A stretch of 64,000 nt of DNA from Daphnia pulex (lineage: Eukaryota; Arthropoda; Branchiopoda; Diplostraca; Daphniidae), in NCBI RefSeq assembly GCF_021134715.1, contig NC_060021.1, forward strand, positions 11,316,501-11,380,500. Reading direction: 5' to 3'. Below, one piece after another: positions 1 to 64,000 of the stretch. The position numbers and the translations under genes are program-made. Each line of letters opens with the position of its first letter. Positions within the stretch are counted from its first letter, which is position 1. The notes below the pieces were generated by a model. The model was not told the origin of the DNA and ran no database searches. It saw only the letters and a program-made list of their open reading frames with translations.

Positions 1-112
1 AGTGTTAAAGAAGAAGGGGGGGAGAGTGTTCCTCCTCCTTGTGCGTCATAATTCAGCTACGGGCTCGCTAATTGAATTCAGACAGTTTTCTCTATTCCTG
101 CAGCTCTTTCAA

Positions 113-164
113 ACTTCTTCTTCTTCTTCTTCTGAATTTTCATCTACATGTGTGTGTGTGTGTG
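113..164. repeat. microsatellites (TTC)n then (TG)n
   Basis: About seven TTC units are followed within 20 nt by an uninterrupted TG dinucleotide tract. This is typical of the simple-repeat clusters that fill the first 42 kb. Confidence 0.9.
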
Positions 165-3100
165 GCCCTGCGAGAATCTTTTTCACACGTCGACACCGTC
201 CAGCGGGACCGTGGTGGGACCCCGGGTGCTGGCCCGTTGTTGTTGTTGCCCCGGCTGTAAAATCCAATCAAACTCCTTTTCAATCTTATTTGATCTCACA
301 AGAGAGCTAGGAGAGCTTATAGGAGCTGTTTTTCTTCTCTTCTTCTTTCCATCTGGCCTTTTCTTCTCTTGTACGAGTCCATTTGGAATCGTCTTGAGCG
401 CTGCGCTGCGCTCTACGTCGTCGTCTCTTTACAAAAGAATGGCGGCGCCACAGGGACGCAGCCAAAGTTATTTAGTCAGGGTTATCTAACTCTTAATTTA
501 TTGGAGATAACTCGTCGTCGAAAACGTTTCTTCTTCTTTTTTACCTTTCCCTTTTTTTTCCTATTTCCCCCCTAATCTATGACTAGAAATCGCTCGTCGT
601 ATTCTCCCAACTTGTTCCCCCAAACACCTCGGGAAAACAAAAACAAACAAAAGGAAAACATTTTTTTTTTTTTTTAAATAATCCCTGAAACAAAAAACAA
701 AATACATTTTGTTTTTCAAGTTGTCCATTTCTGTTCGAACGTTCTATAAGTTAGAAAATCAATTTCAGAAAAAAAAGAAATGCAATTCAAGAATAAGAGC
801 GCAACAAAAACAAACAAACGAAAAAAATCAAATTAAAAATTTTGAAAAATGTTTTTTGTTTCTTTTCGTTTGTTTCGAATTTCTTTTATTTTTTTTTTTT
901 GTTTTTAACCGGTTGATTGGCTCTGGATGTTGATGTAATCGGTCACTATTGTGGATTGAGTACCGAGAGAAAGACAAGTCCCTCCTCCTCTTCCTCGGAG
1001 ACCCGTTTCGCGTGTATGCAAATGTCGCAGACGACAGCCCAACCCGATTGAACCAAAGAAGAAACAACAAAATTGAATTTCAAACAAATAAAAGAAATTC
1101 AATATCAAGACAGGGCCGATTTGTTTCGATTGGGAAATCAAAAAGGAAAACGTTAAATAAGAGTAGAGAAATAGGGGGTCCAAGTGAGACACACACAACA
1201 ACAGCAACAACCACCCAAACAAAAAAAAAGGTAAATTAAAGCCAAAAAACAAACAGGTTTGATTTGGTTGAATCGACGAAAAGAAAAGAGAGACCAATAG
1301 ATAATGGCAGTACACGATTCTCCGCAGAGTTTCTGTACGATCCATCAAGAGACCACGTCGGGGTGCCTATAGGGAACAACAACAACAACAACAAGGGGAT
1401 CTCAACGTCATTCTCCCGGGGAAGAAGAAAAAAAATCAAACATTTTTTTTTCGAATTTTGTTTTATTGTTGTAGAGTTTTCCATCGACTGTTTGTATGTA
1501 CTTTGTGTGCTGGGGCTGTAGTACACTACGTGATTTGGTTTCGTGATTGACACCGGAGCGGATGGATGTCTTTTTAAAAAGAAAAGAAAAGAAAAAAACT
1601 TTCAAGGGAGTCGGAAAGATACAACAACATTCGTACAGAGGGGGAAAAACACGGGAACCTCTTCCAACAACAAAAATAGAAGATGGTTGAAGGAGGGAAG
1701 GGGGGGGATGAACGATGGCTCTTGTCATCCATCACGGGACGAGTCACGACCAGCAAAAAGGCAAAGGGGGACCAACATCTTTTTTGTATTGTTGTTGTTG
1801 TTGTTGTTCCTCTTTTCTCCTGGAGATGTTCGTACAAGACGATTCCCCATTTTGACACAATCTCGCTCCTTATTGTAGAATAATATTTCCCTCCCCCCTC
1901 TCCCAAACGGCAAACGGTTCCTCTTAAGGCCATTGTCGTCTGCTCGTCACCCGATCCCGATGAAAACGCGCAACAGAATTGCGGGGGGGATTTTCAATTG
2001 TCCTCTTCCTCTTCATCCGCGCTGGGACATTGTGGAAGGAGAGCCGGATGACAGCACAAATCTTGTCGACATTTTCTCCAACAAAATGAAAATGGCCCTA
2101 AAGTTTTTTTCCCCCCTCCTTTTGACATTTTAATCCAATAGATTCTAATGAAATAAGAAAAAAAGAAACTGGAAAAATAAATAAAAGGGAAAAGCAGGTG
2201 CCCATCAAAAATGTTGGCCAGCACTTTGATGAAAAATGGCGAGCCACTACCAAGCCGAGATCGCGGGATGCATACGTAATTAAGAAAACGACTTGAAATA
2301 TTTAAGAGAAAATTAAACAACAACAAAAAAATAGAAACATTCATTCGACCGTTTCTCGTTGAGATTTTGTTTTTTTGTTCGTTTGTCGTGATCAGATTTT
2401 TATTTATTCCCGAAAAAAAAATCGACCGTGTTGACGAATCGACACTTGGGGAATTTTCGGAATTTTTTCTCTCCCCTCCGATCAACATTCACGACGAGGA
2501 TGAAAAAAAAAAATAGTTTTTTGAAAAGTGCCCGCGGTCTGATGTGTGTGTGAATAGGAAAAAAAAAAAAGCTTTTCTAAAAAAGATCGAATAACTTCCC
2601 TGCGGTTGTTTTTATATACAACGCCCATCATGATTGATATTCTTCTCAAGTTTCTTCGTTTTTTTCTGATTTTTTTATTTTTCACGTTCCAGTGCAACCG
2701 AATACACAAGAGGCGGATGTATCGATTTTAATAGGTCGAATCATCATTTTCTTTCTGATTTGAATAAAAACATTTATAAGAAAAATCAGATCGAGAAACC
2801 ACTCGAGCGTGAACGGGAGTTGCACAATGAGAAAAAAAGTCGATGCCATTGCGGATAGGGTCCGTTAGTGGAGACGTTCAAAAGAATTCCGTCCAGTCTC
2901 TCTGGCTGGTGCTCCTGCTGCTGCGACATTTTACGTGAAAATAATCAAAAGGAAACGATGAGGGGCGACTCAGATGGAAGTAATCCGCGAGTCGATCGGA
3001 CAGGTGCAACTTCAAGCGTCAAAAACCGGGACCCAATCGGCCAAGAAAGAAAAAAACGGGGGTCGTTGTTTCCAACCAAAGTCATTTCTCATCAGACATT

Positions 3101-4927
3101 CACGACTTTGATGAGGCAAACAACAAGCAGGAGGTCAACAACTAGCAGCGCATTACAGAGAGAGACTAACGATAAGCTCGACACACAAAACCCAAAGGAG
3201 CGGGGGGAATAAATAAATAATATAGAACGGCAGCAGCAGCAGCCGCATCAGTTTTTTTTTTGTGTCCCTCGACAGGAGCTTAAAAAGGTGGGAGGGCCAG
3301 CGGGACAAGAAAGAAAAGAGAGAAAGAATAAAAAAAAAGGTGGACGGACTTGTCAGATGAGAAACGTCGATTGCATCGGTCGTTCGACGCGTGCCTGAAA
3401 TCTTCAAAATGAAGTCGGAATTTTCGACTTTAGTCAAAAATAAAAAAATAAAAACGGGCGAAAATGACCAACGGCCACATGTGTGTACATTGAAAAGTGT
3501 CGGTAAAATAATGGGGGGAAATTTTAAAAAAGGGAAAAAGAAATTTACAATTTTTCAAAGTGTTGGGGCTCTTTTAAAGAGAAAACTTTCAATCTGCTTC
3601 TAGGAGCTCAGCAGCTAGATATTTTCTTTCATTTATAATAACAGGCCGGACGTGTGTGTGTGTGTGTACTATAGCTACTCTTCTTCTGCTTCTTCTTTAT
3701 GTAACCAAAGGGGAAAAAAGGAGAGAGTGATGGCCATCCAATGCAAAGGGTCGAACTTTCGGTCCCGCTCTCCTGTCGTCATCACAACTTTTAATTCTTT
3801 TCATTTTTCAAAGAGAATTCAATTCAATGAATTTAGATTTCTCGGCACGCGCACAGAGGTCCTCCACATCATCAAAAGGGAAAAAAAGAGCAAGAAGAAA
3901 ATTTAAAAAAAAAAAAAAAACTTGATTTTTGATTTAAAAAGAGAGAAGGGACGACGTGTATATTTTTGTTCTTTCCTTGTGGGCCCGCTATCGAACGATC
4001 AAATGATCCATGCAACAAGTCTAGAAGAAGAAGAAGAAGAAGAGTCACTGCAAAAGAAGCAAGCATCCAGTCCGGTTTACTTTTGTTACATGCACGCGCG
4101 ATAAACATCTGGATTCTCCTCCGACTGTCGATTTATCGAAAAAGAAACTCAAAAATAAAAATAATTTTTAAAAAATGAGAAAAAAGAAGAATGAGAAGTA
4201 GAGACAACGACGTGAGAGGACCTTCATTATGAATCAGTCAAAGACTGAAAAAGAAGAAGACAAAAGAGGAGGGACGAGATCAACGGAAAAATTAGAAAAT
4301 GTTAAAATAAAAACGAGTTCTCCTCATTTCGGGGACCCGTTTCCCGTCTTGTCAAAAAATGCCCAGCAATTTCAATCGAAAATCGAGCGACAAGAAAGAA
4401 GAAAAAGAAGAAGAAGAAGAAGAGTCCCCAAATGTAACAAATGATATTACATTTCAGCATGAGGCGCTTCTTCGTGGGACTCTATAAGAGCGGTAAGTCC
4501 ACGTTCTAACTTGATTTATTCCCAAAAGGAGATACATTTGATGGCTACTTTCTATTCCAGTCAGGTCGTCGCATATACAACCCACAACTATGGACACCCA
4601 TCACACAAGAGTTCCTTACTATACGCTGCCGTCCATCTCGGATTTTCCATCAACGACGGATGGAAAGACAAAAAAAAAACAAAAAGGAGAATGGATCAAA
4701 CGTGGGCGATATTTTTCTCTCTTCTTTCATGCGCGCACTCTCTACTCTATCACAAACGTATATTGACGATAATGGCAAACATCATCCGGCTGGCAGAAGA
4801 ATGTTTCTTTGTCTGATAAAACACGGGAGACCCTTAACCAAACAAATGATGATTTTTCTCTTCAAGTGAAAACAGTCTTTTGAGATACGAATCGTCAAAA
4901 AACAACACAACAAAAAAGCAGCTGGTA

Positions 4928-5830
4928 CGAAACGAGGAGGTGCTTGTCTGGCGGCAGGTCGTCCCTCTTGATCAAAAAATTGTTTTGCTGCACTTGGCTT
5001 CCAAGTGTTTTTTAAAGTGCAAAGATTTTCGAATGTGAACGGTTTACCCACAGGAAAAGTTGCGAGGAATAAAACTAAACCGGGCCTGATCTGAAGTCGT
5101 TCGACAAATGAGTTGAGAGTGAGAAAAAAACGAAGAGAAAAAACAGTTGCAGTCAACCGCCTATAGGTCAGGAATACACGTACTCCATGACTACGTAACG
5201 ATTTATAATCAACGCCCGCCAAAAATTTTGAAAAAGGAAGAATAGATATCAATTTTGTCTCCTACCTTTATGCCTGGGAAATACAGCCAGGCATCTACGT
5301 CAGTTGCTCCATCCATCCGCCGAAGTCGAAGAGTTCAATTACACCAGACGGGATGTCCTCGTGAATACACCCACATTCACATGGGCATACACGAAGACAT
5401 GAGAGAGAGATCCGTAACTCGATTGGCAATGCAGTCGATTGCGTTCCAATGCAATGAGATGCTATTTACCTAAATGGAAATAGAAAATTGGTTACGGATA
5501 AATATTGGCAGCAAAAAAGAAAAAGGGTTACAGAGTGCAAACAAACTGCCATGCATCGACAAGGCAATCACATGAGAAATGCAAATCAGGCACTAACATT
5601 TCACCAATTTGGAACAGGTTTAACTCTTCTTTAGCTACCACAATCATTCTATTTGTATTCTTAGTTTTATTTACTCGCTAAACAGCATGGAGTATGACGG
5701 TTATCAAAAAGAAATCAATCTAAAACACTATAAATCTTGATTCTTGAACCATTTTTTGTCTTCTTGAAATTTTCAACTAAAAGAAAGCAAACGACACTTG
5801 TCCAATTTTCTTCTAATCAGCATGCATAAT
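4928..5830 (+). repeat. interspersed repeat, copy 1 (shorter copy)
   Basis: This stretch aligns by eye, in the same orientation, with 52135-53265. Shared landmarks in order are a GGCAGGTC..CCCTCTTG start, the ACCCACAG..AAGTTGCG block, a GTCCTCGTGAATACACCCA-like block, CATGAGAAAT, AGGTTTAACTCT, AACAGCATGGAGT and a final GAAAGCAAACGACACT block. It lacks about 280 nt that copy 2 carries in the middle. Neither copy has a coherent open frame, so it looks like an old non-autonomous transposable element. No terminal inverted repeat or target-site duplication could be confirmed, so the ends are approximate and the class is unknown. Confidence 0.7.
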
Positions 5831-8800
5831 ACGATATCGATAGAAATTGAAATGATAAAAAATCGATTTCTCGACTGGCCAAGAGGGAATAAATATTTCA
5901 TATTTCATACTGCCCCAGCTGTGATCGGCTTGTACATACACACATATAGCCCCCGAAAAAAAATAAAATAATAAGTGTAACAGTGTAACTCTTTCTTTCT
6001 TCTATCCTTTTCTTTTCTTTCCCTGGGAAATAAATCCCCACATCTCCCGCTACGAACTTCTTCTTTTTTTCTTTTTCGTGATATATATTTATAGACGTGG
6101 GGGTTATATAATGCAGAGCTTGGCGCAACAGGTTTCGGACAATATTTAAACAGTCCACACAGCTAGCCAGCCGTGTGTTTCTCTCTCTCTCACGGACCTT
6201 GGCATTATTTATGGATTTGCTTGGCCGTCCTCTCTTGTTGTTGTTCAGTCGACTGTTTATCATCATCGTCGTAAAAGAAAAGATAAGAAAAGGAAAGAAG
6301 GAAATATCAAAAACTACTATATTATAATAATACCCAAGATTTCCTTGGTTGTTGCATCAATAAAAGTCGTTCAATCCACGCAACAACAAAAACAACAACA
6401 ACAAAAATAAGTCCCAAAGAAACAAAAACAAAAAGGGAAAAATCTGTGAGGAGAAAAAACGTCCATAGTTTTCCTCCCCTCGAGGAATTCCCGGAGAGAT
6501 GAAATGCTAATGTCTTACCGGCGCAACAACATTGTGTGTGTGTGTAAGGGTCCCCCCTTTCATTCCTTTTTTTTTAATACTCGCAGCGCAAATTTTTAAA
6601 AATTCATTTTTACTTTCTTTTCTGCTTGGCTCACGACACATTATACGGATTTTTTTTTTTTTTTTTTACCCATAGTGTATAGGGGAAGCGGGAGATTGAG
6701 AATAGCGCACAGACCGCCAACGGGGGGAGATATAAATGCACGACAACAGCGACAAGAGTCTCCCAGTCGTAAAAAGAAATTGAAGAAAAAAAAAGTAAAC
6801 AATTTTATTTTTTGTTAGGGGCGAAATCTTGGCGAAAAATCGCGTAGAATCCATCAAACAAGAAAACAAAAAAACAAAAAATATATTTTGAAAAGAAAAA
6901 GAAATAAACGGACGATAGCGAAAGAAAACTTTCGGAAAGTGGTACATCTTCCACATCGACGTCCAGCGTGTCTAGAGAGTCGTCGTCGGTATGTCCCCAT
7001 TTTCCACCCGCGTTCCTACACGTTCAAACAAGGACCCGCGGGACCCACACGCACGGCCCGAAAAACAAAAAAAAAACAAAAATCGTAAAACAAACAACCA
7101 AAACCAAAACTGCCTTGTAGCAGCTAACTGTTGGGCATATCGACGGTACCCTGGGTGTCTCTAATCACGGTGTCACGCTCCGGTCACAAACACACGGAGC
7201 CCTCGCCGTCGTCGCTCTTCAAATCCAGTCAAAGCAGCGGGGGTGGCAACAACAACACGAAACAAATCTCCTTCCTTTTCTTTTTGTTTTGGTAAAAATG
7301 TAAATATTTATTTGGGCTTTTTGATTGGGCGCTGTTTGTTATCGCACCGAGCCCATCAAAACGTCCAGAGGGGGAAAGGCGAGAGAGGTGGGAGGGCAGG
7401 TCGTGAAATGTGGAGCGCTATTTATTGGCAGTATAAAAACATGAGATGAAATAAATTAAGGAAACTCGGTACTTGAATCACATTTGCCCAATTTTTATCG
7501 ACCGAATTTGTGCAGCCTTCAACCGACAGTCGTAACGCTCTGGTTTTGTTACAAGGCCCATAGCAACCGAGAAGAAGTCATGTCTTTATGTTAGGCAGAA
7601 AAAGACAAAACAATTTGGACATTCGTATATAAGAAAAAGGTGGGCTCACGTTGCCAGTGTCGCCCGATCGTGAAAATAAATAAAACGAAACCAAAAGAAG
7701 GGCGACACAGTAAGCTTCTCTCTCTTTTTCTAACCGCAAAAGAGGATGATTCAATCAAGTCTAAAGCCGAAAAAAAAAGGTTGCTGTGTATAGACTTTTG
7801 GACCGATCGTTATAAGGTCGGCATCGGCAGGAGCCAAGCGTGACTAAGACGTTTTTTTTTTTCGGGCTGTGTTATGTCTGCTGGTCTGTCTGTTTTCTTG
7901 TTGAAAAGAGCGGAGGGGAATTGAAGAAACCTTTTTACCTAGCTTCCCTTTTTTGAAAATTTTTTTGAATTTCCCAAAATGAAGTCTTCAAACAATTTTG
8001 ATATGAAAATAAATAAAAAAATAAATAATAATTTTTCCTTTTTCAAAAGGAAATATAAAAATATTTTTCAAGTTGGACAAGGTCATTGGAGGAATTCCAT
8101 CCACGTTCGATTACATCACAACTACCGGGGCTCGAGGACATCACACCAAAAAACTCGCTAATGAAATGGAGTGTTGATCGCTAATTGGGTAACAGGTGGA
8201 AAAAGGAGAGAGTCAACTGAATAATCAGATCAACGACACATTTTCTATTTAAAAAATTTTTCTTTTTCTTAAAGAAAAGGCCAAAAAAAAGAAGGGGGGG
8301 GGAATGTTTGGGTGGAGATGTTTATTCGACTCTACACAGACGTAACCGGCCCCGCCAGAACGTGATAATCCCCCTCTCTTTGCTGCCCCACTCTCATAAA
8401 AAGAAGGGCGTCGTTTTTTTTTTTTCTCTTGGCCTTACAACAAGTCTCCCCAATGTGTAATGGCCGAGCAACACGGTCTGGATATAAAAAAAAATTTTCT
8501 TCAACAAAAAGTTCAGCAAAAAAACAAAAATGGAAAAAAATGGAAAAAAAGGGCGTAGCAGAGTGTCCGTGATTTTTCATCATCATCCGGATAGAGATGA
8601 ATATAAAAAGCTCTAAAAAGACATCCCCCCCCCCACAAAAAAAAAGCCATTAAGAAATAACTAGTGGGGACCTTTTCTGAATGTCGTTGGAGGGGGAAAA
8701 AAGGAAAAAAAAAACTAAATATCCCACCAATGTATTATCGATTGAGAAGAAAAGGTGTTTCTAAACCCTGTTCCATTCAGTGTCTTGAATGACGCAAAGA

Positions 8801-9012
8801 TCACGTCCGTCCGATCTGGAAACGAAAAAAAGAAGTCGGAGAGTTAGCGTGTGGTACACAGAGCAGACACACTTTACTCTTCTTCTTCTTTTTCAAAGTG
8901 TCGTTGTGTCTGCGAGCCAGACACCACCACCAACTTTTGGTCTTTTTTCTTCTTCTTCTTTTGACCGTTTTTATTTCCTGCAGCCTCTTCAAACTGTGTG
9001 TGTGTGGAGAGA

Positions 9013-9053
9013 GAGAGAGAAAACAGTTTCTTTCAGTGCTGCTGCTGCTGCTG
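9013..9053. repeat. (GA)n and (GCT)n microsatellites
   Basis: A TG tract runs into GAGAGAGAGAGAG, and about six GCT units follow 15 nt later. Confidence 0.85.
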
Positions 9054-12000
9054 CGTGTGAAGTCAAAGGAAAAAGGTTTGGCCGCCAACCAACCGATGGG
9101 CGTCGTCGACATAACATGAAAATGGTCTTTTTTTTCTTTCCTCCTTTTCTTAACTCTTATCTTCTTTTGAGAGGAGCAAAATATACAAGAGATAAAGAAG
9201 AATTCGGGGAAAAAACGTTTCCATCTTTCAGACCCAAAGAGAGGGGATTCATCCCGCAAGAAGAAAATTCATTGGCGCTATCAAACACATTGTGGGTTTA
9301 AATGACGTCAAAGCCAAATAATAAAAGAAAAAGAAAAAAAGGTTTTTCTCATTCGTCCGGAAGTCATTAGAACTTTTTGTTTTTCCTTGTTTCCCCGACC
9401 CCCTAATAGCTCTGCAACTTTAATCGTTTTTGGCCGTGTACAATCCAAAAGTAATTCGCTAAATGAAGATAATAAAACAACAACGACTCTGGGAATATTG
9501 TCCGAATCAATCCTCTTAATCTCCCACCCAAAGACTCGAAATGGGAAGGCCGTTAAAAACAGAGAAAGAAAAAAAGGAACTTTAGGACACACATGGCCAC
9601 TCGTGTAACAGTAACACAAACCGACTTTTCTTGGCCGCAAGGTGGAACTCTTCAAAACAATAATAATGAAACGAAAGAACAAAATAAACAAACAAACAAC
9701 GTCTCCTCATTTGCTTCTCGTGTTATCTCCGCTGGATAGCAGCTAGAAAAAAAAGAAAGAAAGAGACCTGTCAACGTTCAGTTTTCATTGGTATATGCTA
9801 ATAACCAGAGAAGTCATCTATAGCCATCGCCACTCCGGTGGAGCGTTTCTTCCTTTCTCCTTTGCCTTGTCTTGTTGAATTTGTTCTGGTTTTGTTTGTT
9901 GTCGTTGGTTTCATCGCGCCCCGTTGGATATGTCATTCCTCAACCGAACCCGGGTAATGACATTCATCCATGGAAATCAAATAGAATAAGAAAACGCCGA
10001 AATCTCGAAAATGCCTACGTGTCATCGATGACGTCAATCGACAGGGTTGGCTTCTTTTTTGGTCAAAATCAACACGACACATTTTTCCAAGAAAACGAAT
10101 AGAAAATATAAATAAGACAAAAAGAATCCTTCTTCTTTTCAAAATGTCGACTTGCAGGAATTCTTAAACTCTCGGTAAATAATATCACGAAAAAGACGAG
10201 GAGCGGAGAGACTGTCCTGTTGACGCATCAATGGCGTCCAAACAGACAACGAGACAGGCAAATGAAACACGTGGCGGCCATTGACAACATTTCGGAACGA
10301 TTCCAACTAAACCCGGCCAAAATGACCATACACAGACGAAATGGAAGAGAAATGTGTGGGAGAACTTACTTCATCTTGAGCAGGTTGTTGTTGTCATCCA
10401 GGTCGACTCGGGAGAAGATAATGAGAGCCCAAATGAACGAATTTTCAACGTGGCCCAACGTCTCATTCATGGAATGACGGAGAGAACGGCAGCCAAAATA
10501 TCAGCAGCCCCCACTCATCACAAAATTGAGTTGGTGAGGCACACACAGCAGAGAAAAACAAAACAACAACCGAGTCACAAAACTGGAAGCACCAGTCCAC
10601 AGTTACAGATAATCAGAGCACAACCACACAGAGATAATATGCAAAGCACGTGCTGGAGAGAGAACTGCGTTTTCACCTTTCCAAGAAAGACACAGAATCC
10701 CAACAAAAATAAAGTCAAAAGAATCTCTGATAGGATAATTCTTGTTCACAAATTATCGATAGAACCGTCCAGAGGATAACTGTCAACAGCACTCGTTTGA
10801 TTTGGCTGGGAGCCCATCAGACCACTTCCAAAATCAGTTTCGACACACACAATGGAGACTGTGCTGACTGAGAGAGTGACAAGAGAAAAGACCACCCAAC
10901 TGATAATGGCGCGAATCACTTCACATGAGTTGTCAATATGCAAATGGAATGTTGACCCAACATTGCAAGTTCTTTTTTTTTCTTTCAACAGTATATACGT
11001 TGTGTGCTCTAAAAAAATAAATAAATACAAAATGCTAATTTTTCCATTGTGATTGTATCACTCGAGATATTGATTTAATGAAATACAATTAAAAATTTTT
11101 TTTGAACAAAAAAAAAGAACTTCTTCAGAAGCCGCCTAGAAAACATTGACGTCAACTGTCAACACCGGTTACCGATTTTTACGCAATTTCGATAGAGAGA
11201 GAGAGCTGACAGTGTTATTATATACTATATAGCAGTAAAGGTTAGTTTGTTATCTCGGTTGTGTGTGTGTGTGATTTGATTGAAATTTGGCGCCGGGACA
11301 GAAAAATGAAATCCCACCTCCCATCTCGTGTAAAACTGGATGGATGACTCAGAGAAACAATTCTTCGTCGTTGGAACTTTTTTGATTGGATTCATCATTA
11401 TATATTCAGACACATGAGCTCGGTAGCACAAATGAGTGGTCATGCAATGCCAGCTACTGCAAGCCTGCTGCTGCTGCTGCTGCGAGAACCCTTTAATTAT
11501 AACACGATCGTGTAATTGTCTCAAATTGAAATGATCTCATCAAGAATTTGAATTTCACCCGCCAGCCAAATGAGAGCTAGATCTATATTTCTGTGAAAAC
11601 GGGCGGGCAGCTGCTGGAGGGCCGGGCTGCTGCTGCTGCTGCCCAGTCGAGGAGAGATTTTACAGACCCAAAAGTCAAAAAGGGAAAAACGTGTATTCAA
11701 GTAGCTAATACACACAGCATAAGACATAACACATCGTTGAATTGGTTGAGAGAGCGACGACGACCGCGACGACCGTAGGTTATCCGGTAGCAAAGGAAAA
11801 CTGCCGCTCCACTCCAGAGGCGAAATCCATTCATCTTCTAAGCCAATCTTCCTCCAAAGTCAAAAGAAAAAAGAAAAAAAAAAGGAGAATCAAAAAAGAT
11901 CATCTTCTTCTTCTTCTAAATTCCATTAACGGAAAAAAAAGAGAGAGAAAATAGTTTTCAAGTGATATAACCAGAAGGGAAAAGGGGCGATATTCTGGAA

Positions 12001-12643
12001 GATGATTTTTCAATCCGGAATATTAATTTTTTTCCTTCTTCTTGCTTTAAAGAAAAAGAAAAAGAAAAAAATTGAAATAAATTAAAAGAAAAGATTGGAG
12101 ATTCGGGGATGATGGCCGAAGAACACAAGTTCCAAAGTAGTTAGGAGCTTATATACAACATGTATGTCTTTGATGAGTTTTTTTTTTTTCGGAGCGTGCC
12201 ACTAGTCCATCGGGATGCGGAGGTGAAAATCTATTTTATTTTTAGAGAGAGAGAGAGAAAGAAGAAAGAAAAAGGAAAACGGTAAGAAACTCCCGAGAAA
12301 GATTTATCTCGGCCAATCTGAAAATAAATTCAAGAAGAAAAGGTCGGAAGAAACGGAATTTAGTGCTGCGCGAAAAAATACAAACGGGCGGCGGCCGGAG
12401 GGCGGACGGACGGACGGACTTTCCCGGCACAGCAGCAGAGAAGAAGGCACTTCGTGAGAGGCTGTATAGAAGAGAAAACACACAGCAGCTTGAATCTAAC
12501 AACAAAACGTTAAAGAATATTTCTCTCTCTCTCTCCCCTTTAGAAAAAAGAAAATAAAAGGTAAAATAAACATTATTAACAAAAAGACGAAAAAGAAAAA
12601 GAAAAAGAAAAAAGAAACGCACCAAACATTTTTTGTTTGGCTT

Positions 12644-12666
12644 GACGTCCTTGCAGCAAGGACGTC
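12644..12666. repeat. perfect short inverted repeat
   Basis: GACGTCCTTG (12644-12653) and CAAGGACGTC (12657-12666) are exact reverse complements separated by CAG. The 23-nt palindrome contains two GACGTC sites. It could be a dyad protein site; the 3-nt centre is tight for a hairpin. Confidence 0.85.
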
Positions 12667-14071
12667 GCCCTAAAAAGACTCGGCGATGGCCAGCAGCCGG
12701 CCAGTTCCAGCAACAGCCAACAGTTGCGACGCTTCCACCACAACGTGTGCAATATGCAATAAATCAGCCATCAAATAAATGATTCAATGTAGTAATAACA
12801 ATAATTCTTGTGTTACCTCTTTGAAGAAGAATTCTTCTTTGTCTTCTTCTTCTTCTTCTTCTCCCGCAGCTGTGCTGGCCCCTGCAGGCCAACACACACA
12901 CACACACACAGGCAGGCAGGCAGCATATAAATTTATAAATATACATAAATAGAATGATTTGGAACGCATTTCGCCCGGCCATCGTCCCGGCCATCGCCAG
13001 TTGATTCCACTCCATTAGCATCACTCTGCGCTCCGTCCGCGGTCGGTGATGGGGGGGGAGCGGCGGCGGCGGCACCGAAGAAGATAAAAAAAAAATGCAC
13101 GAACGAACGCGAGAGAAGAGAGAGACGCAAGTCTAAAATATTATCGAATCATAAAACATTTCTCATTCAAAAGGAAAGTTGTCTTCATTTCGAGCCAACA
13201 GTCAAAGTGTCGCCCCTCTCTTTTCTTCTTCGCCCCGCAAACACATCGCAGACAATTGCGCAACATATATACGGGCGTGCGTGCCGATGCGTTATGCACG
13301 GCTCCGTGATTCTTCCAACACCGTTTCCACCCGTGTCGGACGGAGGTCCTGCCTCGGTCGGTCGTAGCGGTACATGTATATTTGGTTGTTGTTGTTTTTT
13401 CTTGTCCGTGTGATTTAAAGCGACAGGGAAGCCACTTGTTTTCCTTTTGACTTTTTGTTTTCTTCACAGGGTAATAATACCTACACTACGGGCAATAGCC
13501 ACACTATTAGTAGAAGAGCTGGGCAGCTGCTGCTGCTGCTGGCCTCGTGTGTGGAACAAAACAATCTCGGAAAAGACGTCAGAGCAGAGCGGGCACCGGA
13601 GTATTTTAAAAGAATGTTTCGTGACCACTGGCACTTGGTACTGCGCCGGTCGTATAATAGACCTGGGGAATAATTATAAACCATCTCTCTTCTCTCTTTT
13701 CTGGTCTGGGCGTTCCTTATGAACGCCACAATTCCATTTGGAAAAATGTGGTAGTGGCCGGCCGGCTGGCTGGCTGGCTGGCTGGGTATATTCGGCTCTT
13801 GTTTGCTTGGGCTTGGGTTTCACCGAGACCCGTTGCAAGTCATAAAGATAAGATATAAAGCAAAAAGGGGAGAAAAAGAAGAAGAAGAAGAAAAACAATT
13901 CAGCTCATCGGAGTGGACCCTAGAGACTAGAGAAAGGTAAAGCACGACAGGTAGTGCAGGACGTCCATCAAGTCCGGTTGCATTCAGTCCACAGGAACGT
14001 ATCTAGACGTGTGGAACAAGCCGCGAAGGAGTCTGGCGCGAGCCACCTGCACACACACACACACACCCCAG

Positions 14072-14102
14072 TTCCCAGTGTTGTTTGTTACAACACTGGG
14101 AA
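14072..14102. repeat. perfect 13-bp inverted repeat, 5-nt loop
   Basis: TTCCCAGTGTTGT at 14072-14084 and ACAACACTGGGAA at 14090-14102 are exact reverse complements around TTGTT. The stem is too short for a typical microRNA precursor. It follows a CA microsatellite at 14051-14067. Confidence 0.9.
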
Positions 14103-15762
14103 ATGACTAAATCGAATAAATCATTTAGAAATACAGCAGTGACCGTGAACCAGGTAGTAGCAGTGGTAGCAGCAGCACGACTGAGGGGATTTTTCAATTC
14201 GTTCTAATCACGAAACTTGTTGAATCGAATCAGTTCCATTGCGAAGGGAGAAAGAATTTGTTCAATCCTATTATTATTATCATGTAGTTGTTGCTGTTGT
14301 TGTTGTTGTACTTGTAGACGCGCGTAACCAACCGGTGACTCAGACGCGGTTGAATAAATCCATTCACAATGAGGACGATACAAATAGCCGAGCCAAGAAT
14401 TTCCTTGTTGAAACAACAAAACAAAACAAAAGGGGGAAATGAAGAAATCGAAACGGAAAAGAGGAGAATATAATCCAATCGTCGAGAAGGAAAAAACAAC
14501 AACAACTGTATACAGTTGTGTGTGTTTGTTGGTTGGGGGCCTGGCCACCCGTACAACGTGAGCTATACTCTGCTTGGCTGCTGGCCATCCGACTGCTGGG
14601 CAATTCCACACAACTGCCATCATCGAGAATAACACAACTCGTCCAACTCGGAAGACAAGAACAAGAGCTATGGGCTCAGACTCACAGCAGTCGGTCAACA
14701 TGTGATTATTCCATTAGGACATTGGGTGGCCAATCACGCCATCCCGCATTTCTGATTCTCTCTCCTACTTTTGATTTCCATCGTCTCTCTCGAGAGAGAC
14801 GGACAAAAAAAAAAACCCAAAAAATTTCAACAACCAACAACAAAAAAAGGCAGAATGAAAGATGAGAGTATTTCGTCCGTTTTGTTTTTCTTTTTTATTA
14901 TTATTATTTCAAACCAATCCGAACGGACGAGGCCGTGAGAAATCTCGGAGGTACGTGGACCTTTCCAATCGGTTTGTGGCGTGTCTTATCGCTGGTGGTG
15001 GTAGTAAACTGCGCCCAGCCTTCACTCTTCGCCTCCTTTTTTTACACGTAGGTGATACACCACCACCACCAACCACACAGCCAAAAGAGCTTCTTGTCTC
15101 AAAATCCACACAACAAAACGAACAATCAAACGGGGGGGAACGAAATTTTACCAGAAAGAAAAGAAAAAGAAAAAGAGAAGACGTGGCGTCGGACGCGATG
15201 GATGGGCCGAGGAAACGCGGGGTATTTTTTGTTTTGTTCAATTGATAAGAATTCAATAAAACGTCAAGGGGCTAACAAAAATTGGTGGGGAAATTGTTTC
15301 CACCCTTTTTTTCTTTTTTATTCCGAAATATCCGACGTATTCCCCGATAAAGCCGACAACCTCAAAAAATCCGAAAATTTGTTGGCCCTTCTTCTTTTTA
15401 TTATTATTATTATTTGTGTGTGTTTTTCTGTTAAACCTTTGGGTATTTGGCCTTTCGCCTGTCTCTCAGCACGCCGTTAACATGAAGGGGGGAGGGAATT
15501 TATTTATATGGCAGATAACAATCGAAATCTTTCCCTTCTTTTTTTTTCTTTCATTCCGATGGGCTTTCGCATGTCTGGCGTGAAAAAAAAACAACTCTGG
15601 TCGGGAATTTGTAGGAAATTTCCTTCTACTTTGTTCCCGAAAAGCTTCTACAAGACACCAAAGTATTAATTATCTTGTCGGACTCGCTCGCAGGGAGAGA
15701 TAAATAGAGTCGGCGGGACCGTCTTCTACCCAAAAAAACATTTTCAATCGGAACAAATGGAC

Positions 15763-15777
15763 GGGGGGGGGGGGGGG
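15763..15777 (+). repeat. poly-G run of 15
   Basis: Fifteen consecutive G residues. This is a likely place for sequencing or assembly slippage, and a possible intermolecular G-quadruplex former. Confidence 0.9.
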
Positions 15778-18700
15778 TTATACGGTGGTACGGATGTTTT
15801 ACAACAACAACAGAGACTCTTTATTTTTCGTGAATAGAAGAAACGAGATTGAATTGTTTGCATACGCGCCAGGGCGCCAGATTTTGAAACGCAGTTCAAA
15901 CAATATCCTCCGTTTTTTTTATGACGGCAGCGGGTCCTCGCATTTTCTCGGTCGATTTGTTACATCACGCTGGCCGCTCCGGCCCATACGTATAGCGCTA
16001 CACGGCGCGGTACAGGTAACATACCAACCGTATACACATCCACTCGAGTGTGATGTATTTACAGCCTCGGAAAACAACATCAAAGAGGAAGAAGAAATAA
16101 AAAAAAGAAAAAGGTGGACAAGATTTTGTGAATCTCGTCGTTCTGTTTCTTTCACGCGGGAGACGGGGGAATCTATTTGTTTCCTGCGACGTGTACAAAG
16201 GACCTGACAACCCTCCTCGACGGAACGAAAAAGAATGAGAGGGAGCGACGCGCTCAAGTGGCGGACGGGGTACCAACACGAGAAATCCGGGAGAAAAAGA
16301 AAAGAAAAATCCCGCAAACTCACGTTCGGTTATCACGGCGGCAGTCTAGGCCGCCCGGCGCATTGAAAAACAGGTGGTGCTCTTTTCTCTTCCATTCCAT
16401 TGGATTGAAAGAAATAGTGTTATTAGCGGAGGACGAGGAAACCGGACGGAGCGAGTCGAATGCAGGTGACAGGTGAGACTCGGCTGCTGCAGCCTCGATC
16501 GTTTATTCCTCATCTTATTATGTAGCCCACCAGTTAGAAAAAGAAGAAGAAGAAAAAAAAGAGATGGTGGAGGGGGGAAACGGACTTTACTTGTACGGGT
16601 ATTATGCAACAAACGTAATAAACGTGCGCCGTCCATCGGGAAAGAAAAAGGGGGAATTTTGTTGACGTTGATCGTCTGAAAATGCTTTGGCGACAGACAC
16701 AAGGATCTTGTTCTACTAACGAAAAATAAAAATCTCTTTTCTCTTTCTTTGAAGACAAGACAAGACATAGCACATTTGAATGCCCACTGATCCCGGATGA
16801 GAATAAACCATCGGATTTTGGTTGCTGTTGTTGTTGGCCACTTTTTTTTTGTCAGGTCCACCGCTTTTGGCACTTGAAAGAAACACACACATAGACACGC
16901 CATTTTCTTTGTTTTTCTCTCGCTTCTCCGCCGATTTTCTATCACACGCGGGATAAAATAAAAAGAAAAGGTTGAGCAATCAGAGCGGCGACACAAGGGC
17001 AGCAGCATCAGCACAAGTTCTTCTTCTTGGGCCGAATGGACATTCTATTCAAATGTCAAGAATTTCTGTCCGTTTCTTTTGTCCGTTGTCGAGCACGTAC
17101 GTGTACGTATACACATTTTGATTTGTTTTATTCATTCTGTTGGGCTTCCCGAAAAAGACGAATGGCAAACGGCGGGACAGAGAAAAAGCGTCGCGACGCC
17201 AGCGAGAGCCACAGAGAAAAAGTCGCCGTGTTGGAATCTCCACAACAAGAGCTATCGGTGGATGGCATCGCAGACTGGAAAGAAAAAGAAAAACACGCCG
17301 ATGACGCACGCAGGTGAAGGGGGAAAAACAACCAAAAAACGGGAAGGACGACTCAGCCAAAAAGAAAGAAGGAAAAAAAGGAAATGGCGAGCAATAAAAC
17401 AAAGCAACAACAACAACAACAGCAGCTCGTGCCCGTTGTCTTTTGGTCAAGTCCATACCAAGCTCAGGAGGTCGTAAATCACTTGACCAAACACTTCCCC
17501 CGAAAAACTTAAAAAGAGACACCCAAAAAACGTGCGGGGAAAAAAACGAGAAAAAAACAAAACAGACGATTTCACCCACCTTCGTGATTGAGCCGATGCA
17601 AAGGTCAACATCGATCGTGCTCTGCAATCATTAAGACGCCATTAATGACTTAAATGACCCTACAGGAAAAAAAAATGATTAAGATTGGCTGATGGCATCG
17701 CGTGTCATGATTCCATCCGACAATTGCCCCACAAGATTTCTTTTTTTTTTTTTTCTCATGTTTATTTTATCGTTTCGCGAGGGGAAGAAACACTCTCTGA
17801 TTAGTCAGGTGGGGGGGTTTTAGGTTATGTGTTCATTTATGTATATAAATCGATGGGTTTTAAATTTATTATTCTTTCGTTTCCCCCCTCCCCTTGTTTA
17901 TAGAAAAAGGAAGACAAAACGTGTCGAGGAACCCAAAAAGAAAAAGAGAAATTACGCGAGAGTCCGCTTGGTTTTTCTGCTGATCAAGTCAAGAAAAAAA
18001 AAACAACGAAATAATAAAAAAGAAAACTATGGGCAAAAAAAAAAAAAAAAAAGCGTGTGGTGTGTCTCGTGAAGAGAGAGGAGGAATATAAACAACATCA
18101 CACGCGGAACTTGAAAAATAAAACGAAAAATCAAAGAAGACGCAAACAAACACAAAACTGCAGTTTTCTTCTTGTTGTTTTTTTTTGGTTGTTTTTGGTT
18201 ATTTTTCATCTTTGAGAAAATTTCTTTTCCTCCTTCTTCTTCTTCTTCTATTTTCCTTCTTTATTTATTTTTATCGACGGGCGGGGAATGTCGTTATTGC
18301 ATCCGCGTCCAGCGTTGCGGAAGGCACCAGGAGCACCAGCATTTCGCGAGAACCTTTTTTTTAACGATCCGTGAGAGAAGAGAAACACAAAATGCCAAGA
18401 GAAAAAAGAAAAAAAAACGCCAAAATTATTATCACGAGAAATGATTTGTTGATTGTATATGTGTACGACTATATAGTACGAACATAATCTGTTGTATAAC
18501 CTTTTATTTTTATATTCTGCTATTAATTCTCCAGCGAGAGCTAGAGAAGCGAGAGAGAGGGCTAATATTATTATTATGATGATGATGATGATTTTTTCTG
18601 TCTGGGGCCCCTTATTTTTGCCTTTTTTTTCCTTTTCGCGTTCAGACACGTAACGTCGAATGAATAATGAAAGAGGGTTTTCGTGGAATTTTTTATACTC

Positions 18701-19372
18701 TTCCAGAGTAGTAGTATATAGACGTGTTTAGTACATTTCCCACCCGAAAAAGTCAAAGAGAAACTGGATTCTTTCGTCGTCGGGATTCAACACATTTCTA
18801 TTTTTATGAACAGGAGCATTTTTTTCTTTCTACCCGAGTCAGTCGGTCCCTCCGTCTCGAGTTCCTTCGTATTCTCAAAAGGGCATACCGGCGACGAACA
18901 AACTCTCCTCTAAACCTCAATCGAATTGCTGCAACCTCCTTGAGAGCAAAACGATCTGCTGCTGCACACTGACCAAGAAAACTGACGAGAAATTAAAGTT
19001 TAACCGTTGTGACTGGACATCAACTTTTACTGCCAAGCTTTTTCCTTCTTCGCTTAGGGATAAAAGTAATTTTTCTCCTTTTATTATTTCGAACAAAATG
19101 TCGAGCGTTTTAAAACGGCAGCTAGAGAGAGAGAGAGAGAAAGCGACTGGTTCTCATTTCACGGCTGCTCTTGGCAACAAGAAGCGGCTCAACCTCTCGC
19201 ACTCAATTCATTACGACAGGTGCGTGAACACACACACACGTCCAGTAGTAGGTAGTTGCGCTGCTCCTCCTCCTCCACGCCGCCCATCCCCCCCCTGTAT
19301 TACGCAAGGAGCAGCGCAACAAGAGCGTAAAAATCCAAAGAAGAAGAAGAAGAAGCAGATGTCTAAACTCAC

Positions 19373-19801
19373 CATCAACTGCGTCTTCCTCATCGTCGTT
19401 GTCGTCTTCTGAGCTCGTGGTCGTTCCTATCGTCGAATCGGCGGCGGCTTCGTCACTGGACGGGAAAATAAAAAATGAATTGAATTTCTCCCCGAGAATT
19501 TAAATGCAAATTTACTTTTTTGTTTTATTATTCACCTTTCATTGAATGAAACGTTGGCTTCGACTGATGGACTAGCGCCCGGTTGGATGTGATGGGAGGT
19601 GGTGGTGGTGGTGGTGGTGGTCGAGGCGGCGGTTCCATTTCCGTTGGTCTCGTCCAAAATGAGAATGGACTCGTAGGACGGCGGTGCTACCGGCCAGGTG
19701 CAATGGACGCTCGGAATGGAAGTGGTGGCGGCGGTGCTGTTGTTGTTGATGCCGCCATTGCTGGATGCCCGAACGGCTTCCTCGTACGACGGCAGAGTCG
19801 C
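19373..19801 (-). CDS. exons 8-9 of the SUSD4-like gene (LPSY and PPSY motifs)
   Basis: Exon 8 (19801-19536) follows acceptor GCGATAG/GCG, with its pyrimidine tract about 30 nt upstream, and ends AAAG/GTGAAT. It encodes LPSYEEAV and PPSYESIL plus an eight-Thr run from an ACC repeat. Exon 9 (19455-19373) follows GTCCAG and ends GATG/GTGAGT, encoding the acidic SSEDDNDDEEDAVD. Phases are consistent (2, then 1). No downstream exon could be assigned. Confidence 0.65.
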
Positions 19802-22800
19802 CTATCGCGGGACCCGATCGAAGTCGAATAAAAACAAGAAAAAAAGAAAGAAAATTGAATTTTCAAGAATCAACCGACATAAACAATTGGGCAAAGTCAA
19901 CAGCAACAACCAAACAAGTGGGCACTTGACTCTGGCGAAGAGTGGCGCGACATGTTCAAGAAGACGGGATCCTCCTTTCTTGTTTTGTCTCTTTTGACTT
20001 TGAGGACGGGGCAGGCACGCGCGCGCGTGGCCGCCAGGGATAAGAAGGAGAACTGGAATGCGCAACTCGGCGGTAGACAAGAGTCACAGCCAATTACCAG
20101 ATAATTGAAGGCCATTTAACACTACTCGCTACTAATCCAATAACCAAATATTCAAAAAAACTAGCGGAGGGCGGAGGAGTAGAGAAAAAAAAAAAACTGC
20201 CGCAAAAGGGACGACCGGATTGGCCAGCCAAACAATCGCGGACACAACCAAAGGGAAGAAATACAACAAAAACCGGTCACACAAATCATCAATTTCCAGA
20301 GAGAGATTTCTTTGGCTGATTTGCCAATTAGCTCAGACTCCCTGTGTAGGTAAGAAACTGAAAAAAACCAAAAAATTCAAATAGAAATTTCGAAAAAAAA
20401 ACTCGAGGAAGAGAAAAGAAGGAAACTTGTCCATTAATTTCGCCCCGTGTGCTGCTCCCTCCTCTGTCGGCAGGTCAAATATATATCACCTGTTGGATTT
20501 GGGCGTCGCCCGAGCAGCTGCTCAACCAACTGCGCTGAAGCTTTTCATCTTCCTCTGAACTGCCCAGTGTCTTTTGTGAAAAGTGTGAATTCTTCTCCTG
20601 TTTGAGGTTATCCCCAAATGGGTCGAGGACCGCCAATTAAACCCAACATCAGAGCTCCTATAACGAATGTCCCCTACCAGAAAGGCCCTCAACAACTTTA
20701 ACTCGATTGTAAATAAGAAGCCAAGAAAGAAAGAAGAAGAAGAAGAAGAAAAAAATTTTCATTGCCACATCCTCCCCTCTCGTAATCGTAGCGCCCGATC
20801 GGGCCAGGTGTGTGTGTGAGCTGGCGCGTGCTTGGTAGAAAGGGGGGGAAAAAGACACCGAGAGCAGTCAGCAGTCTCACCGAGAGAGAAAAAGAAAGAA
20901 AAGGTGTTCGATCCATCACGTTTTTAATTGACTCGCGGGGGTCACTTGGGAACTGACACTTGTTGGGCTTCTGCTGGATCTTGTGTGCCGGCCCCATCTC
21001 CCCAATCTGAGAAAAACAAAAACTGCCCAGACGACGTCTCGGCGGAATATAAAATGGGGGGAGTCGTCATTTCAGGAGAGTGGCAAACCAAATCGGCGAG
21101 AGCAAAAACAAAAAACCATCCGCGGGATTATATACACACCTAATAAAAAATCAAACAGCAGCTAAAGGATAAGCCCCTTTCGAGATCGTTTAAGCCGTCC
21201 TCGGGAGAGAGAACTAACAGTAGTTGGTTCGGGGAGGGAGAAAAAAAAGGAATGCGGTCCGGTGATAAACATCCATGCGAGAGAGAGAGAGAGAGAAAGA
21301 AGAGGAAAAGAATAGACAAGTGTGCAGACAGGTTTTTGTGTCTCGGTGATTTTTCTCCGTTTGAACGCAGCGCGTGGCAGCAGCAGCAGCAGCAGCGGAG
21401 CGATGAAAAACACACGCGCGCCTCTATATCCATCCTGATATCTCCGCATTTCATCGCTCAGTCCGAAACGAGTGGGAGCCGGCGCCTCCACAGTTTCAAG
21501 TTGATGACACCACACAGACCTCTCTCTCTCTCTTATTCTTCTTTTTCTTCTAGCTGAGACACACTTAAAAGAAAACAGGGAATATAGAGATGGAATACAT
21601 CAAAGTTTCCTCGTAGTAAATAGAATCGGAGAGAGAGAGAGAGAGAGAGAGAGGATGTGGCGGATGATCGATGCCTATCAATTCACGCCAACTCCAAATT
21701 AACGAGAAGGAGGAGAGAGAGGTGCTCACACTTCTCCTTCTTCTTCTGCTTTTGGGATGATTTCGTGTTTTGTGAAACCGAAAGTGAAAACAAACCAAGA
21801 CAAACAGCAAATCATGTCGCTAGTTTCGGGTTTTCTATAGCCGAGGAAAAAAAGAAAGAAAGAAAGAAAGAGGAGGAGGAATCTTCCGACATCTTTTCGG
21901 TGCGCATTTGCCAACCCCAAGATAGACATCGCAAACATAACACACGCCAGGTAGTAGTAGGTAGTAGTAGTAGTACGTGGTGGTGGTAGTAGCGGCAGTA
22001 GTAAACCAAATAAACTTTTTTCTTCTTCTTCTATCTTCTTTCTTTATATTTTTCTTCTCTCCCTGGAGGAGGAAGAAAGGCAAAAGGGGACGCAGTCACG
22101 CCATCCCGAACGAAAACGAACGACCGTCCGACCAACCAGCCAGCCGGAGAAATTCCGGGAGCAAGTGTAACAGCTTCCAAAACATCTCGAACAGAATACA
22201 AAATAAATCAAACCATAAAAAAAGAAGAAGAAGAAGAAAAACTGCAAGGCAAACTAGTCATTTAGTTCTAACCCAAGAGAGAGAAAAAAAAGAGGGAGGG
22301 AAATCATCTAATAAAAGTGGAACAAGAGGTGGGAAAAGGAAAACAATCTCGGCGTAAAATTTAAAAAAAAAAGAAGGTAGACGGTCAGATATATATTCTC
22401 TTCTCTTTCTCTCTGCCGGGCTGCTGCTGCTGGACAGATAATATAGCGCCAGAGACAAGAAACATATCAGACCAGCAGAGAGTCGTCGTCCTTTTCTCAT
22501 TTCTACTCGTGGCCGTCCATCGTGAGCTGAATGCCTAATCAGCTGCGACTGAGGGGAGGTTAAGCTCAACATCGCCGGCATTATCATATTCGACCGTACA
22601 CACACACACAGAGCCCCATCTTTTATTCTTCGTCCTTCTATTTATATTTCTCCCACTTGTTTTTTTCTTTTCTTCTTCTTCCACACAGCCGAAAAAGTAT
22701 CCGCCGATGTTACGTGTGTGTATTGTCTAACCTGAATACCATTTCAAATGGTGGGGGGAAAAAGTACCAACACACACTGTTAAGAGCACTGCACTTTGGA

Positions 22801-25800
22801 ATGTTTCAAAAGTTGTTCTCCGAGGAAAAGCGATGAAGAAATTCGCCGAATGATCAACTTGAAAAAACGTTTTCATTCTGTTGCTATGCCTTTGATTTTC
22901 TCTTTTTTGAACAAATGCGAGATTTATTTGTTGAACAAAAAGATAAAAAGATCGACGCGAACTGCGGGGGTCATAACGTCGGGACCGTTTTGACTGGTCG
23001 GACATTTCAAGACGATGGACACTCGAAATTTTTTTGTTTTGTAGAAAAAAAAAGACATGGAAAAAGTGGCCGCAGTCACGCTAGGAGGTCAAAACCAGGA
23101 ACTGTCAATCGAGACATAAATCCAGCAAACATCCTCCTACCCATCCAGAAGTGGGGAAAAAAAAGTTCCACATTTCAAAACAAACTAAACAAATAAAAGG
23201 AAAAAAAAAAAAAACCGAAGAAAAGGCCCATCTCTTGATAGGTGGTCCACCTTTCACCCCCCGTCTTTTCTCTCATTTAAAGCGTCTGGTTCTCTGGCCC
23301 CTTTGTATTTATTTGCTTTCGTGATGGCCCGTTTTTGTGTGTGTGTGTGTGTCGTTATTTGCGCGTGTGCCAGCTCATCCGGAGCTGCCGGTGACTCACC
23401 ATCTCCCACAATGAGAATGTGGGGATTTTCTCTCTTCAAAAAACAGCCAACGGGGGAAAAAAGAAAAGGGCGATGAGCCAATAGAGCGGAGCTAAAGCGA
23501 ATCTACTGGAAAACACAATGGGCAACCACACAGAGAGAGACAGACGGCCAGTATAATGTATGTATTTATTTATAAATCGAACTGGAGTCATATCGCCGTA
23601 AACGCAAAGCGTCAGGAGGAGGAATCCACAATCTTGAGAATTAGAAGAAAAAGAACCAAGGCGCTTTTAAGCGCAACGTCTTTTTAACTCGTTCTCTCCC
23701 GACTACAAAATAAATATTAGCGTAAGTATTAGATTGGCATTCTTCCCAGCCAATATTTATCCATTTTTCTGATCAGAGCCCCTTTATTCATTTATTTATG
23801 TATTTATTTATTTATTTATTCTTTTGCGCCGCTTCGTCTATTTTTATACTTTCCTTCGTAAAAAAATATCAGAAGAAGAAAAAGAAAAACAAGAGGGTCG
23901 GTCGGCAAAGTTTTTAAAAAACGACGACCTCTCAGCTCTCGCTGCGGACGGATGGACCCGGGCGGATGGACGGATGGGAGACGCGCAAGAGTTTAAGAGA
24001 ACGCAGATACCGAGAGGCCCCCATGAATAACAATAAATCAAAGCGGGGCGAGCGGGAATTTGTTTTTCCTTTCTCCTTTTCTTTTATTTTTTGCTGCTTT
24101 TCATCTCATTTTCAAAAGCCACGACGATAGTAAAAAAAAAAAGAAAAAGAAGAAGAGGAAAAAAAGAAAAAGAAAAAGAAAACCTTAAAGGTGGAAGCTT
24201 CTTTCTACCTTCCTCCTAAGATAAATACGCAGCTTATCTTTTTCTTTGAAATTGATATTTGAGAAGAGCCGAGAGCCCCAGACACAAAATAAAATACCAA
24301 CAGATAAAAAAGGAAAAAAACTTTTTCTTTCCTTCTTTCTTTCTTTCCCTGTTCCTTCTTCTTCGTGACCGTTTAGACTTTGGAGGATGATATGACAATT
24401 GACTGCCCGGATCAACAAGTTGGGTGTGTGTGTGTGTGTGTACAGGAGAACTATACCCACACACACACACACACAAGAGTTTTAAAAGAGTTTCACTGTC
24501 TGCCAGTCGGCCCCACCTGCAACCTTCCACAAATAAGTGTTAAAAAAAGCGGGTCGGATGATAGGAGGAAGAATCAAGTGTATCGAGAGAGAGAGAGAGA
24601 GGATGATGTCATCCGGCTGAAGGATCTTCTCTCCTTTGGCAGAGGTGGAGTCGCCCCCTATTGCCCCCTCGTCTTCGCTCAAGATTTTTTCCCAAACGAA
24701 CGAAAAACCGTGTCGCCTTTTTGATGGAGGGAGGCGTAGACACACGCACACGGCAACAGCGGCGGTTCTCTCCCCCCCCCCCTTCGAATCGATTACGTCA
24801 ATCCCTGCCTCAAGGCCGGCCCCGTAACAACTCAACGTGTCGAGATGGGAGTTGCTCAACTTTGTCAGAAGTTGAAGGAAAAATCCCGAGACAACAAAAC
24901 AACTCAAAAGATATTATATTATAACCCCCCCCCCCTCTTCTAACGAAAAGTATCGCCCATTATACTACCTCCACACACACACACACACCCATTTACTTCT
25001 CTCCCGTGTGTGAGGGGGTGGGAGGACAACAACCAAAGAGTTTCAGTCGGAGCCAACGCCCCACACTGGATTCTTTTCTTTGGCTGCTCACTCTCGCGTT
25101 GTGTATATTCTAATAATAAAATTTAAAAAAAGAAAGAAAGAAAAAACTTTTTTCTGAACGCCGCCCCGTGTCCCGGATTTTTTCTTTTTCTTTTCTTTTC
25201 TGCTCCTTCAAGTCCCTCTCAATCACAATCGACCAATCAGACAAGATGACCTGCCTCTGTGCTGCTGCTGCTGGTCATCTCTTCGGTGGAAATTGCGACT
25301 CTCGGTGTGACCAAGACGAGTTTGATGAATGATCGCAGCCGAGCGTAAAAAGCAGAGGGGCAAAAGAAACAAGTTTAGGAAGACTTTTGGAAATAAAAAC
25401 AACAACAACAACATTGGAGGGGGGAGCTTCTCTACTACTATACTAATCTCCCGGGCATATCTCAAATGTGATTTAACATAACCTGATTAAAAAGGTGGAA
25501 ATGTTCGATAAATTTCCGAGCGAGAGAGCAAACGTCAAGCGTGTAATGAATCATCAGGTTGTGTTGATGTTGTTGTTTTTACCTTGGCGATCATCCGTGA
25601 TCTACAATTTGAATTTATTTCGGGCCCTGCATTTGTTTTTTCCTTGTGACGTTCTTTCCTATTTCCTTTCAATTTTAGACCTATGCGACAGAGTCTCTGC
25701 CGCCTGTTGCGTCACATGAGAATGATCCCCCTCCACGATGAGGGAAAAAATTGAGCGGGAGGCCTGTCAAGGGGCGGCGGTGGCGGCGGCCAGTTTGGTG

Positions 25801-28800
25801 TAGGGCAGCCAAAAATTAGAGATCGTGCTTCCCAATACGAAACCAGAATTTACACAATAAAACATAAGAGAATAAATAAATAGAAAAAGAAGAAAATAAA
25901 ATTTCTGTCCCAAAATGAAAACGAGGAAAAAGAAAAATAATTTTTAAAAAGAAGAAAAAGAAGTCGACGATGTAAACAGTTTGGGTCGGGAGTCGGGGCG
26001 AGTACCTGAGAAGAATAACAAATATATTCCATCAGTCAGTCGAGTTCCTCTCTCTCTCAGAGTTGCCCCTTTTTCTTCTTCTTCTTGTGATACTCAAAGG
26101 AAGAAGAAGAAGAAGAAGAGTCCCGTCTTCTTTGCCCTCCTCCATCACCCCAAACTCTGTCGGGATTAGACGTTATGTTGCGTACGTGTGTGTCTGCAGG
26201 AGACGCAACCCGAAAAAGAAGAAGAACACACAAAAGAAGAAGAGTTGAGACTTCTTTTTCTTTCTTTTTTACGGTCGCCCAAGTATTCTTCCCTCCTTTG
26301 AATGGCACTAGTCCGCCGGCATTCGGATAGGGCCCCATCGTAGCCAACAACCTTCCATCTACTCTCAAGGTGCCACCGAGGACGATATGAAAAAAGGTCA
26401 AACTGCAGTTGTAACTACATTGTAGTAGGTTGACTATTATATGGACTCTGTGTCGACCAGACGCTGAGATGTGGGAAGCATGTTGGGCTTCTATAAAAAT
26501 AGCATCTCTCGTATTGTTGTTGTTTGGTGGGCAACGGAAATGCCAGACGGAGAAAATCGGCTTAAGTCTAAAAAAAAACAAAAATCGACGACGACGGAGA
26601 ACGAGAGAGTCACGGGGCTGCGCGACTACGGGGTCCAGTCATTAATCAAAGCCATCATTCCCCCCCTCCAACTGCCTTCTTCTTCTTCTTCTTTCTTCCA
26701 CCTTTCCTCTCTTCGGCTGGCAGAGAGAGCGGGCGAGGCAAATCAGACGCCAAGCTTTTTATTTTTATTCTTTTTTTCTTTCTTGACCGTCATCATCATC
26801 GCCACCAAACTTCTCTGCTATTCCTATTCATTCGTCTCTCTCTTTGCCTCTTTGCCTCTTATCAACGGCCTCGTTTGATTCATTGATGGAAACCTCCCAT
26901 CGTTAGTCATCCGCTGGATGAAAAGAAACGAACGTTCTGGCTGGCCCCTTTGTAGGTAGGCGCGGTGTGTGCAAGTTCGTTTTTCCGGTCCGACGCCCCT
27001 CATGTTACTTACACGTTACGTCATGTGTGGGCGTGTGTTGTGTGTGTGTGTGTGTGAATTACTCGAGTCAGCGTTTTGAAAGGACATGAGAAAGATTGAA
27101 GAGTTTTGGCTATTACCTGACTGCTCGTGTTGTTGTCGTTCATGTAGGCGATCAAGGCCACCCGATCCTGATCCGACGCCTGGCCAAGATCCAGCAATTG
27201 GCGGTCGTAAGCCGGCAGGGAATCATCGTCGTCCATGTCCAGCTGCTGATGGACGTGATGGCCGTCACGGTCGTTTTGGTTGGGGCTGATCCAAGTCCAA
27301 AGTGATTGGTGCCGATGTCTACGGCCGCCGCCGACGCCACCGTCAGAAGAAGAAGCCGAGGCGGCCGACGGCGCCATTGGCGGACAAACGGGACCAGAAA
27401 ATGAGAGGGTCTCTTCTTCTTGACGGCCGTGATGGCCGGCCGATGATCGGAGACAGGTGATTTTCCAGCGGGACGCCATCCAAATGAGGCAGAGGACAAA
27501 AGTGACGCCACATGCCGTTGTGAACGAGACGAGTAGCGGTCTAGGGGCTTGTTCTTCTCCGTCCACCTTGTCGTCGCCTTCTCCTCCATCGGCATCTCCT
27601 CCGCGGCCGGCCTTAGTCATCTCCAATCCGCCGCCGCCGCCACCTATAATACAACCGCCACCCCCCAAAAAAAAGTCACCCACCCACGAGAGAGAAAGAG
27701 AGAGAGAGGTGAAAAAGACGGATCGAATTCATTAATTCACAACGGCAGCCAAAAGTAGCGACCGTTACAACAAACGGAATAAAATAACCAAAAGAATAAG
27801 AAGAAGAAGAAGAAAGAAAGAAAACAAGCTGGCCGGTGATGACCGGGCTCCGTAATAGTGTAACATTATACAACGCATTTGATGTATACAACACATCAAA
27901 ATGGTCAAGAAGGAGAAAGAAAGTATGGAATCAAATAAACAAAACACAAAAGAAAGAAAAGAAGAAAGAAAAGGGAAGCAGCAGCGAAATAATGCAACCG
28001 GGAGGACGAGGACGTTTCGCTGATGGCGCCACACTGTCGCAAAGCAGTCACGCACACGTTGTTGGCTCGGCTGGCGCCGCCCTTTTCTTTTCTTTCTTTC
28101 AACAACAGCGCCCCATCGAACACACAGAGTCACGGCCGCAAAAAATATATTTGAAAATAACAAAAAAAAAATAAATAAATCGACGAGAATCGTCAATTCA
28201 TTTTCGAATTTGGCGCTTTCTATTTGGGAGAGGAGAAAACGAGCGATGATGGTGCGGTACCTGCAGCTGGACTAGATATTTATTGATTCTTTTTTTTTTT
28301 CGGGGTTTTTATTTTGTGTATACAAAAGAGGGGAGGAATGAAAATTGTCTCCGACTGGAGGCCCCCCAAGCCAGAAAATTGGCCATCGTTTCTCTTTTGT
28401 TTTTCTAAATTGTGGTCTTGGCTAACCTACTAACTCATCAAGAGCAATTAAAATACAAATAGGGACTCCACCCGTTTAAGCGGCCGTCAAATTCTTAGCA
28501 ACACAATAATAACCCACCCATTCAAATAATAAAACATCGGGAAAAAATAGAAAACAACTTTGAAAAAAGAAAAAGGGCGGAGACTTGGGCCGATGAATTA
28601 GCGCGACGTCACTTGACCTCCGTACCCAAAAGCCCGCATCGATTCGAAACTCATTCCCGCAATGTCCATTGTTATGCGGCCCGTTCTCCGCCAGACGAGA
28701 GAAAGAAAAAAATCGGAAGAAGAAGAAGAAGAAGGTGCGGCGGCGGTGGGGGTACGTACCGTGGCTGTGATGGATTCCGCCGGATGAAGCGGAGGAAGAA

Positions 28801-31800
28801 GATCCAAAGGGAAGGCAACGAGGGGCATTGTGAGTCGGTTGCCACCAGCCCCCAGGCGAACAAGAAATGAGTGAAGAGCCGCCACTCAGAAAGCCACGGT
28901 AGCAGGAATATAACGCGCTACTGTAGACTGGAACCACCACCATCGGTGACGTGGTGGGAGTCGACGATCCGTTATTGCTCATCTGCAGGTTGTTCCAGTG
29001 CTGGATTCGCGACGACAGCGGCGAGAACGAAGACGACGAGAAACTCCTCCGCATCGGCAGGATCTGGTAACGGCCGTTGGCGATCTCCGGCGGTAAGGAG
29101 CAACCGCGCACCTCCAACTTGGACGACGATGCAGCTGGAACCAAACAAACAAACAAACAACAATTAGAAACATTTGGAACTGTGCCAGGTGAATATTTTT
29201 CAACGAATAAAAAATAAGACCAAAAACAAAATCAAAACGATAGACATCCAGTAAAAAGAAAAAACGAGACTGAGACGGAGGAGGCCGGAATGCGGCGGAC
29301 GGCATTCCTGAACACGTTTCCATGTTGTAATCCCCCAACGTCTAACGAGGTGTGTCAGAATGACACAAACTCGAGCCAGAGCGGCGATTCAAATAAATAA
29401 ATAAAGATGGGAATCGAAGGATAAGGAAAGTTGTTGTCTCTTTATGAAAATCACCCGAGTAGGTGGCGGAGGTGGAGGAGGAGGACCACACGCAAAGATT
29501 AACGTCAACCTGCGAAGAAGCACCGGGATTTTGTGTGTTGTAAAGGGCCCCAAAAAAAGAGAAGTGAAATCCGCTCAGTCACTTGATAAGAAGAAGAAAA
29601 CGGCGCGACAACAACAACAACAACAACAAACGACAATAAACAGAAAAAAAGGGGAAAGAAAAACCGGGCAGGGGGTGTGCAGGGGGGAATCTCCATCATC
29701 ATCATCATCGCATAGTACAGTAATAACAATAATATAATCCTGCCCGAAGAAGAATAAAAAACAAAATTCTTCTTTCAAGTTGGGAAAATATCAATAAAGA
29801 TTATCGCGCACACACACACTCCTGGCGGGGTCTGTCGCCGCAGAAGCGGGAGCGGGAGACGGAACATCGTGTGTGTTTTCTTCACAGTAAATCATAATAC
29901 ACACAAGACACACACACACACAGACGTATATAATATGAACGCGCTCAAGGCAGCCGTGTCCGGGCGCATTCCCGGCGACATTCATGTTTCTTCTTCTCGT
30001 GCCGCTGTGAGATTTTTCAAACTTCTTTTCAATTTCATCTTAAAAGTCGTCATCTTTTTTATTGGATTCTTCTTCTTCTTCTTCCAACTTTTTCCTCTTT
30101 CTGTCTTTTTTTTTTCACCTTTTACATTTTCCCTATTTTTTATTTCAACTTTTGTTATTTCCTTTTCTTTTACGACCAGGAAAAAAAAGTGGAAAACACG
30201 AAACGAAAAATATTTTTTTAAATGCTCGACAAACACCCCCGTCGTTCGTTCGGGACACAATAACAGCAGCGCCCCTGGTGGCTAACAAATGGTAATAAAC
30301 CACCGGATGGACGACACGAAAAAATCCTCGCCGAGAAAAAAAAAAAATCCTAACGAACTCGTCTCCGAAAACGATTCGCGCAATCAAGAGAACAAAACAA
30401 AACATTCCAGTCGAAAAATTTCAATTCAAGAAAATCAAATAAAAAAGAATTTAAAAAAAAAAAGAAACGATGGAAGCGCTACAAAATGAATCGTTTAATG
30501 GCTGCGCTTAATCATCGATTCAACTTGCCATATCGCACCTGAGCATCAAAAAGAAATGCGGGGGGATAGAAAGCCAAGGACCCAGCGGGAGCGGATTTTT
30601 TCTCCTTCCTTTTACTGCACGGGAAAACGACGTGACCACCCACCTACAGGCACACAAACATTCGAGAGAGAGACCGCGCGACACAATCCCCCAACAAGAA
30701 AAAAGAATTTAAAAAATAAAAAAAAAAAAGATCGAGATCCATCCCAAAGAGTCGACTGCCAAGGTGGGGCACCCCAAATGGAAATCACCGCAAGTGGTCA
30801 ACCTAAATGGTTTTATTTTGACGTGGCTCGTTTTGTTTTGTTTTCTGTTGGCCCAACCATCGATGGTCATCGCATTGATTCCCGATTTAGCACTGGGCCG
30901 CGATAGAGAGAGAGAGAGACTGGGCGAACTGGTATCAAAGACTTTCTCTGTCTGCTGTCTACTGTTTGTCCAGCCAAAAACAGACATGGGGCTGGGTCCT
31001 CTTATATATTCTTCGTTTCCTTCGCTGAGAATCAGATTCTCTCTCTCTCTCCACCACTACCACCAAAATGAGAAAAGAAAATACAGACCACTACTACTAC
31101 TACTACTTGTTACTATATTACTACGAAGCTCCTCTTCCTTTTACTACGACCAAACCATATATAGAGAACAACCTTTCTCGGCCTTGAGCCCGCACCATAT
31201 ACAGATCAAACTACCGTACACATTCACGAATTTCGTCTTCATTTTTTTTCTTCTTCTTCACTTTTTTTATTTTATTTTTTCCAGGGGAACTATATGAGGG
31301 TCAGACAAAGTGGTCAATTGAGATGAAAACCGTTTGGATTTCTGGGATATTCCTTCATCTGGAAACGCCAACCCGTCAAAACAAGTCTGACCATCTCTCT
31401 TTAGGGTGGATTTTGTGATGGCCAATAAATCAAATGTGTAACTGACCGCATTATACTGCCTGCCAGTGCACACTCCTACTATTACACGCATTCATTCACT
31501 GTGCATAGATTGGGAAAAACCTGAACAAATGTTCTTTCGTGGCTTATGGCACCGAAAGGACCTACCACCACGCAAGTCGCCCGACCACCACCACCACCAC
31601 CCAGAGATTTTAACTTGTTGTTGGCTGGTTTGTCCTCCTATCGCATATCCAATAGGCTCACATGAAGACCTCTGCGGGTCTCAAAGGGGTTCCTGCCGGG
31701 TCGTATATCATGAAAAGGAGCCAGCAGGAAGGAAGAAGGTAACAACAACAACATCTCGACGGAAACCCGGGACGCATGTTTCATTCATTCATTCATGGTC

Positions 31801-34800
31801 ACCATGGTGGGGACCCAACTCGGCGGGCCGTCTCTGTAGGAAAGAAAAAAAAAAGGCCCAAGACGACAAAAGCGAGCGGGGAGGACGACAAATGCGGCGG
31901 CGCTCGACCCGGGCACGCGTGTTGAGGTGGCCCATTGATACGCAGATGAGCGGCGGACTCGATGGCCCTTGGAGAGACTTTCGAAACGATTGGAACGTTA
32001 GAAGAAGAAGAAGAAGCAAAAAAATAAAATAAAATAACAAAGTCTGGATGCGCTTCTCAGCGGCAGCGGCGGCGACGACGCCGACTGAAGGAACAAGGAT
32101 CCCGAAATCAGCAGTTTGATCTAAAACTGTGACACGAAGCGATGGGCGACGCATTTCTGCTCATAGGTAGGACGTTAGGTTAGACACAAAAGAAAACAAA
32201 TCCTCAGACTCAAAATATCTCAAACGAGAAACGAAGAGATGCGCAACGAAAACAAGGACCAGCGGTGGGTCGTAAAATCAATCAAGAGTGATGAACTGAC
32301 TTGAGCAGGGTAATTGATGACTCTCGGCGTGTCCCGCTGCTTTGGCTCTTTTCCACACACACACACACACATACAAGCACAAGGATCTCTGCCTCTTTTT
32401 CATTATCTTTCACGGTTTTTTTTTGTTTTTGTTTTCAAAAAAATTTCGGGATTCTTTTCAACTTTGTAGATTGGACAAGATTTTCGCCTTCTACCTAACT
32501 GAAATGTTATTGTTTCGGATACAAATGGTTCACGATCAAGAGAGAGAGGGAAGAAAGAGGTTGGGCTGCTGCTATTCAATCGATCGGACAAATTGAATAG
32601 GCAAATGAGGGGCTTCAATCAAGCCCACAGCCACCCAAACGCATGAAGGGGGGAAAAGAGAAAAGAGAATTCGAAAGGAATAAAAAATGGATATAACTAA
32701 AAAAAGAGAAAATCTACACCATAATAGAAAATGTGAGAGAGAGAAACGACCCAGGTGTATGTGTGTGTTTAATCACTCTTAATGGAATCACGATCGTCCC
32801 ATTTTCATTAAGAAAACGGCCCTGATTGGATCTGGCGCCACAGCAAACAACGTTACATCACACACACACACACACACCATTCGGCTAGAGGCAACTCGCA
32901 TTCTCGAAAAACAAATGAGAGAAGCGAAAAAAAGATTTGGTCGAAGAGAATCTCCAACAACAAAAGAAAATGAAAATGAAAAAGAAGAAGAACATATTTT
33001 TATGAAGTATAACGAGATTGAGCACGCGTGGTGCTGGTGTAAGTGCTCATATCATTTTACGATCGACAGGTGAAAAAGAGAGAAAGAAACTTCGTTACAA
33101 TATCGACACGCTGCGAAGAAGAAGAGGCGGACGAGGACTATCGTTAAATTACAACGGCGCAGGTGAAAGAATCAACGTGAAAGAAAGAAAAGAGCTTTAA
33201 AAAAAGAAAAAGAAAAAAAAGAGAGAATGAATAAGTGCTGGTAAAGCCATACAATACATTCCATCGGCATCTATCCGAAATTCCAATTTGCATCGGATCG
33301 GGCAGAACAATTTTCCCTCAATGAGATTGAATAATTCATCAGCAGCAGCAGCAGCAGCAGCCACTCTGGCCAACAAACAAACAAACACGAACGAAAACAA
33401 CAACAACTTCTCCGTGTGTGAGTGTGGATTTTTTTCCCATTTCTTCCCTCATCACACAGACACAATCGAATAGTCGGTCGTTTTTTTCTTATTAAACAAC
33501 CGTCGGTTTGAATCAGCAACGTGATCGATTCGCACCGGGCGCTCTCGCTCGTGAACCGAACCAATTAACTATATCCACACAGACGGGCAAGAGAGAGAAG
33601 AGAGGAGAGAAGAGAGAGGCTGTCTGGTTTTTTCTTTAACAACCTCAACCTGCGACTATGTAAAACGGGAGGGGAGAAAAAAGGATTTTTCTATTCCTTT
33701 TTTTTCCAGGTCCGTGTGATTAGGAAAGATTACACGCTGCCATAGTTACGTTCGACGTTTGGGGATGGCCAGTCTCGAGTCGTTATAACATCATAAAAAT
33801 CCAACAAACACACACAAAAGAGTATGAATATAGAAAAACACCAGCCAGCAAAGAAAGAAGAGAACCTGCATATTGTATAATGCCAACCACCAGCAACCAC
33901 TAGCGTTCGGGTCTCTAAATTGGAACGGATAAGATCTGGATAAGATCGCCGAAGAACTTGGCGCATGGCCGCCACATTCATCGCCATTATACAAAAGGGG
34001 GGAAAGAAATAGAGAGAGAGAGAGAGATGAAAGGTGCTAGTAGACGATATATAAGTAAATTCACGTGTACACACAGTTGTTGTTGTAGAGATACACCTAG
34101 CGAGAGAGAGGGGCAGTTGATTTAGTAGCAAAGAGGCGCGTCCCTTCTTCGGTTTCCAAGAGAAAGATATGAGCGAATGATCGAGTGTGTTGTCTTTTAC
34201 ATCATATTCCATCAGATTATCCATATTTCATCGTTTCAACCCTTTTTTCTTTCTTCTCCTTCTGCTAATAATCATTTTTTTCTTCCTTCTTCTTCTTCTT
34301 TTACTCTTTGAAAATTGAAGAATGTGATAAAAAGAAAAAAGCAAAAATGAAAATAAAAAAATCCGTTCCAGGATATTCTCGGCTATGGGTTCAGTAGCTG
34401 TTCGAAAGTCCCTTTTTGACTTAAATGACGTCACAGTCAACAAGACAATGACTCGACTGCTGGGATCGCCCAGGGTTCTTTGAAAAGGAACGAGGCGCAA
34501 CACACATAGACACACAATACGACACCATTTACAATCATCATCATCATCATCATATCGAAAATTTCTATTTCAATTTTTGTGTCTGCGGCGGTCTGCGGCC
34601 GTGCCTAAGGAGAGAGGTAATGGAAAGATGAAGGGAGGTTGCCGGATTACTATACAACAATTCCGCTCTTCCATCTGCAAAAGAACACACTGCGTCTAGT
34701 GTAAATGTATATAGGGAAGGACTTTCACTCTGGCCCGCATATAAAATATGTCCCTCTTCTTCCAAGTTCTTTATGATAACACTCGTTTCGTCGAGAAGAA

Positions 34801-37800
34801 GGAGGAGGAGAAAAAGAAGAAGATGATGATGATGATGATGATGACCGGCGGGAAGAATGCAAATCGAATAAATGACGGGACAATGGTTAAGACTCTTCTC
34901 TCTCTGTACCCATTTCGACCCGCTGTATATTCATTCCTCCACCAGAGTCTCTTGTTTTCTTTTATTTTCATGTGTGGAGAGAGAAAGAAGAAGAAAAAAA
35001 AGCCAAGCGAAACAATCGAGCGAGGGAATGCGAATTTACTCTTATATCTAATAAATGTACGCAGAGTTCATTATAAAGTCAGAAAACACCGGCGGTCACA
35101 TTTGAGGAAAAATGTCTAGTTTGTTTTCTTCCTCTTTTTTTTCTTTTTTTTTGGGGGGCTGCTAACGAGCTGCTAAAGGCTGTTCAAACTATCCCGCCCC
35201 AAAATACACACACACTGCTCTTTTGGAAAAGGAAAAAAGAAAACATTAATTTTATTATTTTTCTTGGTGTGCGGAGAAGAGTTTAAAAAAGTTCTTTCTT
35301 TTTCCGCCTTCTCCTCCTACCAACTCCTCCTATTTCGGACTCTGTGTGTGTATGTGTGTCTGTTGTGAAAATTACACAAACAAAGAAGATGCAAGTTGTT
35401 GTTGTTGTTTTTTCTTTGGCTGGCGGGCCGAAATTCAGGGCGGACGGACTCTTGTCTCAAACAATTAAAAAACATCTTCCTCTCTTGTGAATCTTCTTCC
35501 AAGTCAAGCAAAACAGCAACAACAACAACAAAAAACGTTTTATTTCATTTGGTCCAGTCCGCCCACCTTTCTGACGGCAGACGCACAAACCGCAGGTAGC
35601 GCGGGCCCCGCTACATTTTTCTCTATCTCTCATCTTTTTGGGGGGTTTTTATTTTTAGTTTTTTGAGCGGGGGCGTCGATATTCTCCACCTACTCCGGTC
35701 AGAAAGATAAGGATTGCGTGAAAGGAATCCCGCCGTCTCTCATTTTCCCGATTTTATTTTCCGTCCAAGTCCCCATCTTTTTTTCCTGGCCGTCATTATG
35801 AAAATGGTTTTCCAAACTCGACTTCAAGTTGGATTATTATTCCGGAGCCATCAACATCTTCCCAGCTCTTTCCCACCGTCCGACGTGTTTGGATGCAAAC
35901 AAAAAAGAAATACACGACGACGGATGGAACAAAAAAACAAAAACAAGGGGGGGATGATCCCTGTGGCAGCGATCGGCTCCGATACGGTGCAACCAGCAAC
36001 TGCCAACGGAGGGGGGGCTCAAGCGGATAGACTCTCTCTCTCTCAACATGACTCTCTTTTTTCCCCTTTTCCTTCTTCCAGCTGATAAGTTCTACGACTT
36101 GGGCACGATTCGGCTAAGTGGGACTCGACGCCCGCGATGCCGAACATCGCCAACCAACGAACGGGACTAAACTTCTTCTTTCTTTCTTTTTAGAAACTAA
36201 AAATAAAAAATGCTGGTGGAAAATACGCTGGATAAAAAGTGGAAGGAAAAGACACAAGGCATCCATGAGATGATGGATAAAAAAAAAAATAAGAAGAGCT
36301 GCATAGGAACTTGTATATCTTTTTCTTTTCTTTTTCTCTCCACAAGACGTCGTGAATTCACGCAAAAAGATTCCACCACCTAAAGTCTCTCACGACTCTT
36401 TCGATCGTGAGTGATTGTAAGCATCTCCCAGCATTGCATGGGCCGGCCATTCTCCCCCACCACTACAGCCACCAACTGACTTGACGGACTGACTGACTGA
36501 CGGACTCGATGATCCATCAACAACGAGGTCAACAGACCGAAACATATCAACCGACAAGAGCCCGAGAAAAAGAAAAACCCAAAAGAATCTCTATGGTGGC
36601 GTGCAGATGGACATGACGTCGCAACAACAAGTCGACGCAGAGAGTCTGTGTGTCAGTTATCCCGAACGGCAAGCATGACCATGGGGTCTGCAATTAAAGG
36701 CGGACAAGAAAGAGCACATCAATGGGGGGGCTTCCCTCCTTTTCTTCGACTTCTCGCATACCGTACGCGTAGATTATCAAGTGTGTGAGCTCCTTGTTCA
36801 GCTTCTCCGACTCCTCTCAAAAGAAGAGATACGTAGAGAGGAGAGAGCAGCAGCGTGGGAAATGAGAGAAATCGTCACTTTGGTCGTCGTCAACTTGCAC
36901 GTACCGAAAAAAAATCGCGCACACAAGACGGTCAAAACAATGGCGTGTAAAGAGAGAAAGATAGGCAACCGCTAACTCCCAAAGAGAAAATAATAATAAA
37001 AACCCAAAAAACAAGCACCACCACCACCACCGTCGACGTCGTGGTTTGGCTCTATCAGTGGAGACACGTTCGCTCTTTGCATCTCATCACCTGCGGACTC
37101 TTGCGGGAGTTGGCTGGGATGTGGTTGTTGCATTATAAAACGCGGCCCGTAACTATATAGGACTTGACCCTTGAGCTCTCTCCCCCCCACAAAAGAATTG
37201 AAACCCCGGCTCTAACAACTGTCTTCTGGCTTGATTGCGCTTGGCTCTGTCTTTTTGGTCTTGGCCAAAAAGACCAAACTTCACGCGAGATCTTTTGTTT
37301 TCTTTCATCACTTTCACGACGCGGAATCCCCCCCCCCCCCTGGTTGCGCAGTTGTTGATTGGAGTGAAGGGGGGAAAGAACAAACAGAAAATAAAGATGC
37401 CGGGCAGCATTGCGGTGTTAATTGAATCGGGACAAGACCATCTTCCTTCTAGATGGCGGGGGGAAAAGGGTCCCTCTTTCCTGCCTAATCGATTAGAATG
37501 AGCACGCGGGATTGGACCGTATCACGCGCGCATGCTCACCTGGCTCTTTTGAGTCGACGCTGAAAGGCAAAATAACGATTATTGGCTATCACGGCGAAGA
37601 TGGCGGTCGTTTGGATTCAATGACGCAAAGATCGTCAAGTCAAAAAAGCTAATGGAGCGAAATGGCTGGCCTTTTGGCTCTCTCTCACTCTCTGCCGATC
37701 GTGTTGAATCATCATCCAATGACGTCACTTTTTTTCTTTCTTATTCTTCCTTCCTTCAACAACAAACCCTCCCACCTCAGCAAAAGAAGAAGAAGAAGAA

Positions 37801-40800
37801 AAAAATGGAAACTTGATAATTCCATTCAATCAGGAGGACGAGAGTCGCACAAAGGAATGGCGATTGTTATACTCTAGTGGAGGGGCAGCTCTTTCAACAG
37901 CAGCAGCAGCAAATGAAAGAGGGAAAGAAAACATGTACAATTTTCTCAATCTCGAGCGGGAGCCGCTTTCTCTACGTCATCGTCGGCTGTGCGGCCGTGA
38001 CCAACAGTCTCAATTCAAACGACCAGCAGAGTTCTCTCTCTCTCTCTCTCTCACTCTTGAGAGGAGACTTTCGGTCGTCGTGTCCCTTTGGAAAATCTGT
38101 TTTTTTTTCTCTCGTCTTTTTTAAGTTTCGCTGGGGGTATTATACAGAAACAATGCCGCACACATTTGAATATGTTTCAGGACCGACCGAAACACAAGAA
38201 AAAAGAAAGACGATATCCCCCCTTCGTCGTCGCTACGAGAGAAATGAGGAGGAGGCGGCGGGACAGAGAGAAAGTGCCGTGAAATCATTCAAGCCGCGTC
38301 CAATTCCACCTGCCATGCCACCCCCCTGCCGCTCACGACACACACCGCGGATCAATTAGCATCCCTTTTCGATGGTTGGAGGAGAGAGAGAGAAAGAAAG
38401 AAAAAAAAGAACAGAGAAAAAAGAGAGAGACTGTCATTATGTAACGACGGCTCATTCAAAATCAGCTCGCTAGACGAATTCGCTTTGGTTCGTTGGGTGC
38501 GTACGTCCTACAAGTCTCGTAATTATAACTGAGAAAAAATGCCGTTATTCAAATAAGAAGAAGGAAGCGGCAGCCGAAATTGTCTGAAACCACAAAATGA
38601 CCAAAACGAGCTGTAATTTCGGGAGAGAGAAAAAAATCTCAATCGATCACACGCCGTTTCGTCTAACAACAACCGTGCCCTGACCCTGTTTATATGTCCA
38701 GGATAACTGTTTGTTGGTTGACTCCCTGGGTGGCTTCTACATCTTTTCATCCTCTACCAATTTTCGCTCTCTCCCTGCAAACTCCCAATCACGATCGTTT
38801 TTATTTTTTTAATAACCAACCGCAACGCCGTATCGCATTACAAGCTCAATTACTATTCCAGTTTTAACGAGAGACATCCACGTTCAACATAGTCTCATTT
38901 CGTTTGCCTTTCGTTCACGAATGTTTCCCCTGCAAATTAAACATCCTTTTTCAAACAACTTCTTTGATTTTTGCTATTGAACGTTCCCCTCCCCCCTTCA
39001 TTTCTGTTTGAGCCTTTCAGTTATTTGCCACTAGCCAAACCCACGGATGTAACCCATTAGTGGAGACGAAGGAATGCATGTTTGTTGTTCTCTACCACAA
39101 AAAACAATCAAAAGGACGGGTGGAATGGTGTGTGTTTTACCCTGTTTGTTTGAATATGAAACACAACTAGACGTCGTGTGCTTCAAGCACAAGGGAAGCG
39201 CATAAATCAACAAGATGAATTCCTATAATACACCACCACTGCTGCACCCCACCCGTGGTCGAATCCAAAATTGAATACATTCCAGCAAATGAAATATAGA
39301 TGTACACATACACAATGTAAACAAGACGAACCAAAATTGAATAAAACAGAAAGAAAATTTCGAAATTCTTGTTGTTTGTTTGGTACTTCTTCCCCCTCAA
39401 AGAAACAAAATATGTGTACATTTATATGGGTACGAAAACAAAAAAACAAAAAAAAACAAATCAGTTGCGTAATGCTATTGAAATTTTGTGCCCTCCTTTC
39501 CGTACGGGTCTTACGGTGCTCGTATAAGCAGCTATTCAGGACACGACCGAGCGATAGAGCACGTACCGAATGGACGGCGAAAGACACGGGGAGGTCGGTC
39601 AGAACCGAAACAAAATCTAAGGGAACTTTCACAACACATTGGCACGACGATGGATTTTTTTTTTTTCAAATGTATGCAGAGAGAGAGAGGAGGAGGAAAA
39701 GGGCTCTTGTTCAATCAACGGAGAGTGGTCAACTCGACACACAACGGGAGTCTGATTGCTCGAAACCAATGAAGAAGAAAAAGGCAAAAAAGGGTTGAAG
39801 CAAAAGCTTGATTACGTGAAAATGCCGGCATCACTAGTAACAACTACTACAACAACAACCAACAACTACGCTACTACTAGTACACGTTAACGATGATTCA
39901 TTGGGCATGACCGACTCTCACGGCTGCCGCTCAACAGCTTCAAATTTCTCATCGACAAATCATCACGATTTTTCTCATCACACAAACCAAAAAATAACCA
40001 CGTCGATGACACGCAAGAGTAGTAAAACCAGCTTCGCCCCTTTGCTTCACAAATCGAATACTCCCCTCGCAATGATCCCGCCTCAGTGTGTATTAAATGA
40101 TGGATCAAATTGAAAATTGATCAACCACGTCGAAACACTTCCGTCGTGCAGAGTCGAAATGGTTTCCGCATCGGCGGGAAATCGATGACGAGTTGCTGGG
40201 ATTGGGACCTTTGATTGTTAAACGATTCGCCAGGTTACACCAATGGCAAAAGGTCAAATAAAACAACCAACCAACAGAGAGCCCACCACACATGTATGTT
40301 TGTGTCGCGCGGGAGGAGGCACTTAATGACAGGGGACGGATGCGCATGGGCGGCGGCGGCGGTTGCGGCGGCAACGCACTTTGCATAATGGTCGTTAAAA
40401 AAAAGGAGGGAGAAAAAAAAAAAGAGTTTATTTTTTAAGTCGACTCTTCTTTTTCTTTCCCCTATTTTATAGCTATTAAACACCCTCAAAACATTTTCAA
40501 GTTTTTCTATTTTTTGTTTGCTTATTTTTTCTTTTCTTTTGGCTTTCGTGTTTTTGGGGGGTTTTCATATCTAACTTGAGGCCATCGGCTAGTTCTCTCT
40601 CTCTCTCTCATCCATCCGGAATTTCCCATCTCCGACCATGTCTTTTCGTGAAACACGGGATAATGCGCTTGGGTGTGTTGTGTAGTACTCTACCGACATT
40701 AGCATTATTCCCGTCCAATTAAGTGTGGAAAGATAAAGAGAGAAAACAAAAAACCAAAAGAGGAAAAAAAAAAAAAAAACTTTTGAAACTGGAAATGAAC

Positions 40801-43800
40801 GAATTGGAAATTTTCTTCTATGTGTACAAAAGGCAAAAAAGGGAATTTTTTAAAAAAAAAAGGTGGCAGCGTGAAAAAGATTCTGGGCGTCTCTTTAACT
40901 TTTTTTCCAAAATTTTTTTTTTCTTAAGAGAAAGACGAACAATGAACAGTTTCTCTGCACAGTATGTAAAGAGCTCCCACTCTTGCACCATAATACCCTT
41001 CAATTAAGCGAAATCTAATCATTTCTCACACTCGCTTCAAACTATTCATTTATTCTCGTTGGGGATATAAGAGAGCCTCGACGACTAGGGGAAAAAAGCA
41101 GAAGTAGTAGTAGTCGTTGTGTTGTTATTATTATTATTATCATTATTCGAGCGGCGAGAGGGAGGCAGATGGAAAAACGAGTTAAGAGAATGAGCCGCGG
41201 AGATATAAAGCGGCAAAAGGAAGAAAATAGATAGAGACTACAGCTAGAGAGAGAGAGAGAGACTTGTGTGTTACAGGAGATTAGATTGGTGGATAATATA
41301 TCTATATCTATATACACTAAACAGTTAGAATGATGGTCCCTTGTGGTCTGTCGTCGTCGTCGCTTTTTTTCTTCTTCTTCTTTATCTTAGAGATCGTGCG
41401 TGAAAGAGAGGAAAAATAAAGAGCCGAGGGGAGAGCGAAACGGGCAAGGTGTTACCTCTTGTCGAAAAAGTAACGAAATAAAAAAATATTTTATCACGAA
41501 GAGGAAGGGAGAAAAAAAAATAGCCGTGCTGTTGTTGTTTTACGAATGAGAGAAAGAACAGTTTGTTTTGTTGAGTTTTTTTCTTCTTCTTTCGTTTTTG
41601 TTTTTAACGACCGGCCGAACCAAATGATAGACTCTTTGGCTGAAACAAGCAGCTAGCGCCTCGAGAGTAGCAACCGGAGGAAGAAGCTGAGAAGAAAAAA
41701 CAAAATAACTCTTAAAAAAAAAGAAAAAAAAAAAACTGAGAAAGAAAACTCTCACTTCATTAAACTGTCCCGTACACAAAACAGTGTGGAAGCAACCAAA
41801 ACAGTTTTGCACTCGAGTTCGTTCGTTCGCTCTCTCGCTACAGTAACCCCTTCATTATTATTGAGACTGGCCATGGGTCAAACATTCCAACCCCTTACTT
41901 TTCACACAAAAAGATTTCCTCCGGCGTCATTTTCTCTTCATTTTCCAAACTGGAAGAATAACAAGAAGAAAAAAGAAGAAAGATTCTTTTCTCTTTCTTT
42001 CTCTCGCTCCATCTCTCTCTGTCTGTTCTGCCTGGTATTCATTAAGCCAAGAAGGTCAACTTGGAACACCAAGCAATTTATCCTATCTCTTTCTCTCTCT
42101 CTCTTTCAACAAAGTTCCAGCAGCCACTATGTCCAAGATTCTATACGTGTGAAAAACCAATAAAATGAAAGTCGCTGTCGTCTCCGGGGTTATTTTTTCT
42201 TTTTCAATTGGTTCACGGCTCGATGGCTCGAAAAGACGCGGGATATGTACTGTGCAAAAGTCACGTTAATCCATCAAACAAGTCGAAAACCCCATCAGCA
42301 ACTTCTACTGACGGATTAGCATAAGTCAATATCATTACAAGAAAGGGAGGAGTTTTTCTTGGAACGACAGACACACGGTGATGGTATTTGCAATGCCGAG
42401 TGAGTAAAGGAGTGAGAGAAAGGAGTCATTTGTTGACTGCTCGGGGAAATTTATTCACGAGCTAAACCCAATGGTCGTGGATGGATGGATGGTAGAACTG
42501 TACAACACCCCCATTTTCAAGTTATTGGAGAAGACGGTAATAAATAGCACGACTCGTGCGCGATCAGGAATAACATCCTATCGCCAGCACGATCGACACC
42601 TCTCGTGTAAATGCATTGAGACAAAAAAGTGAGATAGAAGAGACTTTTCCTTGACTTTGGAAAGATAAGAGTCGAAACTGTACCATTCGGTTGGAAAGGG
42701 AAAAAGAAAACGACCACAACGGTTCCTCTAGCTCTAAACGTTCAGATAAACTCAATTGAATCATAAATCTTTCAGGACCAAAAACACCAAGTGTTAATCT
42801 TCGCCTCTAATATAGGACGGCCTAACAACAATCGATGAATAGATTTACGCGAGGAGAAAAGAACCAGACCGATTGACAAGTTTTCCGTATTTCAGGTTTT
42901 GTGGGTTCCTTCCTTTTTTTTTAAATAGTACGCAAAAGACCAAAAGACTCCATCTAGTAGCTACGACAAGAAGTAAACAGGGACTTACCAGCAGCAGCTG
43001 ACGATTCTATCGGCACACAAGCCGGAAGATCTTTGGGGATCCATTCTTTTCCGGAACACGTGAGGAGTGGTGGGCCCTTTTGATGATGACCCTCATCACA
43101 ATAGTACTTGACAGCAGCTCCGGACACGTAGATGTGGTTGACAACACCTCTTGCAATAAAGAATCCTCCTGTAACGGACGGTGGACGAGGGCAGCTAGCT
43201 GGAACTAATCAAATTGAATTGATTCCACGTGTCATGTTAAATTCGATGTTTATCTTATTACCACATAAAGGGTTTTCTCCTGTCCATTTTCCTCGAACAC
43301 AATATCTGATTTCACTTTCTGGTGGATCTAATTCAAGGCCAAACCAACACTGGTAAACTGCACGAGTGGAACTTAGTTCAGATGTGACTGCATTTACTCC
43401 CCCTTCCTACGAATTAGACATGGGCAATGAAATTATTCTGACAAGTGTAATAGTTAAACAAATTATACCTGTACTTGCATACTTCCTTGCATCAATGGTG
43501 GCAATGGGGGGCATCTCTCTTTGACTGCAAAATAGTAAATAAAGTTTAAAATAACTAAATGGTTTTATAATTGTCATTACATTTGAATTACCTATACACC
43601 GCGGTAATGGGATGTAAATAGAATCTCCCAAGGTAAAAACCTTCCATAGGCCTTTTTGAGAGCAGTACAGAAGACTGCTTTGCGGGTTCTCCAATTCGTA
43701 CCCATCTTTACAAATGATCCTTATAACATCCTGAGATTTGTACTGGCTTTTCACTGGGTCAACTGAGCCATGCAGTAATAAAGGTGGAATGCAAATCTCT

Positions 43801-44040
43801 TTTGCATCTTATCAATAAGGTAAGACAAATTAGAACATAAACTAGAGCATGGAAGCCATAGAAAACCCATGTACCTTGATGAACAGTTACGTTCACAGAA
43901 GTATCGTTATTCGATAAACTCAAATCAAATAAAGGTGGTAAACCTTTGAAAATATTAGAGATTCCATTTACTGGACAATACACCCATAGATACACGAAAA
44001 AAACGAAAAGATGAATCCTTGATAGTCGCATCATTTTCAC
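19373..44040 (-). CDS. SUSD4-like four-sushi-domain transmembrane protein (3' end unresolved)
   Basis: Predicted type I membrane protein. Nine coding exons keep phase across every junction: 44040-43875, 43807-43592, 43524-43469, 43406-43262, 43204-42989, 29134-28760, 27643-27117, 19801-19536, 19455-19373. Residues 1-26 form a signal peptide (MKMMRLSRIHLFVFF...). Four sushi/CCP modules follow, each with four cysteines and the Trp/Gly pattern: C61-C126, one starting at C132, one starting SCPRPP, and one starting C278 with a Ser-rich insert between its first two cysteines. A hydrophobic helix lies at about 428-448 (LLVSFTTACGVTFVLCLIW). The tail carries LPAY (534-537), LPSY (570-573) and PPSY (607-610), consensus sites for NEDD4-type WW domains, then a DDNDDEED acidic stretch. 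Four CCPs, one helix and PPxY/LPxY sites match what is known of vertebrate SUSD4; orthology is inferred. Introns 1-4 are 57-67 nt, but later ones are 13.9, 1.1 and 7.3 kb. The terminal exon was not found. Confidence 0.75.
21629..21653. repeat. (GA)12 microsatellite
   Basis: About 12.5 uninterrupted GA units, among the longest of the many GA/CT tracts in the window. It is a potential GAGA-factor-type binding stretch, by inference only. Confidence 0.9.
24424..24475. repeat. facing (GT)n and (CA)n tracts
   Basis: A GT tract (about 24424-24441) and a CA tract (about 24458-24475) are separated by 16 nt. As reverse complements they could pair into a stem of up to 18 bp. Confidence 0.85.
27117..27643 (-). 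CDS. exon 7 of the SUSD4-like gene (transmembrane helix, LPAY motif)
   Basis: Acceptor TATTATAG/GTGG and donor GTCAG/GTAATA; 527 nt, leaving phase 0. It begins with a Gly run and an acidic juxtamembrane segment, then the transmembrane helix. Basic residues follow the helix (RWK), giving a cytoplasmic C-terminus. The tail is Ser-, Gly- and His-rich and contains DDDDSLPAYDRQ. Confidence 0.75.
28760..29134 (-). CDS. exon 6 of the SUSD4-like gene (sushi 4)
   Basis: Acceptor GTTCCAG/CTGCA and donor CACG/GTACGT. The exon carries all four sushi cysteines (GCSLPP, LYSCYRGF, LISCSPGGWW, PRCLP). About 60 residues separate cysteines 1 and 2, including the Ser-rich run SFSSSSFSPLSS, far more than a standard CCP loop. 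Phase 1 in and out agrees with exons 5 and 7. Confidence 0.8.
33340..33360 (+). repeat. (CAG)7 microsatellite
   Basis: Seven uninterrupted CAG units, intronic. Confidence 0.9.
34822..34843 (+). repeat. (GAT)n microsatellite
   Basis: Seven GAT/ATG units follow GGA and GAA repeats, intronic. Confidence 0.9.
42989..44040 (-). CDS. exons 1-5 of the SUSD4-like gene (signal peptide, sushi 1-3)
   Basis: Start ATG at 44040. Donors and acceptors in reading order are CAAG/GTACAT, TAAG/AT, ATAG/GTAATT, GCAG/TC, ACAG/GTATAA, GTAG/GAA, TGTG/GTAATA, TTAG/TT and GCTG/GTAAG. Splicing joins VTVHQ to DAKEIC. Sushi 1 sits in exon 2, sushi 2 in exons 3-4 and sushi 3 in exon 5. N-glycosylation sequons NDT and NVT precede sushi 1. 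Exon 5 ends in ESSAAA at a phase-1 junction that fits the distant exon 6. Confidence 0.85.
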
Positions 44041-44570
44041 ATCTTTGTTTTGATGAATCTTTTGTTTTTAATGTGACAACTTCCTGAGGAATGCCCTTGA
44101 ATAGGATAGGACAGCCCAACATTTGCGCCACCTGTGAACCAATAATGTACTACGTATGAAATCCAAGGCCCATGCGCCATCCGGATGGGGGGAAAAGAAA
44201 AAATACCAACGCGGTATTGGGCGGGAAAAATGGGTCGTTCGACCAGAAGATTAGAAGAATGGTGTGTATCTCAATCTCTGTATGTTGTAAATTAGAGTGA
44301 GCACTGCACTCGGTTGGGTGGAATTAAGGAAGCGAGCAGCGCGCGAATTAGTTTGTGCGGATGTTTTCGTCAAATATTGTAATAGTTCGCATTTGTTTCT
44401 AAAAATAAAACGAATGAAAATAAAAATACAAAAAATTGCAGAAATAATAAATGAGCTGAAATTGTAACTAAGCCAGGTCAAAACAAAGTGAAGAACATAT
44501 TTTTAAAACTATCATTTGTGTATTTAATGAACTTTGTACACGGACATTAAAATTGAAAAGAAAAAAGGAT
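44041..44570. other. upstream region of the SUSD4-like gene
   Basis: No coding exon seen. It should hold the 5' UTR and promoter of the minus-strand sushi gene. No clear TATA box was identified. Confidence 0.4.
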
Positions 44571-44654
44571 TCCGACGAACCGGAATTGAACCAGTGACCT
44601 AAGGATTTCGATTGCCGCTACAGTCCTCCGCTCTACCATCTGAGCTATCGTCGG
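44571..44654 (-). tRNA. tRNA-Tyr (anticodon GTA) with 11-nt intron
   Basis: The acceptor stem CCGACGA pairs exactly with TCGTCGG, with discriminator A at 44571. The A box (TAGCTCAGATGG) and B box (GGTTCAATTCC) are present. The anticodon stem GAGGA/TCCTT encloses CT-GTA-G..A, with GTA at 44621-44619. An 11-nt intron (44617-44607) sits directly 3' of position 37, the canonical eukaryotic tRNA intron site and usual for tRNA-Tyr. A T6 run (44566-44561) can act as the Pol III terminator. Mature length is 73 nt. Confidence 0.96.
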
Positions 44655-44778
44655 TATGAATTCAAGGTGATTTTTTTTTATTTATACATTTTTTCGGGGG
44701 TTTGGGGGTAAGAATAATAATAAACAAGTTTTGACAAAGAGAAAATTCCATTAATTCAATATTACTAGGAAATAAATT

Positions 44779-44886
44779 ATGAGCGACGTAAGTTTTAGAA
44801 ACTTTTTTTATGTGTCTGCAAAATACTCAGATGATTCTCCGTTTTCCCAGTGGTGCACTTTTTGTTCTTTGTTGTGGTTGAGCTAG
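44779..44886 (+). other. short upstream ORF (35 codons) or 5' UTR exon ahead of the CIA30 gene
   Basis: An ATG opens a 35-codon frame (MSDVSFRNFFYVSAKYSDDS...) ending 52 nt before the CIA30 start. A strong donor (GAC/GTAAGT, 44788) and a good acceptor (TTTTCCCAG, 44850) lie inside it. They define a 63-nt intron that is itself in frame, so the stretch may instead be a spliced 5' UTR. I do not recognise the peptide. Confidence 0.35.
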
Positions 44887-44938
44887 TATTCAAATAACTA
44901 TATTGATAAAAGCGCTGGTTTCTTCTGGAACACAAAAA

Positions 44939-45740
44939 ATGGTTGCTAATATTGGGCTTAAAGTTGCGGGAGCTATCCTTGTTGGAACTCTAGCATCAAG
45001 TTATCATTCGTCAGTGGCATGCTTATCGACTTCTACTTTATCGTAAGCAGAAGTTGTTACATTTAGTTTTAGTTTTAACAAATTGTTTATTTCCTTATTT
45101 TTTGTTCCAGCTCAAGGAATCAAGCTTGCATGAATGCTGGTGAAGATGTAACCCTCTTTGATTTCACTGATTCTAATGCTGATGTCAGTAATTGGATTGA
45201 ATCATCTGACACGTAATATCTCTTTACAAATAATACTTTGCATTCAAGTAACCACATTATTATTATAGAGTACGCCAGCCAGGAATGTCAAAGGCTACAA
45301 TTCTGCTTCAGAAGGCACAACTCTTTCAGCGAGCAATTTTCTTTGCTCTGCTCAATCCTCAGCCCAATGGAGCAGGATTTGCTGGAGTTCGTACAGCAGT
45401 GGACTTTGATTTGTCTGGTTTCTCTTCCATAAGAATGAAAATAAGAGGACAAGGTCAAGCAACTAATTTCAAAATCATTCTTAAGCATCATGGTGAAGTG
45501 GGTGATGGATCTCCAAGCTATGAACAATTTTTCACTGCTACAAATGAATTTCAAGAGCTAAATCTACCACTTAACAAATTCCAACCCTATTGGAGAGGCC
45601 AACCATTGCAGAATGCAGAACCTCTAGATAGCACCAACATAACCAGTTTTGGCTTTCAATACTATGGTGGAGTTTATGAAGAGCATAAACAGTCTGGACC
45701 AGCAACTTTAGAAATTGATTGGGTTAAGGGATCCATTTAG
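44939..45740 (+). CDS. CIA30-domain protein (NDUFAF1-like)
   Basis: Three exons (44939-45042, 45111-45212, 45269-45740) encode 225 aa. Junctions are TATC/GTAAGC, TTCCAG/CTCA, ACAC/GTAATA and ATAG/AGTACG, with phase kept. The N-terminus (MVANIGLKVAGAILVG...) is short and hydrophobic, either a mitochondrial or a secretory leader. From about residue 45 the protein shows the CIA30 fold pattern: LFDFTD..ADVSNW near the start, FAGVRT and FDLSGFSSIRMKIRGQG in the middle, and LDSTNITSFGFQYYGG..GPATLEIDWVK at the end. NDUFAF1/CIA30 helps assemble mitochondrial complex I. This protein is clearly shorter than human NDUFAF1, so it could be a different CIA30 member. Family assignment is firm; orthology is not. 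Confidence 0.85.
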
Positions 45741-45872
45741 ATTTGAAAATTATCAAAGAAAAACAATGCTGTCTCATTGCCATTTTTCCAATGTAATGTG
45801 ACAATTGCAACATCCAAATTATTTTGCGCAGATCCAGCGCACTTGTTATTTTTCAAGTTTAAAATACATTTT

Positions 45873-47672
<1,800 letters not shown>

Positions 47673-47711
47673 GGTGAAATTTAATCGAAAGAAAATATTA
47701 CTTCGGAACAA

Positions 47712-48145
47712 TTAGAAAATTATCCACGTAAGTCACAGCAAAAAAACCTTGCACATCGATAGACTTTCACACGTGAATTACTTCGATGTGTGTAGCTGTT
47801 ACTGTTTAGTGTTTACAGCAGACGCCTCAGAAGTCAGAATACAGAAAAACCCGGGAAAACAAGATTTTCAAACAAAAACACCGTTTTGTTATCTTTTCAC
47901 AATTTCGGGGACAATAACGAAAGTACATTTTTCTTTTTTTGATCAATTTTATTTCATATGATTTTTAAACAAAAATATGTGAATATGAAATAATTGCCAA
48001 ATTTCCATTTGTTCCATCACCTGATATATCATGACGCTGTGTCCGGTAACGATAATCTTTTTCAACCGATTTTGAGAAGAATGCGAGAAAAAATTAGGAA
48101 TTGCTTTCACGTTGCACCAAGACGAAAATGAAAAGACATTTACAT
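47712..48145. other. intergenic region between tyrosine decarboxylase and QTRT1
   Basis: No gene seen. A minus-strand AATAAA at 47953-47948 lies about 190 nt past the decarboxylase stop and is its likely poly(A) signal. The rest should include the QTRT1 promoter. Confidence 0.5.
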
Positions 48146-50533
48146 TCAATGAGAATCACCATTCTTCACAATTTTTCTAACTCTGGTTCCAAGTAGTTTT
48201 AGCCAACTACCGTGCTTTCTGTGAGGTTTTTGGATAGGGAATTGTACGGTTTCCATTAAATCCATCAGCTCTGAAATTTCCAGTTGATCTATATGCTGAA
48301 CCAGCTCCTCATCACAGCTCTCCAGGCCATCCAGAGAAACTACAGATTTACTTAGGTTGACCTCTTCATTCAGCAACTCTGTCGCAAAATCAGTTATCAC
48401 GTTCCACGCGTATTCAATGTCAGAATCCTTGGCATCTTGTGCGCAGACACAGAAGCGAATGATAAACCGTCCGTGGATGGAAGCCGGGACCATGTGCAGT
48501 TTACCAGAGGCGTTGATGTTTAACAAAAGTTTCTGATTCAGTTCATTGTCACCCTTCACACGAAAACACACTAATCCCATCTGCAAACATAAAAATGTTT
48601 ATGATTAGTGTACTAATTGGTAGTTATTTGATGTGGACATTGTACCTTGACAGTGTTACACACTTCAAAGCGCTCGTCGGCTTTAACAAGTGATTCAAAA
48701 CATTTGGCCAGACGGCAATGCTCGCGAATATATTTTTGCAATCCTGCTACACCGTAATTGCGGATGACAAACCATAGTTTAAGTGCGCGGAAGCGGCGAC
48801 TCAAAGGAATACCCCAGTGCTAACAAAAAGCAACGTCATATCCAACCGTAATAGTTAGTATAATTTTAAATTTATAGCAATAAACAATTGTTACCCTATA
48901 ATCGATAGCTTTTCCAGAATGACTGTGTTGCAAATAAAGTGGATCTACTACCATGGCTTGAGTTAACTTGAAGCGATCACGGACCCTTAAATTTTCCATT
49001 TAAGTTATAATTAGAAAATAATAAGAGTAAATTGAAAGTATAATGGAAAAAGTATTCACCACATAGTAGAGCAGTCAAAGTTGGTTAGCAACCACTTGTT
49101 AGGATTTGTATTGAAAGACATTGCAAATTCAATGCCGTCCATTAAATATTTGAATTCAGGGCAGATGAACGCATTACCAGCATAGGCTGCATCGACATGA
49201 AGCCATGTTCCAGCCTCCTGAGCAATCGGACCTATCGGTAAATTAAGAATAATTAAATCTGTCTCGTAATTGTTGGGAAAAAAAGGAATATTTTTCTTGC
49301 CGATTTCTGCCAAGTTATCAAATGAGACGCAGGAAGTGGTTCCCAATGTGGCTGAAACAAAGAACGGAATCAAACCCAGCGCTCGATCTTCTTCGATTGC
49401 CTTAAAAGATAATTATTAGGGTTTGAAACCGCATTACAACGAAAATCAGAAAATGCCAAGTCATCTGATTATACCTGAGCCAGAGTAGTGCCTCGCAGAC
49501 TCAAGTTCTCATCGGGGTCAAGAATACGCAGTTTCGTGAAAGCAATCATTGCCGCTTTTTCAACGCATGAATGAGCCTCCTTCGAACAATAAGCGACCAA
49601 TTTTGAAAGCAGGACACCTTCTTCGACGAATGGATGCAATGTTTTGAGTTCTTTGATTTTTTGGGCACGGGCAGCCAAAAGACTAACCAAGACACATTCA
49701 CTAGCCGAAGACTAAAGTGATGCGCACACATTAAAAACGAATATTTATCTCGTGGCAATAAATGATATTTTGTCTTCGAAACATTACCTGCATGACACCG
49801 CCGCCTTTGCTGTTATCAGAAAAGGATAAAAATTCGTCCGGAAGGCCGATCATTTGCCCTGAGTGAAAGAAATCATAAGTTTTATTATTTCACTTATACA
49901 AAGAAAGCATTACGGCATTTACCTAGCCAATCTAAAACGATCGTTTCTAGTTCAGTGCAAGCGGGGCTGGCGGCCTGTATGAAAAAGGAATTCAAATGGG
50001 TTGCATTTTAAATTAGAATTCAGATTGTTATTGGTGGTGAAATTCAGTCTCGAATATTTTTTTTCAATTTAACAACAATGATTGGCCTTACCCAGGAGAA
50101 ACCAATGGCCCCGATGCCGTCAGAAAGCATGTCACCAAGAATGGACGGGAACGAATTACCCGATGGGAAGTAAGCGTGAAACCGCGGGTGCTGCCAATGT
50201 GCAACCTGTCACATTCAGGAGCACACGGTTACGTAAATATCTAAGTTTCTTTATTGCGAAGTACGATGATTACTTCATCGTCTTCACCTATTAAGCATAA
50301 TAATATTTAAAAATAAACATGTTTGATCTTACGCCGGGCATAATTTTAGACTCCACATCCGACATGATCTCCTCCCATTTTTCACCCTCTTCGGGTGCAT
50401 TCTTCGGGATAATTTCACGAAGGTATCCTGGCTCAACGGAAGGAGTCACACGTCGCTCACCCAACGTCTCCATGTACTCGACGATGTAGTCGACCATCTC
50501 TCGACCGCGCTGACGGAATTCTGCGCTGTCCAT
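48146..50533 (-). CDS. Tdc: tyrosine decarboxylase, PLP-dependent group II (AADC family)
   Basis: Converts tyrosine to tyramine, the octopamine precursor, in the cytosol of aminergic neurons. Ten exons: 50533-50333, 50205-50092, 49974-49923, 49858-49788, 49711-49475, 49400-49301, 49231-49060, 48985-48895, 48819-48646, 48580-48146; 548 aa. Motifs: [44 protein letters not shown], a substrate/PLP-stacking His at 193 ([10 protein letters not shown]), [11 protein letters not shown] with D272, and NTNPNKWLL with PLP-binding K304. [46 protein letters not shown] and GLVCFRVK resemble insect Tdc more than DDC or HDC. An extension of about 80 residues follows the core. Substrate choice is inferred. The intron at 49300-49232 is of GC-AG type. 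The 5' UTR is probably spliced, with an acceptor just upstream of the ATG (AAATAG/GTCAAG). Confidence 0.88.
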
Positions 50534-52134
50534 TCTCCGTGTGAATTTGGTGATAGACTCTTGACCTATTTGAATAAAAACCGAAAAATTGTTGGGTTTT
50601 ATTCTGCTCTGCTCTGCTTCTGCAGCGCTTTTGGCTGAAATTTGATTTAACTAGAAGACTTTCAGAGCTCTAGCATCACATGAATGAATGGTTATCGTGA
50701 ATCTACTCTCGTCAATTAAGATTAGCATTATTTCAACATTAATTGACTTAAAATTAACAGTTAGAACTCACTTTGTTGGTTGGTAGATTTTCACACGGAT
50801 TGCTCTCGACTATCTGCACACGTACCGAGTTAGATCGCCACTGTTTGTTGGTGAAGAAATCCAGGGCTTTTATAGCAAACTCATATGGGGCTGTAGAGAC
50901 TGTTGCTTTGACCATAATTATTAGAGATACGTAAATTTGCAACCGTTGTGGTTGAACGTGGTTGAACGCGGTTGAACGATAGCAGAGTGTATCGGCCAAA
51001 AAATAGAGGCGGGTCTATACAGACTCTGTTTACGTAAGACGAAAACACTGAATATCGATTCATTCTTTCCATTGACGAACCAATTTTGTTTGTCTAGCTG
51101 ATATCGTAAGAAAATTGAGATGTTTTTAATAGACAAAGAAATAATGACCTGTTTTCTGGAAAATTGGCCGGTTTCGAACGAGTGTAATTATTTCTGGAAT
51201 GAGAACAAGAAGAAGAAGAATTAGAAAACTGTAAATTTCACGAGAACCGGTTAACACTTTGACAAAATCTTCGCAAGCTTCTGTATCATTAACATTCAAC
51301 ATAGTCTGCTGCTATTTAAATCAATCTCTAGTATCGCATTTCAAATATAAATGGGTGTTTTGAAGTAGTGGTCAAGGGCAACTCAGTTCAAACCACAAAC
51401 AAAAATAATCTTAATTGCGTTTCACTTAATTCCGGAAGGTTGAGCTCACGGCGTACAAAAAAACTCATGATTATATTTTATTCGTTTTTTGATTAACCTT
51501 GCCCTTTTTAATTTTCTAGACCATATTGGAAATGCGATCAAGAGACTCGATGAAGTGTAGAAAAGGTGACGACTGTGAAAGCGACTAGAATCATGGTCAT
51601 TATCTATGGTCAAATACATCAGCAGATTTCTGGGCTTTTCACAAAGTCCTTGGGACGAAGAAAAGGAAAATGAAGTAAGCTACTATAAAAATCACACTAC
51701 GGAAATTAAGGGGGAAGGTTAGGAATTTCCAATGTGAAGGTCGTTTAAAAAAAATAAATATTGCGCAACGTTCATGATCAAATACTTTTGTGGAGGAAAA
51801 GTGGCAACGAAAGAAAAAAAAACTACCAGGTACTAATGAAGTCCATTTTCAATGACAATGGTAATACGGAAAATGGAAAACCTTGTTAAAGCAACCTAGG
51901 CTTTCCTATCGATTTTGGCGTCAGTAAACTTAAACACTTCACGATTGGACATCACAATTTGTCAGTAGCCTTCGTCTAGGTGGCCGGTGGGAATCCCGCA
52001 AGACAATATGATGACTCATCCACATCATTAACGGCACAATCAATCGATCGTCCTTCAAATGTCCATAATTTGATGTTCAAACGGCAGAAACCAATAAAAA
52101 AACACATTCCTGTATAATTTTCTCTTTTTACTTA
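50534..52134. other. upstream region of the decarboxylase gene
   Basis: A candidate 5' UTR exon on the minus strand ends at 50772 (ACAAA/GTGAGT). It contains an upstream ATG frame (50915-50754) that is not in frame with the enzyme. Plus-strand GTGGTTGAAC occurs three times in tandem at 50948-50977, with one mismatch. I see nothing else supportable from 51100 to 52134. Confidence 0.4.
50948..50977 (+). repeat. 3 x 10-bp tandem repeat
   Basis: GTGGTTGAAC, GTGGTTGAAC, GCGGTTGAAC. It lies in the likely 5' UTR or promoter of the decarboxylase gene. Confidence 0.85.
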
Positions 52135-53265
52135 ACCAGGAGATGCCAATGTGGTGGCAGGTCCCTCTTGGTCATATAATTTTCTGGTTGCACCTTGCTT
52201 TTTTTTAAAAAAAGTGTTTAAAGTTAAAAAAAAATTTCGAATTTTCTTGTTTAAACCCACAGACAAAGTTGCGTGGTGCAAAACTGGGCCTGATCTATTT
52301 ATAATCAATCCCACCAAATAGTCAAAAAGAATATAAATAAATGTTTTCTACCTTTTAAAAGACTCGAGAATACGGTCAGGCTCAGGCATCCACAAGTGTT
52401 CCATGACTTCCATCCGCTGAAAAGTTGGACCTGCCAGGCGGGATAAGAAAAAGGACGTCCTTGTGAATATACCCATGCACTCACATTGATGTACATGAGA
52501 ACAGAGGAGATTTAAGGAAGGGGAAGTACATCCTAGTTTCTCCAATAATTGTGATGCTGTGTATCTAAAGGAAAAATGTAAATTGGGTTACGAAAAAAAA
52601 TATTGAAAGAAACAAGTAAGGAAAAGTTGAAAATGAGACACTGGGCAAATCCTAATTGTCAAGAAACAGGACAATTTAAGGTTTCTATGAATACACTGTC
52701 ATATGTGCAAGTCATGCATCATTAAAATATATAGCAGGTCGCAGGAATAAAAGTAACCCAAATCGTTATCCTAGTGATAATAATGAGATTGTTGCTGATG
52801 ACAGTCCAACACAAGCAAAACTTGCATACTACTATATCTTCTTGTTGCTATGATGGCTGTCTCAGGCCTCAAAGCTGCACAAAGGAGAAAGTCGTAGAGC
52901 AATTAAATTGCCATGCACCTACAGCGGGCTTACATGAGAAATACTAGTCAGGCATTTCACAACTTTGGAACAGGTTAAACTCTAGTATTTAAGCTCCCAA
53001 ATCATTCCATGTGTAGTTTTATTTAAATACCTGCCAAACAGCATGGAGTGGAGAGCATGGAGACTTGACACCAGAGTTCACACAACCACATTTTTATAAT
53101 TTAATTTATTGTCCTACTTTTCGTACGGCCACGTACGTTTCTAAAAACAGTGATCCATTTTCTTTGTAATCTAATAATCTCAAACTTCGTCTCTTTTTCG
53201 AAACTTACGAAAAAGTGTCCGAGCGAAAACAAATTGAAAGCAGACGACACTATCTTCTAATTGGT
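52135..53265 (+). repeat. interspersed repeat, copy 2 (longer copy)
   Basis: Same-orientation relative of 4928-5830, sharing ordered blocks: GGCAGGTCCCTCTTGG, ACCCACAG..AAGTTGCG, GTCCTTGTGAATATACCCA, AATTGGGTTACG, CATGAGAAAT, GGAACAGGTTAAACTC, AACAGCATGGAGT and GAAAGCAGACGACACT. It holds an extra ~280 nt (about 52620-52900) missing from copy 1. No coding capacity is evident. Boundaries are approximate. Confidence 0.7.
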
Positions 53266-53664
53266 CCGGGGGGGGCGGTAAATCTAAACTGCTCAAAAGC
53301 GATAAAAAAGCGGTTTTCTCACTCGTTCTCGACATCCACTGAACGGATCGGGACTATGTTAGTTTCAAATATTTCGTCTCTTCAAGTTACACTCGTGAGT
53401 CCCCTTACCACTCTCAAGATAAATGTAAACCCACAGATAATTATACTCTTGGACCCAAACCGCCACAATAAGACTCTCCAGTATAGTTTCCTTGTGGGCA
53501 TTTAATGTTTCACAGTTGAAACCCGTACCTGCTGATGCTGATGCTAGTTGGAATAATTTTTGTCATAGTTGAACAAGTGTAATGATTGCGAGCAAACAGC
53601 ACAAATAATACACGAAAGCGCGAAATCAATACAAATTAATTTAATAAAAGTTTAGACGAAAAAA
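53266..53664. other. spacer downstream of the secreted cysteine-rich gene
   Basis: No gene seen. It should carry the 3' UTR of the minus-strand gene that stops at 53665. Confidence 0.4.
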
Positions 53665-54734
53665 TTAGCGTTTTTCATTTTCTGTGTCATCATCTTTCAG
53701 CAGCTCATCGTTGACATCGGAACCATCACCTTCTCTTATTCCTGAACCAACTGGGTAGCCACTTGGAAGAGCAGGAACGTTAGGACGTGCATAATTAACC
53801 GGTGAATACTGAGTCTGAGCGTACTGTGCAATGGGCTTTTCCAATACGCTGTGACAGATATAATGACATTGGTTGGTGCAAGTTGCGTTGGAGCCACAAT
53901 TTTGAAGACACTTTGGCAAGTAAAACTTGAAGTTTGGAATTTCATTTTGGAATTCATCAATCAGTGGTACTTTACTCGCGATTTGTACTACACTATCAAT
54001 TTGTTCAATTTGGTCCTTGAGGGCGTTTGCAGCCTCTGCCAATTTGATATCCATCTGACTGAAAGTCGAATCGCAGAAGCTGGCGCAAGTTCTAAGACTC
54101 GTTTCACAGCCTGCGAGACAGTCGACTCGGCCATCGCAAATTGAACGGCAGCTGGTCTGCTGCACCGTGCACAGGATGTTACAGGTGGAGATGATGAATT
54201 TGCGGCACGGCTTGACGACATCACCCGGAATCAAGGCTCCTCTTGGCAAACCGGCGGCAAAGACTTCGGCCGGAATGGGTCTGACTGGTTTGTTGGGGTT
54301 CTTGATATTGACGAGCAGAGTTTTCTTGATTTTCGAAGGAACAGACGAACTGTTCATGTAGGAAATCTTCTTATACATTTCGTCCAAGTACTGCGACACC
54401 GCGCCCATATTCAATTTGATAGCTGGCAGTCCATTTTCGGGCAATGTGAAATTAAAGTGCAACTCCATTGGAACAGAAGGCCTCTGATAGTTGTTATTGT
54501 TATAGGTGGGCCGGTTATAATTGGGTCGGTTATTGGTGGGCCTGTTGTAGTCATTGTTGTAACCGCTGTTTCTGTTGGATTCATCTGGATTGCGGATAGG
54601 AGCTTGTCGGGCAGTCGATAGAGCAATCACACAACTGGCCGTTGCCAACAAGAGCCACATCTGCATCTGAATTTAAACTAAAAATTAATAACAAAGTTTT
54701 TAAGGTAATCGTAGTTGAAACATACCTTTGACAT
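53665..54734 (-). CDS. unrecognised secreted cysteine-rich protein
   Basis: Two coding exons: 54734-54726 (ATG TCA AAG, donor AAAG/GTATGT) and 54666-53665 (acceptor ATTCAG); 336 aa. The start MSK joins MQMWLLLATASCVIALSTA, a clear signal peptide split by the intron. An Asn/Tyr/Pro-rich low-complexity stretch (NNRPNYNRPTYNNNNY) follows. The core has about 16 cysteines in two clusters: CRKFIISTCNILC..SCRSICDGRVDCLAGC and CLQNCGSNATCTNQCHYIC, separated by a predicted helix (MDIKLAEAANALKDQIEQID). The C-terminus is acidic (DELLKDDDTENEKR). TATAAAA at 54826-54820 lies about 85 nt upstream of the ATG. I recognise no family. An extracellular or cuticle-associated role is only a guess from the signal peptide and gene structure. 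Confidence 0.85.
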
Positions 54735-54819
54735 CGTTGGGTGACAGCGGAGCTAGTGAATAACGAGCAACTGAAATGAACTGCGGCTGTTGAATGATAA
54801 CAACGACAGACGTACAGTG

Positions 54820-54826
54820 TTTTATA
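54820..54826 (-). promoter_or_regulatory. TATA box of the cysteine-rich secreted gene
   Basis: TATAAAA on the minus strand, with an initiator-like TCATTC about 30 nt downstream and the ATG at 54734. Confidence 0.65.
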
Positions 54827-55578
54827 GGCGCAACTGAACTGGCCGTTTCTTCAAAGCCTTTCTAGAAAACCCATTAGTTTTTCAGGGACTTAAATCGTCG
54901 TAAGATGAATTACCAGATTACATCCATAATTTAGTATCAAACTGATTCACGGAACTAATCAGCATCCTGAGCCATTAAGGTACGCAATTATTGACGAGCT
55001 TTAACAAAAACAGATTAATTTCCTCGTTAATTTCAATAATGGAATACATTTTAATGGGAAATATACTCACACTAAGAACGCAACAAGGTTTCACTAATAT
55101 CATTCATTTCTACACGATTTAATTAAATATTCATACTTGCGATAGCTGCAAGCCTTGTACGAAATTTTTGGTGATGTGCTATTTTCCTACTTGATCCTGA
55201 CTTGATCCGATCCTTATTCCATAGGACTATTGATGTAGTGGGGCAAATATTATAAATGAAAAAAAATGTCACGCTTGAAATGTTCCATGGAATATTGAAT
55301 TGAGTGTTATATAAGCCACTTATGTAATGTGTTATGTAAGCACGTAGCAGCATTTGTTCTGGGACTATTTCCCTCTCCAAATATCAAATTTTACTAGCAT
55401 TTCCCTTCAAACCTTACGAAAAAAGACCCTTTTCTCAGTTTACTCTTATACACCAATAAGTATTATGCAAAAATGTTTGTCATCAATTCGTCATGTATAT
55501 TTAAGAACTTGGATAATTCATACAAAAAAGAAACAAAAAGAACGTCACACGATATTTAAAAAAAACTTTCAAATGGCA
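54827..55578. other. spacer between two secreted-protein genes
   Basis: AT-rich. No coding exon or RNA gene recognised. Confidence 0.4.
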
Positions 55579-56224
55579 TTAAACGTATTGCGATGGAACT
55601 TCATCCTCGGGCGTAATTGGAGTCCGATCTGAATGAAATAAAAATTGTTACGTGTATCTATTTTAATCCGCACCGTTAAAAATAATGTTTACCGTCTTCT
55701 AATTGCTTGACATTCAAGTATGGATAAGGTGTAAAATTAACAGCTGGCCTTGGTTGAAAAGCAGGAGCTGCAGGCGCAAACTGCGGTACCGGCTGGACAA
55801 CCTGCGGTTGGTAATAAGGTGCCAAAGTTGGCGTAGGTAAGTATTCCGGATTGGGCATCTGTTGAGGTGGACTACAAGGGCGATCAGGGTACTGAGCATC
55901 CAAAGAATAGCACGGATTCGGATTGACCACTGCAGCTGGATTGGCCGCCGCTGCTGCTGTAACCGTCGTTCCGCTAGCCAGTGCTGCGGATACTGGAGCA
56001 TAAAGTAATTGTCGAATATCCGGAACAGGTGGCGGTGGTCCCAGAGTTTGTCCTCCAACAAATAGAGAGGTCGAAAGCTGACCAAGACAGGCGAAAAACC
56101 CAGCAGCAAGTAAAATTACCTGCGTATAACAATGCAAAGATTATATAACAACAGCACGTAACGCATATTCAAGATGAAAAAAAATTAATTAATTTTAAGT
56201 TTAATTCATTTATACCTTATTCAT
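55579..56224 (-). CDS. unrecognised small secreted proline/alanine-rich protein
   Basis: Three coding exons: 56224-56216 (ATG AAT AAG), 56119-55693 and 55628-55579; 161 aa. Junctions are ATAAG/GTATAA, ACGCAG/GTAATT, GACG/GTAAAC and TTCAG/ATCGG. MNK joins VILLAAGFFACLGQLSTS to give a signal peptide. The mature part is Pro-, Ala-, Gln- and Tyr-rich (GPPPPVPDIRQLLYAP, YYQPQVVQPVPQFAPAAP, FTPYPYLNVKQLEDD) with only two cysteines, and ends TPITPEDEVPSQYV. Proline-rich low complexity and an intron within the signal peptide are common in arthropod cuticular or extracellular-matrix proteins, but I see no chitin-binding R&R motif. TTTAAATA at 56320-56313 is a possible TATA element. Confidence 0.8.
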
Positions 56225-56857
56225 GATAAAAAAGCAACGAGAGACGTTTCTGGCAATGACTGTATGGCGGGTGTGGGTCTATCAAACTAATGGCGTACTT
56301 CTCCAAGTGAAGTATTTAAACTAACACGAATCGCACCCCATCCCTTTACTTACCTGAATAAACGCCCACCTTAATCGCCGTTGGGAAAGTTTTTCTTGGA
56401 ACAAAGAAAAATTTCCATTTGAAATGTTGACACATATAACATTTGATCTCAGGGACAAAAATGTAATTACAGTTTAATCATCGTAGAAGGAAGAGTGAAA
56501 TAATCTACCTATCTGTATGGGCAACATAATCTCTTCGCCATTAACTCTTATAGTTTACAGCGGAGCAATTAAAATGAAATAATAAAGTTCATAAGACATT
56601 TTCTACACCTGTTTTTGTTTAATTCTAAGAACATGTTGTAACAAATCTGCTGGAATTCAATCAATGACAGTCAATAATCGACTAATTGCATCTGTGATTA
56701 TTGAAAAAAACATATTTCCAGTTCTGAGCTTTATGACATTGACAATCAGTTTAAAAGAAACGACTTGTCTAAGGTACAGCATCATTCAGTATTCATCCTT
56801 TCCACTGGAACATACCAGCCATTTTAATATTCCACTTTTCAAATTCAATATCAAGAC
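56225..56857. promoter_or_regulatory. divergent promoter region of two secreted-protein genes
   Basis: It serves the minus-strand gene at 56224 (TATA-like TTTAAATA at 56320-56313) and the plus-strand gene at 56858 (TTTAAAAG at 56750-56757, initiator-like TCAGT at 56786). No other feature seen. Confidence 0.45.
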
Positions 56858-57775
56858 ATGGCTATTGCAAAACTGTTTCTTTGCCTTACGACACTGGTCA
56901 TTCTGGCGGCCATTCCGGCCTCTTGCGCCCCTCAACTCTGGAACTTTGGATGGCCCAGTAGTCAGCAAGAATCCATTCCACGTCTTCCAGCCAGAGCATT
57001 CATGCCGGCTGAAGCTGGACCTAACAGCAGGCCTCTATCTTTTATGCCGAGTCCGTTGTCACCATCAGTGCCAATGCCAACAGTCGCAGCTTCACCACAA
57101 CGACAAGTTCCTGTTGCGCAACAACCACGAAAATTGGAGAAACAAGACACGGTCCCCGAATCCCGTCTCTTCATCGGACCGACCACGCCTGTCTCCATCA
57201 CCAGTAAATAACCGCTCTTAAATCATTATTGCCAGGATTGTTATGTAATAAATCATTTGATTTTCAGAACAGGATGAAGTAGTGGTGACAACAACAGCTA
57301 ACCCTGTTCCTGTGGTTACTACCCCCGAGTTGAGCCAACCGATCGATGCGGTGAAGACAGCATCGACGACAGCAGCAGTGCCAAGAGTTGTCGTCACAAC
57401 GATTCCACCACCTACTGCTGCTAATGCGGTCACAGAATTGTTTAGCGAACAAAATCTGATGGATTTCATCCCAGCCGGAGTTGCTGCTTTGGGAGCTGCT
57501 TTGGGACGTGACGGATGCTATCTGAAAGCTGCGTGTCTTGCAGGAAGACTAGTTCCAGCATCCCTGCACGGACAGGGCATGATGTTGCTGTAAGTTAATT
57601 CAATTACGTCTCCTTTTTTTTAAGTGCGATGTTACTAAAATGAATTTAATTACTTGCGATCCATAGAGCTGCCGAATCTCTGGTTCCTGCCCAATGGAAA
57701 GAAGTCTTCCGGGCTGCCAAATCCAGCATGATGGACAGAAAATCACAAGACTGCAGCAGTTTCACTTGTTTTTAA
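56858..57775 (+). CDS. unrecognised secreted protein, Pro/Thr-rich with C-terminal cysteine domain
   Basis: Three exons: 56858-57203, 57268-57589, 57667-57775; 258 aa. Junctions are ACCA/GTAAAT, TTTCAG/AACAG, TGCT/GTAAGT and CATAG/AGCTGC. The signal peptide is MAIAKLFLCLTTLVILAAIPASC. A long Pro/Ser/Thr/Val-rich region follows (VVVTTTANPVPVVTT, VVVTTIPPPTAANA). A compact C-terminal domain starts near LMDFIPAGVAALGAALG, continues CYLKAACLAGRLVP, and ends with DCSSFTCF; its four cysteines could form two disulfides. AATAAA at 57843-57848 is the likely poly(A) signal. No known family was recognised. Signal peptide and splice phases make the gene itself solid. Confidence 0.85.
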
Positions 57776-57842
57776 GCAAAAAATAATCTTTCATTGATTT
57801 CAATTCAATTATTTAATTATTTAACTTTGAAAAACAATGATA

Positions 57843-57848
57843 AATAAA
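57843..57848 (+). terminator. poly(A) signal AATAAA
   Basis: AATAAA 68 nt past the stop codon of the gene ending at 57775. Confidence 0.6.
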
Positions 57849-58317
57849 ACTATTTAAATTCGTGCCTTTGGTATTAATAGTTATTATTGTAAGCGAATGT
57901 ATTGTAAGAAATAAAATAGTCAGAAAATTAATTGAGATAAAAAATTAACATTTGAGATTCAAAAAGTGAGATGCCGAGAAAACGAAATTGTGTTCATTTG
58001 TCCGTCCGAATGTTCGGGCGCCTTGTGAAAATATAAACGGCACACGCGGAAGAACGTAACATCAAGAATAAGCGGATTATGCGGTAATCGGTAATAAAAC
58101 CTACGTTTGTAAACGGGTGGTGATAAATTAAAATAACACCGTAATCAAATCACAATCTTAGTATAAAACCAATTAGCACCAGCTATAACTGGAAATTATG
58201 AGTATAAGGTATTTAACATAACGGTTATTACGCAGTGTGACAATAATACATAACGAACGGCTATAGGGATAAATGGTTAAAATTCGATTATGAAACGAGA
58301 TTCCAATGGCAAGAAGA
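57849..58317. other. convergent spacer before the SLC6 gene
   Basis: AT-rich. No gene seen. It probably includes the SLC6 3' UTR. Confidence 0.4.
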
Positions 58318-61300
58318 TTAGTCCTTGTTGAATAGGTGCGGGAAGAACCGCGGAAGGATGGGCACCCAGATTCTGGAAGCGTAAGACTTTTCGTATTTAG
58401 GATTCAGTTCTTTCGTCCACTCCAAACGATGGGCAGGATTTCTGGGTCCCCAATGTTTGGTTGGTTTCATACTGTTGGTGATCCGCTATTTGCATTCAAA
58501 GTATAAGTTTCAAATTCATCAAACATAATCATCAGTTGAATGTAACTTACCTCTAAAATAGTGAAGCCTTCTTCCTGCTTGTAAACGACGTAGGCAGCCC
58601 ATAAAGGCAACTGTAATAATGCTAACGCTGCCAAGCACCAGCCAAAACCTAAAGAAAATCCAATGTTCACCATATAGCCTTGTCTAAGGATTACCCAATA
58701 ATAATACATACCAGTAGCTGCCGCGGGATAGACGTAGTCGCCATCTCTCAATGGCGTGTAGGTGGCCATGGAGTAACAGAAGATGAAGATCAAGACAGCC
58801 GGAATGATGTAAGCCCAGGTCAGTTTCCAGTACGCCCCCAGTTTGATTTTCAACATGAATTCAATGTCGTGAATGAATCGGTCAAGGCCGTAAATCCAGC
58901 AGATGCCGACCGTCTGGACGACAACCATTAAATAAATAATAAAATCGCCTCCCAGTGTGCCGACAATGTCCATAATAATCAGTCCACCCTACAATGAAAT
59001 GAAAGATTCAAAAATGGGCCTCGATGACACATTACAAACACAAACACATACCGGGGTGACGTAAACTAAACCGGAGAAGAAGCCAATAACACCGACAACA
59101 GTGACGACAATCCAGCGCTTCCAGTGGGGAAAATCATCGCAAATGATGGTGATGACGCAACCAGTCAACGACACTGCGCTACCAATGCCCAGAGTCAACA
59201 GCATGACGAAGAAGAGGACCGAAAATAGCTATAATGAAATCCACAAATAAAAGTTACACTCACGCTGGCCCATGTATGGTATAAACGTTCGACTGTTTTT
59301 ATACCTGCGGGACGTATTGGAATTTCGCAATGGCATCGGGATAACTGACAAATGCCAAACCAGTGCTAACCGAAACCACTTCGGACACGTTTTTGCCCGA
59401 CTCGTGGGCCAAATTGCCCAATATGGCGAAAATAGTGATGCCACCAAAAAAGCTAGTGGCAGTGTCCATGAAGCTAATGATCATCGCATCCCTGACACAT
59501 TTCAAAAAAACAGATTTCTTTAATACCAAAATGATACTTTTACAAAAATGAATTTATTATTTGTTTTAATACCTGTAAATATTCTGCCGGAAAGAGTTGT
59601 AGCTGGAGAACATGACGATCGGGCCGAAACCGACTGAAAGGGAAAAGAAACATTGCCCCACGGCGGCGTACCACGTCTGTAATAATAAAAGGCGTGCCAA
59701 TTTATGAAAATGAATTGCAATAGTGACTTTTGTCTTTTAGATTTACATTAACGTCGAGCAGTTTGGGCCAATCGGGTTTGACGAAATATAGAATGCCTTC
59801 AGAGGCACCTTCCAAGGTGACTCCACGTATGAGCAACGTGAGTAGAACAACGTACGGAAAGAGAGCTGTAAAATAGGCCACCTTTCCAGACGACTCGACC
59901 TGTGATTGACGTATATGAGTATAAAATGCTGGTACCAAATTATGATATTAAATTACCCCTTTCATGAGAATTGCGCAGATAATAATCCAGGCTAGTAGTA
60001 GACATAGAGATAACTTCCAGTCGGGAGATCCGAGACCGTCGTCAATCGAGTCAATGGTCTTCATCACTTCATCTCTGTAAATTAATTATCGCAATTAGGC
60101 TATCAATTAAATTGAAGGCCAGAATTTGTCAAGTGCTTCCGGAATGAAAAGTCATCCGAAGGTTTTCTGATGGTTTCCGTACCGGAAATAAATAGCGGAC
60201 GAGGATTTCAATCCGGTGACGTTGAAATCCGTCAGATTGGAGTCTGCGCTGCTGTTGTAGCAAGTGGAGAACGAGGCCCAGCTCACGTCACAGACAGTCC
60301 AAGGTAAAATGGTCTGGAACGACGAGAAGAAGTAGAACAGCGAAATGGCAATCAAGACGCAATAGAAGGTGACGACAAACCACGTCGCTAGCGCTTGACC
60401 ATAGCCCACACCTAATATTAATTGATTTGTGGTTAAAAATCAAACGTTAAGACAACGACATAAAAACAATTCTATCGATATAGAGACCACAGCTGGGACC
60501 GCTAATTATATATACCTTTTAGGATGGGCACCATTTCCCAGACCTTGACAGAGCCATAACTGGAAAACTGTCCCAGGGCCATTTCCAGAAAATAGAGCGG
60601 CTTGCCGATTACCAACAGGACAACAAGGTAAGGAATAAGGAACGCACCACCTCCGTTTTTGTATGCAATGTACGGAAATCGCCATATATTACCTTTTTAT
60701 CCAATAGAATATAAAAACAAGATTAGTTTTCGTCATTTCTTTTTAAAATCAAATGATTGCATTTATAATTACCTAAGCCGACAGACATGGCAATACAGGA
60801 CATGAGAAATTCCACGGGATTGCCCCAGGTTTGCCTATCTGTCCCTTGTGCGTCTTCCATCGCCATCGGCGACACCTGATAAAGAACATTGATTAAATAA
60901 ATAACCTTGAAGTTTGTTGGGAGCACAGGAATCACGAATTTGATTCTATTAATACCTGAACGGTGGTCGACGCGGCCGTTTGGTGATGGAGTGATGAAGT
61001 GCTGACATTAATTCCATTGTCTGAGATAAATCCGGAATTGGCAAATCCTATGGGTTGTTGGGTTGTTGTCCTCCGAGATTCCTAACCGGAGAAATAAATT
61101 AATTTTTACTAAAAAAGTTTGAGACATTGTTGAAGGGAAGTTGACAAAACTAAACTGAAATTTCTTTCTTTTGTATGCGTGATGTTTTTGATCTTATTGT
61201 TCGACATCCGGTATAGAGTCACAATAAACCAACACAATAGTTGCTTTCAAAAACATCACGAGACAATTGCATTCAACCTTAATTTATTTTATAAATGTTT

Positions 61301-61437
61301 GTATTCAATTACAACGCATCGCAACAACAAATTTAGCTTGGCAAAATCCATTTGCCACATCGATTGTTTAACGATTGGAAAAATATTAATAAGCGACCAC
61401 AAACCCTGGATTTCTCGTTATTGTTTGAAACAGCCAT
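58318..61437 (-). CDS. SLC6-family sodium-coupled transporter (NAAT-like)
   Basis: Plasma-membrane Na+-coupled symporter of the neurotransmitter:sodium symporter family. Thirteen exons: 61437-61405, 61081-60956, 60875-60773, 60692-60516, 60411-60183, 60074-59957, 59899-59747, 59676-59573, 59491-59305, 59228-59052, 58988-58712, 58648-58551, 58485-58318; 649 aa with all phases consistent. TM1 carries [22 protein letters not shown], the family's Na+/substrate signature. TM2-3 shows LALGQFSS-type sequence ([12 protein letters not shown]). Extracellular loop 2 has a Cys pair ([12 protein letters not shown]) and NSS, NLT and NVT sequons. Later: [17 protein letters not shown] (TM7), [11 protein letters not shown] (TM8), [16 protein letters not shown] (TM10). 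It most resembles invertebrate nutrient amino acid or glycine-like members; the substrate cannot be read here. Exon 1 ([11 protein letters not shown]) rests on an AGG/GTTTGT donor and is the least certain exon. Confidence 0.9.
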
Positions 61438-62955
61438 GATTCGCGCTATTTATTAAGTTGGAACCAAAACAATTCAAGTTGCTGGCGTGTGACGCGACGG
61501 TTAAAGCGATAAAAACAGTAGCTAGGAGATTCGAGTGAGCGCAGCGATCCGCGAACAATTCGACGCAGTTATTGCGACCTTTTTTGCTCCACAGGCTTTA
61601 TACAAACAAGTGAAAACCGCTGCACTTGAGAACTGACTTTGCACTGTCTTCATTTCCTACGATTCCTCTGCTGATATATACTGCTGCTGCTGATGGAGCG
61701 CGATAGTAATCTTGCAGGGCATTTCACCTGAACGCCTCTGGCAATTCCTGCGATCAAGACCTAGCTCCGCTGTGTTTTGCGTCACTAAATGACGTCATAC
61801 ACACTCCAAATCCATTCAAACTCGTTCCGAATGCGCGTCCTTGTATTTTCCCCCGTACGTATAGACTTCAGCATGTGATTACCCAAAGAATCGCCCACTA
61901 GACAGGTCGGAAACGATGCAGGTAAAAAAATTATTAGAATTTCTTTTTCTTCGCTGATGTTGTGACGCACGGGAAGAAATTATAAAAAGCCATGTGCGCT
62001 CAAGAGGACGTTGGATGCGAAATAATGATTGCCTTGAACAATATTTAAGAGAATGTTCTAAACAATTTTATTTCGGTTGTTCCACCGCGTCAATTTAAAT
62101 AAGAAAAAGTCCTTTCACCCGTCGGTGAATTATTTAAGTTCAGCAAGGTTTTGCATGTTTTTATCAACTTGATCAAGGATGGCCTTTTTGGGCTCATCTT
62201 CAGCACATGTAAATGTAAATTCAAACTCGCGCGCGAGTGGGGAAGACCCAGCCCGGCCGTACACAAAAACCCAGTTTCGAAATGAAAATGATGGGTTTTT
62301 CCCTATAGGAGTTTGCCACTTTCTTATTCGACAAATTTTGCATACGCCCCACCTGTACGTATATACCTGCAACAGTTACAATCTCGACTATATTTTATCG
62401 GTTCAGGAATGTTTTTCTTCTTGAAATTCGTGGAAAACCGGTTCGAGAAAAATAAGGCGAGGATCCGGAATGTCGTGACGACAATTGGCATGGCCACCGG
62501 ATGTCAATGCATGTCTGACTCAATTACTAGACAGCAGCGTCGCGCGCGCGTCTTTCGAAAAATATCTTCTCGCTCTTAGCTCGGGAATGAGTTATTCGGC
62601 TTCCTGTCGTCGTCGTAACGGAAACGGCTGCTGCTGCCAAGGTGACTTGCCATCATTTTGGAGTCAGGGTCACAGCATATTATCACGCTGCAGCTTCGCA
62701 CGCAACGTGATTGATCGTGCGACAAACAAACCAACACCGACGACCATATCTCTCATCTGCAACCAAAAAAAAAACAAAATCTAATCTCTGATGTATATTT
62801 GAACGATCAAGGACATTAACTGTACAATAGTCCGCGTTAAAAAAAAAATGAAAGTTTTTCTTTGCAAAAAACTATTAAAAAACAATAAAAGAAATTCAAA
62901 AATCGCATAAAATCGAATATCATCGCTAGAAAATTCATATTATCGTTTATTAGAA
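61438..62955. promoter_or_regulatory. region between the two SLC6 paralogues, upstream of the complete one
   Basis: No coding exon recognised. A perfect TGACGTCA (CRE/ATF-type palindrome) lies at 61790-61797, about 350 nt upstream of the transporter ATG. The 3' UTR of the upstream paralogue lies at the right end. Confidence 0.45.
61790..61797. promoter_or_regulatory. perfect CRE-type palindrome TGACGTCA
   Basis: Eight-base exact match to the CREB/ATF consensus in the upstream region of the SLC6 gene. Function is inferred only. Confidence 0.4.
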
Positions 62956-63986
62956 TTAATCGGCGATTTCGTTCTCGAACGTTGAGCGCGAATGGGGAGC
63001 TGAAGTCACTTTGGTACGCTGGTGACTGGCATCCTTGGCCGGTAGCGGATTGTTGTTGCAAGTGGAGACGTCGTAGGTCATTCGTGACGGGATTTTCGGG
63101 ACCCACAATCGAGCCGAATAGGAGGTGTGGTGATGGGGTTTTTCCATTTGGAATTTCTTCCACTCTAGGCGATGGGCCGGATTCTTGGGGCCCCAGTGGT
63201 CCGTCTGCTTGATACTGCTCATAATGCGCTGATAATCGAGAAATAAATTGAGGATTCGCGGTGCTGGTAAAACGTGAAATTTGTTTTAACGATTTGAAAA
63301 TACCTCGAAGAGATTACTGCAATTCTCCTGGCGGTAAATCACGATTGCGGCCCACAGAGGGACTTGAAGGACTGCTATAGCCGCTAGAAACCATCCGGCA
63401 CCTGATATGACGTATTAAAAAAAACAACATTTAGAAATTCAGTGATAGAAGTTAACCAGTAAACGGGAAAATACCGGTAGCTGCCGCGGGATAGACATAG
63501 TCGCCATCTTTCAATGGAGTGTAGGTGCCCATGGCGTAGCAGAAAATGAAGACCAAGACAGCCGGAATGATGTAAGCCCAGGTAATTTTCCAGTAAGCGC
63601 TCAGCTTGATGCCTAGCATGAATTCAATATCGCGGACGAACCGGTTGAGTCCGTATATCCAACAGATGCCAATCGTTTCGATAGTGGCCATCAGGAAAAT
63701 GATGAAACCGCCACCAAAGTAATCGACAATGTCCAGCACGATCAGTCCACCCTATAAAACAAAAGTTGTTTAATTTTGTTAATTTTTATTATGATGAAAG
63801 AGACCGTACGGGAGTGACGTAAACTAATCCCGAAATAAATCCAATGAGACAAATTCCAGTGACGACTAGCCATCGCTTCCAGTGCGGGAAATCATCGCAG
63901 ATGATGGTGACGACGCATCCGGTCAGCGACACGGCACTTCCGATCCCGAGCGTGAGCAACATCAGGAAGAACATGACGGCAAAGAA
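62956..63986 (-). CDS. second SLC6-family transporter, 3' part only (tandem paralogue)
   Basis: The last four exons lie in the window: 63986-63810, 63751-63475, 63401-63304, 63228-62956. The first three have exactly the lengths of exons 10-12 of the neighbouring transporter (177, 277 and 98 nt) and the same phases. Shared strings include [44 protein letters not shown] and [12 protein letters not shown]. This part covers about TM9-TM12 and the cytoplasmic C-terminus. The tail keeps [16 protein letters not shown], then diverges into a longer His/Ser/Asn-containing end stopping at TFENEIAD. The 5' exons lie beyond the window edge. Substrate is unknown. Confidence 0.92.
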
Positions 63987-64000
63987 CTTGAAACAAATAT

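Follow-up and report, generated by a model that had tools for sequence, protein, structure and literature searches.

A Daphnia pulex gene predicted to encode a four-sushi membrane protein with three PY motifs and a SUSD4-like plan

Results

In the window (the whole stretch of 64,000 nucleotides of Daphnia pulex DNA that was analysed) nine minus-strand exons, running from 44034 to 19373, could be joined by GT-AG sites into a single open frame of 676 codons (Table 1). The first-pass annotation had assigned 19373..44040 to one receptor gene whose exons join at 42989/29134, 28760/27643 and 27117/19801. These three predicted junctions held up, since like the five others they have GT-AG sites and compatible phases and leave the joined frame open; all eight introns are GT-AG, and the sushi units are symmetric (phase 1-1). 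The interval itself stood only in part: it contains the predicted nine-exon join, but 19373 is a splice donor and not the gene end, so that the gene continues past the interval and the last exon lies outside it. Acceptor strength and poly(A) signals were used to look for a terminal exon and gave 20 candidate acceptors (e.g. 19121 and 17274), none of them decisive. The transcript could end at a stop in exon 8 at 19532, or it could continue to one of the listed acceptors.

Table 1. Predicted exons, transmembrane helix and PY motifs of the Daphnia sushi gene (window coordinates)
Feature	Position	Strand	Residues	Remarks
Exon 1	43875..44034	-		encodes signal peptide MMRLSRIHLFVFFVYLWVYCPVNG plus a short N-terminal segment
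Exon 2	43592..43798	-		sushi module 1, phase 1-1; acceptor at 43798 or, alternatively, 9 bases further upstream
Exon 3	43469..43524	-		sushi module 2, first part; no codon-bias support
Exon 4	43262..43406	-		sushi module 2, second part; no codon-bias support
Exon 5	42989..43198	-		sushi module 3, phase 1-1
Exon 6	28760..29134	-		sushi module 4, serine-rich insert between first two cysteines, phase 1-1
Exon 7	27117..27643	-		stalk, transmembrane helix, juxtamembrane tail with LPAY
Exon 8	19536..19801	-		tail with LPSY and PPSY
Exon 9	19373..19455	-		acidic tail; ends in donor, phase 1
Transmembrane helix	27480..27536	-	421-439	LLVSFTTACGVTFVLCLIW; hydropathy 2.13
PY motif 1, LPAY	27207..27218	-	527-530	
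PY motif 2, LPSY	19784..19795	-	563-566	context LPSYEEAV
PY motif 3, PPSY	19673..19684	-	600-603	

Codon bias backs exons 5 to 9 and, partly, exon 2, and lends no support to exons 1, 3 and 4. For the tail exons 7, 8 and 9 the same score was reached by 0, 0 and 0.07%, respectively, of 3,000 random segments each. Exon 1 is the sole minus-strand ATG frame below 53 kb that combines a hydrophobic N-terminus with a phase-1 donor scoring at least 7/9, and it holds two nested starts. The exon 2 acceptor at 43798 is poor, as 75% of the AGs on the same strand score equally well; by eye, another in-frame AG, nine bases further upstream, could serve instead. Weak coding-like segments were also noted at 12966-13085 and 28001-28081, and an Rfam search of 40-64 kb returned tRNA only.

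The exons near 43 kb are separated by a 13.9-kb intron from those between 29 and 19 kb, which raises the question of a chimera, in which a secreted three-sushi gene (the 43-kb exons) has been fused in prediction to a separate membrane-protein gene (the 29-kb to 19-kb exons). The G+C content shifts between the clusters, from 33-52% in exons 1-5 to 57-60% in exons 6-9, as two genes might show, exons 1, 3 and 4 score poorly on codons, and by eye a stop lies within about a dozen codons past exon 5, so that a secreted form is possible. However, the two halves are complementary, with the signal peptide in the first only and the helix and tail in the second only; the junction phases agree, and the exon 5 donor scores 8/9. 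In addition, scans of the 13.9-kb intron yielded neither a further signal-peptide start exon with a good phase-1 donor nor a sushi module. The silence of the window-wide codon scan in this intron is weak evidence, because the same scan picked up none of exons 1-5. We therefore regard a chimera as very improbable and treat the nine exons as one predicted gene.

By domain search, hydropathy and motif scan, the predicted product is a type I membrane protein whose ectodomain contains four sushi modules; a single helix leads into a cytoplasmic tail of 234 residues that carries three PY motifs. This bears out the signal peptide, four sushi modules, single helix and tail with LPAY, LPSY and PPSY that had been proposed from the letters alone. 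A Pfam search with a limit of E 1 marked four stretches of the joined protein as Sushi (E 8.9e-19), and 16 cysteines lie between the signal peptide and the helix. Module 4 alone reached 20.6 bits (E 6e-4), 0.1 below the 20.7 cut-off, and an AlphaFold prediction for its exon, in alignment with two further sushi exons from the window, had a mean pLDDT of 46 and was uninformative. No part of the protein other than residues 7-25 and 421-439 rose above a hydropathy of 1.4, and the former were called a signal peptide on this basis.

In the tail, three of the four tyrosines belong to [LP]PxY motifs, none of which occurs N-terminal to the helix. When the tail was shuffled 100,000 times, three such motifs were obtained in no shuffle and two in 15. 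The motifs are spaced by 36 and then 37 residues.

To look for another sushi gene with a PY-bearing tail, the same-strand 10-kb 3' flanks of all 18 other sushi clusters were surveyed, a survey that ignored splicing and is not exhaustive. [LP]PxY strings occurred in 13 of the 18 flanks by a narrower scan and in all 18 by a general scan, and two in one open frame occurred in three (PPKY/LPWY, 234 apart; LPYY/LPCY, 46 apart; and the overlapping PPPY/PPYY). The LPxY-then-PPxY order in one open frame was found in none of these 18 flanks, while the general scan, applied to the present gene, returned LPSY/PPSY, 37 apart. A PPAY string was seen in a long frame of L030, about 7 kb downstream of its sushi exons.

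Discussion

Among known proteins the closest plan is that of vertebrate SUSD4. Mouse SUSD4 binds NEDD4 through LPTY 376-379 and PPAY 411-414, and its ectodomain interacts with GluA2 (PMC7972451). The predicted Daphnia protein has the same four CCPs and, judged by hydropathy, the same signal peptide and single helix of a type I protein, and its LPSY 563 and PPSY 600 repeat the LPxY-then-PPxY order at 37 residues, compared with 35 between LPTY 376 and PPAY 411 in SUSD4 (PMC7972451). It differs from SUSD4 in an additional motif, LPAY, on the membrane side of these two, in a serine-rich insert in module 4 and in its greater length (at least 676 residues vs 490). SUSD4-like with one extra motif, as the first-pass annotation put it, is thus a fair description, SUSD4 being compared here by its published plan and positions. 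The shared plan suggests that an adaptor for receptor removal may be older than the vertebrates.

Other PY-bearing adaptors resemble the Daphnia protein in part. SUSD6 has one sushi module, Commissureless of Drosophila is not known to have any, and NDFIP1 and NDFIP2 have another membrane topology and no known ectodomain. SUSD6 shares a sushi ectodomain, one helix and LPSY with the Daphnia protein; it binds WWP2 through LPSY 174-177 and is reported to have one PY motif, against three in the Daphnia tail, and to need TMEM127 for WWP2 activation (PMC12720080). A SUSD6 mutagenesis primer given in that report, read by hand, points to VALPSYEEAVY, of which eight residues are identical to the Daphnia LPSYEEAV (PMC12720080). 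Commissureless is likewise an arthropod membrane protein with two PY motifs, PPCY and LPSY, through which it brings Robo1 to Nedd4 (PMC12101832), but its PPCY 220 and LPSY 229, nine residues apart, differ from the Daphnia motifs in order and spacing. NDFIP1 and NDFIP2, like the Daphnia tail, have three PY motifs, which act jointly on Nedd4-type ligases (PMC12720080).

The LPSYEEAV context was considered as a diagnostic of SUSD6 and rejected, as PPxYEEA contexts recur in the Daphnia genome, with 13 occurrences compared with 3 in a backward control. Several of these are PPSYEEA in other frames, and the identity with SUSD6 is for this reason weaker than it appears. LPxYEEA followed by a hydrophobic residue had two genome occurrences, namely this gene and one antisense to another open frame; the first codon of this search pattern also admits F, and its stringency is not equal to that of the looser PPxYEEA pattern.

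That the Daphnia gene descends from a common ancestor with SUSD4 and SUSD6 is a tentative reading: the ancestor would be a sushi adaptor of Nedd4 ligases predating the protostome-deuterostome split, its original task would be the removal of surface receptors, complement control and MHC-I removal would have come later, and the tail with its three motifs would suffice by itself to activate a ligase. An independent origin, in which an arthropod sushi receptor gained its PY tail separately and resembles SUSD4 by analogy without being related to it, is a possibility that we take seriously, at somewhat less than an even chance. The recurring PPxYEEA contexts argue for it, as do the ectodomain's best PDB matches (factor H and similar generic CCP proteins), the distance of 124 residues between LPSY and the helix, and the sub-threshold Pfam matches of the tail to the non-sushi families TMEM51 (PF15345; residues 553-630, E 3e-4, 21.1 bits, cut-off 25.5) and TMEM61 (E 0.048, 13.9 bits, cut-off 30.1). 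A genome search for TMEM51 gave no match, which says little because control genomes were equally silent. Against an independent origin, the number of CCPs, the motif order and the spacing all agree with SUSD4, whereas Commissureless and NDFIP2 (Y151, Y177, Y186) differ from the pattern that Daphnia and SUSD4 share, and none of the 18 flanks surveyed had that order in one open frame. An independent origin concerns descent and is compatible with the adaptor mechanism.

As to function, the Daphnia protein probably acts as an adaptor, using its PY motifs to deliver a surface protein to a HECT ligase of the Nedd4 family; ligase binding, cargo and cell type we infer by analogy with SUSD4, SUSD6 and Commissureless. 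In this reading the sushi ectodomain would bind its surface partner in cis, and the three PY motifs would contact a Nedd4-type ligase at its several WW domains; the bound partner would be ubiquitinated and passed to the endolysosome. Three evenly spaced motifs may activate the ligase without a partner, as in NDFIP2, in contrast to the single-motif SUSD6 that needs TMEM127. In the genome, WW and HECT matches occur together at four places, and an Ndfip-family match, separate from the sushi gene, lies at G000 C9:4721948.

An adaptor function does not follow from the PY motifs as such, because plain substrates of Nedd4 ligases also carry them. The gene might encode a real receptor whose motifs serve its own removal, a substrate and not an adaptor for others, and PY motifs do mark many self-regulated membrane proteins. 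Mutation of the PY motifs raises the abundance of Commissureless itself (PMC12101832), but the levels of SUSD4 in HEK293 cells are reported, in the passage cited, not to change significantly upon PY mutation (PMC7972451), and three spaced motifs would exceed the need of a single docking site. We consider self-removal unlikely and favor the adaptor.

In vertebrates, SUSD4 and SUSD6 have been linked to complement control, synaptic plasticity and the removal of MHC-I. An invertebrate PY receptor of the SUSD4 type was not described in the titles or opening abstracts among the matches listed, which does not imply its absence from print. In a review, invertebrates are stated, in the passage cited, to have no complement system (PMC9083331). 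Should a crustacean, as an animal without complement, have this same plan, the core shared with the vertebrate proteins would be adaptor-driven receptor removal, and Daphnia, if this is true, would be a testable non-vertebrate model.

Gene structure and support for the exons

On the minus strand, nine exons joined at GT-AG sites (8 of 8 introns) gave a single open frame of 676 codons. This bore out the proposal of the first-pass annotation that exons spread over 25 kb form one joined frame ending in a tail with PY motifs, apart from the last exon, which lies outside the interval since position 19373 is a donor. Each sushi unit (exon 2, exons 3 and 4 together, exon 5 and exon 6) starts and ends in phase 1, which is the usual layout of sushi exons. 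Donors matched 5-8 of 9 consensus positions. Three acceptors range from ordinary to poor: those of exons 2, 7 and 8 are at least equalled by 75%, 56% and 33% of minus-strand AGs in the window, respectively.

Exons of the sushi receptor gene and neighbouring features (window G000:C5:11316501-11380500; genome searched, 133.19-Mb assembly of 13 contigs). The last column gives the share of 3,000 random same-length window segments scoring at least as high as the exon with a codon table trained on three long ORFs of sushi genes at other genomic sites.
Feature	Position	Strand	Observation	Random segments
Exon 1	44034-43875	minus	joined by GT-AG sites	65%
Exon 2	43798-43592	minus	one sushi module, phase 1 at both ends	3.5%
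Exon 3	43524-43469	minus	sushi module, together with exon 4	33%
Exon 4	43406-43262	minus	sushi module, together with exon 3	25%
Exon 5	43198-42989	minus	one sushi module, phase 1 at both ends	1.5%
Exon 6	29134-28760	minus	one sushi module, phase 1 at both ends	0.13%
Exon 7	27643-27117	minus	joined by GT-AG sites	0
Exon 8	19801-19536	minus	joined by GT-AG sites	0
Exon 9	19455-19373	minus	joined by GT-AG sites; 3' edge is a donor	0.07%
tRNA gene	44571-44654	minus	directly upstream of exon 1; ARAGORN, tRNA-Leu(gag); by eye, intron-bearing tRNA-Tyr, anticodon GTA; Rfam agrees on tRNA, 57.9 bits	
CIA30 domain	45255-45737	plus	complex I assembly factor-like gene, PF08547, E 1.8e-21	
Queuine tRNA-ribosyltransferase-like exons	about 45900-47700	minus	by eye	
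Pyridoxal-dependent decarboxylase	49059-49412	minus	PF00282, E 6e-36; gene about 48150-50000 by eye; frame 48149-48598 without Pfam match	
335-codon open frame	53668-54672	minus	signal-peptide-like start, cysteine-rich stretch; no Pfam match at E 0.01	
Sodium:neurotransmitter symporter genes	58731-63980	minus	at least two in tandem; PF00209 in three frames, two over the same profile part; repeated segments alike	

Exons 1, 3 and 4 are without support from codon use, given their random-segment shares. The evidence for exons 3 and 4 (module 2) is their sushi match, and that for exon 1 is its position, its donor and its frame for a signal peptide. Among the neighbouring features, tRNA-Tyr is one substrate of queuine tRNA-ribosyltransferase, and the position of such exons next to a likely tRNA-Tyr is probably a coincidence.

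The intron between exons 5 and 6 measures 13,854 bases, and G+C differs between exons 1-5 and exons 6-9, a difference that could be used to argue that the two clusters are separate genes and that we take as local composition. As a possible start of a second gene, ATG frames with a hydrophobic N-terminus and a phase-1 donor matching 7 or more of 9 positions were sought, and none lay inside this intron; over the whole minus strand of the window 64 ATG frames with a hydrophobic N-terminus were present, seven of them with such a donor, two being nested starts of exon 1 and five lying above 53 kb. The sushi cysteine signature, searched on both strands of the window, matched at modules 1, 3 and 4 only, module 2 being out of its reach because it is split between exons. 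Below 44 kb, a codon scan of the window ranked exons 6-9 highest among minus-strand segments and gave none inside the intron, a silence that is weak because exons 1-5 were missed too.

At the 3' end of the gene, the frame of an unspliced exon 8 would stop at 19532, with an AATAAA seen by eye directly after. The filter leaves 20 candidate acceptors beyond exon 9; that at 19121, the closest, adds AAVLKRSTFCSK and then a stop, and that at 17274 adds VCDAIHR and then a stop. All three PY motifs lie upstream of these alternative ends.

Ectodomain and cytoplasmic tail

In a Pfam search of the joined protein (limit E 1) Sushi was matched over four stretches at E 8.9e-19, and the genome-wide Sushi search gave 107 matches, including two modules of this gene (E 1.7e-4 and 7.8e-4). 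Sixteen cysteines lie between the signal peptide and the helix. Against the PDB the ectodomain matched 47 distinct sequences at E <=0.1, led by factor H, CR2 and factor XIII B, which are generic CCP proteins; the predicted fold of module 4 was of too low a quality for use. The 234-residue tail contains four tyrosines, and LPAY 527, LPSY 563 and PPSY 600 account for three of them. In 100,000 shuffles of the tail no motif was present in 97.7%, one in 2.2%, two in 0.015% and three in none.

Motif context and comparison with known adaptors

LPxYEEA followed by a hydrophobic residue was found at two genomic sites, one in the gene itself and the other on the strand opposite to another open frame, and PPxYEEA, a looser pattern whose count is of different strictness, at 13 sites vs 3 for the reversed pattern. 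Among the 12 of 13 PPxYEEA sites inspected, six (L036, L038, L039, L040, L044 and L046) lie in open frames with the look of ordinary PY contexts; PPSYEEAV occurs at three of these six, one of which reads PPSYEEAVRIS vs LPSYEEAVRAS in the gene. Since similar PY contexts recur in the genome, the eight-residue identity with SUSD6 is the typical look of a WW ligand and cannot prove descent. At three further loci (L037, L042, L043) PPAYEEA lies within an apparent reverse-transcriptase-bearing mobile element. A scan of 10 kb of same-strand 3' flank at each of the 18 other sushi clusters found no open frame with LPxY followed by PPxY, and three clusters with other [LP]PxY pairs in one frame; it recovers the gene's own LPSY/PPSY pair.

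Mouse SUSD4, as described in passages of PMC7972451, has four extracellular CCPs, an LPTY (376-379) whose mutation abolishes NEDD4 binding, a PPAY (411-414) whose mutation weakens it, and an ectodomain sufficient for GluA2 binding. The first-pass reading of a SUSD4-like receptor was partly supported, in that the plan matches and LPSY-37 residues-PPSY agrees with SUSD4 in order and spacing, a single comparison without a statistic. In the excerpts of PMC12720080, SUSD6 binds WWP2 through LPSY 174-177 and needs TMEM127 to disinhibit WWP2, and NDFIP2 employs three PY motifs; in those of PMC12101832, Commissureless employs PPCY 220-223 and LPSY 229-232. Unlike with SUSD4, the order and spacing of the LPSY/PPSY pair do not match those of NDFIP2 and Commissureless. 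The gene is described as a putative member of the sushi-type PY adaptors.

Predicted function

WW and HECT profile matches, grouped by their coordinates, lie within a few kb of each other at four sites (contigs C1, 6.163-6.165 Mb; C6, 1.844-1.847 Mb; C10, 2.737-2.740 Mb; C11, 2.522-2.525 Mb), and one Ndfip-family match is on contig C9, so that the ligase machinery needed by such an adaptor appears to be present in the genome. Alongside the architecture, motifs and ligase genes observed here, we infer that the PY motifs of the tail would bind Nedd4-type ligases and that the sushi ectodomain would hold cargo in cis, the held cargo going to lysosomes. Evenly spaced as they are, the three motifs would suit a single ligase with several WW domains, and a self-sufficient activation of the ligase like that of NDFIP2 is predicted.
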